Assembly (NCBI RefSeq): GCF_963675165.1
Contig: NC_087380.1
Location: 3,091,803 to 3,155,802, forward strand
Reading direction: 5' to 3'
DNA from: Halichondria panicea
Lineage: Eukaryota > Porifera > Demospongiae > Suberitida > Halichondriidae
DNA: 64,000 nt
In this document: one piece after another, positions 1-64,000 of the stretch
Position numbering within the stretch: position 1 is the first letter of the stretch
How the letters are laid out: every line of letters begins with the position of its first letter
Made by a program: the position numbers and the translations under genes
The notes under the pieces: generated by a model
Databases searched by the model: none
The model's input: the letters and a program-made list of their open reading frames with translations, nothing else
What the model was told of the DNA's origin: nothing

Positions 1-744
1 TATGTGAAACCGTTACCTGCTTTACTCTTTTTGAAGAATGTTGAAATTGGCACTTGACTTGGTCTCTTCCTGTTACTCATTGTTGTATAATAAGTAAGTC
101 TGGTTGAACATAATTACCACAATCAAAGCTAGCTGCATGACACATGGATGTGGGTTTATCCCCATCTTGTATCCAATTAATTACTATGCAGTTTTTGCAA
201 CGCGATCAGTTGAGAAAGAGTAAAGAAGCTGCCACTGCTTTTAGCTAAGTTCTGTTCCTTCTAGAGTGGACTACATGCAGGTATTGACATTACTACATAA
301 ATAGAATAGGTAAAACATGACTGTAAATGACTGTAGATTGCTAAAAATCAATTTTAATATTTTGAGCAAAAGGGGGGTTCCTTTGCTCCCTTGGATCTCC
401 CCCTGGATCCGCCTCTGCTGAGTAGTTATGGATAGTTAATTAAGGAACAGCTATAATTATATAGACCAAAAAAACTATCACTTCTCTCACAGATATTATA
501 ACAGTCTTGAACTTGATTGTAATATGTATATAGCTGTATGGTGCAGTCTTTTGAGGTCTGGATGTACTTAGTAGCCCCAACCTCCGCTGAAATCTCTCAA
601 AGTTAAATTTGGGGGGGAGTCATTTGTGACTAGGAGTCAGTGACCAGGGGAGTCATTTATTCCTAGGCTCCTGAGCTGGGATAATACAGTCCAAAGAAGC
701 TCAAAAATACTGAAGCTATGGCTTGAAAACTTAAATCATGAACA
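1..744. other. Intergenic, no gene seen
   Basis: I see no convincing exon here. Around 396-414 the text CCTGGATCCGCCTCTG is the inverted form of a typical hAT-type terminal repeat (CAGAGGCGGATCCAGG), so the end of a degraded hAT element is likely. The other end was not found. Confidence 0.5.
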
Positions 745-1487
745 GAATTCTACGGTGGCCCTGAGGTACACACCTACTCCATTTTTCATTTGCAGTTCAT
801 TTCGCAGTTCAACTACGCTTCTGCAGTTCACTTTGCAGTTCACTTTGCAGTTCACTTTGCAGTTCACTTTGCAGTTCACCTTGCAGTTCACTTTTGTAGT
901 TTGCTTCTGCAGTTCAGTTTTTCAGTTCTCTTCTGCAGTTCACTTTTACAGTTTGCTTCTGCAGTTCAGTTGCTGTATCACAATAATCACGTGACATCAC
1001 ATGTGCTTTAATAAGAAACACCTGGAAACTAGGAGGAGAACAGTCTAGCATGCAAGCTAGCTTAGCCATGAGCTCTAGCCTAGAATTAGAAGCTAGCTGC
1101 ATGTGTTTGTCTTGCCTTCCCATCCAAAATGTTCTGTTGTATAGCTAGTCCCCCCTGATCCAACCTTCAATTTCTTGGCAGCTAGCTTCTAATTCTAGGC
1201 TAGAGCTCATGGCTAAGCTAGCTTGCATGCTAGACTGTTCTCCTCCTAGTTTCTAGGTGTTTCTTATTAATTAAAGCACATGTGATGTCACGTGATTATT
1301 GTGATACAGCAACTGAACTGCAGAAGCGAACTGTAAAAGTGAACTGCAGAAGAAAATTGAAAAACTGAACTGCAGAAGCAAACTGCAAAAGTGAACTGCA
1401 AAGTGAACTGCAGAAGCGTAGTTGAACTGCGAAATGAACCGCAAATGAAAAATGGAGTAGGTGTACCTCAGGGCCACCGTAGAATTC
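745..1487. repeat. Long inverted-repeat (foldback) element with internal 12-bp tandem array
   Basis: Left arm 745-1100 and right arm 1178-1487 are reverse complements and enclose a loop of about 77 bp. Both arms start at GAATTCTACGGTGGCCC and end at the loop with AGAAGCTAGCTGC or its complement. Each arm holds a tandem array of the 12-mer CAGTTCACTTTG and variants. The left array is longer (356 versus 310 bp arm), so the arms have changed repeat number independently. The small reading frames in it are by-products of the array. No flanking target duplication was found. Confidence 0.85.
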
Positions 1488-2050
1488 AGTTTCTTGCGCT
1501 ATGCTGTCCGTCTATCGCTACAAAAGAGGGGTGGGGCTGCTGCACTGTTTTGCAGTTTTTGTGGGTGGGGCTCTTCAGGGTGATCATACTGAGCATGCGC
1601 AGAAAGCAACTGCAAATCTCCTAAGTGTCTCCTAATTTTTTGTCCCGGAAATTTTTCTTTGGAGGTTGGCACCTATGCATGTATATAAATCTTAATATCA
1701 GCCCCCATAGGCCGCTCCTATACGACAACACAAACACCGTGTAGTTTACTCTACTCAAAAGAATTGGAGTATTGTACATGAACTAAATAAGTATAGATGA
1801 ACATGAATTTCTAACATAATTACAGAGGGAAATCAAATTAGTACTGATTTAGAACGCTATAATATTATAGTCTGGTGGTGGTGCATTGTATGCAAGACTA
1901 CACAGCCTCGATTCAAGGCCGTATTTTAATGCGGTCTGGAATCGAGGCTAGCCGCAACCAAGTCTCTGTGTATGAGTACTGGTCATAATTATACCCAAAT
2001 GTACAGTAGATACGGTCTGATATGACCACAGTTAAGTTAAGCATGCAACA
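1488..2050. other. Upstream region of gene A
   Basis: No exon is visible. The stretch holds the small palindrome at 1904-1950 and leads to the start codon of gene A at 2051. No clear TATA box was identified. Confidence 0.4.
1904..1950. mobile_element. Small palindromic element (AGCCTCGATT ... AATCGAGGCT)
   Basis: The ends AGCCTCGATTC and GAATCGAGGCT are inverted and enclose an AT-rich centre (GTATTTTAAT). The sequence closely matches the element at 45928-45973, which has a perfect 9-bp target duplication. This copy shows no clear duplication, so it is probably older or has lost an end base. Confidence 0.7.
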
Positions 2051-5000
2051 ATGAAGGCAGCGTTATTCTTCATTAATGTCGGTCTGCTAAGCTACTGTAA
2101 CACTGTTTCAAGTTTAGGGACTGGTGCTCCCACTTTTCTCAATGTGTGCCATGACCTGACACAGGTCCATTCTCCATTCGATCCTACAGCATGTGTTGTA
2201 GATGACTGCCCTTTCTCTATGGTTGTGGACTCTATAGATGGAAATGAGGTGCAACCTAGACAGCTCTCTACCTTCCGATGTGGATCTGTGTATAGACGTA
2301 AGTCTCCATTTTTTTATGTCTATAAATATATGTGATTACTTCTTAGCTAATACACGTACTATAGAGATTTGTCAAGTTTGCATTGAATATTCTTATTTAC
2401 CACTTTAATAGTTTGCATTGAAGCAAGTCAAGGCAACCAGTTTAGAGGGTTTGCTGTGCAGTCTCGTGTTTCTACTCTGGAGTTGGTTACATCTGAAACC
2501 AACTCGGACTTTCAATGTGGAGAGTTTATTAACTTTCCCACTGACACAAATCGAGATATTCAGGAGTGGCCCTGTCCGGTTCAAGTAAGCTATCAAGTAT
2601 TGTCTTGACAATTGTATAGTATATTGTTCCATGTATAGGGAGTCACTCACACCAATCGTAATGATAAAACAAGAGTATGCTTTGACTGGGTTCCTCCATC
2701 TTCTGCTGATTTAAGAAATTGCATTTTCTGGTATGTGCTTTGTCGCACACCTTCAGATCTATTAAGTTTCAGTACAGGTTCTCAATCACACGAACTTTTA
2801 CAAACTTTCATAATCAACTAAAAGGGCTTGAACTGGTCAGTTTAGGTATTTTGGTTTACTGTTGACATACTGTATTAACCACTGTGCAGCAACCAGATTC
2901 AGCTTTCTGTGGGACTTCAAGTAAGTATATATATAGTAGAGGTTGCATAACTGAAGCAGAGGAGGTACAACAGGCGTGGTGTGTAGCTCTAATCTAGTTA
3001 TGATTGAACACTAATTACCCGCCCACGCCCTATGTATTTATGAGTGTATAATCAGAGGTTTTAATTGCTTGAGCTGCACCATGCCTGTCGTGCCTCCTCT
3101 GGTACTGAAGGGTCACTAAAAATTGGCTTAGATCATTATTACGTGGTTGCTTCATGTATAGTGTTATTACATTTATGTGTTTATCCCTACCAGATGAATT
3201 ATAGTTATTGTAGACATGGGTGACACTTTTCATAATTTTAGATCCCATTTGAGTGTATTTAGCAGGGAACTATGAGCTATAGTACGGTACTATAGATTGC
3301 TCTGGGCTACAAACTACAACATTGTATACATTGTATTGTGATTTACAAGAAGATACACATGTTAATAACATAGCAATTATTGTAGCTAGATGCTTTGTCT
3401 AGTAATAATTATAATAACAGAACTAGAATGAAAGAGAGAAGCTCTAGTTTCTTTCTTTTGGCTTTGTTCGAGAGTAGTAGGAGATGCTCGTTTTTTGGGC
3501 AGTGTGCTGTGCTTTTTTGCTGCAAGGCTGCATGGGGGAGTAGCTGGATGTATGGAAGTGCTGGGATTCTAGCTTTGGCTTCTTCCTAAAGTTCCTTTCG
3601 CTTTGTTCAAGAGTAGTATAGGAGCCGCTCGTTTGCTGGGCTTGTTTGCCAAATCATAGCTTAGTTGTCTTCCTTTCGCTTTGTGAGAGTAGTACGAGCC
3701 GCTCGTTTCTTTGGAAATGTGCTGGCTTGTTTGCTGCAAAACTGGGGGAGGAGCTGGATGTTTCCATTTTGTGGGTGGAGCTAAGACTATAATTTTATCC
3801 ATCAAACTGAGGTGGAGGAACAGGGTTGAACTTGAATAGAGACCACAGATTTAGTAGAGACACAGAGATGCCAACTTTAGATATTAGTTTTCAAAAGAAT
3901 AATGATGCAGTTGCTAGGTTGGCTGTTTATATAGGTTGACTGTTGCTAAGCTAGTGCATTTCTAGTAGCCAATAGGTTTTGGGATCAAAATCAGTTAGAA
4001 CATGTGCATTCGGTATCTATGGTTATAACTATAACATAGTAATTAGGCCTTAGCCCTAGGGGAATTTATAATTAGTGTCTGTCACAAAGCTATTGATTTT
4101 GGTGGCTGCTTGGGCAAGTTTACTAATCACGAATTCATTAGGATGACTAATGAACTCTTAATTGTTGCAATGTACGTTTTGCCAAATTGATGATCTTCCC
4201 AAGGTCACCATTATTAGCTCCTGGTTCTAATATGGATACCAAGAAATGAATTTTATGCAATGTTTTGTAATTGATTACAAGGCCCTTCTCTGCCTCATTG
4301 GTAGTTGCGAAATCGGTGCATGCATGCATACGCGCCTGACCCAAAATCTTGGACACAACCCTGCCATGTAGATCTTATCAACTAATGTTTAACCATTTAG
4401 GGATCCCAAAATCTTTCTGAAGTTGCTTCTTTTTTACATTTTCTTTGTGATGTTGAAATAGGTCTTTGAGCCATATCTGCATACATAAAATCAGTGACAT
4501 GTTCAACGTTTTATTTTTAGCACTAAGCTAGGTGTAACTTTTCATTTAGGTCATAGAAATAAGTCATTACGATGAAACTATTCCTATGCTGGGCATATTA
4601 ACTAAAAACTGTGCAATTTGAATGAACTGTCTGAGGTTTAAGAAGAATTTCTGTATATAAACCCAGTTTGTCGTCTTACTTTCCTCGCAATTTCCCTTAT
4701 GTATAAAAACTAAAATAAAAATGGATGCTAAGATATTTGTACTAATTAATCGTGGATGGAGTGGAATGGCAAATTGGTATAGAGTTCTTCGAAAACGACA
4801 TAACAGTATTTAGATGAGTTAAGAGTCAATCCGTTTCTTTAATCCAGTCGCAATAAAGAATATAAAAGTCTGTTTGTACTAACGAAATCATCATTTGATA
4901 CATAACTATGTCATCTGCATAGATTTCTAACTTACAGGACAGGACTGCTTGCGAAACTTTGTCAATGTAGATAAAAAAAAAAGCAAAGGACCTAGCATAG

Positions 5001-8000
5001 AACCTCGAGGAACACCTGAGATAACAGGCAGAACACATGATTCTACTCCATCCAGAACAACGCCTGTTTGGCCTGTCAAGAAATTTCTAATCCACCAAAT
5101 GAAATAGGGATTGAGACCAAGTATAGCTTACGAATTAGAGTTGAGTGTGGGACCGTATCGAAAGCTTTGCTTAAGTCGAAAAAACATAACATACCTGTGA
5201 CCAAGGTCCACAGCCTCCATATATAGTGTTCAAAGTAGATTTTCGTGCTGTGAAGTCCCATTCAAGTTCTGAAAAGGGTGAGTGAACATGAAGATTAGTA
5301 TAGTATAGTAGCGAGACAGACCTATATATAGTTTAATACCATGCATGGTTAGTTTTAGATTGGAATCGAACTTCCAGGTCCGGTTGATTGAGGAGATCGA
5401 CAACCATTTCCTCTGAACATAGCAGTTATAGCCAATCCAGAGACAGGCTCCCGCAGTGGGAATCAAGGGAGTCTTTCCTAGTCTAGTCCTTCAATCTTAT
5501 TTTATTCGTGCATTACACGCCCTTTTATATTACCTGCCGCACTTTGCTGTCTGCCAGAGTTTAGTGACTAGCATCTGTAACTAACTGCATATTCCGAGGC
5601 AGCATGTGAAAGAAAGCTTGATGTTCAGTTTTGCAATTTGTGTACTTATCAGTTGTTGACTGATTGCCTAGTAATTAATGGCTTATAATAACCAACCAAT
5701 GCCGAGGGCGTACAACTAGTCAAATGCTAAAAAATCTCTGCATGCACATGTCACCTTGAGTTTGGGATTAGTAGAGAAAAAACTACAGGACTTGTGGAGA
5801 AAATAAACATTGGAGTTCTAGTGCAACAACATAATAGTATGCGTTAGTGAGTATTCTTTTAGTGGGATGAAAATGCATGCTGCCTATATAATTCTCTCGC
5901 TTTCTGTGCTTTTAGTTTGACCATGGTTTTATACTTTATTTTGTGTCATGCAGTGTGTTTAATTCTATATATTGGCTTGATTTACACATCATACCATAAT
6001 TACAGGATTAGTTCTCACTGGACCTGAAGCCCTCGTCTCCTCCAGTGGCAGAGTGGTTGAGGGATCAGTGATCCTGATCTACTGTACTGTAGAGGATGAC
6101 ATCACTGTTACCTTTACATGGACTCTCAATGGAAGCTCTCTGTTGAATGATCCACCTCACATTCGTATCAGGGAAGACAATCTCCCCGAGCGCTCAGCAT
6201 CATTGCTCACTGATGACTCTACGTCTGTGCTCACTGTGGACAACTTCAGAGCCTCTGACAATGGAGTCTATCAGTGCACTGCTACTAGTGGAGCTACATC
6301 TGGCAATGGAGCGGCTGTCATACTAACAGGTATGTTTAAGTGTATATATATTATCATAAATTAGCAGATGAAATATTATACTATAGTCATGTTATTCAAA
6401 CTAATTTTTTTCTATAGTTGTGTCATTTACTAGTAATGGAACCTTGATGTTGACTGATCAGCCCTCTCTCAATGAACCTGTTGATCTCAGTGCTTCCCTC
6501 AATGATAACCGAACTGGGATAGCTCTTGGTGGCACTGTCGATGGTTCTCTGCTGACATGTACTGCTGGACATCAAGGTGATGGAGTGAGGAACTACGCCG
6601 CCCCGTCTGTGGTGTGGGTGAGGAGCGGACAAGTTGTGGATGACACTGACTCACGAATCACCATCACCTCGACCACAATGGTCAATGGACAAGTGACCAG
6701 TTCTCTGACTATCACTAACTTTGGACTGTCTGATACAGGAGTGTACCAGTGTGCCTTCACTGATGACAGTGATGGTGGGGAGGTCATCACATCAATACCT
6801 TATCAATTGGATACAGGTAAGTGTACAAAATGTGATGATATTATTTGCTATACTCACTCATTTGCTTCATCCAGGTAACACCATTCGTATTGAGAGAGTC
6901 TCCCCTGAGGTCATTATTTTACGTCCTCCCGAGAAGCTGGTCATTGAAGTGAGAGTGTCTGGAGATTATGAAGTGGTGTTCTGGCGCAAAGGAACTATTA
7001 ACGATTTCATACCTGGTCAAATGCGTCCTCAAGAGTTTCCCAACTATCATGAGACATTTGTACGAGACAACACCACTGCTGATGATGAGGGGTTCTACAT
7101 TGTTCAACCTCAACTTAAGTCTGGAACAACTCAAACTCATTTCCTCACACCAACTGGTGGTGTTGATTTTGGGGTTATTGCGCCAGGTACAGCAATGATA
7201 TCGTCATGAACCAACTCATAATGTGCTTTTCTAATTTCACAGTTGATGCCATCACAACATCTCTCAGTATTTCTACTGTTGTGATTCCCGAGGGAGGCAG
7301 TGCAGACATCTCCTGTAGATCAGTGGGAGCTCCCATTCCTAGTATCACATGGGAGGTCAACAACCAGACCACTGAATTTGAGCAGACAGACACGGAAACA
7401 CCATTTGTAGCTAAACTGACTGGAACTATCGGAAACAGAGGGTTTGACCTCATTCCTGGTAGCGTTGAGTCATCCCTCCATATTGTGAGTGCCACATACC
7501 CTGATCATGATGGAGTGTACACTTGTATTGGAAGCAACTCCGAGAGTCTCACTGTCGCCAGCAGCAGTGCCTTCATCACTGTACAAGTAAATGGTGAGTT
7601 TTGTATACACTGTACACTGTGCTATTAGCTGTACGTTCACATAATTATAGCTAAACTACATTTCAATCTTGATGCATGCAGCTGTTCCTGAAGTGGAAAC
7701 TACAGCTACTGAGACTCTTGTGCGCATCGGAAATGATATCACCATCACCTGCTTTGTGCAGAGGGGAAATCCCTCTAATTACGTCTACACCATTACTAAT
7801 ACTGATACTGGCAGTACAACAACTGGACCCACCCGCACTCTGACAAGCATTCATATGTCTGATCTTGGTACCTATCGCTGTGATGTCACTAATGATGCTG
7901 GAACTGGTAGCAGCAGTGTGACTATAGAGCTGGGAGGTAAGTATGTATAGCGGAATGTACTTTAGGAATCAATCATAATTATGTTTTAAACAGTATATAT

Positions 8001-9410
8001 GTGTTGGTTTCCACTAAGTACTCCAAGGTAATCTCTTACATCATGAATTCAAATCCTAAGCACGTACGGTTGTTTCTACACATCAGATGTAGAAATCATA
8101 TTGGTTAGCTCCGATCGTTACGATACATAATTATATGTATAGTAGTTTGCCTACGAAATTGTTTCCACACAGAACCTAGATGCCCAGTTGGAACCTATAC
8201 AGAAGACTTATCAACTGGAGTGTCTGCTTGTGTGCCCTGTCCTAGAAACAGCTTCAGTCCCGTCATAGATAGCAGAGAGTGTTTCTGTTTTCGTGGCTAC
8301 TACAGAACAGAAATGGAGGAACCAAACTTTCCGTGTTCATGTAACTAAACAAAATTGCTTTCACACTTTAGTGTGTGTGTGTGTGTGCATGTATATGACA
8401 GTGCATTCACTTGCACGTTATTAGATATGAAATGTGTGTGTATCGCCATCATACAGCTCTACCAAAGAAATGTAAGAGTTTGCAAGTAGTTGCTGAGAGG
8501 ACTCGAGGTAACACAATCACTGTGCGTTGGGAGAGGCCTGAGATCACTGGGAGAGACGACTTCTACTACAACATATTCTACTCTGAGGACAACCAGACTT
8601 TCACTCAACACAACAGCAGGCCGTATGTCAAACAAGATGCCCTGGTGGACTACTCAGTGTCTGGTCTGCAGCCACTCACCACCTACACCATCCGAGTGAT
8701 CCCTGAGAATGGAGTGAGTGATCAGGAAGAGGGAGGGCAGGGCAGGAGCTGTGAGGTCGTTGCCATGACTGGGGATACAAGTGAGTGGACTTGATTGTTA
8801 TATACCATTCTGTGGAAGTATAATTATAGAATAAGGACTGAGCAAAAAAGATTGACATTGCTTTATTGAAATAATTGTAGATTCTAATTATCATTGCGAT
8901 AGAATTGCCCATGCATAGATATAGAATAGCGTAAAATTGAAATGTATACTCTGCCCTCAGAGTCTAATGCCCCCTCCTTGGTGATTGGTTTCTGCTCTGT
9001 TGTGGTTTGGACCACCCCCACGAGGTCGTATGGGAGGATCACTGGCTATGACATCAAATTCATTCCTCAAGGGTCTGGTTCGGATTTGATGGTGTCTAAA
9101 GGAAGAAGAGAGCTTTTCCACGCCATTGGAGATGATACCAGGCTCATCAGTACTGACAACTTCATGGTCCAGGTGTGACTACACATCTATTATTGTATTT
9201 CAGCAATGCCATGTATAATGTTCAGGTGAGAGCAAAAACATCAGCTGCAGAGGGGAGGTGGAGTGAGCTGGTGCCACTGGGTAAGTTTTATTGTGATTCT
9301 CGAATTTCAATGTCACTCTTTAAATGCATCATTCCATACATGCAGGTTGCAGGAATACTGAAGGTTCCGCTGACCCTATGTATGAGTCCGCTGGACCTAT
9401 GTACGAGTGA
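2051..9410 (+). CDS. Gene A: secreted Reeler / five-Ig / Eph-like Cys-rich / two-FN3 protein
   Basis: Fifteen exons give 1029 residues: 2051-2297, 2412-2584, 2639-2730, 2778-2835, 2890-2920, 6006-6329, 6418-6816, 6875-7186, 7243-7593, 7682-7936, 8173-8340, 8457-8780, 8961-9174, 9204-9280, 9346-9410. A leader starts MKAALFFINVGLL. Residues ~20-200 form a Reeler domain (GAP start, FRGFAVQSR, VTHTN, FDWVPP). Five Ig-like domains follow (~201-747; ends DNGVYQC, DTGVYQC, DEGFYIV, DGVYTC, LGTYRC). Next come an Eph-receptor-type Cys-rich motif (CPVGTY ... CPRNSFSP, ~748-803) and two FN3 domains (~804-1008). The Cys-rich/FN3/FN3 order is that of an Eph receptor ectodomain, but no membrane segment or kinase follows: the protein ends in a short tail with two PMYE motifs. 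The exon 13 donor (9174) is the least certain splice. The 3.1-kb intron 5 is the weak link between the Reeler and Ig parts, although its phase fits. The role is unknown; extracellular adhesion or recognition is inferred. Confidence 0.78.
3450..3730. repeat. Degenerate tandem repeat, about three units
   Basis: Three imperfect units share the core CTTTCGCTTTGTTCGAGAGT followed by AGTA, a short spacer and GCTCGTTT, near 3455, 3595 and 3673. Small reading frames here do not resemble any family. Confidence 0.6.
4826..5235 (-). mobile_element. Non-LTR retrotransposon reverse-transcriptase relic
   Basis: Reading the minus strand, the translation carries the reverse-transcriptase block FDLSKAFDTVPH, then a weaker WIRNFL-type stretch, SGVPRGSMLGPLLF and the catalytic-region motif YADD in IYADDIVMYQ. 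These are in the normal order of a LINE reverse transcriptase (Jockey/CR1-like). Only part of the domain remains. It is split by frame changes and lacks any endonuclease or gag-like region, so it is dead. It lies antisense in intron 5 of gene A. Confidence 0.85.
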
Positions 9411-10184
9411 ATGATGCGTAACACTTACATGCAGTTTTGGCAGTAGTAAAATTATGAAGTATCTTATAATTTATAGTAAGAGACTATAAATTTGCTTCGA
9501 GTGTGTATAGAGTATGTATCTGAACTGAGTTGTAGATATGAATTTTTATGCCGGATTTGGCAACTACTTTGTACATGTTTGCTGCATTTGTTTTCTGCAT
9601 GAAATTTTTGAGCTATTGTAACTGATTTTGCATCAATTCACTTTGTCACGTTGTTGTGATTCTTAAATATACACTCTGTTAGGCTAATTTTAGCGTGTAT
9701 ATATATAAATTATAGGTGTCTTGTATCTAATAGACATCTCTACTGTCTAAATCTATACATGTGTGATAACATCCTGACAGGAAAGTTAATTTAAGCCAAT
9801 GTGTGTGCAACTTGCACCATAATTATAATGATATCCATGATTCAAAATGGCGGCAACTGTCAGGTCCTATTTCTCTCTCTGTTCTCCCTCTGTTTGCTGT
9901 TGGAAAATTTGAATGATTATGTTCATCATAATAAAAGCTATTAGGTTATGTAGCTTTGGCACCTCCACTGAGACATCAGCACCTGCGGTATTTTCATGTC
10001 TGTTTATAGCTAGAGCTTTGTATAGTTGTGTAAGAATTTTGTGAGTGACAGGCTGTCCGAACGTGACAAGTCTTTTTTGGAATGCTTCATTGATCAAATA
10101 CCGTAACTGAATACTGCTAAGTGTTAGATTTGGTTCCCCAATCTGTTCGATACAGTGACTGATTTTGACCATATTCGTGTAATA
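9411..10184. other. Gene A 3' flank and intergenic DNA
   Basis: No gene was seen. The first ~90 bp are paralogous to the flanks after the FN3 relics at 35852 and 44288. Around 9946-9996 there is a short fragment of the dispersed ~450-bp repeat (GGCACCTCCACTGAGACATC, then CAGCACCTGCGG). Confidence 0.5.
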
Positions 10185-10504
10185 ACTTCATGCGGCTGCT
10201 TCTACATGTAGGAGATCACTTCATCAAAGGCAGCGCTATTGTAAAACAGAATGCTCTTCTTATCAACTCATTTTTCCTTTGGTCAATTGGCCATCTGTTT
10301 GATACAATGGTAATTGTGACCATTTTCCTAGGGTCAAACATCAAAGGAAACCTGAACAATACCAATGTCAACTTGCCAATATGCTTTATACTCTGTTACC
10401 CAATACAATCGAAATCTGTGAAAGTGCAGTTTCATGTAGATTATGCGCAGTTAGTTTAGACTAGTAGAGTTGCTGGTATCGATCTACATGACTTGTACAA
10501 GTGA
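10185..10504 (+). promoter_or_regulatory. Conserved 5' flank shared by genes B and F
   Basis: This block is clearly homologous to 47565-47827 upstream of gene F. Shared segments include CATTTTCCTAGGGT, GGAAACCTGAACAAT and the block ending ATCGATCTACATGACTTG, TACAAGTGAATGATGACC that runs into the start codon. Conservation may reflect recent duplication alone. Promoter or 5' UTR function is inferred from position; no TATA box is evident. Confidence 0.45.
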
Positions 10505-13500
10505 ATGATGACCCTTAGTGTTGTTAACGTTTTACAATTTATTTTGTCTCTAACCCTTTGCTATCCAATTGGATATGCACAACAAGGTAAGTATAGGAAA
10601 TTATGTGTGACTTGGCTAATTCACAGTGATTCATTTCAGTTTGGCTTACTCTGGGATCATACCACCCTACAATCGTTACTAACAATACTGAGATCCTCAT
10701 CACTGACATTGGAGAGAGGGTGCTACTGGTGGTCATCCTTCTCTCACGTGTCACACTGACCTGACTGCCTGCTGTAGAAGTGCCGCTGAGAACGGTGGTA
10801 ATGGTGGACTGGGACAGTGGACATATCCTGATGGGAGTGTGATACTGAGCAATGGTCCCTCAGCGACTGCTGGACAGCAGTTCTACATTAACAGGGGTGC
10901 TCCCCAACTCATCAGGCTGAACCGTAGACAGGGAAACAACCCCCTCACTCCAACCGGGTCCTACTGTTGTACTGTACCAACTACTGGAGGAGATATGACC
11001 CTCTGTGCCAACCTGGGTGAATGTAAATTGTGTTAATAATACAAGATAATTGTTCTGTCTGTACAGTTGTGTGTCTCTCCCTCCTTCCCCTGACCAATGG
11101 TTTGATCACGTACTCTGATCCTACACTTGGTGAAGGGACTGTGGCCACCTATACCTGTAATCCACTTCACACCCTCAGTGGAAACAGCACCAGAATTTGT
11201 GGGAGTGATGGAAGTTGGAGCGGCGGGTCAGCTCCGGCTGGGTGTAAAGGTGCCCAGTTTAGTGACTATCATATGCTATAAATAGCAGTAATGCACCCCG
11301 GCTGTAACTCTTGGGGGTCACTGAGTTAGAGGTTTCACAGTATACTGCATGTATATACCATTAATTTCACCTCCTATATAGCTTGAGAGATAAGATCACG
11401 ACGACTAAGTTTTAAATAGTTGCCTTAAATTTGACTATAATAATCTTTTTCAGTTGTGTGCCCGTCCCTCCCTCCCCTGACGAATGGGATGATCTCCTAC
11501 TCTGACCCAACACTGAGTGAAGGCACTGTGGCTACTCACACTTGCAGTCGTATAGGATACAGTCCCATAGGAAATACAGCAAGAATTTGCCAATCTGATA
11601 GGACTTGGAGTGGATCATCTGTAACATGCCAAGGTATTATGTTTTGGGTTCAAAGAATTGTGTATGACTGCAGGTTCTACAGTTGTTGATTGTGGACCGC
11701 CCATTGTTCCGAGGCATGGCCAAGTGCATTTGCCATCTGGAACCACTTATGGCAACTTCGCCAACTATTTTTGTGACGAATGCTCAAATATTAACGGAGT
11801 CTCAAGTGTGCAGTATTGTGGAGCGAATGGAATCTGGTTGCTCCCTGCACCAACCTGTCAAGGTAAGTTGCCTGAATGATTGTATAATAGAGGTATATAT
11901 AGTGAACTGATTTCAGTTCTCAGTGAATGTGGCCTGCTTGCTACTCCTATTAACGGAAATGTTGAGATGTCTGCTGGCTCTGAATGTGGCAGCAAAGCTG
12001 ATTACAACTGCACTGTTGGTTATGAGTTGAGAGGAGTTATGTCTCGTGTGTGCCAAGTTAGTGGACTGTGGAATGGGACAATGCCGTCATGTGAACGTAC
12101 GTTGATAGAAGTTGAATTCCAATGCCATGCCATGTATGTCTAATATATAGGTGTTGACTGTGGGCCCCTTCAAAGTCCTATAAATGGGATTTTACAGACT
12201 TTCGGGACGTTGTTCATGAGCGAAGCTACCTACTACTGCCACCGTGGATATGAAATTTCTGGTGCAAGCCACCGTACTTGTGGTGCTGATGGCCAGTGGA
12301 GACCAAACGAGCCCTTTTGCAATCGTAAGTTATGTACTTGTTGCTGTTAGCCGTCAGAGTGTGTATACGCTGAATCAGGAGCCCATAAATAAGAGAAGGA
12401 GCGGTTGATTGCGTTTCGTAAAGTGGCTTTATTATGACCGCATTTCCATATAATATTATGCAGAGTCACTAAGTGGTTGATATCCGTACACGTGTTATAC
12501 ACATGCAATACAGCGCTGCGGTTTGCAAGCACTTAGTCACTTTCATAAAAGGAAATGAAGTTTCATAGGCAATTACAAAATGTGATCCCCCGAGTATATG
12601 TTGAAGTTAGCTGCTCCTTCTCTTATTCATGGGATCCTGGCTGATTGCAATACCACATGACTGGTATTGTACTACATGCAGCGGTTGAGTGTCCAACTCC
12701 TGCGTATCTTAACAATGGATTGGTGACGTATTCTGGTACTACTTTTACCAATGAAGCAACCTACAGTTGTGATTATGGTTATACACTACAAGGATCTACA
12801 ACACGTACTTGCAATGCTAATGGAGGATGGCAACCATCCGAACCATTCTGTCAAAGTAAGTGTTTGTTTGTTATCATTCCTCCTTATTAGTGCACTATTT
12901 GCATATATACTGCATGTTATCCACGCATGCAGTTGTTGATTGCGGACCCCTTCAAAATCCCACCAATGGAATGGTTGACTTATCTTCTAGTACAATTTTT
13001 ATGAGCATTGCTATCTTCACATGTGACTCTGGGTACACACTAGAGGGTATTGGTTTCAGTCAATGTCTTGCTGATGGTGGGTGGAGCTCAACTGAACCGA
13101 TTTGTAATGGTATGTATTTATATTAATTTGCACATGCAGTACCTTGAACACACAATTGTTGTGATGTATCATGACATGCAGCTGTTGACTGTGGAGCACT
13201 TGAACACCCCATCTATGGAAGTGTGGATGTTTCTCACGGTACTACGTTTGGTAACGAAGCTGTGTACAGTTGCTCAGATGGGTACCTACTAATTGGACAA
13301 AAGAAGCACACTTGCACTGAAATGGAACATGGAGCCCAGAAATAGACGGAATCTGTGATTGTAAGTGTGCCTTGATTAACTCTAATACTAATTGTTATCA
13401 TTATAATTTTATGTAGCTGTTGACTGTGGTCTTCCCTCTGATCCTACTAATGGACGAGTGGACACATCCTCTGGAACCACCTTCATGAGTGCAGTTGTCC

Positions 13501-14862
13501 ACAGCTGCAGCACTGGCTACAATCTCTATGGTACTAGATCAAGGGTGTGTCAAGCGAACGGGTTATGGAGCTCGACACCACCAACTTGCAAAAGTATGGT
13601 TATATGCTAAATACTGCATTTTTTAAATTATATACGTATAGTTGTTGATTGTGGTCCACTGGATAACACTGAGTCTGGAACCACTTATAACAGTGTGGCT
13701 GTGTACTCGAGGGACACCAGCTTACTGGAAGAGTACTGGTTACTTGTATGGCCAATGGACAATGGTCATCTTCAACTCCAACTTGTGATCGTAAGCCAAT
13801 TATTCATGTACATTAATTAAAAAGGAGGGATAGTTTGGACCACTTTGCAGAGGTGGCCTTTGTTGAGGGGTTGTGCTTTGTTCATAACATGTTCATTTAG
13901 GACCTGGCAGCCTAGCTTTGGTATCATAGTTGGCCTTTCTTTAGGAAAGCATGGCAGCTAAGAGAGGTTCCTCTGCAATATGTACAAAACTTTAAATGAG
14001 TGCATGTGCATAAATAATGAACACGGCTTTTGTATTACACATTATACATGCAGGGGTGGCCTTTGTTGAGTTGTATCCAAACTTTTCATTTGGGACCTGC
14101 ATGGGAGCCTGGCGTTTGTATCACAGTTTAATGGTTGCTTTAAGTGGAGTTCCACTGTAATAGCTACAAAGTGCACGTGCATTTATATTTCATGTGTAGC
14201 CTTGGATTGTGGCAATATCGAAGCCCCCAAAAATGGTGACGTTGTAACATCTCTAGGAACAATTTTCAACAGTAGTGCCAAATTCAGCTGTGACTCAGGC
14301 TTCAACCTCACTGGGTGCTATAGTGCACAGTGCCTATCCAATGGCAGCTGGTCTTGTGATTCACCCCACTGTGCCGGTAAATAGGTTTTTCCATGATGAA
14401 TGTTATTATTCTGCATGTCTACTACACAGATAATTCAATGATTCAGCTGAAATTTGGCCCTACTGTTCACTGTGTTAGCTGGACTGTGAGTATATGTTAT
14501 TTGTTGTTACCTTGAGTACAAGTCATGTATAGTGTCAATGAATGCAATTGCAGGAAGGAATGGTTGAACTGATGTACAAGACAATGCAATCGTCAGTTGT
14601 CAAAGCAATTCAAAGTCAAGGTTCTGTGATTCCAAAGGATAACGTTCAGCCAGGTTACTTTAGTTGCTACCGCTCCACGACTGAAACGATCATTCGAACC
14701 ACAATCACTGGTACGAAGAGTTTGAGTGCTGTCGACTATGCTGACCTAATTAGGCAGTGGGTGGAGTCTGGAGTGACGACCAGGGTGCAGTGGTATGTGA
14801 TTAAGATTAAAAAGGCCTGTCCGGTGATCATTGCCTCGATGTACGAGGATGAGTGTGAATGA
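10505..14862 (+). pseudogene. Gene B: IgA / 11-CCP / C-terminal-domain gene, frameshifted
   Basis: Fifteen exons are recognisable: leader 10505-10586, IgA 10640-11016, CCPs 11067-11249, 11454-11633, 11683-11862, 11917-12096, 12151-12324, 12682-12855, 12933-13109, 13182-13360, 13417-13593, 13642-13790, 14200-14376, linker 14430-14485 and C-terminal exon 14554-14862. Splice signals are intact, but three exons break the frame. The IgA exon is 377 bp (366 and 369 in F and G), and the native frame stops at 10762-10764. CCP exon 13182-13360 lacks one A of an AAAA run present in gene C and meets a stop. CCP exon 13642-13790 lost 28 bp relative to gene C's 177. Downstream exons remain well conserved, so decay is recent or partly an assembly matter. 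The 12325-12681 intron is 357 bp with nothing recognised. Confidence 0.8.
13791..14199. other. Intron before the last CCP exon of gene B
   Basis: This 409-bp intron contains two similar blocks (around 13845-13975 and 14050-14160) sharing GGTGGCCTTTGTTGAG and GGGAGCCTG-like text, which looks like an internal duplication. The same intron in gene C (23253-23649) has both blocks in altered form. Confidence 0.5.
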
Positions 14863-15210
14863 CTGTACACCTATAGCTAGCGCTAGAAGCAACTGTCATG
14901 TCTGTTAGCCTGAACACTTTGTGTGTGCGTGTGTGTAGCTGGTAACGTATGCTGATTTTATGATTTTGAGTGTAGGTTGTCGTTAACTCAAGACTCTGAC
15001 ACTTAACAAGCCTTTGTTTGGAATGCTTCATTATTTTGTTTAAATTGCGTCTGATTTCAAAAGCAGAACAGCACATTGTCAAAATAATTGTACAACTTCT
15101 GTATGTGTTCAAGCATCGGAGGAAGCCTGAACTATACCAATGTAAACCTAATTACTGTAATTATGAATGCCCCACTTGGATATAGCAGTAAAAAATTCCT
15201 ATTTAAGTGA
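14863..15210. other. Intergenic flank after gene B
   Basis: No exon was seen. The stretch is paralogous to 24312-24627 after gene C, which shows that the B/C 3' flank and the following collapsed copy were duplicated as a unit. Confidence 0.55.
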
Positions 15211-16075
15211 ATGATAATGGCCTTCGCATTCTACCATTCATTCAATTTGGCATATTATCATGTACAACAAGGTAAGTGACATGTCTTGTTATGTAGTCAC
15301 ACTCTTGGCATTTTACCTGTCTTTGGGATCAACCAATATCACCATGCACAAACAATACTGAGATCCTGATCACTCACTGCTATCGGAGAGGATGTCAATG
15401 GTGCTTTTGGTGGTCTCTCTTCTCTCACTTGTCACACTGACCTCACTACCTGCTGTACAAGTGGTGCTGACAACAATGGTAATGACCACTTGGGACAGTG
15501 GACGTATCCTGATGGGAGTGTGATACTGGTTAACGATCTGGAGAGCAGTGGTACATACAAGAAATGCTGCCCAACTCATCAGGCTGAATCGTAGAGAGGG
15601 TACCAATCCCTGACGTCAACCGTGTCCTACTGTTGTATTATACCAGCTACTGATGGGGAGAAAAATTAAATTCCTCTGGGTGAGTATGTTAAATACAATA
15701 TACATAATACTCTCTCTGTACAGTCGCGTGTCAATCCCTTCTTTCCCCGACCAACGGTTTGCAGAAAGGAATTGTTGAACTGATGTACAAGATCATGCAC
15801 ATTGACATCACTATCACTAAGGCAGTAGGAAAGAGTGACATTCTCGTAAAGAACATTAAGGCTGGCTATTTTATCTGTTACAAATTCACAACCAGTACGA
15901 CATATCGAACAACAATCACTGTTATGAAGAGTCTGAGCCGCCCCCAGCCTCAGTATGTTGAGTTAATTAAGGAGTGCATGGGTAGAATCTAGAGTAACCA
16001 CCAGGGTGCAGTATATAAAAAAAGGCGTGTCCAGTGGTCATTGCCTCAATGTACGAGGAGGATGGGTTTGAATAA
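15211..16075 (+). pseudogene. Collapsed IgA/C-terminal-domain gene copy 1
   Basis: A leader exon (15211-15271; paralogous to the gene G leader, with CCTTCGCATTCTACC) is followed by a degraded IgA exon (~15315-15680) with ACACTGACC and TATCCTGATGGGAG. A stub of a first CCP comes next (~15723-15757; CCGACCAACGG), running directly into a C-terminal-domain exon (~15757-16075). All middle CCP exons are missing and the frame is broken several times. I infer an internal deletion of a B/G-like gene. The near-identical copy at 24628-25479 shares the deletion, so it preceded the segmental duplication. Confidence 0.78.
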
Positions 16076-16104
16076 CTGTACATCTTAACCAATTTTTCGT
16101 GTCT

Positions 16105-16362
16105 GACACATCCTCTGGAACCAACTATAATATGGTAGATATATTATATCTACGTCTGTAACCTTGCATGGATATAGGTTTTTTTGAAGAGTGAGCCAGA
16201 ACTTGTAAAGCTACTGGAATGTGGAGCTCCAGTGAACGTAACTTGCCTGTGAATGTGAGTGTGACCTACACAGCTTCATCATTTCTCTCCGCAGTCATTG
16301 TCCTGTCCACTGGAGGTACGTCTATATATACGCTAACAGCACACTCAAAAGAGGTGTATAGG
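16105..16362 (+). pseudogene. CCP exon relics
   Basis: The fragment ACACATCCTCTGGAACCA, then AAGCTACTGGAATGTGGAGC, matches the SSGTT and 'GxWSS' parts of CCP exons. It is followed by a possible small exon (~16294-16362). No continuous CCP remains. The same relic recurs at 25499-25742. Confidence 0.55.
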
Positions 16363-16577
16363 GTGAGTTGATAATGTACTGTGTAGGTGGTGTTGTATTT
16401 ACTTAGACTGTGTAAATCTACACGGACTGTGAGTGAGTTTTAAATTCCTTTCAGTTCCTATACTAACAACAATTCAACAAGTACATGCACTATAGACCTA
16501 CAATTGTACTGGGAGTGTTGCTAGCTTTCTCTGCTGTAGGGAATTCTAGATCTAGTTGTAAGGAAACACTGGACATA

Positions 16578-19500
16578 ATGGCTACTTTAACTCTATTGCT
16601 CTGCAGTCTGCTGGGAAGTGTTTCTCTTGTGTATGGGAAGCCTTTGTGTGAGTTGATAAGTAATTGATTATGTTTCAGTGACTGTCTTGTGCAAAATCAC
16701 CAAATGTAATTACTGAACTCTTTGATCTTGCCCAGTCAGCAGGGTTATGCAGTAAACCTGTGGATAGACAGACCATTTATACAGGCTAGTTTTAGCCTGA
16801 GCTAATTCAGGGGCGTAGCTACCATTGTTTCCTGGTTGCCCAGAAACCCCCCCAGGAGCTGCTGAGAAAATTGGGCAGGGCTCCCTATAATTGAAATCAT
16901 GCAGCCCTGCCCATCTTTTCACACATGGCTGCAAATCAATAAGCAGAGCAGCACTGTGAAGCGTTTCACTTTGGCTTTGTCTCAGCTAGTTAGTCTCAGC
17001 TAGCTAGCTACCTCAAACAAAGAAGACCAAGACTTAAGTTCTAGATCTAGTATCAATCCTGAATGCTCCAGTATTCTCAGACTCAGCTCTAAGCACAACT
17101 TTATTCAGGAAGTGTACAAGTTTAGAACAATCTCAGCCACATGAAACCTCTCAGGTAAATGACATTTAATTGTTGCTCAGCTAGACTAGCAATACACAAT
17201 TGGCACCTGCATGCCTAGTATGTTACGTCTATAGCTAGCTAGCTTCTCACAAACATGTAAAAAAGTCATGAACAATAGTCAATAAGCAGTAGGTGTGCCC
17301 CAATCAAGAGGGTGTGGTACAGGAAGTGGGCGTGGCCACAAAAATTTCGCGGCGCTATCGCACCGCTGATTTTTCTGAAGAAACCCCTGTCTCAAAAGTC
17401 TGGCTACGCCCCTGGGCTATATAGCCTGGTAACCGCTAAAAATTCATGAGATTTTGTGTGTGTCAGGCTGTCTGAAACTATAGAGAACCTGAAACAGAAA
17501 AAGCCTTTGTTTGGTAATCCCCGTCAACAAAAGTACGACGTCGTGTATATTGCACGAACAAAACAAGAAAATAATTTCAAACTCTAGTATAGATGGCCAT
17601 GTGTAACAACTATTATAACCAGCGAAAACCTGGATAGAACATTATTTTTAAAAAAATTGCTGAATAATTCGAGAACGTACTGATCCCCATTTTTACCCAA
17701 CTACACAGCTGACACAAGCTGAGTACAATCTACATGTAGACTGGAGACCTTGCACTCCCTTTTTTGCCTTCGGAAAGGGACTGGTATAAGGCTACTTAAG
17801 GCCAGAGATCACTATGTCTACTACTAGAGCCAATGAACTGAATTGCCATGTAATAATCACTTTGTTGAATTTAAAACCATTTGCTGCATAGAAACCACTT
17901 ACAGCATAGACACAAAAAAATTATTTGGTAGTTTTGTTTGTGGTGGCTGGATAATTGTACAATAACTGCATGGAAACCATGTAAACTTCCCACAGAACCA
18001 CAACTACTTCAGACAGAGCGGACGTCCCAATAACAGCAATGTTTTGGGTGGAGGGTGCATGGTTTTAGGTAGGTGGTTTTAGATCTCAAAAGGTTACTTT
18101 CCCACTGTAACAGTGCAATATGCCATAATCATATAATTAATTGGCCATACAAGCTGTAAGCAATGAAAGCACCGCAGGTGCTGATGCCTCGGTGGAGATG
18201 CCAAAACATAAAGCTCATGCATGCAAACTCAAAGAGTTGGTAATGATCGACCATGATTGTTGTTAAAAACGATCGATGCCAAAAGTTCAAGTCTAAAAAT
18301 GGCTGCCGTCTGCAGAGCCTTGCAGCTCTCTTCTCACTCCTGCAGCTACCAATAACTAGCGTTCTAGTGCAGAGCTAGCTACTAAGTAGAGTAGCAATAT
18401 TTGGTAAACAAAACTCGAGAACAAAGCATTATTTTGCAAATCCACGAATTAAAATCCAAGTAAACATGACTAGAAGCCTATAGAAACTCTTACTTGCACT
18501 TGGTTCATCCTTGAGCAGCTGTAGCAGTCTACACACACACAGAGACACAGACACACAAACAAACACTACCGAATACCTCACTTGCGCATGCGCACCGAGG
18601 CATAATTATATTGGCAGATCAAAGGAAATGCAGCCGTGCGGCGTATTGCCCCGCTGCATGTGGTGAGTTCTGTATAATTATGGAAGTTGATATTCCCACC
18701 TCCTAACCAAACCTCCTATTAGAGACTGACACTCGTTCTCCCCACTATTATATTTGTGGGACAGGGGACATTAATGTGGGGCATTGCATCCTTCCTAAAG
18801 AAATAGGTTAGGGGGGACTTAGTACCCTCAGTCATTAATTATCTCCCATAATTATGAGTATTAAAATTAATGTTCCCTAAAGTAATAAGCTTTACCCGTA
18901 TTAGAGCTCTCGATCCTATATAATATACCTGGGGAAAATTTTTTAACGCACATTCAGTGCGGATCGAATCATTTTTTCATTCACAGGAAATGAAAACTGA
19001 TATTTTCTACACTATTGTAGGTCTACATGCATGCTTCTATCCTTGTCATTCACCAAGCCATCAGATGACCTTCTATAAAACTTTGATTAATGTATGGAAT
19101 TGAGCAAAGAAAACATGCCAGTAGGCATTAGCACATGCAGCGCAGCTTAACATTCAGTTGATGACGCAGAGTTGGTTTAAATGCTGTTATTATCACTTTA
19201 ATCTCTTACTTATCTATACTTTTGGTTGTGTAATTGTATATCCTATAATTACACATCATATATAGCTACAGTCCTCACTGGACCTGAAGCCCTCGTCTCC
19301 TCCAATGGTAGTGTGGTTGAGGGATCAGTGATCCAGATCTACTGTACTGTAGAGGATAACACCGCTGCCACCTTCACATGGACTCTCAATGGAAGCTCTC
19401 TGTTGAACGATCCACCTCACATTCGTATCAGGGAAGACAATTTCCCTGAGCGCTCGGCATCATCGCTCACTGATGACTCTACGTCTGTGCTCACTGTGGA

Positions 19501-22500
19501 CAACTTCAGAGCCTCTGACAATGGAGTCTATCAGTGCACTGCTACTAGTGGAGCTACTTCTGGCAATGGAGCTGCTGTCAGACTAACAGGTATAAACGAA
19601 GAAAAGTATGAGATTTATAAAACAAATTATATTGCATGTATGAATGATTACTAGCAATCTGTTCAGAGTACATTTGTCTATAGCTGTGTCATCTACTGGT
19701 GATGGAACATTGATGTTGACTGATCAGCCCTCTCTCAATGAACCTATTGACTACTTTGCTTCCCTCAATGACAACCGCACTGGAATAGCTCTTGGTGGCA
19801 CTGTCGATGGTTCTCTACTGATATGCACTGCTGGGCATCAAGGTGATGGAGTTGGAAACTACGCTGCCCCGTCTGTGGTGTGGGTGAGGAGTGGACAAGT
19901 TGTGAATGACACTGACTCACGAATCACTATCACCTTGACTACACTGGTCAATGGACAAGTGACCAGTTCTCTGACTATCACTAACTTTGGACTCTCTGAT
20001 GCAGGAGTGTACCAGTGTGTCTTCACTGATGACAGTGATGGTGGGGAGGTCATCACATCAATACCTTCTCAATTGGATACAGGTAAGTGTACAAAATGTG
20101 ATTGTATTATTTTACTACTCTCTCACTCATTTGCTTCGTGCAGGTACTACTATTCGTATTGAGAGAGTCTCCCCTGAGGTCATTATTTTACGTCCTCCCG
20201 AGAAGCTGGTTATTGAAACGAGAGTGTCAGGAGAGTATAAAGTGTTGTTCTGGCGCAAAGGAACTATAAACACTTTCATACCTGGTCAAATGCGTCCTCA
20301 AGAGTTTCCCAAATACTTTGAGACGTTTGTACGAGACAAAACCACTGCTGACGATGAGGGGTTCTACATTGTTCAACCTCAACTTAAGCCTGGAACAACT
20401 CAAACTCATACCATCACACCAACTGGTGGTGTTGATTTTGGGGTTATTGCGCCAGGTACACCCATAATATCGTCAAGAAACATTTCATTTTGTGCTTTTC
20501 TAATTTCACAGTTGATGCCAACACGACATCTCTCAGTATATCTACTGTTGTGATCCCCGAGGGAAGTAGTGCAGACATCTCCTGTAGATCAGTGGGAGCT
20601 CCCGTTCCTAGTATCACATGGGAGGTCAACAACCAGACCACAAACTTTGAGCAGACAGACACAGAGACACCATTTGTAGCTACACTGACTGGAACTATTG
20701 GAAACAGAGGTGTTGACGTAACTCCTGGTAGTGTTGATTCATCCCTCCATATTGTGAGTGCCACATACCCTGATCATGATGGAGTGTACACTTGTATTGG
20801 AGCCAACTCTGAGGATCGTACTGTCGCTAGTAGCAGTTCCTTCGTCACTGTACAAATAAATGGTGAGTTGGGGGAAAACATTCGATTACATTGTGCTAAC
20901 TTGTATTGTATTACAGTTATTCCTGTTGTGGAAATATCTGCTACTAAAATAATGGTAGCTTTTGGAGATGATGTCACCATCACTTGTTCTGTACAGAAGG
21001 GAAATCCTTCTAATTACCTCTATGTAATTACTAATGTCAACACTACAAGTACAACAATTGGACCCACTCGCATCTTAACTGGAATTGAAGCTGCTGATTT
21101 TGGTATCTATCGCTGTGATGTCACCAATAATGCTGGAACTGGGAGCGCCGCCATTAAGATACAAAGTGAGTTCTTCCTTTACTAGCTACCATTCCAAGGT
21201 GATACTTAGCCTTTTGACCTTAAGGAAATACACCGGTATATTTGTTGCAGTACCATGATAGAATACACTATGGGTAAAGTTACCCGGCTTTGAAAACCTG
21301 TTAGAAACTCTAGTTCAGCAATTTGTTCCACAAATCATAGTAGGATAGTGATCTCTTGACCACTTCTACTACATACGTACACTTGAGAGTTGTGCTAATT
21401 ATGTTTGCCTGTCGTGCAGTTGTTGATTGTGGGCCGCCCATTGTTCCGAGGCATGGCCGAGTGCACTTGCCATCTGGAACAACCCCCGGCAACGTTGTCT
21501 ACTATTTTTGTGATGAATGCTCAACTATTAGAGGTGTCTCACACATACAGTACTGTGGAACAGACGGAGTATGGTTACTCCCTGCACCAACCTGCCGAAG
21601 TGAGTTGTTTGAATTTGTATTATATTTATAGTGAACTGATTTCAGTTCGCAATGAATGTGGTCTGCTTACTTCTCCCGTTAATGGACATGTTGAGATGTC
21701 TGCTGGCTCTGAATGTGGCAGCATAGCTGATTACAACTGCATTGTTGGTTACGAGTTGAGAGGAGTTGTGTCTCGTGTGTGCCAAGTTAGTGGAGTGTGG
21801 AATGGGACAATGCCGTCATGTGAACGTATGTTGAACAATACCAATTATTGTACATGTACGTATGATGTAGGTGTTGACTGTGGGCCTCTCGAAAGTCCTA
21901 TAAATGGGAGTGTTAATACATCCCTCGGGACTTTGTTCATGAGCGAAGCTATCTACTACTGCAACAATGGATATTTCATTTCTGATGCAAGACATCGTAC
22001 TTGTGGTGCTTATGGCCAGTGGAACCGTAATGAGCCTTCTTGCATTCGTAAGTTAACTACTACATTAAGCGTATGTGTAGGCTGAACACATCCAAGGAAT
22101 GTGATACTATATATGACTGCATGGTATTGTACATACATTACATACAGCGGTTAATTGTGGATACCCTTGGGAAATTGCCAATGGAGTAGTAAGGTATTCT
22201 GGTACCACCTTCAACCATAAAGCAACCTACAGTTGCGATTATGGTTATATGCTACATGGATTTAAAACACGTACTTGCAATGCTAATGGAGCGTGGCAAC
22301 CATTCGAACCCTTCTGTCAAAGTAAGTGTTTGTTTCTTATCATTCCTCCTTAGTATAGTGTTTTCATATACACTACATGTTGTTACATCCATGCAGTTGT
22401 TGATTGCGGACCCCTTCCAAATCCCACCAATGGAATGGTTGACTTATCTTCTAGGACAGTTTTCACAAGCATTGCTACCTTCACATGTGACACTGGGTAC

Positions 22501-24311
22501 ACACTAAATGGTTCTAGCTTCAGGCAATGTCTTGCTGATGGTGTGTGGAGTCCAGCTGAACCAACTTGTACTGGTAAGTATTTTGCACAGTACCTTGTAC
22601 ACATGATATAAGTTATCATACAGCTGTTGACTGTGGAGCACTTGAACACCCCATCTATGGAAGTGTGAATGTTTCTTACGGTACTAAGTTTGGTAACGAA
22701 GCAGTGTACAGTTGCTCAGATGGGTACATACTAATTGGACAAAAGAAGCACACTTGCACTGAAAATGGAACATGGAGCCCAAAAATAGACAGAATCTGTG
22801 ATCGTAAGTGTGCCTTGATTAACTCTAATGCTCATGTACATGTATGCAGCTGTTGACTGTGGTCCTCCCTCTGGTCCTACTAATGGACGAGTGGACACAT
22901 CCTCTGGAACCACCTTCATGAGTGCAGTTGTCTACAGCTGCAGCACTGGCTACAATCTCTATGGTACCAGATCAAGGGTATGTCAAGCGAATGGGTTATG
23001 GAGCTCAACACCACCAAGTTGCAAAAGTAAGTATGCTAAAATTCCATGTAGGTTCATTTCATACTGATATTATAGTTGTTGATTGTGGTCCACTGGATAA
23101 TCCTTTGAATGGACTTGTTAACACTTTGTCTGGAACCACTTACAACAGTGTGGCTGTGTACTCTTGTAATGAGGGACACCAGCTTACTGAAAGAGGACTA
23201 CTTACTTGTATGGTTAATGGACAATGGTCATCTTTAACTCCAACTTGTGATCGTAAGCCAATAATTATTCATGTCAGTAGTATAAATGAGGGAGAGTTTG
23301 GACCATTTCGCAGAGGTGGCCTTTGTTGAGTGGTTTTTTGTTCATAACATGTTATTTAGGATCTGGGAGCCTGACCTTTGTATCATAGCTTTCGTTAGAG
23401 AGAGATTCCACTGAAACAAAATGAATGCATGTGTATAAATTATTAAACAAACACATTAATTTTGGAGAACAATGCTTTTGTCATTAAGTCATTAGCATGT
23501 ATACATGCATGTATACATGCATGGGTGACGTAGTTCATTTGGGACCTGCATGGGAGCCTGGCGTTTGTATCACAGTTGACTGGTTGCTTTAAGTGGAGTT
23601 CCACTGTAATAGCTACACATGTGCACGTGTATTTATTTGTCATGTGCAGCCTTGGATTGTGGCAATATCGAAGCCCCCAAAAATGGTGATGTTGTGACAT
23701 CTCTAGGAACAATTTTCAACAGTAGTGCCAAATTCAGCTGTGGCTCAGGCTTCAACCTCACTGGGTGCTCTAGTGCACAGTGCCTATCCAACGGCAGCTG
23801 GTCTTGTTATCCACCCCACTGTGCCGGTAAATAGGTTTTTCCATGATGAATGTTATTATTCTGCATGTCTACTACACAGATAATTCGTTGATCCAGCTGA
23901 AATTTGGCCCTACTGTTCACTGTGTTAGCTGGACTGTGAGTAATGTTATTTGTTGTTACTTTGAGTACAAGCCATGCATAGTGTCAATGAATGCAATTGC
24001 AGGAAGGAATGGTTGAACTGATGTACAAGACAATGCAATCGTCAATTGTCAAAGCAATTCAAAGTCAAGGTTCTGTGATTCCAAAGGAGAACGTTCAGCC
24101 AGGTTACTTCAGTTGCTATCACTCCACGACTGAAACGACCTATCGAACCACAATCACTGGTACGAAGAGTTTGAGTGCTGTCAAGTACACTGACCTAATT
24201 AGGCAGTGGGTGGAGTCAGGAGTAACGACCAGGGTGCAGTGGTATGTGATTAAGATCAAAAAGGCCTGTCCGGTGATCATTGCCTCGATGTACGAGGATG
24301 AGTGTGAATGA
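16578..24311 (+). CDS. Gene C: secreted five-Ig / nine-CCP protein with family C-terminal domain
   Basis: Seventeen exons give 1222 residues: 16578-16647, 19266-19589, 19684-20082, 20144-20455, 20512-20862, 20917-21165, 21420-21599, 21646-21825, 21871-22047, 22148-22321, 22397-22573, 22624-22803, 22850-23026, 23076-23252, 23650-23826, 23880-23935, 24003-24311. A 23-residue leader (MATLTLLLCSLLGSV) precedes Ig1-5 (~24-568), CCP1-9 (~569-1101) and a linker plus C-terminal domain (~1102-1222). Ig3 has no cysteine pair. CCP1 and CCP2 each carry one extra cysteine; the last CCP carries two. The Ig exons match gene A exons 6-10 one for one. All CCP introns are phase 1. An upstream in-frame ATG at 16485 exists, but the leader looks best from 16578, where paralogous leaders also start. 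The 2.6-kb first intron makes the leader-to-Ig1 join inferential, but the same arrangement recurs in gene D. Confidence 0.78.
16808..17414. mobile_element. hAT-like non-autonomous element in intron 1 of gene C
   Basis: The ends are CAGGGGCGTAGCTACC and GGCTACGCCCCTG, inverted copies of a typical hAT terminus. The flanks GAGCTAAT and GGCTATAT are an imperfect 8-bp duplication. The paralogous intron of gene D (near 26690) reads GCCTGAGCTATAATAATTG with no insert, giving an empty-site comparison. No transposase is recognisable inside. Confidence 0.75.
17415..18162. other. Intron 1 of gene C, duplicated segment
   Basis: No exon was seen. The block around 17420-17820 (AACCAGCGAAAACCTGGATAG, GGAAAGGGACTGGTA) recurs at 26735-27150 in intron 1 of gene D, confirming that the leader, intron and Ig cassette were copied together. 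Confidence 0.6.
18163..18607 (+). repeat. Dispersed ~450-bp repeat, most complete copy
   Basis: It starts TGAAAGCACCGCAGGTGCTG, then ATGCCTCGG, and ends TGCGCATGCGCACCGAGGCA, so both ends carry GCCTCGG in inverted sense. Other copies are 39090-39587, 40148-40552 and 44881-46140 (all inverted), with fragments at 9946-9996, 38955-39010 and around 26110-26610. It has no coding capacity and is a non-autonomous mobile element by inference. Confidence 0.75.
18608..19265. other. Intron 1 of gene C, remainder
   Basis: No exon was recognised before the acceptor at 19265. The last ~250 bp resemble 27420-27703 of gene D (for example CATGCCAGTAGGCATTAGCA), again reflecting duplication. Confidence 0.5.
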
Positions 24312-24627
24312 CTGTACACCTAGCTAGCGCTTAGAAGCAACTGTCATGTCCGTTAGCCTGAATACTTCTAGTTGCGTGTGTGTGTATGTGTGTAACCTGG
24401 TAATGTACGCTGATTTTATGATTTTGAGTGTAGGTTGTCGTTAACTCGAGACTCTGACACTTAACAAGCTTTTGTTTGGAATGTTTCATTTTGTTTAAAT
24501 TGTGTCTGATTACAAAAGCAGAACAGCACAAAATAATTGTACAACTTCTGTATGTGGTCAAGCATCGGAGGAAGCCTGAGTGCCCTACTTGGATATATAT
24601 AGCAGTAAAAAATTCCTATTTAAGTGA
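24312..24627. other. Flank after gene C
   Basis: No exon was seen; the stretch is paralogous to 14863-15210 after gene B. Confidence 0.5.
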
Positions 24628-25479
24628 ATGATAATGGCCTTCAGTATCGTTAGCATTCTACCATTCATTTCAATTTGGCATATTATCATGCACAACAAGG
24701 TAAGTGGCGTGTCTTGTTATGTAGTCACATAACATTTCTCTTGGTATTTTACCTGTCTCCGGGATTAACCAACATCACCATGCACAAACAATACTGAGAT
24801 CCTCATCACTCACTGCTATCGGAGAGGATGTCGATGGTGCTTTTGGTGGTCTCCTTTCTCTCACTTGTCACACTGACCTCACTACCTGCTGTACAAGTGG
24901 TGCTGACAACAATGGTAATAACCACTTGAGACAGTGGACGTATCCTGATGGGAGTAGTGTGATACTGGGTAACAATTGCGGGAGAGCAGTCTACATACAA
25001 GGAATGCTGCCCAACTCATCAGGCTGAATCGTAGAGAGGTATACCAATCCCTCACGTCAACCGTGTCCTACTGTTTCACTATACCAGCTACTGATGGGGA
25101 GAAAATTTTAATTCCTCTGTGTGAGTGTACATAATACTCTGTCTGTACAGTCGCGTGTCGATCCCGACCAACAGTTTGCAGGAAGGAATTTTTGAACTGA
25201 TGTACGATATCATGCACATTGACATCACTAAGGCAGTACGAAAGAGTGACATTCCCTTAAAGAACATTGTAAGGCTGGCTATCTTATCTGTTACAAATCC
25301 ACAACCATGCAGTACGACCTATCGAACAGCAATCACTAGCTGGTATGAAGAGTCTGAGTGCTGTTGAGCATGTTGAGTTAATAAGTAGAATCCAGAGTGG
25401 AGTGACCACCACTAGGTTGCAGTATATAACCGGTCCAGTGGTCATTGCTTCAATGTACGAGGAGGATGGGTGTGAATAA
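24628..25479 (+). pseudogene. Collapsed IgA/C-terminal-domain gene copy 2
   Basis: This is a near-identical duplicate of 15211-16075: leader, degraded IgA segment (~24760-25115), CCP stub (~25150-25180) fused to a degraded C-terminal-domain exon (~25180-25479). Several indels break the frame, including ones different from copy 1. It is not expected to encode a protein. Confidence 0.78.
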
Positions 25480-25498
25480 CTGTACATCTTAACCAATT

Positions 25499-25742
25499 TC
25501 GTGTCTGACACATCCTCTGGAACTACCTACCTATAATTATATCTACGTCTGTAACCATGCATGGATGGTTTTTCGCCAGAACTCGTAAAGCTACTGGAAT
25601 GTGGAGCTCCAGTGAACATAACTTGCCTGTGAATGTGAGTGTGACCTACACAGCTTCATCATTTCTCTCCTGCAGTCATTATCCTGTCCACTGGAGGCAC
25701 GTCTATACACTGACAACGCACTCAAAGGAGGTGTATATAGGG
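25499..25742 (+). pseudogene. CCP exon relics, second copy
   Basis: This matches 16105-16362 (ACACATCCTCTGGAAC, CTGGAATGTGGAGCTCCAG). It is a remnant of CCP exons with no usable frame. Confidence 0.5.
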
Positions 25743-25964
25743 TGAGTTGATAACTGTGTTGGTGTTGCAGACTGTGTAAATGTAAACGTACTTTGAGAGA
25801 GTTTTAAATTCCTTTCAGTTTCTAAACTAACAACAGTTCAACAAGTACACTGATTGTACCATGCAATAGACCTACAGTTGTACTGAGAGTGTTGCTAGCT
25901 TTCTCTGTTGTAAGGAATATTGTGTTCCTGATATACGTATAGCTGTAAGGAAACACTGGACAGA

Positions 25965-28900
25965 ATGGCTACTGTAAATCTATTTCTCTGCTGTATGCTG
26001 GGAAGTGTTTCTCTTGTGTATGGGCAGCCTTTGTGTGAGTTGATAAGTATTGATTGTTTCAGTGACTGTACATGTCTTGTGCAAAAACACCAAATGTAAC
26101 AAGAGAACGTGGCTAGAAGCCTATAGAAGCTGTTAGTTTTTGTCGCATTGCAACCGTTGAGCAGTTACAGCTGGAACAGACACACACACACACACAGTCA
26201 GCTTTACGGTGATTACACACATTACGGTGATTACGGTGATTACATAAATTACAGTGATCACACTCATTACGGTGATTACATACATTACAGTGATTACATA
26301 CATTACAGTGATTACATACATTACGGTGATTACACACATTACGGTGATTACATACATTACGGTGATTACATACATTACAGTGATTACACACATTACGGTG
26401 ATTACATACATTACAGTGATTACACACATTATGGTGATTACATACATTACGGTGATTACACCCATTTCGGTGAATACACGATTAATGACTCATTACAATG
26501 ACATTACTGCTTTCTCCTAGTGCTTTCACTTTCTAGATACACTTTACATGAGCCCACTACCGTCAGCTTTACCGTATCTCTCGTGCGGCTATGCCTCGAG
26601 GCATAATTAGAGCTCTTCCAATCTTGCACAGTCAGCAGGGTTTAAACCTCCTGTGGATAGACTAGACTACTTAATACTGGCTAGTTTTAGCCTGAGCTAT
26701 AATAATTGCCCTGAATGGTAACTATACTAAACATTCAATTCATGAGATTGTGTGTGTGTGACGAGCTGTCTGAAACTATAGAGAATCTGAAAACAGAACA
26801 AGCCTTTGTTTCATAAAATTGTCTGACTACAAAGAGCCGGCAGATTAGCACAAAATATTCATTTAGAGTAGGTCACCAAACCCCGTCAGACATAAAAGCA
26901 GTCTACATCGTCGTGTATACTGCTCGTACAAAACAAGATTGATTCAAACTAATTTCACACTCTATATAGTAATTATAGGCCATGTATAACAACTATAAAA
27001 CCAGCGAAAACCTGGATAGACCATTGGAAAAAACTGCCAAATAATTTGAGAACGTACTGATCCCTGTTTTGCCCAACTACATAGCTGACACAAACTGGAG
27101 ACCACTCCCTTTTTACCTTTGGAAAGGGACTGGTACGCTACTTAGGGCCCGAGATCACTATATCTACTACTAGCTAGCTTAGGGCCAATAATATTCACCA
27201 TTTGCTGCATAGAAACCAGCCACTTCCTGCATACAGCGCATAGACACGAAAAAAGATTATTGTTTTGTGGTGGCTGGATAATGGGTTGTATATACAGAAT
27301 GTGGGTGCTACGCCCTGGTACAGGCCCGTATCCACGGGATGTAAACAGGACGTTCACGGGCCCGTAATCGTTCGTTTACAACTAACGGCCTGAAACGGAC
27401 CCATAGATTTTAATGAAAACTACATTGTTGGTCTACATGCTTCTATATAATACCCTTGTCATTCACTAAGCCGCAAAAATTATTTCGTAACATAATACAT
27501 GTACGAAGCATAATTATATAACACTCTAGATTGAAGAAAACATGCCGATAGGCATTAGCAGAGAGCAGCTTGCAACATTCAGTGATGACTCAGAGTTGGT
27601 CAAATGCTGTTATTTTAATTTTCTTCTCCTATATCTATATACTCTTGTTGTGTTTAATTGTATATCCTATCATTGGCTTGATTTACGTACACATAATGCA
27701 TAGTTCAAATCCTCACTGGACCAAAAGCCCTCGTCTCCTCCAGTGGGAGCGTGATTGAAGGATCAGTGATCCAGATCTACTGTACTGTAGAGGATGACAC
27801 CACTGCCACTTTCACATGGACTCTCAATGGAAGCTCTCTGAGGAACGATCCACCTCACATTCGTATCAGAGAAGACAATCGCCCTGAACGCTCAAAATCA
27901 TTGCTCACTGATGACTCCACATGTGTTCTCACTGTGGACAACTTCAGAGCCTCTGACAATGGAGTCTATCAGTGCACTGCTACTAGTGGAGCTACTTCTG
28001 GCAATGGAGCGGCTGTCACATTAACAGGTATAAACGAATGTATTACAAATAATTGCTTGTTTACTAGCTATCTGTTCAGAGTACATTTATCTATAGCTGT
28101 GTCATCTACTGGTGATGGAACATTGATGTTGACTGATCAACCCTCTCTCAATGAACCTGTTGACCTCAGTGCTTCCCTCAATGATAACCGCACTGGGATA
28201 GCTCTTGGTGGCACTGTCGATGGTTCTCTACTGACATGCACTGCTGGACATCAAGGTGATGGAGTGATGAACTACCCCGCCCCCTCTGTGGTGTGGGTGA
28301 GGAGCGGACAAGTTGTTGAATCACGAATCACCATTGCAATGATCAATAGACGAGTTACCAGTTCTCTGACTATCACTAACTTTGGACTGCCTGATGCAGG
28401 AGTGTACCAGTGTGTCTTCACTGATGACAGTGATGGTGGGGAGGTCATCACATCAGTACCTTATCAATTGGATACAGGTAAGTGTATTATTTTGCTACTC
28501 TCTCACTCATTTGCTTCATGCAGGTACTACCATTCGTATTGAGAGGGTCTCTCCTGAGGTCATTATTTTACGTCCTCCCGAGAAGCTGGTCATTGAAGTG
28601 AGGGTGTCAGGAGAATATGAAGTGTTGTTCTGGCGCAAAACGACTATAAGGACTTTCATACCTGGTCAAATGCTTCCTCAAGAGTTTCCTAATTATTTTG
28701 AGACATTTGTACGAGACAACACCACAGCTGAGGATGAGGGGTTCTACATTGTTCAACCTCAACTTAAGCCTGGAAAAACTCAAACTCATACCATCACACC
28801 AACTGGTGGTGTTGATTTTGGGGTTATTGCGCCAGGTACAGCAATGATATCGTTATGAACCAACTCATTATGTGCTTTTCTAATTTTACAGTTGATGCCA

Positions 28901-31900
28901 TCACAACATCTCTCAATATTTCTACTGTTGTGATTCCCGAGGGAGGCAGTGCAGACATCTCCTGTAGATCAGTGGGAGCTCCCGTTCCTAGTATCACATG
29001 GAAGGTCAACAACCAGACCACTGAATTTAAGCAGACAGACACAGAGACACCATTTATAGCTGCACTGACTGGAACTATTGGAAACAGAGGTTTTGACGTA
29101 TCTCCTGGTAGCATTGAGTCATCCCTCCATATTGTGAGTGCCACATACCCTGATCATGATGGAGTGTACACTTGTATTGGAAGCAACTCTGAGGACCTCA
29201 GCAGCAGTACCTTCGTCACTGTGCAAGTTAATGGTTAGTTAAGTCAGTGTACATTAGACACTGTTTTGGAGGTATCTATGAGATTTAGAACGGTCTATAG
29301 CTATAGGATTTAGAAGCCCAAAGGCACCAATTTAGTATCCCGAGCATAGCGAGGGCACTACAAAAGTGGCTGAAGGCTTCTAAATCACATGGAGTGAGTC
29401 AGGACATTGACAAAACAGTGTCTAGATACTACTAGTGCGTATGTGCAAACCTTGCCTCGAAGCTAAACTATAAAATATAGTAAGTTAATTTACTTTGCTT
29501 GACAACGAAATACTAAGTAAGTTGCAGGTGTACTAAGTCCCATAGTATATAATCAGGGGCGGATCTAGCAAGTAGCAGAGGGTGCTCAAGCCACGGGGCC
29601 CCCCTGACCTTACAGTGGTTGATTCATAAACATAAGTGAGTGGGAGGCTTTACCCGCCTTATGCAGCTAGTTAGCAAGTTTTTCCTTTACTACAAGCTTT
29701 TATATTCACTTATCACTATAGTAGTTCTCCTAAGTCCTAGCGAAGCACTGTTTGTGCAAGTCTAGTTACTAAAAGGCGATAAACCTCCAGCGCATGTTGA
29801 CCTTTTTTTAGGTGAAATCTAAAGTCTTAATGAGCATGAAGACTGTTTTGTGGGATTAACGACCTTTTTCTTAGGTAAAATGCAGAGTTCTCGCCCGCTT
29901 GAGCCCTGCCTTGCCACTGTAACCCCCCTTACAAGAATCCTAGATCCACCACTGGTATATACTCCTCTGAGGTACTTTTCCCATGTACTTCTCTACTTCC
30001 CATGTAGATCTTATTAACTAGTAACTATAACTTATATACCACATTTATATCCCGTTGCTTGTTGCTATTAAAGTGCCATATGCAACATAATGCACTAACC
30101 ACAAAACGCCCCTCTGGCATTAGACCGACATAATAATAACATGCTGTTAATATTCAGCACTTTTAAAATTGTCTAAAGTTCATTTAGTGGAAGATTCTGT
30201 GTTCCTATCTATAGTCGCATGATGCATGGCTTATAGATAAGTACTTCAATTCTGCTTCGCAATAAGCATTTAGAAGCGGCTCTTTTTGCTGGGGTTTTGA
30301 GCTGTGTTGCAGGAGAGCTTCTTAGGCTTGGTTGTGAGGTAGACCATCGAGCAGCAGTGGTGGGTGGAGCTGTTTTTGCAGCATGTCAAGCCATTCGTTA
30401 ATTGATCCATGCCAAATCTTATGTGCTGCAGACATTATCGTCTAGAAGAAATGAAGCTGTGTCTAGGATTGTCTCTGTCATTTCTATGTTACTAAGACAG
30501 TGTTATGTTGCTATGCCCTCGAGATATATATATATATATATAACATGTGCTCTCGGGATGCATGGCATATATCCCTCGTGCCAATGTTATAACTATAGCT
30601 TATGTCACCACTAATAGATCTCATTGGTAACTGAACAGCTGTACGATACATAGAAAAATAACATACAGCCCCAGGCATGCACTCAAGTTTTTTCAACAGA
30701 AAGGAGCCATGTTTGACTGTATACTAAGACTCCAAAGCAACGGCAGAAACACTGAAGCTGCTCTCCAACAAGATGCTAAGCCTCCATGGGTCCATGGGCA
30801 TGGTTTTATCCAAGAAGAATTTGTAAATGCAGCAAGGGACGTCGAATGCACGACACTTAGATCAAGCTGAGCATCTCAGGGGCGGATCTAGCTGCTGCGC
30901 AGGTAGCAGAGGGTGCTCAAGCACCCCCCTGACCTTGGACAAATAATTATCTTTGTCTCACTAGCTCATTGACTGTGGAAGTCACTCTCAGACTTGGTAC
31001 TAGCTAGCTGAGTAGCTGCATGTAGACCTATCTATTACGGTAGTGTCTTTTAAAATTAAGCTATGATAAAAGCTTGACTGTACTGTACTGTACTGTACTG
31101 TACTGTACTGCGGTGCATCAGACTAGACTCGCTGCACTAGACTCGACAAGTAAATACAGAGTACAAGGAACCTCTGCAATACAAACCACACCTAATAAAT
31201 GTCACCTGCACCCACCGGAAATGACGTCAAAGGGGCGTAACTCTTGATTTTCGCGCGCTACTGCGCAGAATGCTCCTCCTCTTTTACTCAGCACCTACCT
31301 ACCACTTTTTTTAGATCCACCACTGGCATCTGTATAGGAGTCGATGTGTTACTCAACTAGCTTTTTGCAGTATGCATCGTGTATTGAATTGTTGCTAGGG
31401 CTTTTATAGTGATGCGGTCACATGGTATAAGTCAGATATACCACACCCCTACACTGTGCTATAGCTGTACACATAGGTATTTCTATACCCCGTGTGTGCT
31501 CAGTTCGCAGCAGGGTCTGTGTGTCGGTTTGTGTGTGTGTGTGGACACAAAAATGAGCTGTTTGAGCGAACTAGACTTACCTTAATGTTACTATTATAAA
31601 CGGGTAGTAATTTTAGCGCTTTCAAATTTTTCTCTGTTTTTGGAGTCAGATACAGATGAAAAAAGGGCTAGCTTGCTTAGCATACTCTCAAAAGTACATT
31701 ACATTATACGAAAGTACATACATTTTTTTATTTTTTATGAGATTCATAATTTTTTTATTGCGTTTTTATAGCACGTACTTAATTTAGTGTTAATTACAAA
31801 TTCGCTAAAATTTGTTAAAATTAGTACCCGTTTATAAATAAGGTAACTTAAGCTTTAACTGCTAATGAGACAATAGTTGAGGCTAGTCTAGTTATAGTTG

Positions 31901-34900
31901 AAACTTGTAGGAGATCTTCGAAGGTGACAAAAACACTGTTTTTTAATCGATCTATAAATCGGTGCTTTATAGATTCACGATCATTCCCATGATGATAATC
32001 TTATAATAAGGTCATTACGGTAAAAAGTTTTGTATTTGTTTTGCCGCTGTGCGCGTACAATGAAGCTCAATGCACGGGGTGAAATGCTATGAGCATCTTG
32101 TTCATTTAAGCTTGATGCATGCAGCTGTTCCTGAAGTGGAAACTACAGCTACTGAGACTCTTGTGTACATCGGAAGTGATATCACCATCACCTGTTCTGT
32201 GCGGAGGGGAAATCCCTTTAATTACATCTTCACCATTACTAATACTGACACTGGCAGTACAACAACTGGACCCAACCGCACTCTGACAAGCATTCATATG
32301 TCTGATCTTGGTACCTATCGCTGTGATGTCACTAATGATGCTGGAACTGGGAGCAGTATTGTGACTATAGAGCTGGGAGGTAAGTATGTATATAGCAGAA
32401 TTTACTTTAGAAATCAAAGTGAATTTGGGGAGCTCTAGCTGTCTACATGCGTATATGTTCATATCATTACAGGCAACATAATGTAACATAGCCTCGAGTC
32501 CAGGCCGAGTTGTTTCAAGCTAGGCCGTAAACTTCGTTCTATTAAAAAAAAATCGGCCTGGGACCGAGGCTAAATGTAACACAGACTATAAATTACTAAA
32601 TTGGGTATAACTCATTTACAGATATCAGTTGCCCTGGTTTTGATATTGAGAATGGGATTATTATCTACTCTGGTGACACAACAGAGCCTCACATTTATGG
32701 AACAACAACTAATTATCAGTGTGACACTGGGTATGAAATAACGAATGGAGACAGAGTGAGGACATGTACTGGCGATGGTAGTAGTTCAGTGGGAGAGTGG
32801 AGTGGAACTGTGTCAGCTTGTTCGGGTAAACATGACGTATAACTATCAGATATAAATTTCTACCAATAAACAGTTGTGGATTGTGGACAACCTACTCCTC
32901 CCAGTGATGGAGAAGTTAGCTTGCCTGCTGGCACTACATTCAGTAGCGTGGCACACTACAGCTGCCATTCCTGCTATCGGCGTGTAGGAGTTTCATTACA
33001 GATTTGTGCAGGAAATGGACTGTGGACCCCAGCTCAACCAACCTGTGAAAGTAAGTAGATTTGAACATGTTAAGAGGGTATGTTAATGGTATAGGTATGA
33101 AACAATTATTCATGTGCTCTTTCGTAATTATTTGCAGTTCTTGATTGCGATCGACCTCCAGATCTTGACAATGGAAAAATCACAACACCTTACACAACAA
33201 CCTGTGGCAGTCTGGTCACCTACAACTGTGACAGAGGCTATCTACTGGAGGGAGTGAGCTCACGTACCTGTCAGACTAATGAAGAGTGGTCCAATGGAAC
33301 AGCACTGTGCAATCGTATGCTAACAATACCGTATAGCTCTGTATTTTCAAGAAACTATATAAAATTGAGCAGATGATTAAAAAATATTTTTCGCTTTTAT
33401 TTTCGAGGATAGAGGTTCAATGACCACACCCCTAGAGTAGAGGTCTTTACAATACCAAAAGTAAACATTAATTGTTGCAGGAACTATAGTAAGAGGTCAA
33501 TCTGCAAAGTGTCGAAATTTTATTGCCTCGAAAATAAAGCGCTATACAGTGTAGGATGTTAGCTATAGCAAGTTATTTTACATTCACATGCAGCTATTGA
33601 CTGTGGCAGCTTGAGTAGTCCTGACAATGGTGGTGTAGTAATGTTGTCTGGCTCTACCTTCATGAGCAGAGCTACCTACTCTTGCAACAGTGGGTACCTA
33701 CTGAGAGGTCCTGCAGAACTGACTTGTGGTCCTACTGGACTATGGTCCCCATATCCACGTGCACCTAGCTGTGAACGTGAGTGCATGATCGTAATGATTA
33801 GTTTACGACTAACATCACGCTAATTGCTTTCAGCTGTGGACTGTGGTGCATTGATGAATCCTACTAATGGACGAGTGGACTCATTGTCTGGAACCACTTT
33901 CATGAATAGAGCTACCTATACTTGTAGCATAGGCCATAATCTTGTGGGAACCAGCTCAAGAATGTGTTTAGCAAATAGCAATTGGAGTTATGTACAGCCA
34001 ACTTGTAAAGGTACAATTAAGCTTAAGAATGTCTTAGTGGAGTTATAACAACATTCCACTGAACAGTTGTAGACTGTGGAGCACTTGAATACCCCACAAA
34101 TGGACAAGTTGTGATATTGCAGGGAACCACTTTTGACCAACCAGCTGTGTACTCTTGCAATGAGGGGTACACACTAAATGGAGATGCCAGACGTACTTGC
34201 ACTGCTAGTGGGCATTGGTTAGGATCAGCCCCATCATGTGATCGTGAGTGGTTATCGCTAGTTGCCATTGTATTGCAATAATTGTCCTATGTAGCCGTGG
34301 ATTGTGGTATTCTTGAGGCTCCAGCCAATGGTAATGTAGCCACATCTCAAGACACTCACTTTATGGATACTGCCTTGTACAGTTGTGCCCCAGGCTTCAA
34401 CCTCACTGGATGCCCCTCAGCAGTGTGTCAGTCCAATGGTACCTGGTCATGTGACCCTCCCTTCTGTGCCGGTAAGCCTGTTGAGCCAGGCTAATAAATT
34501 AGGGTGTTTACTAATTTATATAGACAATACAATGATCCAACTCAAGTTCGGCCCAACTCGCTATTGTGTGGAGTGGACTGTAAGTCACCTGGTCCATTCA
34601 TTTTATCTATACTTATTGTTTGCTGATATCCAGTTACAAGCTTTTTCAAATATCTTCACCCTCATTTATCATACTCACGTTACTAGTTCCCCATACAATT
34701 TCTTTTAAGGATGGTGACATATTTATAGCTCATAATGGTAACTCTTTTTTCTTGTAGGATGAGAAGGTTAAATTGATGTACAGGATCATGCACATTGCCA
34801 TCACCAAGGCAGTAGGAAAGAGTGGACATGACATTCCCATGAACAACATTCAACCTGGCTACTTTGTATGTTACAAATCCACAACAAGGACGACCTATCG

Positions 34901-35066
34901 AACCACGATCACTGGTACGAAGAGTTTGAGTGCTGTCGAGTATGCTGAGTTAATTAGCGAGTGGGTGGAGTCTGGAGTGACCACCAGGGTGCTTTGGTAC
35001 GCTATCAAGATGGACAAGGCCTGTCCAGTGGTCATTGCCTCCATGGACAAGGATGAGTGTGAATAA
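25965..35066 (+). CDS. Gene D: secreted five-Ig / seven-CCP protein with family C-terminal domain
   Basis: Fifteen exons give 1106 residues: 25965-26034, 27704-28027, 28097-28477, 28524-28835, 28892-29233, 32125-32379, 32622-32825, 32874-33050, 33138-33314, 33594-33776, 33834-34010, 34067-34243, 34295-34471, 34524-34579, 34758-35066. A leader (MATVNLFLCCMLGSVSLVYG) precedes Ig1-5 (~24-561), CCP1-7 (~562-985) and the C-terminal domain (~986-1106, ending ACPVVIASMDKDECE). Ig1-5 parallel genes A and C. CCP2/CCP3 form the couplet with one extra cysteine each, and CCP7 has six cysteines. CCP exons 8-13 and the C-terminal exon are nearly identical to those of E, F and G, while the N-terminal half is C-like, so the gene looks recombinant. 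Introns 1 (1.7 kb) and 5 (2.9 kb) are filled with repeats; joins across them rest on phase and on paralogue order. Confidence 0.77.
26204..26480. repeat. 18-bp minisatellite, about 15 units
   Basis: Units read ATTACGGTGATTACATAC with A/G and C/T variation, in tandem, next to a short (AC)n run at 26177-26196. Because 18 is divisible by three, the array is open in several frames on both strands; those frames are artefacts. It lies within a fragment of the dispersed repeat in intron 1 of gene D. Confidence 0.9.
26481..27703. other. Intron 1 of gene D, remainder
   Basis: No exon was seen. It starts with the end of a dispersed-repeat fragment (GGCTATGCCTCGAGGCATAA) and continues with the block duplicated from (or to) gene C intron 1. 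Confidence 0.55.
29554..29954. mobile_element. hAT-like element, copy 1 in gene D intron 5
   Basis: The left end is CAGGGGCGGATCTAGC and the right end CCTAGATCCACCACTG, giving inverted ends of about 15 bp with mismatches. GTATAT occurs on both sides close to the ends. No transposase is seen. Confidence 0.65.
30877..31325. mobile_element. hAT-like element, copy 2 in gene D intron 5
   Basis: The left end CAGGGGCGGATCTAGC and right end TTAGATCCACCACTG match copy 1, and the flanks carry GCATCT on both sides. A (TACTG)n run lies inside near 31076-31111. No transposase is seen. Confidence 0.7.
32489..32572. mobile_element. 84-bp palindromic micro-element with 9-bp target duplication
   Basis: The ends TAGCCTCGAGTCCAGGCCGA and CGGCCTGGGACCGAGGCTA are near-perfect inverted repeats. 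The flanks AATGTAACA (32480-32488) and AATGTAACA (32573-32581) are identical. It sits in the intron between Ig5 and CCP1 of gene D. Confidence 0.88.
33385..33546. mobile_element. MITE in CCP3/CCP4 intron of gene D
   Basis: Inverted ends TCGCTTTTATTTTCGAGG and CCTCGAAAATAAAGCGCTAT enclose about 120 bp. Homologous copies occupy the same intron in gene E (41835-42016) and gene F (51717-51884); in gene G the intron is only 57 bp and has none. Confidence 0.65.
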
Positions 35067-35382
35067 CTCTACCAAGTACCTAGCTAGCTATATATAGAGA
35101 AACTTTTAACATGTTTGTTAGCCGAAAGCTTTACTTAGTTGCGTCTAAGGATATTGAGGAGATCAATGTAGATCTACTACTGATATGAGTTGATGATTTC
35201 TTGTATGTTTAGGTTTAGTGTGTGGATTACGTTTGCAGGTACTTCAGATAGGGACCTAGCCGTGGTTTATGGCATACTATTTGTTTTAAAAGTATGCACC
35301 ACAAAAAATGGGTGATTAGAGTGGCGCTAATTTTGTGTTTCTAATGGCGATAAACTGCAGAATGTACTTAGAGCAAAGTTTG
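35067..35382. other. Flank after gene D
   Basis: No exon was seen. The stretch is nearly identical to 43526-43822 after gene E. Around 35262-35345 it carries one half of the inverted-repeat element seen complete at 53547-53995. Confidence 0.5.
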
Positions 35383-35440
35383 TGGTAGTGTTCAGTGAGG
35401 TCCTGTAGAGCCTTCTCATGAGCTCGAGCATCCTCCATGT
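35383..35440 (-). pseudogene. Fragment of a CFAP57 coding exon (copy with 4-bp insertion)
   Basis: The text matches 60845-60896 in the CFAP57 exon 60634-60918, including GTAGTGTTCAGTGAG and CCTGTAGAGCCTTCTCA. On the minus strand it reads MEDAR...EKALQDLTEHY. Four extra bases (CTCG) split it relative to the copy at 43823-43874. It abuts the FN3 relic directly, so it is inserted or filler DNA and not a gene. Confidence 0.85.
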
Positions 35441-35851
35441 GGTTTGGACTACCCCCACGAGGTCGTATGGGAGAATCACTGGCTATGACATCAAGTTCAT
35501 TCCTCAAAGATCTGGTTCAGATTTGGTAGTGTCTAAAGGAAGAAGAAAGCTTTTCCACGCCGTTGGAGATGATACCAGGCTCATCAGTATACTGATAACT
35601 TCATGGTCCAGGTGTGACTACACATCCATGTATTACAGTAAATACAATGTATAATGTTCAGGTGAGAGCCAAAGCATCAGCTGCAGAGGGGAGGTGGAGT
35701 GACTGGTGCCACTGGGTAAGTTTTTATATTGTGATTCTCAAAGTTCAAGTCACTACTCCTTTAAATGCATTGTTCCAAGTATGTACATGCAGGTTGCAGG
35801 AATATTGAAGGTTCCGCTGGCCCTATGTATGAGTCCACTGACCCTATGTAG
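35441..35851 (+). pseudogene. Relic of gene A 3' end (second FN3 and tail)
   Basis: Three segments match gene A exons 13-15: ~35441-35620, ~35660-35715 and 35793-35851 (ending in a PMYESTDPM tail). Compared with gene A, an insertion near 35588 and a one-base loss near 35701 (GAGCTG to GACTG) break the frame. Splice-like signals remain. It shows that a gene A-like gene once lay downstream of gene D. Confidence 0.8.
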
Positions 35852-36751
35852 ATCGTATGAGTGAATTAATGACGCATAACACTTACAGTTTTGGCAGTAG
35901 CAAAATAAGTAGCTTTATAAGTAAGAGACTAGAAATTTGCTTGGAGTGCATGGAGTATTGTGTCTAAAGCCAGTTGTAGATAGTGGAATTTCTTATGCCA
36001 GACTTGGAACAACTTTGTACATGTTTGCTGCATTTGTTTTTGTATCAGTGCATGACGTTTTTGAGCTAATATGCGTCATGCAGTAGAATTTATTTGTCCA
36101 GTTGTGCATGTATACAACTTTTTTTGTTAGAATTGTCTCTCGTTCGACTTGTAGGACATTGAACGCTGTCCGTTATCGACAAATTCACAAGTGTCCGTAC
36201 ACGTAGACTCCGGTAATCTTACAATGAGAACCGGCTGGAATTCGAGACTATGAGGTACTGAACAGCTATTATTTTACTATGATAGCTAGCTACAGCCTTA
36301 ACTGATTTAATTTGCTGCTTGCGAAAAGTTAATTTCTATGCAAAATTCAGCGTGATGATCTGATCTGGTTCACTGATGGCTGATAAGCCAAAAGCTGAAA
36401 GCTGAGCTGATAGTCAAAATCTAATTTCATATGCATTAGATTCTGTGGTCACAGTGCTAAATTCAACTTGGCCACTTTGATCATTTTGCTTGCTTTTTGC
36501 ATGGCGATCTACGTATTGCGCATGCACAACAAGGTCAAAGATCATTCCTGTGTTCCAGCAGTCCAGTAGTCCATTCCACTGTTCCATTTGGCATAGTCAT
36601 GACAGTGGCCTAGTGGACCTTTCGTTAACCCCACCAGCACAGAATTATTCAACACACCCAGTTGCACTTGGAGTACGAGTGTTGCTATAGCAGTCTTTGT
36701 ATAGTAGGGAGTATTGTGTTCCTGATAACTTAGAAGGAAACACTGGACAGA
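35852..36751. other. Intergenic, upstream of gene E
   Basis: No exon was recognised. The first part parallels the gene A 3' flank. The last ~60 bp (GTATTGTGTTCCTGATA, AAGGAAACACTGGACAGAAT) match the upstream of the gene D leader exon and may hold its promoter or 5' UTR. Confidence 0.45.
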
Positions 36752-39700
36752 ATGGCTCTATTTCTCTGCTGTCTGCTGGGAATTGTTTCTCTTGTGTATG
36801 GGCAGCCTTTATGTGAGTTTATATGCAAGTTTGGGCAGTATACAAGTATAGATTTGGTGCCAGAGCATCAATTAATTAATGCATGTGGCATACAGCTCGA
36901 CTGGCAGCATCCAATGAGCCCGACGGCACTGACCACACTGGAGAGATCATCTCGTTCTCTGATGTTGGATCAGGAGTTGGTACTGATCCACCAGCCTGGT
37001 ATTGCTACACCCATCCTGGTGGTGTAGTGTGGCAGGGTCCTAGTATGAGTGTGTTGCCCATAGTTTATAACAGGGGTGCAGTTGATGACGAACTGTTCAT
37101 CAGTGGTGTTCATGATCCTAGAGCCGTTGTTTTGCATCGTGGTCCCACACACTTCAGTCCTGATGGAGAACACTGCTGTGTGAGGATTACCACCAATGAT
37201 AGTAAATGTGTCACCTTCAGTAAGTATTCAATTTTTAGCATGTACAATGAGTACCCAAAAGAAACAAAAAAACAAAAACAATGAGTAGATCTATCATGCA
37301 CATGTATGCGCCAGTCTATTGTGGGCACCCTATATTATAAGCCCACTTTTTTAATACACGCAGGCCCTAACGTCTCCATAGTATATGTGTCTGGTTGATA
37401 AGTTTTCTTTTAATGTGTTGTACACCTCCGCCGACAGCTCCCTGTCCCACACTGAGTCCTGTGTCTAATGGAATGATCTCATACGACGCAGCCTCGAACT
37501 TGGCCACCTACAGCTGTGTCACTGGGTATACTGTGACTGGTACCAGCTCATTCATCACCTGTAATGAGGTCACAATGCAGTGGAGTAGCACTGAGAGACC
37601 CACTTGTGAATTACGTAAGTAGCTATAACGCATTGTTCATACATTAATCTTTTGCTCTCAGTTTGTCCAGACCTCACTGCGCCAGACAACGGAGGAGTAA
37701 TGTACAGTCACACCACCACCCCCAAAGCTGAGGGCTCCACGGCTACCTACACCTGTGCCACTGGCTACCAGATGACTGGACTGATGGTGAGGACGTGCAC
37801 TGCCACTGGATGGAGCAGCACTGGAGATAACCCTGTCTGCACTGGTGAGTAGATTGATACATTTGTTCTAACCTGAGACTTAGAGTAAACTCCCAGCCAC
37901 CTTTCTGACCTAACCATTTCCAATGAAATGATCAGCTACTGTCCAAACTCCTCCACTAGACTGATCATAGTATCACCGTACAATGACTTAATCATCGATT
38001 AGGGACATTCCATGTGAACTCAACACAAAAAAATGAGCACCCCCTCCGATTTCAATGAAACTTGGTATATACATACCTTACCATAAGTTATGTAACCACA
38101 CCTAATTTTAGCCCTATATGTTGTATAGTTTCTTAGTTACGAGCCCTTGAACATTCACCAAAATTAAAAAAGTTCGGTGACCCACCTACGCTTCTTAGAG
38201 CATAACTTCTGCCATGATCAGATAGAAACTGTACCACCGTACTCCTTATGATATGACCTTTCAAGTGACGTGCTTGAAGGGGGTGGGGCATTCGTTAAAG
38301 GGTCAAAGGTCATTATCGTAACCTTTAATTAAGCAGTACTCAAAAATGGCGTCTTTTTCCCCCTCTTTTTTTTACCAAAATAGTCTCTAGGTACTATTTC
38401 CCGGCTTGTATAAGTTTTGTGATGGGATCTTCATGGGATCAGAAGATATGGACTTTGCAATACAAGTTGGTGCAATTATTAACATGCCTGTGGGCCATTC
38501 CATACCAATTCAACCTTACTTAAACGGGTGACTTATCAGAATTCTCCATACACTGCAGATAGAGTATGGTGAGGTAATAAGAATTTAGGGTTATTTATTG
38601 TATGGCTTCTGGGGTATGGCCACCTGAATATTGCCGTTTTCACATACAGTTTCACTCACTTAGTTGTACGTAAAAGAGAAATAACTTATGATCAGAGTGT
38701 TTGCAAGATGTGTCACTAATACCAATTTGTAGCTTATGTAACAGGGTTTCGTATGGTATGTTGTGCGGCTTCTATTAATGATTATGGGATACATGTTAAA
38801 ATTTTATTTAGTCAACTACAATTACCCTCTGTGTAGAAAAAATTTTGTGATGGGATCAATTGGGTTTTGGAGATAATTATGTGTAATTATGTAGTTAACA
38901 CCTTTATTACTTCATTTGAGTATACACAAATTACTCCAAAACCCATTATGAAAAACACACACAGACACACTACCGTATACCTCGCTTGCGCATGCGCACC
39001 GAGGCATAATTACTTAATAATTCCATCCACATAAACCTGTGCCTATAAATATATAGTATTGGATTGACTAGACCATGTACCACTGCTGGCCTAGCCTGCT
39101 ACAGCTGCTCAAGAATAAATCAAGTGCAAGTAAGAGTTTCTATAGGCTTCTATAGTCATGTTTACTTGGATTTTAATTCGTGGATTTGCAAACTAATGCT
39201 TTATGCCTAGTTTTGCTTACTTGGAATGCCATTGCAGCCTTTTCAGAAGAGCACGTAGCCAAACTTGTTTACCGAGTGTTGCTACTCTACTTAGTAGTTA
39301 GCTCTGCACTAGAACGCTACCAATAAGAGAGCTGCAAGGCTCTACTGATGCAGCCATTAATAATTTTAGACTTAGTAGTAGTAGTAGTAGTAGATCTTAG
39401 TAGCCATTAATAATTTTAGAACTTTTGGCATTGATCATTTTCAACAACAATCATGGTCGATCATTACCCACTCTGAGTTTTGCAGCAAAATTGCAAAAAT
39501 GTTCATCATGTGTAAAAACTATTAGTAGCTTTATGTTATGTAGTGTGGCATCTCCACCAAGGCATCAGGACCTGTGGTGCTTTCATTGACCTGGTAACTG
39601 CTAAAAATTTCATAGGTATATACTTTGAGTGACAGGTTGTCTGAAACTAGCCTTTGTTTGGTCAAATTGTTGATTACAAAAACAATTTTGATAAGTCGCC

Positions 39701-42700
39701 GAACTCCGTCATACATCAAAGTGCATGTGTCAGTAAAAAGCTGTGTAATGCATGCATGAACAAACAACTCTAACTTAGTATATGGCCATCTATTAGAGTG
39801 TGCATGCAATTAGTTTGCTTGTTTGTGTGTGCATTTACACAACCTTTTACCTGGCGCACTTTGTTGTCTGATGGAGTAGTTCGGCGACTTATTACTAACC
39901 CATCTGTGTTTACAATGATGTAATTATGTGCCACATTCATATAGTTTTTATACAAGTGAATGTATGATGGCCTTTAGTATCGTCAGCATTATACCTTAAG
40001 GTGACATAATTTTCACAGGTAGATTTGTTTGCGTTTTTACAGTTTTGTACATTTTGCTGGTATAATTTTTTGTGAAATGTCGATCTGGATACATTAAACA
40101 AGAGGGCGGCCAATTATATGCGAGTACTAGTTTTTGCGATTTTACTCGGCTTCTAGTCATGTTTTCTTGGATTTTAATTCGTGGATTTGCAAAATAATGC
40201 TTCGTTCTTGAGTTATGTCTAGTTTTGCTTACTTGGAATGCCATTGCAGCCTTTTCAGAAGAGTGCGTAGCAAAACTTGTTCACCGAGTGTTGCTATTCT
40301 ACTTAGTAGTTAGCTCTGCACTAGAACGTTAGCTATTGGTAGCTGCAAGAGTGAGAAGAGAGCTGCAAGGCTCTGCTGATGCAGCCACTTGAACTTTTGG
40401 CATCGATCGTTTTTAACAACAATTGTGGTCGATCATTACCCACTCTTCGAGTTTCCCTGGATTCTGCCTGCATGCAGCAACATTTATAGGAACTTTATGT
40501 TATGTAGCTTTGGCACCTCCACCGAGGCATCAGCACCCGCGGTGCTTTCATTTTAACATTCTTCCTGGGCGGAATGCTTGACTTTTGTACACTAATTGGA
40601 TTCTATTTATGGTGCCTGACGTTTGGTGATTACATATAGAGTAGATGGTGAGTTTGCATGCCCTCTTCTCTTTATAAGCCCTTGAGTGTAGGTACTACGT
40701 GTGTAAAATGCCCACATCTCAAGTGGCTCTACAACCGCACTCAAAAACAGTGTGGTTAATTGCATGCATACAAGTAACACTGGTAGAATGCCCACCTGCC
40801 TATAGCCATACATGGACAGTTTACAAGTGTTTTTGACGTGCTCAGACAACAACATACGTGCATATAATAGTTGCTTACTCCCCTTCATGTACTTCTGATG
40901 ACTTAAAACTGTCAGATATGAAATGAAACAGTGGCGTTGGAAAGGGGGCTCCAGGGGCTGGAGCTCCCCCCCCCCCCATATTTCTAGGCTATTAAGTGGA
41001 GATGACTTTTCCAAGCTGCATTATGTAGATAGACTTACTCTAGACTCTAGAAGAACTAGAGGCCAAATTGCTTCCTACGCCACTTGAAATGAAACTAATT
41101 AGCTACAACCCATTACAGTTGTGGATTGTGAACCACCTACTCCTCCCAGTAATGGAGAAGTTAGCATGCGTGCTGGTACTACGTTCAGTAGCGTGGCACA
41201 CTACAGCTGCCATCCCTGCTATCGTCGTCTAGGAGTTTCATTACGGATTTGTGGAGGAAATGGACTGTGGGTCCCAGCCCCACCCACCTGTGAAAGTAAG
41301 TGCGTTTTTAGGCATATAATTATCAGTTAAGAGGAGAACAGAAAATGCAAATACACAAAACTAACTCTTCATAATTATTTGCAGTTCTTGATTGCGATCG
41401 ACCTCCAGATCTTAACAATGGAATAACCATAACACCTTACACAACAACTTGCAGCAGTGTGGTCACCTACAGCTGTGACAGAGGCTATCTACTGGAGGGA
41501 GTTAGCTCACGTTCCTGTCAGACTAATGAGGAGTGGTCTAATGGAACAGCACTCTGCAATCGTATGTTATTTTCATAATGATACCATATCAGGAGTTCAT
41601 AAAGAGGAGTACCTTAAGGTGACAGGTAGATTTGTCTGCAATTTCACGGTTTAGCTCATTTTACTGCCATAAATTCTGATGTAGTGGACAATAAGTATAA
41701 CTTAAGCCCTACACCTACGCACACTCTTACAATGTGGCTTAAGAGTGACATACTTATACCGAAACGTGGTTTAATGAATTGTACTACAACTGCCATAGTT
41801 GGATATACTCCTCTTTAGAAACTCCTGCGTAAAAATAGCGCTTTATTTTCAAGGAACTTCATTTCGTTTTTGAGGATAGATGGCCACACCCCTATACAGT
41901 AGACAGAGGTGTCGGAAGTAAACAATAATATTTGGAGGAACAAAAATTTTAAGGTTCGAGGAGGTCAATCCGCGAAAACCCATGAAATGTTTAGTGCCTC
42001 AAAAATAAAGCGCTATAGTTATGGTAGGTATAGTCTTTTGTTAGCTATATAGTGAGTTATTTTACATTCACATGCAGCTATTGACTGTGGCAGCTTGAGT
42101 AGTCCTGACAATGGTGGCGTAGTAATGTTGTCTGGCTCTACCTTCATGAGCACAGCAACCTACTCTTGCAACAGTGGGTACCCACTGAGAGGTCCTGCAG
42201 TACGTACGTGTAGACCTGATGGGCGATGGTCCCAATATCCACCTAGCTGTGAACGTGAGTGCTTGATTAGTATACGACTAACATCACATATTATTTATTT
42301 CAGCTGTGGACTGTGGTGCATTGATTAATCCAACTAATGGACTAGTGGACACATCGTCTGGAACCACTTTTATGGATAGAGCTACCTATACTTGCAACAC
42401 AGGCCATAATATTGTGGGAACCAGCTCAATAATGTGTTTAGCAAGTGGAATGTGGAGTTCTGTACAGCCAACTTGTGAAGGTACAATTTAAGAATGTATT
42501 AGTAGATATAGAGTTAACACATCATTCCATTGAACAGTTGTTGACTGTGGAGCACTTGAATACCCCACAAATGGCAAAGTTGTGATATTGCAGGGAACCA
42601 CTTTTGGCCAATCAGTTGTGTACTCTTGCAATGAAGGGTACACACTAAATGGAGATGCCAGACGTACTTGCACTGTTAATGGGCAATGGTCAGGGTCAGC

Positions 42701-43525
42701 CCCATCATGTGATCGTGAGTGGTTATCGCTAGTTGCCATTGTATTGCAATAATTGTCCTATGTAGCCGTGGATTGTGGTATTCTTGAGGCTCCAGCCAAT
42801 GGTAATGTCGCCACATCTCAAGGCACTTACTTTATGGACACTGGCGTGTACAGCTGTGCCTCAGGCTACAACCTCACTGGATGCCCCTCAGCAGTGTGTC
42901 AGTCCAATGGCACCTGGTCATGTGACCCTCCCTTCTGTGCCGGTAAGCCTGTTGAGTCAAGCTAATAAATTAGGGTGTTTACTAATTTATACAGACAATA
43001 CAATGATCCAACTCAAGTTCGGCCCAACTCGCTATTGTGTGGAGTGGACTGTAAGTCGCCTGGTCTATTCATTTTATCTACTTATTGTTTGCTGATATCC
43101 AGTTACAAATATCTTCACCCTCGTTTATCATACTCACGTTACTAGTTCCCCAGGCACTTTCTTTTAAGGATGGTGACATATTTATAGCTCATAATGGTAA
43201 CTCATTTTCCTTGTAGGATGAGAAGGTTAAATTGATGTACAAGATCATGCACATTGCCATCACCAAGGCAGTAGGAAAAAGTGGACATGACATTCCCATG
43301 AACAATATTCAACCTGGCTACTTTGTATGTTACAAATCCACAACAAGGACGACCTATCGAACCACGATCACTGGTACGAAGAGTTTTAGTGCTGTCGAGT
43401 ATGCTGAGTTAATTAGCGAGTGGGTGGAGTCTGGAGTGACCACCAGGGTGCTTTGGTACGCTATCAAGATGGACAAGGCCTGTCCAGTGGTCATTGCCTC
43501 CATGGACAAGGATGAGTGTGAATAA
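36752..43525 (+). CDS. Gene E: secreted IgB / eight-CCP protein with family C-terminal domain
   Basis: Twelve exons give 723 residues: 36752-36812, 36896-37219, 37438-37614, 37662-37844, 41119-41295, 41385-41561, 42078-42254, 42304-42480, 42538-42714, 42766-42942, 42995-43050, 43217-43525. A 20-residue leader (MALFLCCLLGIVSLVYGQPL) precedes an Ig-like domain of type B (~21-128; WYCYTHPGGVVWQ, PDGEHCCVR), CCP1-8 (~129-602) and the C-terminal domain (~603-723). CCP3/CCP4 form the extra-cysteine couplet. Exon 2 uses the acceptor at 36895; upstream the frame is closed. The 3.3-kb intron 4 contains a broken start exon of another family member (39960-39997), so exons 1-4 and 5-12 may derive from two genes. 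Phases fit and gene F has the same order of domain types, which supports one transcript. Confidence 0.68.
39090..39587 (-). repeat. Dispersed ~450-bp repeat, inverted partial copy
   Basis: It begins at TAGCCTGCTACAGCTGCTCA and ends GGTGCTTTCATT. It lacks the GCGCATGCGC end and has a (TAG)n expansion near 39379-39400. It matches 18163-18607 in reverse complement. Confidence 0.7.
39960..39997 (+). pseudogene. Relic IgA-class leader exon start
   Basis: CAAGTGAATGTATGATGGCC, then TTTAGTATCGTCAGCAT, matches the start of the gene G leader exon (54224 onward). The match stops after about 40 bp and no donor or IgA exon follows. It suggests that an IgA-class gene once started here. Confidence 0.7.
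40148..40552 (-). repeat. Dispersed ~450-bp repeat, inverted partial copy
   Basis: It runs from CTCGGCTTCTAGTCATGTTT to CCGCGGTGCTTTCA and lacks the left end. This copy is uninterrupted at the sites where the 44881-46140 copy carries insertions (for example GAGAAGAGAGCTGCAAGGCT). Confidence 0.7.
40929..41085. mobile_element. Small hAT-like element before CCP3 of gene E
   Basis: The ends CAGTGGCGTTGGAA and TTCCTACGCCACTT are inverted with few mismatches. GAAATGAAA flanks both sides (40920-40928 and 41086-41094). A C-rich run lies inside. It is too short for a transposase. Confidence 0.75.
41835..42016. mobile_element. MITE in CCP4/CCP5 intron of gene E
   Basis: It has inverted ends ATAGCGCTTTATTTTCAAGG and CCTCAAAAATAAAGCGCTAT and is orthologous in position to the copies in genes D and F. 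Confidence 0.7.
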
Positions 43526-43822
43526 CTCTACCAAGTACCTAGCTAGCTATAATTATAGAGAAACTTTTAACTTGTTTGTTAGCCGAAAGTTGCGTCTAAG
43601 GATATTGAGGAGATCAATGTAGATCTACTACTGAGTTGATGATTTCTTGTATGTAGTGTGTGCATTACGTTTGCAGGTACTTCAGATAGGGACCTAGCCG
43701 TGGTTTATATGGCATACTATTTGTTTCAAAAGTATGCACCACAAAAAATGGGTGATTAGAGTGGCGCTAATTTTGTGTTTCTAATGGCGATAAACTGCAG
43801 AATGTACTTAGAGCAAAGTTTG
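43526..43822. other. Flank after gene E
   Basis: No exon was seen; the stretch is nearly identical to 35067-35382 after gene D. Confidence 0.5.
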
Positions 43823-43874
43823 TGGTAGTGTTCAGTGAGGTCCTGTAGAGCCTTCTCACGAGCATCCTCCATGT
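43823..43874 (-). pseudogene. Fragment of a CFAP57 coding exon (clean 52-bp copy)
   Basis: This 52-bp stretch differs from CFAP57 60845-60896 at one position by eye (GAGG versus GAGC). On the minus strand it reads [16 protein letters not shown], the CFAP57 exon having E in place of D. It joins FN3 relic sequence on one side and gene-flank sequence on the other. Confidence 0.88.
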
Positions 43875-44287
43875 AGTTTGGACTACCCCCACGAGGTCGT
43901 ATAGGAGGATCACTGGCTATGACATCAAATTCATTCCTCAAAGATCTGGTTCAGATTTGGTAGTGTCTAAAGGAGAAGAAAGCTTTTCCACGCCATTGGT
44001 GATGATACCGGGCTCATCAGTATACTGATAACTTCATGGTCCAGGTGTGACTACACATTCATGTATTACAGTAAATACAATGTACAATGTTCAGGTGAGA
44101 GCCAAAACATCAGCTGCAGAGGGGAGGTGGAGTGAGCTGGTGCCACTGGGTAAGTTTTTATATTGTGATTCTCGAAGTTCAAGTCACTATACTCCTTTAA
44201 ATGCATTGTTCCATGTATGTACATGCAGGTTGCAGGAATATTGAAGGTTCCGCTGGCCCTATGTATGAGTCCACTGACCCTATGTAG
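43875..44287 (+). pseudogene. Relic of gene A 3' end, second copy
   Basis: It matches gene A exons 13-15 and the relic at 35441-35851. A base is missing in AAAGGAGAAGAAAGC near 43970, and the extra TA near 44025 is shared with the first relic. The short exon with AGCTGGTGCCACTGG is intact here. The tail ends GSAGPMYESTDPM. It is not a functional gene. Confidence 0.8.
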
Positions 44288-44834
44288 ATCGTATGAGTGA
44301 ATTAATGATGCAAACACTTACAGTTTTGGCAGTAGCAAAATAAATATCTTAATAAAGTAAGAGACTAGAAATTTGCTTTGAGTACATAGAGTATTGTATC
44401 TAAAGTCAGTTGTAGATAGACCTATCTGGAATTTTCAGACTTGGAACAACTTTGTACATGTTTGCTGCATATATGTTTCTGTTTCAGTGCATGACGTTTT
44501 TGAGCTATTGTAACTAATTTTGCATCAATTCACTTTGTAACATTTTTATATGATTCTATAATGTACACACTGTTAGGTTAAATTGTAATCTGACAACCAT
44601 TTTTAGCGTGTATACGTCAAGGGGTATGGTAATAGAGATCTCGTAATATCCTGACAGGAATGTTAATTTAAAACAGTGTGTGCATGTGCGGCTTGTGAGC
44701 TAAGTGTTAGATGTTTCATGCAACATCATTGACTAAAAAAGTCTCAATTTGCCATTATTATTTCAATTTTGAGGCCCCACTCAATTAATAGAGTATGCAC
44801 AGTCACTGACAGTAAAAAGAGCTATATAAAAGTG
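44288..44834. other. Intergenic after the FN3 relic
   Basis: No exon was seen. The stretch parallels the 9411-9800 flank of gene A (TGTTTGCTGCAT, GAGCTATTGTAACT). A TATA-like CTATATAAAAG at 44821-44831 lies just before the relic leader. Confidence 0.45.
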
Positions 44835-44961
44835 AATGATGGCCTTCAGCAGACCATGCAGTCTCATTAGCATTCTGTCATTATGCCTCGGTGCGCATGC
44901 GCAAGCGAGGTATATGGTAGTGTGTTTGTGTGTCTCTGTGTGTGTCTGTGTGTGTAGCCTG

Positions 44962-45585
44962 TAGTGTCGAATACCCGCCTCAACCTAAAAGCTTGAGTCT
45001 GGTCAAACTCACATTGAGGTTTGGTTCAAGTGGTTCAGGAATTTCTTGGACATTTAATTGACCACAAGTGGGTGTGAAACATGAATAAAATTATAGTCTA
45101 CATGAATATCATTATAGCTAAGCATGGATTGTTGCTAGTAGAAAGAATTAGCCCCTGACAGAAGGCGACGTAGGAAAATTCATGGAAGAGTTGTAAGGAT
45201 GTGATACTAGAACTCTCCAGACTAGCAACAGGACCTTTGGAACACCTTGTCGAAATTAACAGCCTAAATGCTCATTTATGTGAATGTGACCGTCGACCAT
45301 GGTTTCATGGCCCTCTAGCTCTGTGCAATGATGGCTTCAAGCTCAGTGTTTTTTTCTCGTAGGCTTTCAACTCCAAGCCTTAATTGATACAGTGTCTTGC
45401 CATGTTGCCATGTGTTTGGTGTGGCCCTCCGTGTATGTTCTGTCCCTAACATGCGGTGGCTTGTGGCTTTATCACTATGCTTGTGGGCGTGTAGCCCACT
45501 TAACTTTGCTGACTGTGCAGAACAAAGTTCATATGTGAGTTTGACCAGACACAAGCTTTTAGGTTGAGGCGGGTATTCGAGACTA
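44962..45585. mobile_element. 624-bp TIR element, 9-bp target duplication
   Basis: The left end TAGTGTCGAATACCCGCCTC and right end GAGGCGGGTATTCGAGACTA begin inverted repeats of about 50 bp. The flanks TGTAGCCTG (44953-44961 and 45586-45594) are identical, and the paralogous uninterrupted repeat at 18163-18607 has the empty site. A 97-codon minus-strand frame (45315-45608) resembles no family I know. A 9-bp duplication fits Mutator-like elements; the assignment is tentative. Confidence 0.87.
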
Positions 45586-45848
45586 TGTAGCCTGCTACAG
45601 CTGCTCAAGGATGAATCAAGTGCAAGTAAGAGTTTCTATAGGCTTCTAGTCATGTTTTCTTGGATTTTATTGGTGAAATAATGCTTCATTCTCGAGTTAT
45701 GCCTAGTTTTGCTTACTTGGAATGCCATTGCAGCCTTTTTAGAAGAGCACGTAGCCAAACTTGTTTACCGAGTGTTGCTACTCTACTTAGTAGTTAGCTC
45801 TGCACTAGAACGCTAGCTAGCTAGGTAGCTGCAAGAGTGAGAAGAGAG

Positions 45849-45902
45849 TAGTCGAGCGCCGCCGCCCTCCGGGCAACGGTAGAGGGCGGCGGCGCCCGAC
45901 TA
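45849..45902. mobile_element. 54-bp GC-rich palindromic micro-element, 9-bp target duplication
   Basis: It reads TAGTCGAGCGCCGCCGCCCT, a loop, then AGGGCGGCGGCGCCCGACTA. The flanks AGAAGAGAG (45840-45848 and 45903-45911) are identical, and the other repeat copies have a single AGAAGAGAG at this site. Confidence 0.9.
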
Positions 45903-45927
45903 AGAAGAGAGCTGCAAGGCACCACCC

Positions 45928-45973
45928 TAGCCTCGATTCCAGGCGTATTTTAATAGGCCTTGAATCGAGGCTA
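45928..45973. mobile_element. 46-bp palindromic micro-element, 9-bp target duplication
   Basis: Ends TAGCCTCGATTCCAGGC and GCCTTGAATCGAGGCTA flank an AT-rich centre. The flanks GCACCACCC (45919-45927 and 45974-45982) are identical. It is the same family as 1904-1950 and 32489-32572. Confidence 0.9.
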
Positions 45974-47225
45974 GCACCACCCATTAATTTTAGACTTGAA
46001 CTTTTGGCATCGATCGTTTTAACAACAATCATGGTCGGTCATTTTTTATCATATCATGTGCATAAAAGCTATTAGTAGCAGCTTTATGTTATGTAGCTTT
46101 GGCATCTCCACCGAGGCATCAGCACCTGCGGTGCTTTCATTGATTTTGGCTGTAACTACAATTATCTAATAGAGATGCACAGACAAGTATGTGCTTGCTA
46201 TATAGCGTATCTCAATGTATATACTTATACCGCTTTACTAGACCTAATACAGAACCTATAGCTTTGTATCCTCTCTACATTGTGTACAGTGTGCTCTCAA
46301 GGAGAGGTTCGGCTTGTGGGAGGCTCTGTCCCATCAGAAGGGTGAGTAGAAGTGTGTGCTAACAACGCCTGGGGAACCATTTCACTTTGTAATGACTATT
46401 GGAATAAACGTGATGCCAATATATTGTGTGTCGACAACTGGATTCTTCAACTCATTGGATTCTAGACTCAATGCATACTAGGAACTGTACCTATGATGTT
46501 AAATCACCTAGATTGCAATGGAAATGAATCTACCTGACTTTGATTGCCCTCACTGACAAGTAGAAATCTCTTCCAATCGTCACTGTCAACATTCTAAAGA
46601 TGCGGTAGCTGTTACTCAAGGTATTAGATTGTCTTGTGAATGCTATAACCATTTAATACGATTTTTCAATAGCAATTTATGAGAGTGAGATTGTAGTGTG
46701 TACATGTTTCTCACTCTGGGGTGAATCGAAGCTAGGTCCAGCTGATGGATAGTGGAGGTCTATCCCCCCTACATGCATGTATGATGTATATGTATGACTT
46801 GGCAGTTGTTTAATTACAGGGATTAGTTGCCCTACTCTCAGCAGAATGGTAGGATTATCTACTCTGGTGACACAACGGAGCCTTACAATTATCATCAGTT
46901 TAACTCAGAATATGAGATAACGAGTGAAAACAGTGAGAGGACCTGTACTGGCGATGGTAAAAGTTCAGTGAGAAAGTGGGGTGGAACAACAGCATGCAGT
47001 TTATTCAGGTTCACAGGACTCATGGTATAGATCTAGTGTCCCCATTATACAGTTGTGGACAACCATGCATTTGCTCCCAGTAATGGAGACGTTAAATGGC
47101 CTGCTGGTATACTACATTCAATAGCGTGGCATACTACAGTTGCAATTCCTGCTATCGTCGTCTAGGAGTTTCATTACAGGGAAATGGAAATGGACTTTGG
47201 ATACTACCACCTACCTGTGAAATAA

Positions 47226-47564
47226 TAATGTTTGGTTGGGCTGAGAGGGTTCCATAACTTTTGTAACTTGGATTTCATGACATTTGTATGCCTCCTCATA
47301 TTCTCAGTTTGCTTTTATGCAATGCTATATGTAATTCTGTGAAAATTGTCATATAAACGAGTTTCTATAGCTATATTGGTTATTGGACATAATTTTATGG
47401 TGTGATCGTATCATGATCGTATCATGATAAGTACAACTGGTTACCTTTATGTCATTTTTTTATCTGATTCTCGTGTGATTGTTGGAGTTGTCTTCAACGC
47501 ATTCTTTATTGACTTTCCTTGCTTTGTATTAAATATTGTCGCCATGATAACCTTATGCGGCTGT
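47226..47564. other. Intergenic, between the relic and gene F
   Basis: AT-rich DNA with no recognisable exon or repeat family. Confidence 0.4.
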
Positions 47565-47827
47565 TTTACATGCATGAGATCATTTCATCAAAGCCCTAAA
47601 ACAGAATACTCTTCATTTTTCCTCTGGCCATCTAACAATGATAATTGTGGCCATTTTCCTAGGGTAAAACATAAAAGGAAACCTGAACAATGCCAATGTT
47701 ATCCAATACGATGGAAATGTGTGACACACTGACAGTGCACTTTCATGTAGATTATGTAGATCTACAGCAGAGCTATTTTAGAATATAGAGTTGCTGATAT
47801 ATCGATCTACATGACTTGTACAAGTGA
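47565..47827 (+). promoter_or_regulatory. Conserved 5' flank of gene F
   Basis: It is homologous to 10185-10504 upstream of gene B, through ATCGATCTACATGACTTG just before the start codon. It probably contains the promoter and 5' UTR; no element was identified with confidence. Confidence 0.45.
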
Positions 47828-50800
47828 ATGATGACCTTTAGTGTTGTTAACTTTTTACAATTTATTTTGTCTCTAACCCTTTGCTATCCATTTGGATATG
47901 CACAACAAGGTAGTTTAGTAAAACTATATGTGCCGTGGCTAATTCACAGTAATTCATTTCAGTTTGGTTTACCCTGGGATCAGGCCCTGGAATCACCACT
48001 AACAACACTGAGATCCTCATGACTCACATTGGAGAAGATGCTGTTGGTGGTTACTCTCTCACTTGTAACACTGACCACACTGCCTGCTGTAGAAGTGCTG
48101 ACAACATTGGTACTGGATCACTAGGACAGTGGACGTATCCTGATGGGAGTTTAATACTGAACAATAAGGACTCAGCGACTGCTGGACAGCAGTTCTACAG
48201 GGTAAGGAATGGTCCTCAGCTCATCAAGCTGCGTCGTAGACAGTCTAGCAACCTCCTCACTCCAACTGGTTCCTACTGTTGTACTGTACCAACTACTGGA
48301 GGAGATATGACCCTCTGTGCCAACCTGGGTGAGTATTATTCTGTTCATAATACAACATAATTATACTCTGTCTGTACAGTCGTGTGTTACTCCCTTCTTC
48401 CCCCGACCAATGGTGTGATCACGTACTCTGATCCAACACTTGGTGAAGGGACTGTAGCCACCTACACCTGTAATTCATTATACACCCTCAATGGAGACAG
48501 CACCAGAACTTGTGGGAGTGATGGGAGTTGGAGCGGGTCAACTCCAGCTGGGTGTAAAAAGAATGGTATAAATTATTACAATCTTTTTATAGGTGCCCAG
48601 TTTAGTAACAGCATTATTCCAGTAATTTGGAGGTTCTACGTATTAGTTAAACTATTTATAACTAGACACTATAATTATTTGGACAGTATAGAAGTATAGA
48701 TTTGGCACCAGAGCATCAATTGGTTAATGCATGTGGAATACAGCTCGACTGGCAGCATCCAATGAGCCCGACGGCACTGACCACACTGGAGAGATCATCT
48801 CGTTCTCTGATGTTGGATCAGGAGTTGATGGTCAACCACGTCCCTGGTATTGCTACACCTTCCCTGGTCGTGCTGTGTGGCAGTTCCCTAATGGGAGTGC
48901 ATTTCCCATAAACCTAACCAAAGGGGTTGCAGTTGGGGACGAAGTGTTTATCAGTGGTGTACATGATCCTGATGCCGTTGTTCTGCATCGTGGTCCTTCA
49001 CACTTCAGTCCTGATGGCGAACACTGCTGTGTGAGGCTTAACACCAATGAGAGGAGATGTGTCACCTTCAGTGAGACTTACTATATTGAATTTTAGCATG
49101 TGCCACAAGTATGCACCTGTCTATTGCGGGCACCCTATAAACAGTCCACTTTGTAATATATGCAGGCCTCAAAGTTTTCATAGTATGTGTCCAGTTGATA
49201 ATTAAGGTTTCTTTTAATGTGTTGTACCCCTCCGCTGACAGCTCCCTGTCCCACACTGAGTCCTGTGTCTAATGGAATGATCTCGTATGATGCAGCCTCT
49301 AACGTAGCCACCTACACCTGCGACACTGGGTACACTGTGACTGGTACCATCTCATCCATTACCTGTAATGAGGTTACAATGCAATGGAGTAGCACTGAGA
49401 GACCCACTTGTGAATTACGTAAGTAGCCAACGCATTGTTCATACATTATCTTTTGCTTGCAGTTTGTCCAGACCTCACTGCACCAGACAACGGAGGAGTA
49501 ATGTACAGTCACACCACCACCCCCAGAGCTGAGGACTCCACGGCTACCTACACCTGTGGCAGTGGGTACCAAATAACTGGACTGATAGTGAGGACCTGTA
49601 CTGCCACTGGATGGAGCACTGGAGATGACCACGTCTGCACTGGTGAGTAGATTGATGCATTTGTGCCGTCTTAGGGTAAACTCCCAGCCACCTTTCTAGC
49701 TGACCTAACCTCTCCAATGGAATGATCACCTATAGACTGATCATAGTATCATAACCAGCACCATACACAATGAGTGCTGCAAGCTGCGCTGCGCTAATGC
49801 CTCTCGCCATGTTATGCTTTCGCTCAGAGTGTTATAGTACAGGGAATAATATTTTCTATAATGAATTTTACATTAAAATTTGCATTTGAATTTCTACAAA
49901 GAAAGTGATTGTATCTATAGTGAAAACCTGGGTACATGAGTCACTCTTGAATATAATATCTCCACAAATTCGGATTACCCGGAATTTCTTCTTTTATAGC
50001 TGTGTGCCTGTCTCTCCCTCATCCGACCAATGGAATGATATCCTATTCTGACCCAACACTGGGTGTGGGGAGTGTGGCCACTTTCTCCTGTGACCCTGGA
50101 TTTATGATCAGTGATGCAATCCGCAGTACCAGTGATTGTCGAGCGGATGGACAGTGGAGCTCTATCCCTCCTACATGTATGGGTATGTTCATATCAAGCA
50201 AACTAGGACTACTACTCATTTACAGGAAGTTGCCCTGCTCTAATTGATATTGAGAATGGAATGGTTACCTACTCTGGTGACACAACGGAGCCTTACATTT
50301 ATGGAACAACAGCTGTGTGTGAGTGCAACCTTGGGTATGAGTTAACAAGTGGAGACAGTGAGAGGACCTGTACTGGTGATGTTAGGAGTTCGGTGGGAGA
50401 GTGGAGTGGAGCAACAGTAGTTTGTTCAGGTATACATATGCATGCATGACGTCAGGTGTGCGTGAAGGGGAGTAAGCAGCTACTATATGCAAGTGTTTTA
50501 ATTTGGCGATTTATGCCTGAAGTGTGGTGATTACATAGGGTAGATAGTGAGTTGCATGCCCTCTTCTCTCTATAAGCCCCCTTGACGGTACTATGTGTGT
50601 AAAATGCCCACATCTCAAGTGGCTATATAACCGCACTCAAAAACAGTGTGGTTAATTGCATGCATTGCGCAAGCAACACGGTAGAATTCTGATGTAGCCT
50701 ACCTGCCTAGCCATACATGGTCATGTGTCAACCCACACCGTTTACAAGTGCTTGTGACTTGCTCAGACAACAACATACGTGCATATAGTAGTTGCTTACT

Positions 50801-53343
50801 CCCCTTCATGTATTTCTGATGATGTATAACCATATTTATATAGGCTATTAAGTGGAGATGACTTTTCCAAGCTGCACTATGTAGATAGACTTATACTCTT
50901 TTTTCCGAACTAGAGCCCCCCCATTGATAAATTGTTTCCTATGTCACTGTGAAATGAAACTAAATTTCTACCCATTACAGTTGTGGACTGTGAACAACCT
51001 ACTGCTCCCAGTAATGGAGAAGTTAGCTTGCCTGCTGGTACTACATTCAGTAGCGTGGCATATTACAGTTGCAATTCCTGCTATCGTCGTCTAGGAGTTT
51101 CATTACGGATTTGTGGAGGAAATGGACTGTGGGTCCCAGCCCCACCCACCTGTGAAAGTAAGTGCGTTCTTTAGGCATATAATTATTGGTTAAAAGGTTA
51201 GAACATAAAATGCAAATACAAAACTAATTATGCTCTTCCATAATTATTTGCAGTTCTTGATTGCGATCGACCTCCAGATCTTGTCAATGGAATAATCACA
51301 ACACCTTACACAACAACTTGCAGCAGTGTGGTCACCTACAGCTGTGACAGAGGCTATTTACTGGAGGGAGTTAGCTCACGTTCCTGTCAGACTAATGAAG
51401 AGTGGTCTAATGGAACAGCACTCTGCAATCGTATGTTATTATCATAACGATACCATATCAGGAGTTCATAAAGAGGAGTACCTTAAGGTGACATATTTTT
51501 ACAGGTAGACTTGTCTGCGATTTCACGGTTTAGCTCATTTTACTGCCATAAATTCTGATGTAGTGGACAATAAGTATAACTTAAGCCCTATACCTACGCA
51601 CCCACTTACAATGTGGCTTGAGAGTGACGTAGTATGACATACTTATACCGAAACGTGGTTTGTACTACAACTGCCATCCAAGTTGGATACTCCTCTTTAG
51701 AAACTCCTGCGTATAAATAGCGCTTTATTTTCAAGGAACTACATTTTATTTTCGAGGATAGAGATTCTAATGACCACACCCCTATATAGTAGACAGAGGT
51801 CTCGAAAGTAAACAATAATTTTAAGATTCGAGGTCAATCCGCGAAAACCACGAAATGTTTAGTGCCTCAAAAATAAAGCGCTATAATTATAGTAGGTAGT
51901 CTATTGTTAGCTATATAGTGAGTTATTTTGCATTCACATGCAGCTATTGACTGTGGCAGCTTGAGTAGTCCTGACAATGGTGGTGTAGTAATGTTGTCTG
52001 GCTCTACCTTCATGAGCAGAGCAACCTACTCTTGCGACAATGGGTACCCACTAAGAGGTCCTGCAGTACGTACTTGTGGACCTGATGGACGATGGTCCCA
52101 ATATCCACCTAGCTGTGAACGTGAGTGCATGATTTTAATTGATTAGTATATACGACTAACATCACGTATTATTTATTTCAGCTGTGGACTGTGGTGCATT
52201 GATTAATCCAACTAATGGACTAGTGGACACATCGTCTGGAACCACTTTCATGGATAGAGCTACCTACACTTGCAACATAGGCCATAATCTTGAGGGAACC
52301 AGCTCAAGAATATGTTTAGCAAGTGGAATGTGGAGTTCTGTACAGCCAACTTGTGAAGGTATATATACAATTAAGTTTTTTTTTAATACAACACTTCCAT
52401 TGAACAGTTGTTGACTGTGGAGCACTTGAAGACCCCACAAATGGTAAAGTTGTGATAGTGCAAGGAACCACTTTTGACCAACCAGCTGTGTACTCTTGCA
52501 ATGAGGGGTACACGCTAAATGGAGATGCCAGACGTACTTGCACTGCTAGTGGGCAATGGTCAGGGTCAGCCACATCATGTGATTGTGAGTGGTTATCGAT
52601 ATAGCCATTGCATTGCATGAATTGTCCTATGTAGCCGTGGATTGTGGTGATCTCGAGGCTCCAGCCAATGGTTATGTTTCCACATCTCAAGGCACTCACT
52701 TTATGGACACTGCCGTGTACAGTTGTGCCCCAGGCTACGACCTCACTGGATGTCCCGAGGCAGTGTGTCAGTCCAATGGCACCTGGTCATGTAACCCTCC
52801 TTTCTGTGCCGGTAAGCCGGTTGAGTCAGACTAATATAATATAGTGTTTACTCATTCATACAGACAATGCAATGATCCAATTCAATTTCGGGCCAACTAG
52901 CTATTGTGTGGAGTGGAATGTAAGTTGCCTGGTCATTCATTTTGTTGTGTTTACTTAGGCTGATATCCAGTTGCAAGCATCCTCATTTATCATACTCACA
53001 TAAGATACATAATTATAGCTCATTATCCTTGTAGGATGAGAAGGTTAAATTGATGTACAAGATCATGCACATTGCCACCACCAAGGCAGTAGGAAAGAGT
53101 GGACATGACATTCCCATAAACAACATTCAACCTGGCTACTTCGTATGTTACAAATCCACAACAAGGACGACCTATCGAACCACGATCACTGGTACGAAGA
53201 GTTTGAGTGCTGTCGAGTATGCTGAGTTAATTAGCGAGTGGGTGAAGTCTGGAGTGACAACCAGGGTGCTTTGGTACGCTATCAAGATGGACAAGGCCTG
53301 TCCAGTGGTCATTACCTCCATGGACAAGGATGAGTGTGAATAA
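47828..53343 (+). CDS. Gene F: secreted IgA / CCP / IgB / ten-CCP protein with family C-terminal domain
   Basis: Sixteen exons give 1043 residues: 47828-47909, 47963-48328, 48380-48565, 48744-49070, 49242-49418, 49463-49642, 50000-50182, 50226-50429, 50981-51157, 51254-51430, 51944-52120, 52182-52358, 52408-52584, 52635-52811, 52864-52919, 53035-53343. A leader (MMTFSVVNFLQFILSLTLCY) precedes IgA (~28-149; DHTACCRS, GSLGQWTYPDG, GSYCCTVP), CCP1 (~150-211), IgB (~212-320; WYCYTFPGRAVWQ, PDGEHCCVR), CCP2-11 (~321-922) and the C-terminal domain (~923-1043). It is the only member with both N-terminal Ig types. The intron between CCP1 and IgB contains the flank that in gene E precedes IgB but no leader, suggesting fusion of an IgA gene and an IgB gene. 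CCP6/CCP7 are the extra-cysteine couplet and CCP11 has six cysteines. Confidence 0.8.
50430..50980. other. Intron between CCP5 and CCP6 of gene F
   Basis: This 551-bp intron is homologous to 40615-41118 upstream of the equivalent gene E exon (GCATGCCCTCTTCTC, CACATCTCAAGTGGCTA). It retains only the right end of the small hAT-like element. No exon was seen. Confidence 0.55.
51717..51884. mobile_element. MITE in CCP7/CCP8 intron of gene F
   Basis: It has inverted ends ATAGCGCTTTATTTTCAAGG and CCTCAAAAATAAAGCGCTAT and sits at the same intron position as in genes D and E. About 290 bp before it (from 51431) there is no exon. Confidence 0.7.
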
Positions 53344-54223
53344 CTCTACCAAGTACCTAGCTTGCTATATAGAGAGAAGTTTAACGTGTTTGTTAGCCGA
53401 AGCTTTACTTAGTTGCGTCTATAAGGATATTGAAGTGTGTCTGAGATCAATGTACTGAGTTGATGATTTCTTGTATGTTTAGGTTTAGTGCATGCATGTG
53501 TGCATGTTTGCATGCAAGTACTTCAGATAGGGACCTAGCCGTGGTGTATGGCATAATTATACTCAAAAGTATGCACCACAAAAATGGGTGATAAGCTAAA
53601 AGAGTGGCGCTCATTTTGTGTTTTTAATGGCGATAAACTGAAATAGTAGTGAAAGTACTAAGAGTAAAATTCATCTGTGTAAAAATGTCTCGACAGTCTG
53701 AAACACAAGAGGATGTTCCTCAACTATGATGGTCTTCCGTCATTGAATTTCAGTAGCTATATAGCACTTGCTATGCAGTCAAGTCAGGTCACGGCACTAA
53801 ATTAGTGTCAGGGGCATACTAAAATTGTCACCACACAAATTTGCGCCACTGTTTTTGTTTATCACCACTTAAAAACACAAAATTAGCGTCACTATTTTAG
53901 ACCATCGCCATGCATACCCACACAAACAATAAAATGTACGTGCGCCACTTTCTCTGGTGCATACTTTTGAACAAATAATTATTATTATGCCATAAATACT
54001 TGAATCTACTGATAGTCTATATGTACTATACAATTTTAGTTGCCCCATCTGTTTGATACAAAGACTGATTGTGGTCATTTTCCTATAAGGTCTATACATC
54101 AACAAGCATGAACAATACATGCCATATTCATTACTCTGCACTTTGATGTAAGTGTGTGTACATGCACTCCATAGAGTATACACAGTTAGCTAAATCATAG
54201 TGGCTAAGTTGCTGTACAAGTGA
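53344..54223. other. Intergenic between genes F and G
   Basis: No exon was seen. It holds the inverted-repeat element at 53547-53995 and, from 54050 on, weak similarity to the gene B/F 5' flank (GATTGTGGTCATTTTCCTA, CTGTACAAGTGAATGATGG). Confidence 0.5.
53547..53995. repeat. Inverted-repeat element, ~450 bp
   Basis: The left end TATGGCATAATTATACTCAA and right end TTGAACAAATAATTATTATT, then ATGCCATA, are inverted with gaps. AAAGTATGCACCA and its complement TGGTGCATACTTTT follow inside each arm. Half-copies lie after genes D and E (~35262-35345, ~43707-43790). It is non-coding. Confidence 0.6.
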
Positions 54224-57200
54224 ATGATGGCCTTCAGTATCGTTAGCATTCTACCATTTATTTTGGTTGTAACTATTTGCAACTCAATTGGACACGCACA
54301 ACCAGGTAAGTGACATGTCCTGTGTATATGTATAGTGACATAAAACATCTCTGGCAGTGTTTCTGACTTTGGGATCAACCAACATTACCTCCAACAACAC
54401 TGAGATCCTCATCACCGACATCGGACAGGATGCGAGTGGTGGTCTTCCCTCTCTCACCTGTCACACTGACCTGCCTGCCTGCTGTAGAAGTTTTGCTGAA
54501 AACAATGGTCAGGGATCACTAGGACAGTGGAGGTATCCTGATGGGAGTGTGATACTGAACAATGGTCTCTCAACAGCTGTTGGGAATCAGTTCTATATTA
54601 CAAGGAATGCTCCCCAACTCATCAGGCTAAACCGTAGAGAGACTAACAACCCCCTCACTCCAACTGGTTCCTACTGCTGTGTGGTACCTACTACTCATGG
54701 GGAGATGACTTTCTGTGCGAATTTGGGTACGTGAGTTAATCTTAAATAAGCCTGCTCACAATTCAATTGTGAGCAGGCTTATTTTTATTCGGTATAGTAT
54801 ACCCAGAATTTCTATAGTTGTGTGTCTGTCTCTCCCTCATCCGACCAATGGAATGATATCCTATTCTGACCCAACACTGGGTGTGGGGAGTGTGGCCACT
54901 TTCTCCTGTGACCCTGGATTTATGATCAGTGATGTAACCAATACCATTACTTGTCAGGAAGATGGACAGTGGAGCTCTATTCCCCCAACATGTATGGGTA
55001 TGTTTTTTACAATTCATTTTGTATAGGCATGGATGTCGTATGACTTTTTTAATTACAGAGATTGGTTGCCAAACTCTCAATACTGAGAATGCGATGGTTA
55101 CCTACTCTGGTGACACAACAGAACCTTACATTTATGGAACAACAGCCACTTATCAGTGCAATCCTGGGTATGAGATAACGAGTGGAGACAGTGAGAGGAC
55201 TTGTACTGGTGATGTTAGGAGTTCAGTGGGAGAGTGGAGTGGGAGGAAAGCAGTTTGTTCAGGTACATTGACGTACTGTAATATACGTCTATACTCGTTA
55301 CACACACATGCAGTTGTGAGTTGTGAACCTCCTACTCCTCCCAGTGATGGAGAAGTTAGTTTGCCTGCTGGCACTGCGTTCAGTAGCGTGGCACACTACA
55401 GTTGCCATCCCTGCTATCGGCTTGTAGGAGTTTCCTTACAGATTTGTATAGGAAATGGAATGTGGATCCCACCCCCACCCACATGTGAAAGTAAATGCGC
55501 TATTAGACTAGAGTTTGTATAGCAATTAATCCTGTATTACATCCGGTCCAGTAATTGCACGCTGTCAATGAATTTTTTTGTTTTCGAATAACGGGCGTAT
55601 AGCTAAAAATGTTAATAAAACTGCAGAGAACTTCATAGAATACGCCTCGTGCAATTAAAAGCCTTGCCATTGCTTGTTACTCGTGCTATTAATCCATTAC
55701 TAGTCTGATTAATGCAAATCGGTATTTCATGACATTTATATGGTCTTCCAATTATTTGCAGTTCTTGGTTGCAATCAACCTCCAGATCTTGACAATGGAG
55801 CAATCACAACACCTTATATTTACACGATGTCTTGCGGCAGTATGGTCACCTACAACTGTGACAGAGGCTATTTACTGGAGGGAGTTAGCTCACGTACTTG
55901 TCAAACTAATGGAGAGTGGTCTAATGGAACAATACTGTGCAATCGTATGCTATAGAATAGTCCATTGTTAGATTATATAGTATACATGCATTCACATGCA
56001 GCTATTGACTGTGGCAGCTTGAGTAGTCCTGACGATGGTGGTGTAGTATTGTTGTCTGGTACTACCTTCATGAGTAGAGCTACCTACTCTTGCAACAGTG
56101 GGTACCTACTGAGAGGTACTCTAATACGTACTTGTGGACCTGATGGACAATGGTCCCAATATCCACCTAGCTGTGAACGTGAGTGCATGATTTTAGTATG
56201 CGACTAATATCAGGCTAATTGCTTTCAGCTGTGGACTGTGGTGCATTGATGAATCCAACTAATGGTCGAGTGGACTCATTGTCTGGAACCACTTTCATGG
56301 ATAGAGCTACCTATACTTGTAACACAGGCCATAATCGTGTGGGAACTAGCTCAAGAATGTGTTTAGCAAATGGAGTTTGGAGTTCTGTAAAGCCAACTTG
56401 TAAAGGTGCAATTAAACTTTTGAAAATGTGAGTTAAAATAACAACATTCCACTAAACAGTTGTTGACTGTGGAGCACTTGAATACCCCACAAACGGCAAA
56501 GTTGTGATATTGCAGGGAACCACTTTCGACCAACCAGCTGTGTACTCTTGCAATGAGGGGTACACACTAAATGGAGATGCCAGACGTACTTGCACTGCTA
56601 GTGGGCATTGGTCAGGATCAGCCCCATCATGTGATCGTGAGTGGTTATCGCTAGTTGCCATTGTATTGAAATAATTTTCCTCTGTAGCCGTGGATTGTGG
56701 TGATCTTAGCGCTCCAGTTAATGGTTATGTAGCCATATCTCGAGGCACTCATTTTATGGACACTGCCGTGTACAGTTGTGCCCCAGGCTACAACTTCACT
56801 GGATGCCCCTCAGCAGTGTGTCAGTCCAATGGCACCTGGTCATGTGACCCTCCCTTCTGTGCCGGTAAGCCTGTTGAGTCAGGCTAATAAATTAAAATGT
56901 ATATACTCATTCATACAGACAATGCAATGATCCAACTCAAGTTTGGGCCAACTAGCTATTGTGTGGAGTGGAATGTAAGTCGCCTTTCATTATGTCTGCT
57001 TATATCCATGCAGTTACAATTTTTTTCTGTGTACCTAGTATTATAATTAATCGTTATATACTGATCGTAGGATGTGCTATTATGCACTGGAACTTGCATA
57101 CAGTAATTAACTCTGTATCACATCCGGTCCAGTACGTAATTGCACGTCTAATGTGTTCAAATATTGACCGTGGCTAAAAATGTCATAGAGAACTGCATCA

Positions 57201-57811
57201 AAAACGATTATAAGGTTACTCGTCAAGAGAGTCTTGGCCTCCGTATCTCATAATAATTAAGGAAGGATTAATAGCACTCGTAACAAGGACTTGGCAAGGT
57301 AAATTGCAATCGGCTTCACCTTTTGCAATAGAACCCGTGCCATTGCTTGTTACTTGTGCTATTAATAATTATTGTACTCTAATTTTGGCGTTTTTTTAGT
57401 CTGTTTCAGGGTACTAAATTAATTTGGCAGATTTACAGCAAATTTTTAACATGCTCACGTTACAAAATTATAGCTCATAATGGTAACTCATTTTCCTTGT
57501 AGGATGAGAAGGCTAAATTGATGTACAAGATCATGCACATTGCCATCACCAAGGCAGTAGGAAAGAGTGGATATGACATTCCCATGAACAACATTCAACC
57601 TGGCTACTTCACATGTTACAAATCCACAACGAGGACAACGTATCGAACCATGATCACTGGTACGAAGAGTCTGAGTGCTGTCGAGTATGCTGAGTTAATT
57701 AGGGAGTGGGTGGAGTCTGGAGTGACCACCAGGGTGCTGTGGTACGCTATCAGGATGGACAAGGCTTGTCCAGTAGTTATCGCCTCTATGGATCAGGAGG
57801 AGTGTGTCTAA
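54224..57811 (+). CDS. Gene G: secreted IgA / eight-CCP protein with family C-terminal domain
   Basis: Twelve exons give 755 residues: 54224-54305, 54358-54726, 54818-54997, 55059-55262, 55314-55490, 55762-55944, 56002-56178, 56229-56405, 56460-56636, 56688-56864, 56919-56974, 57503-57811. A leader (MMAFSIVSILPFILVVTICN) precedes IgA (~28-150; DLPACCRS, SLGQWRYPDG, GSYCCVVP), CCP1-8 (~151-634) and the C-terminal domain (~635-755, ending ACPVVIASMDQEECV). CCP3/CCP4 are the extra-cysteine couplet; CCP8 has six cysteines. It is the most compact and least disrupted IgA-class gene and a good reference for the relics. The two in-frame ATGs at 54224 and 54227 are equivalent starts. Its stop lies 257 bp from the CFAP57 stop on the other strand. 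Confidence 0.84.
54744..54784. repeat. Near-perfect 41-bp palindrome in intron 2 of gene G
   Basis: AAATAAGCCTGCTCACAATT is followed by a single C and then its exact reverse complement. It starts 18 bp after the exon 2 donor and can form a 20-bp hairpin in the pre-mRNA. No flanking duplication was seen. Confidence 0.9.
55525..55705. repeat. Repeat copy in CCP3/CCP4 intron of gene G
   Basis: TTACATCCGGTCCAGTAATTG and GCCATTGCTTGTTACTCGTG also occur in the last intron at ~57117-57360. The 271-bp intron holds no exon. Confidence 0.6.
57100..57366. repeat. Repeat copy with hairpin in last intron of gene G
   Basis: It begins TTAACTCTGTATCACATCCG and ends with a hairpin: ATTAATAGCACTCGTAACAA (57267 on) pairs with TTGTTACTTGTGCTATTAAT (ending 57366). 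It is related to 55525-55705. The rest of this 528-bp intron has no recognised content. Confidence 0.6.
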
Positions 57812-57929
57812 ACTGACTGCATGACTAATTAATTGTCTATACATTTTACTTAATTACTGTGAGATGACTTTTTAAGTTATATTGAAGTAGATCGAGGTAC
57901 AATAATTACTATAATTATGTGGACCCCAA

Positions 57930-57935
57930 AATAAA
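57930..57935 (+). terminator. Candidate poly(A) signal of gene G
   Basis: AATAAA lies 119 bp after the gene G stop codon, in the short gap before the convergent CFAP57 gene. Position is the only support. Confidence 0.4.
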
Positions 57936-58068
57936 CAGTTCATAAAATTATTATGACATACCAAACTGCATGGATTTATAATTATGACAGAATGTGTAAA
58001 AATAGTTGCTGAAACTATATAATTATATTCACTATTGTAAATAGAGATGTTCTTAAAGCCAAGTCAGT

Positions 58069-61000
58069 TTATTGTACTGGTAGAGGAGATCCCTGCATCA
58101 TTGGAGGAAGTCGATTGGTGGAGCCTGTTCTCTGCAATCCCTCAAACTCTCGAATCTTGCTTCTCAGTCGGCTTATCTCCATTTTCTGCATATCAATTAT
58201 CCTCAGGTTATCGGTGGGCTCAATCTGTGCCAGTCCTGTGATGGGTTTGATGGGTTTCACTAGAGAGTAGGCTGCATGGTCATCAAATCCTTGTTTGCGA
58301 GCTATTTTCAAAACAGCCTCCAAATCGTGAGCACTTGTTCTACTCTTTTTCAATTCCATCCTCAGATCATTAATCTCCTTCAATAGAGACACATTCTCCT
58401 ATAATTATGGCAAAAACAACAACACATTGTTAAACTCTATAAAATTATACATGTACAAAATGTTTCGCGAATGTACATGCAATTTTATGTGTAGCTGAAC
58501 ACTTGCACATGTCAAATTATGCTCGAAATTATTGGGAATTAATAGGCATCAATGTTCATTTTTGGTAAAGACATTACATAGTTTCGCATAACGATGTTCT
58601 CAGCAAAAAGTGGAATATTATGGATCAGTTTAAGTCAGCAAGATAACACTGATATATTAATTATGTCGTGTGTCAGTTGTGTGCGTTAGTGTCTACGTCT
58701 TAATTTTGTCTATAATTGGGAATAATCGGTGAGAATAATAAGCACATTTTTCAAGAATTAAAGAATAGAATAATGGGAGTACGATTTATCAGAGCCTATA
58801 GCAATTAACCTCACAACTATAATAATACATTCTGCAGCTGCTATAGATCGTATGTCACATTGCCCTATAGTCTCACCTGCATCACCCTAACGTTGTCTGC
58901 CCTGTGTATCTCCGTGTCCTTGCTCAGTTTCTTCCTGAGGGAGGCCACGCTTCTCTCAAGGTGCTCTCGCTGTCGAGCGTACTCAGAGTGCATGTCAGTC
59001 TCCGCAGCATGCTCAGCTCGAGCAGTCTGAGGGAATAGGATACTGAATATAAGGCATAGAGCTCTACATGTTTACTATTATTGTTGGACACAGTTGAGCA
59101 AACTTTCGTATTGTACTGCGTGTATAGGCTATGCAGTATGGGTATGCTAAAGTCATGTACATGCATGTGGCTTTGTTCTTATTTTACAATTTACATTTAC
59201 ATTGAATCTCACCTGATCAAAGTCTCGCAGATGTCTCCTATACAGCTCTTTAACCGTTTCTTTGAGCTCGTTAGGCTCTTGAATGAAGCGTGACGTGTTA
59301 TGGAGACCAGCTTTGATGTTCTTGAGCTCTACCTTTAGGTCCTGGACTGATTGTCTCTCATGAAGCATGTCCTTGAGAGTAGCGTCTAGTCGTAGGTCCT
59401 TCTGAGCCATGGCCAACTGGAGTGCTTTGTTGTCACGACTTAGATCACCAAGCTCACCCTCCATCTGCAGCCAGACGAATATCATTATACCTTTCTTCGC
59501 ATAAATTTAAATTGTGATTACGTGCATGTACGTATGTACATTATTAAATATTGGCATTAAACAATGAGCTTTTTTCTATACATTGTAGGGGTGGGTAAAA
59601 ACCTTTCATTAGTTAAAATCTCAATGCAGGCAGCTTCTATGTTTTCAAAAAGATTAACACCTACATGTACGTATAAATTATTTAGTACAGTGCTACATGA
59701 CATTGCACAAACCCTGGTGTACGTTTGTATCAAAATGTTAAAGTGCCACTGAAAAATTAATGGGGAGACAATGTATTGTGAACTGTCAAAAATTAATGCT
59801 GCTTATACTTGTGTGGCTAGTGCCTTATGTAGTATAATTTGGACTAACTTTTTTGATTTGCTCCTTCATTCTTTTGATCTCATTCTCTCTTGGTTCCATC
59901 TGCCTCCTCAGCTCCTTGATCTTGTAGTCCAGCACAAACTTAAACTTCTCCAGCTCCTGGTTTTTCTTCTTCAGGTCATAGATACGTTTTTCCTGTGAGG
60001 GGGGAGGGGAACAGTACAGAGAATTGAGGTATTATGTATGAGAGATATTTGTTACAGTTTGTATAGTACAGGAATGGCAATTATTTATCGCACATGTACA
60101 TTTGTAGCATTTAGACTGGTGCACATGCACAGCCAAGGGTACTATAATCACATGCGCATGCATGTGTATGGAGTTACATGTACATACATGTATACCTATA
60201 TGTACGTACTCAGTATAATACATGTATACATGTACATTTGTAGCTGCAAATCGGAGTCATGGTAACTTTGGTGTATACTTGTACCTTATCCTGGATGGTG
60301 TCATCTCTCTCCTGGATCTCTTTTTTGAGCCCCTCAATGTCTGTCTTGAGAGACGAGATGATGTTGTCTCTCTTCTTCAATTCTTGCTTCTGGCGTTGTA
60401 TCTCATCCCTAAGACTCTTAATCTCATCCTGAAGACTCCCAACCTGCAGGCAATAAAACATGTACAGCATTCACTACACACTTTACAGAGGTTTAGTGGA
60501 ACTCTCGGCTCCGAGGCGATACTATAAAAACGTTTTAGTTACTAACAGCACTCCAAGGACAGTTAATATAATTTTCAAACAGTAATAATTATATTGTTTA
60601 CATTGCATAGCTTTTAACTTCTTAGTTCGCTACCTTTTTGGAGAGTATCCCGACCTCTCCCCTCAGTTTGGTATTCTCTTCAAACTTCTGCCGCAGTTGT
60701 CTCTCATAGCGGTTCTTGAGGTCGAGTATCTCCCTGTCAGCATCCTCCTCTGTCTGTCTCTGCAATTCCTCGCTCTCTTTGAGTTGCTGACGCAGTTCGT
60801 CTGAGGCCTGGTCTAACTGGACCTCTTTCTCCTGGAGTTTGGCCTGGTAGTGTTCAGTGAGCTCCTGTAGAGCCTTCTCACGAGCATCCTCCATGTCTGT
60901 GAGTCGCCGTTCATACTCCTGTGTGACGGTGGTGGGGTGCATGCATTACACAAAATCTAGAATGATGATCATTGACTACTTTTATTAATTGACTGAGTAA

Positions 61001-64000
61001 TTATTGTAAAGACAAAAATGTATGGTACGGAAGTAATCTCAAAAGGGTACATGTACGGTCATGTAGTTACAGTGGCTGTTTATACTGTATAGAGCATCAC
61101 ATAATTACTATAGCGTAGCGTATATAAATCTTACCATGAAAGTCCGTTACATATACGCCCCGTCCCGTGATTGCATATGCATTCACGTACTAACATTGTA
61201 CCGTGCAGTACTCACCTCTTGCAATTTCTGACTCCTCTGTTGCAGCTCTTGATATTTCTCATACTCAGCCATCAGTTTCTGACTGTTGACGTCCTCTGAA
61301 AACAATAGAATAGTCAGTAATTAGTATGACGTACATTTTGCAAGCACATTATACACGTTAGGATAACATGTACTGTTACAGTAGTGCGCTGACCAATCTC
61401 CTGCATGTCTTTGATGTGTCTATCGGTGATCTCCTGTCCCTCCTCCTCGTGTCTACCAGCCTCCTTCTCCTTGTCAGTGCGTAGGGCCTGAGGTGGAGGG
61501 GACAAATACCAATTTACATAAGTGTACATGTGCACTCAATTTTTATAAGCTTGCATACTAACAGACACATGCACACACGCCTTGTGCATCGTCATGCTCA
61601 TACTATAGTTGCAGATTGAAAAAATGCAATTCTATAAGGACAGGAAATACATTATGTTTGTATCATACATGTAGTCGATCCCTACGTACCTCATTCTTAG
61701 CCTTGAGGGCATCGATCTCTTGCAGGAAGTTATCTGTGAGCTCTTTGATCTTCTCCCCATAGTTCATATCCTTGAGTCTCAACTGGTACTCATTCTCCAT
61801 CTTGAGCTCATCCACTCGAGTCTTTAACTCAGACATTGTAGTGTCCTGTAACAAAACAAAAGCTTAACTAATTGTATCGCATGAAATTATTATACTGTGC
61901 ACAAACAGTAGGTTTTCTATAAACAGCGGGAGGGAACTTTTGATGCATGTACGTCAGAGAAAGGTCAGTAGGCAATTGTTGTACGTAATGTTGGTATACA
62001 TGGATAACGGGGTTGAAGTGCATATTATAATGGTGGTACGCTGTAAGTACAAGATAGTACAAAAGCTTTCACTTTCCCACCTTTTCCTCTAGATCTGTCT
62101 TCATGACGAGGACCTCCTCAGCAAATGTGATGTCCTTCTCCCTCTTGAGCCCACGACCATCTTTGTCAGTGACTCGTAGTGCCAGGAGGGATCCGTCCTG
62201 ACCAACTGAGAATAGAAACTGGTCGTCATAGGAAATTCGCATCTGGAAAGGGATTGTATTGAGCTTTAGAGTTAAAAAGCTGCAGGAAGGAACCTTAGTA
62301 AATCTAACTAAAATTCTCATGGTACTGTGCATGTAAAACTGGATGTATGCACAAAATAGGAGACTAGGCTCAAACACATGAATGAATGAATACCATCATA
62401 ATTGGATATACATACATGCATGTGCAACATGATTGTATGTAAAGTACTACAACTATACCGTATAGTCACACCTGCTAGTATAATGTAATATCTCACCCTG
62501 GTGACAGCTGCTGAGTGTGCGTGGTGCTCCTGCCATTCGACTGGTTCAGTGAGGGGGAACTTAATGGCCCTAACCGCTCCAGAGCTGGTACCAGTGAACA
62601 ACATACGACCAGAGTTGGAGAGGACCACTTGAGTCAGCATCACATCCGGTCCAACATTCACTTGACGCACGATCTGAGGATGAGGACAGATCATGAATAA
62701 TGATGAATGTACAACTTTGTTTTTGTTTGCTATGTACATGCAATACAGAACTGATTGTCCATACATGTCAAGTTTACTCTTGTTGCATGTAGATAATAAT
62801 TGATACAAAATTCGAATTCTTATCGTATGTAGACACAAAATGCAATGTAGTTGTACAAGTACAATGTATGCATGTACGGTATGTTATTTACGTTTGAGTC
62901 AGGCAGGATGATCTCCTTGAGGGTTTGATCAGAGCCAACGGCAAAGGTTGTCCTGAGGTCAGAAGTGATGGCTAGAGAGGTGTAGCTGCAGCCTTTGAGT
63001 ACACTCTCATTCTCTCTCTTGCAAGCCTGGACATTCCACTCGTAGATGGCCCCGTCCAAACTGCAACTGATAAGCCGACTGTCGTCCTGACTCCAGAGAA
63101 TGCAGCGGACCTGTGATAGAGCAAAGCCAGGGGTGTACATTGTAAGGTGAAGATATAGGGAGGAATGACATGGGTACATGTGTGTGTACCAAATATGTTT
63201 TGCATCCCCAACTGTAGGCTAGATTTTGTCTGAATAGGCAAAAGAATCGCGTCCCTCACATGTACGTAGGTAATTGAAAAGTGTACGACCATAGATTATG
63301 ATACACTACATGTATGTATGTATGTATGGGCAAGAGGTGTGAGGAGGTGGAGTATTGCAGTGTGTACAAGTAGATTACCTTTCCGTTGTGTCCCTTGAGG
63401 TTTCCAATGTTTTCAAAGGAGTAGGTTGAGAAAAGCTGGATGAGGTTAGTATTGGCTGCTGCAAACATGTGACCACCATTACTGAAAGAGCACTGCATTG
63501 AAGGAAGGGCAGAGAGAAACTTACATATCAAGTAAACTCAGTAGCTACAGTGCAGGCAGTACGGCAACAACATTTTTCTCCACATCTAAATAAGTACTAG
63601 AGCAGCAAATGTGGCTATAAGTTTTGTTATACTTATTTGAACCAACTCAGCTAGCAAAGTACATAACCTTGTACATGTTGTACATAATTGAAGTACCTCT
63701 CTGCATCCCCTGATCATGAACTCCTTGAAAGGGCGGATGTCATCAATTAGTAAGTTCAGGAGTCGCAGTTTTTCACTGAACCCCACTAACACAAACAGAC
63801 CACTGGGGTGGAGGGCGATGCTGTACGCCTCCTCATGGAACTCCTTGTACAGGTCCAGGGAACTGTGGTAAGGGGGGTGAGGTATAGTGAAAAGTACCCT
63901 TATGTACATTGTTTAGTATTATACTACTAAATTACTAGCAACACACATACATAACATTGTACTGCGTTGTATGTACATGCACATGACTCATAACTCACAA
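58069..64000 (-). CDS. CFAP57: CFAP57 (WDR65), C-terminal two-thirds; 5' end outside the window
   Basis: Cilia- and flagella-associated protein 57 is an axonemal WD-repeat/coiled-coil protein linked to inner dynein arms in other organisms. Fourteen full exons on the minus strand, in transcript order: 63697-63862, 63379-63492, 62892-63110, 62497-62673, 62081-62242, 61690-61845, 61394-61487, 61216-61295, 60634-60918, 60285-60443, 59849-59992, 59213-59464, 58877-59026, 58069-58398. The next exon appears to begin at 63999. About 828 residues are present: WD repeats first ([52 protein letters not shown]), then a long coiled coil ([57 protein letters not shown]). The family is recognised from these characteristic segments. 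Phases are consistent throughout. It is a conserved single-copy-type gene bordering the shuffled cluster. Confidence 0.93.

Follow-up and report, generated by a model that had tools for sequence, protein, structure and literature searches.

The window that we analysed is a 64,000-nt stretch of Halichondria panicea DNA (NC_087380.1, 3,091,803-3,155,802, + strand; the contig is called C4 below). The first-pass annotation had described seven neighbouring genes in it, an observation that is partly confirmed, with corrections: six genes are intact (A, C, D, E, F and G), each spliced model having a single open frame and one terminal stop, and the seventh, B, is a pseudogene. Without fixed ends, a gene finder merged the whole cluster into one or two chimeras, and even with forced ends it missed small or broken exons. 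We therefore built the final models by manual curation of the splice sites; the gene-finder runs carried a mild phase-1 bonus. The features are listed here.

2051..9410, +, gene A: spliced model of 15 exons and 1019 aa with a single stop and Pfam matches
2051-2920, +, signal peptide and Reeler domain of A
6012-7936, +, five Ig domains of A
8146-8340, +, Ephrin_rec_like domain of A
8457-9280, +, two FN3 domains of A, then a short tail, with no CCP and no C-terminal cassette
10505..14862, +, pseudogene B: IgA, 11 CCP and C-terminal domain, with indels relative to F, G and C
15218..16081, +, degenerate mini-unit: signal exon, IgA fragment, and CCP fragment fused to a C-terminal-domain fragment
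16578..24311, +, gene C: spliced model of 17 exons and 1222 aa with signal peptide; five Ig (19266-21165), nine CCP (21420-23826), C-terminal last exon (24003-24311)
24622..25485, +, degenerate mini-unit behind C, counterpart of the unit behind B
25965..35066, +, gene D: spliced model of 15 exons and 1097 aa with signal peptide; five Ig (27704-29233 and 32125-32379), seven CCP (32622-34471), C-terminal last exon (34758-35066)
35438..36068, +, A-type FN3-tail remnant behind the C-terminal domain of D, 83.8% to window 9001-9615
36752..43525, +, gene E: spliced model of 12 exons and 723 aa with signal peptide; IgB (36896-37219), eight CCP (37438-42942), C-terminal last exon (43217-43525)
43872..44584, +, A-type FN3-tail remnant behind E, 81.9% to window 9001-9690
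46806..47222, +, degenerate relic CCP pair
47828..53343, +, gene F: spliced model of 16 exons and 1039 aa with signal peptide; IgA (47963-48328), one CCP, IgB (48744-49070), ten further CCP (49242-52811), C-terminal last exon (53035-53343)
54224..57811, +, gene G: spliced model of 12 exons and 755 aa with signal peptide; IgA (54358-54726), eight CCP (54818-56864), C-terminal last exon (57503-57811)

Relative to its paralogues, B has an insertion of two bases at 10712, within its IgA exon, lacks one base in CCP8 at 13320 and lacks 21 and 7 bases in CCP10. Window 12662-16709 matches C at 83.7%. Degenerate mini-units lie behind B, behind C and before F, and the cluster extends beyond the left edge of the window, where another A-type gene is found at about C4:3,085 kb.

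Domain cassettes and orphan folds

All 55 CCP matches in the window lie on the + strand, with none on the - strand, and the arrays of 7 to 11 described earlier were recovered (B 11, some of them broken, C 9, D 7, E 8, F 11, G 8; none in A), the 55th match being the relic at 47.1 kb. In Pfam, the final CCP pair of G matches Sushi at E 5e-19. Cassette borders are mostly in phase 1, as had been claimed: the six models contain 81 introns, 72 of them in phase 1, and the nine others all fall within domains (Reeler has three, the second FN3 one and the C-terminal domain five). A manual count from a listing that had no phase preference also placed the nearest upstream AG in phase 1 for 48 of the 55 CCP matches. 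Tandem genes with arrays of this length could be an analogue of the RCA complement regulators; RCA proteins are known for CCP-only ectodomains, however, whereas in C-G an Ig-type head precedes each array and an orphan domain follows it at the C-terminus, and we regard this explanation as very improbable.

The "Eph-like tail" of gene A holds up as a domain assignment (Ephrin_rec_like, E 9.6e-6; FN3, E 2.5e-9), and its N-terminus, unnamed in the earlier annotation, is a Reeler domain (E 5.9e-11); an intron of 3.1 kb probably separates it from the Ig block. Eph receptors have an ephrin-binding domain and a tyrosine kinase domain, and such a receptor is not indicated: A is the only gene with Ephrin_rec_like and FN3, and its model ends ∼20 residues after the second FN3 with no kinase. 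The Ig block of A matches the Ig profile at E 2.4e-11 (Ig1) and 1e-11 (Ig4), with copies in C and D at 85-87%. For the IgA and IgB heads of E-G, the likeness to Ig is confined to motifs, and none of the IgA, IgB and C-terminal cassettes of the window reaches the Pfam cut-off. Members of the IgA type share an invariant pattern (C34, W57, Y105, C107); when 31 of them were compared with Pfam, none gave a match better than E 0.02, a single weak I-set match standing at E 0.042. Published I-set-based counts (109-381 Ig in seven sponge genomes in the excerpted source) would for this reason probably miss the IgA type. The best match of the IgA profile in the PDB was the TIM-1 IgV domain at a non-significant E of 0.26; the aligned part covers the paired cysteines of a 'G-x-Y-C-C' motif, a likeness to be read as a lead only.

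AlphaFold2 models from window-only alignments gave low-confidence folds for IgA (mean pLDDT 41.4) and for the C-terminal domain (45.7). In the latter model, from which the first exon was left out, the order is helix-strand-strand-helix-strand-strand; that of the SEA fold is strand-helix-strand-strand-helix-strand, and the C-terminal cassette gave no Pfam match above the cut-off. A phmmer search with this domain returned only designed PPR proteins (best E 5e-12, with no single stretch passing), which we discarded as a repeat artefact.

The models of C-G begin with a hydrophobic stretch (19-residue windows of at least 1.7 at residue 1), the start of A being weaker, with no 19-residue window reaching 1.6. 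After residue 40, no 19-mer in the models of A and C-G exceeds a hydrophobicity of 1.52. The products of these six genes are thus most likely secreted, mosaic recognition-type proteins, as predicted from their translations.

Exchange between copies and selection

The downstream exons of D, E, F and G had been called nearly identical, which is too strong: they are closely related, with 91-95% nucleotide identity over eight shared exons (six CCP and two C-terminal) for D-E, E-F, D-F and D-G, and 74-97% amino acid identity for single CCP exons over all six pairs. Recombination within the cluster, also proposed earlier, is supported by the data, the previous interpretation being sustained in part overall: the nearest relatives of the blocks differ, and in six of eight comparisons, made on pairs of our own choosing, dS differed between cassettes of the same genes (p<0.01). 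For C-D, dS was 0.17 in four Ig exons vs 0.88 in the last CCP and C-terminal exon (Fisher p 5e-13), and for A-C it was 0.15 in Ig1-4 vs 0.72 in Ig5 (p 6e-8); F-G (0.47 vs 0.16, p 1e-4) and E-F (0.22 vs 0.09, p 1e-3) also differed between cassettes. No significant difference was seen for A-D between Ig1-4 and Ig5 (p 0.14) or for D-E between CCP and the C-terminal exon (p 0.056).

dN/dS lay between 0.2 and 0.8 in 55 of 70 exon comparisons, was below 1 in 65 and exceeded 1 in five. Mis-joined exons, or haplotypes collapsed or duplicated in the assembly, could in principle mimic such a cluster, since the models are computed rather than sequenced and similar scores are shared by some tandem copies outside it (e.g., C4:2,924 and 2,932 kb). 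However, the single-stop frames run over 723-1222 aa with consensus splice borders, the dN/dS values indicate constraint, and paralogous blocks share about 70-93% identity, which is not allelic identity; an artefact is hardly credible as the explanation. Within the IgA family, variability gathers in a few stretches. Global dN/dS over 62 IgA exons was 0.71, and SLAC-like counting on the same exons found no codon under significant positive selection after Bonferroni correction (8 of 120 codons were nominally at p<0.05, with about six expected by chance).

Related genes along the contig

The IgA, IgB and C-terminal cassettes of the window recur chiefly on C4, and the window is part of a far larger concentration of IgA/IgB-type matches. 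After joining split matches, about 227 separate ones remained on C4 among the matches listed (about 165 IgA-type and 62 IgB, with fragments and pseudogene copies counted), nearly all at 0.1-4.1 Mb of its 7.8 Mb. C4, which makes up 5.9% of the genome, held 137 of the 150 IgA matches scored (from 303 candidates) and 64 of 70 IgB matches. It is not exclusive, because related genes also occur on C14 (2.94-2.96 Mb), C1, C5 and C8. Sushi exons are abundant on C9, C2, C15 and C5 as well, so CCP arrays alone are no marker of this family. Two weak innexin matches exceeded the Pfam cut-off, and no homeodomain more than 49% identical to Antennapedia was found.

Relatives of the window genes are predicted membrane receptors with tyrosine-motif tails, which are absent from the window genes. 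YETV/YEEI-type tails number 36 on C4, and YEEI was kept in all 20 fetched (of 37). A second, ITAM-like type numbers 42 on this contig; YxxL-x8-YxxV occurred in 18 of the 20 tails fetched (of 46), as against 145 of 10000 shuffled tails, although none of the 20 fits the strict ITAM consensus, the motif ending in V. The C-terminal domain of E matches the domain preceding the membrane segment in L070 (E 2e-12), and L004 and L093 likewise have a similar domain ahead of the membrane segment. In these two, the ITAM-like tail was assigned by position, the gene finder having merged adjacent receptor units and not joined the tail itself. By sequence, the C-terminal domain of the window genes is the one that lies next to the membrane in a class of predicted transmembrane receptors; here a stop codon follows it, so the products lack a membrane segment. 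From homology and linkage, we infer that the window genes may be connected to receptor signalling.

Candidate functions and comparison with known systems

We think it probable that the window is a small branch, secreted and mosaic, of an immune-type recognition family whose genes cluster along about 4 Mb of C4. The sequences show that its genes are assembled from cassettes joined at phase 1: a signal exon, then an N-terminal head (five Ig, IgA, IgB or IgA+CCP+IgB), then CCP repeats, and at the end the C-terminal domain that they share. Gene A combines a five-Ig head with Reeler and FN3 and lacks CCP. Tandem duplication, exchange between copies and loss have produced the mixed heads and arrays. 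The ligands bound by the heads may be variable, whether allogeneic cells, microbes or the linked receptors; the CCP array may serve as a spacer or offer another surface for binding, and the C-terminal domain could dock to a partner or multimerise. The secreted proteins might then act as soluble recognition factors or as ligands or decoys of the C4 receptors. Reeler/Ig/FN3/CCP mosaics could alternatively serve cell-matrix adhesion, their duplication being neutral; gene A (Reeler-Ig-Ephrin_rec_like-FN3) does resemble a matrix or adhesion protein, and the constraint on most exons fits such a role, but the scale of the family and its concentration on one contig, the conserved tyrosine tails of its relatives and the gathering of variability in few IgA stretches make this account quite unlikely.

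Among known systems, the C4 family is most likely organised, on our comparison, like fester/FcoR of Botryllus schlosseri. As described in the available passages of PMC12065747, that multigene locus combines an Ig head with sushi and includes members with common 3' exons and unrelated 5' halves, as in the window; as on C4, it has membrane relatives with YxxI/L/V, ITIM or hemITAM tails and holds ligand- and receptor-type genes in one locus. The likeness is one of organisation. Where fester/FcoR has a single CCP, the products of the window carry 7-11, and they lack a membrane segment and a tyrosine-motif tail; the family also has orphan IgA/IgB and C-terminal domains and about 227 listed matches on one contig. 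Hydractinia Alr resembles C4 in its clustered Ig-superfamily genes (41 members, V-set and I-set; excerpts of PMC11999971 and PMC12065747), and its candidate genes carry ITAM/ITIM motifs (same passages of PMC12065747). Unlike Alr, the window proteins are soluble, without a membrane segment and with CCP arrays. We know of no CCP arrays in Hydractinia Alr.

Two narrower versions of the recognition-family reading can be weighed. In the first, the soluble Ig/CCP proteins would act as opsonins or in pattern recognition and phagocytes would bear the C4 receptors, expansion tracking symbionts and pathogens. A very large duplicating family with pseudogenes would suit this, and the sponge SRCR superfamily is a precedent, being likewise made of large tandem families of multidomain recognition genes (158 of 296 in tandem arrays; nine genes on the richest Amphimedon scaffold; portions of PMC10855680). 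However, no SRCR match was found by Pfam in the window pieces scanned, nor, beyond the Ig and CCP folds, did the Pfam scans find a family tie to known microbe-binding proteins, and we hold innate microbe recognition to be possible but short of probable.

In the second, the C4 region is a histocompatibility locus whose soluble products and tyrosine-tailed receptors decide fusion or rejection, which is rather unlikely. Linked Ig/CCP genes with YxxV/L/I tails recall Botryllus fuhc (fester, FcoR), and the D-G pattern is that of uncle fester, in which the fester 3' exons are common and the 5' half unrelated (fuhc and uncle fester as described in sections of PMC12065747). Against it stand the IgA codons, none of which is under significant diversifying selection in 62 exons, and an Amphimedon graft study, the available parts of which report no enrichment of adhesion or aggregation-factor genes and whose accessible main text does not contain the words immunoglobulin or sushi. 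The C4 supercluster and the membrane relatives with tyrosine-motif tails lend weight to a recognition locus, and a candidate role of the window genes in allorecognition is plausible; on the single assembly that the analysis covered, the earlier suggestion of a polymorphic allorecognition locus is unproven. A bolder and still less likely form would make about half of the 7.8 Mb contig a histocompatibility-type complex of soluble mosaic ligands or decoys and two tyrosine-tailed receptor classes, putatively with YEEI tails on IgA-CCP and ITAM-like tails on IgB-CCP, with orphan V-like domains missed by domain-based annotation. If so, either animals inherited from their common ancestor an ITAM-type discrimination of self from non-self through Ig/CCP receptors, or it arose independently in sponges and tunicates.

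The genes for sponge self/non-self recognition are an open question, and the sponge aggregation factor genes have Calx-beta and Wreath domains. We recognised no description of the present Ig/CCP family among the titles and abstracts listed by searches of the open-access literature. Should its tails signal like ITAM/ITIM, that logic would extend to a non-bilaterian outside the cnidarians. The region is a concrete candidate for sponge self/non-self or friend/foe recognition, and C4:0.1-4.1 Mb gives it testable bounds, within which both soluble and receptor members lie.

Gene models and domain content

A profile built from five window exons gave 55 CCP matches in the window, all on the + strand, 48 of them in phase 1 at the nearest upstream AG. 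Spliced models of six of the seven neighbouring units (A-G) were curated by hand, with every border AG/GT.

Hand-curated spliced models
Gene A: + strand, single open frame, 1019 aa
Gene C: + strand, single open frame, 1222 aa
Gene D: + strand, single open frame, 1097 aa
Gene E: + strand, single open frame, 723 aa
Gene F: + strand, single open frame, 1039 aa
Gene G: + strand, single open frame, 755 aa

The first-pass annotation had described seven genes; these six are single open frames, but B is a pseudogene, with an IgA exon 2 bases too long, CCP8 short by one base and CCP10 short by 21 and 7 bases. The phase-1 cassette borders it had reported hold throughout: 72 of 81 introns in the six models are phase 1, and because the nine exceptions all lie inside domains (Reeler, second FN3 and C-terminal domain), every cassette-to-cassette border is phase 1. 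The proteins are modular, with signal-like starts and without a predicted membrane segment. The first intron of D contains an 18/36/54-base tandem repeat (window 26204-26479).

Pfam identified a Reeler domain at the N-terminus of A (E 5.9e-11), along with Ig domains, an Ephrin_rec_like piece and FN3; the third Ig exon of A was under the cut-off (E 0.17). As for the other heads, C and D have the five-Ig block in common, E has IgB, F has IgA plus IgB and G has IgA. The Pfam cut-off was not reached by IgA (of G), IgB (of F) or the C-terminal domain (of G), and no Pfam match among 31 IgA-type members went below E 0.02. Invariant residues among these 31 include C34, C41, C42, W57, G103, Y105, C106 and C107, which reads as an Ig-like pattern plus an additional cysteine pair. 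The top solved-structure match of the IgA profile was the TIM-1 IgV domain, weak at E 0.26; predicted structures of IgA and the C-terminal domain were poor and carry no weight as proof.

Exchange and selection among cassettes

Recombination within the cluster, as previously proposed, is supported by blocks of one gene having different nearest relatives. In window self-comparison, the five-Ig head of D is closest to that of A (87%; Ig5 93%), while its 3' half matches E (90.5% over 2.7 kb including introns) and G (89.7% over 1 kb). An 83.7% match over 4.2 kb links B to C, taking in B's 3' part, the adjoining degenerate unit and the signal exon that follows. Remnants of A's FN3 tail sit behind D (84%) and E (82%), which suggests that a CCP/C-terminal block may have been substituted for the end of an A-type gene. 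Synonymous divergence was unequal between cassettes (p below 0.01) in 6 of 8 comparisons; the remaining two, A-D Ig1-4 vs Ig5 (p 0.14) and D-E CCP vs C-terminal exon (p 0.056), showed no significant difference.

Unequal synonymous divergence between cassettes
C-D: Ig1-4 0.17 vs last CCP plus C-terminal exon 0.88, p 5e-13
A-C: Ig1-4 0.15 vs Ig5 0.72, p 6e-8
C-D: 0.17 vs Ig5 0.64, p 3.5e-6
F-G: IgA 0.47 vs CCP block 0.16, p 1e-4
E-F: 0.22 vs 0.09, p 1e-3
C-terminal exon: D-G 0.23 vs D-E 0.03, p 0.009

Introns of the shared block are 85-92% identical in D-E, E-F, D-F and D-G (introns >700 bases excluded), so its exchanges or duplications look fairly recent.

Of 70 window exon comparisons, 55 had a dN/dS of 0.2-0.8 and 5 exceeded 1. 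The ratio peaked in CCPd of D (1.3 vs E, 1.2 vs F), where about 15 changes stand against 3.5. For the last C-terminal exon it was 0.18-0.32, but 0.66 in D-F. Tree-based counts over 62 IgA exons (those of F and G and 60 others; 120 codons) gave a global dN/dS of 0.71, with 36 codons conserved at p<0.05; excess change at nominal p<0.05 was seen in 8 of the 120, roughly chance level (smallest 0.0011), and in none after correction. High-variability columns cluster in a few stretches. The IgA family fits relaxed or weakly diversifying evolution; diversifying selection itself was not significant.

Relatives on contig C4 and predicted membrane receptors

The genome searched comprised 131.5 Mb in 39 contigs, of which C4, the contig carrying the window (C4:3,091,803-3,155,802), is 7.81 Mb (5.9%). 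The Antennapedia homeodomain had 9 matches in this genome, none above 49% identity; with no Hox-type gene found, a bilaterian or cnidarian source is unlikely. Two innexin matches were weak (about 27 bits) though over the Pfam cut-off of 25, whereas ctenophores have many strong ones. The source is most probably a sponge, with the caveat that genes can be missed in masked stretches or by searching exon by exon. C4 held 137 of 150 scored matches to IgA of G (303 candidates), 138 of 150 to a second IgA-type domain from C4:2.06 Mb (291 candidates), 64 of 70 to IgB and 59 of 89 to the C-terminal domain of G, the last count sometimes including one gene as two pieces. Joining matches within 400 bases of each other leaves C4 with at least about 165 IgA-type (164 at 0.1-4.1 Mb) and at least 62 IgB, or with a 150-base merge at least 167 (166 at 0.1-4.1 Mb) and 63, totals that include fragments and pseudogene copies and that the true number may exceed. 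This region is zoned: IgA-type matches lie mainly at 0.1-0.6, 0.8-1.2, 1.5-1.7 and 1.9-2.5 Mb, with none among scored matches at 0.6-0.8 Mb, and IgB at 0.53-0.80, 0.96-1.01, 1.27-1.42, 1.74-1.80, 3.13-3.14 and 3.47 Mb. Copies close to full length of the exon encoding the first Ig of the five-Ig head number 8, all on C4 (four at 3.085-3.12 Mb, four at 5.67-5.71 Mb), and fragments were found as well. A small satellite cluster lies at C14:2.94-2.96 Mb.

Predicted genes at C4:1.12 and 1.54 Mb, where the gene finder merged adjacent receptor units, repeat the order IgA, CCPs, second IgA-type domain, membrane segment and tail. Tails of the YETV/YEEI type had 37 core matches (counted among 79), 36 on C4; all 20 fetched kept YEEI, and 18 an upstream YxxV/I. 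IgB-type predicted genes run IgB, CCPs, Ig, C-terminal domain, membrane segment. A second tail type (46 core matches counted among 84; 42 on C4) is joined in the gene model of L070, a piece of C8, and lies directly downstream of membrane exons in two other genomic pieces, L004 and L093. YxxL-x8-YxxV occurred in 18 of 20 fetched second-type tails, the other two having F in place of the first Y, and in 145 of 10000 shuffled tails under the relaxed motif, although fetched tails are mutually related and hence not independent observations; none of the 20 had a strict ITAM ending in L/I.

Gene E's C-terminal domain has its counterpart in the membrane-proximal domain of L070 (35% over 68 residues, E 2e-12). 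In the window genes a stop codon stands after this domain, at the point where the receptor continues into a stalk and membrane segment; the simplest reading is therefore that they form a secreted branch of a C4-centred receptor family.

Several further loci were observed. L068 (G000:C4:3082000-3091900), directly left of the window, holds a second A-type gene ending in nearly gene A's short tail, with two MYE motifs. L067 (G000:C4:5671500-5681499) holds a second five-Ig-head cluster in a long predicted Ig/FN3 gene, with weak C-terminal-domain matches nearby. Isolated relatives with an ITAM-like tail lie off C4 at G000:C8:4490-4517 kb, which also has IgB and C-terminal-domain matches, and C10:5093 kb. 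A regular tandem CCP array occupies G000:C15:3860755-3869688 (Sushi matches ~1.1 kb apart, some with identical scores), and dense Sushi clusters occur at G000:C9:5.62-5.68 Mb and C2:6.45-6.48 Mb.

Possible function and flanking sequence

Heads are exchanged between window genes, which are linked to receptors with the same domains. The heads would recognise ligands, with the CCP array acting as their spacer and the C-terminal domain perhaps binding a partner. The nearest functional model would be the Botryllus fuhc locus, as a likeness in design; Hydractinia Alr, which is not known to have CCP arrays, is a second such likeness. In fuhc, genes for Ig/sushi proteins stand next to those for co-receptors whose tails are of ITIM, hemITAM or YxxI/L/V type, and uncle fester has 3' exons, but not its 5' half, in common with fester (PMC12065747). 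Alr is described as 41 clustered Ig genes (PMC11999971). Allorecognition and microbe recognition are both candidate roles. None of the open-access titles and abstracts searched was recognisable as a description of this C4 gene family.

A possible framework gene borders the cluster: the 3' part of CFAP57, with WD40 and coiled-coil sequence, lies on the - strand of window 58000-64000 (CFAP57 matches in PDB at E 3.5e-22 and 2.7e-9). At window 741-1491 lies a palindromic element, an inverted repeat of 78% with TGCAGTTCACTT-type repeats in both arms.
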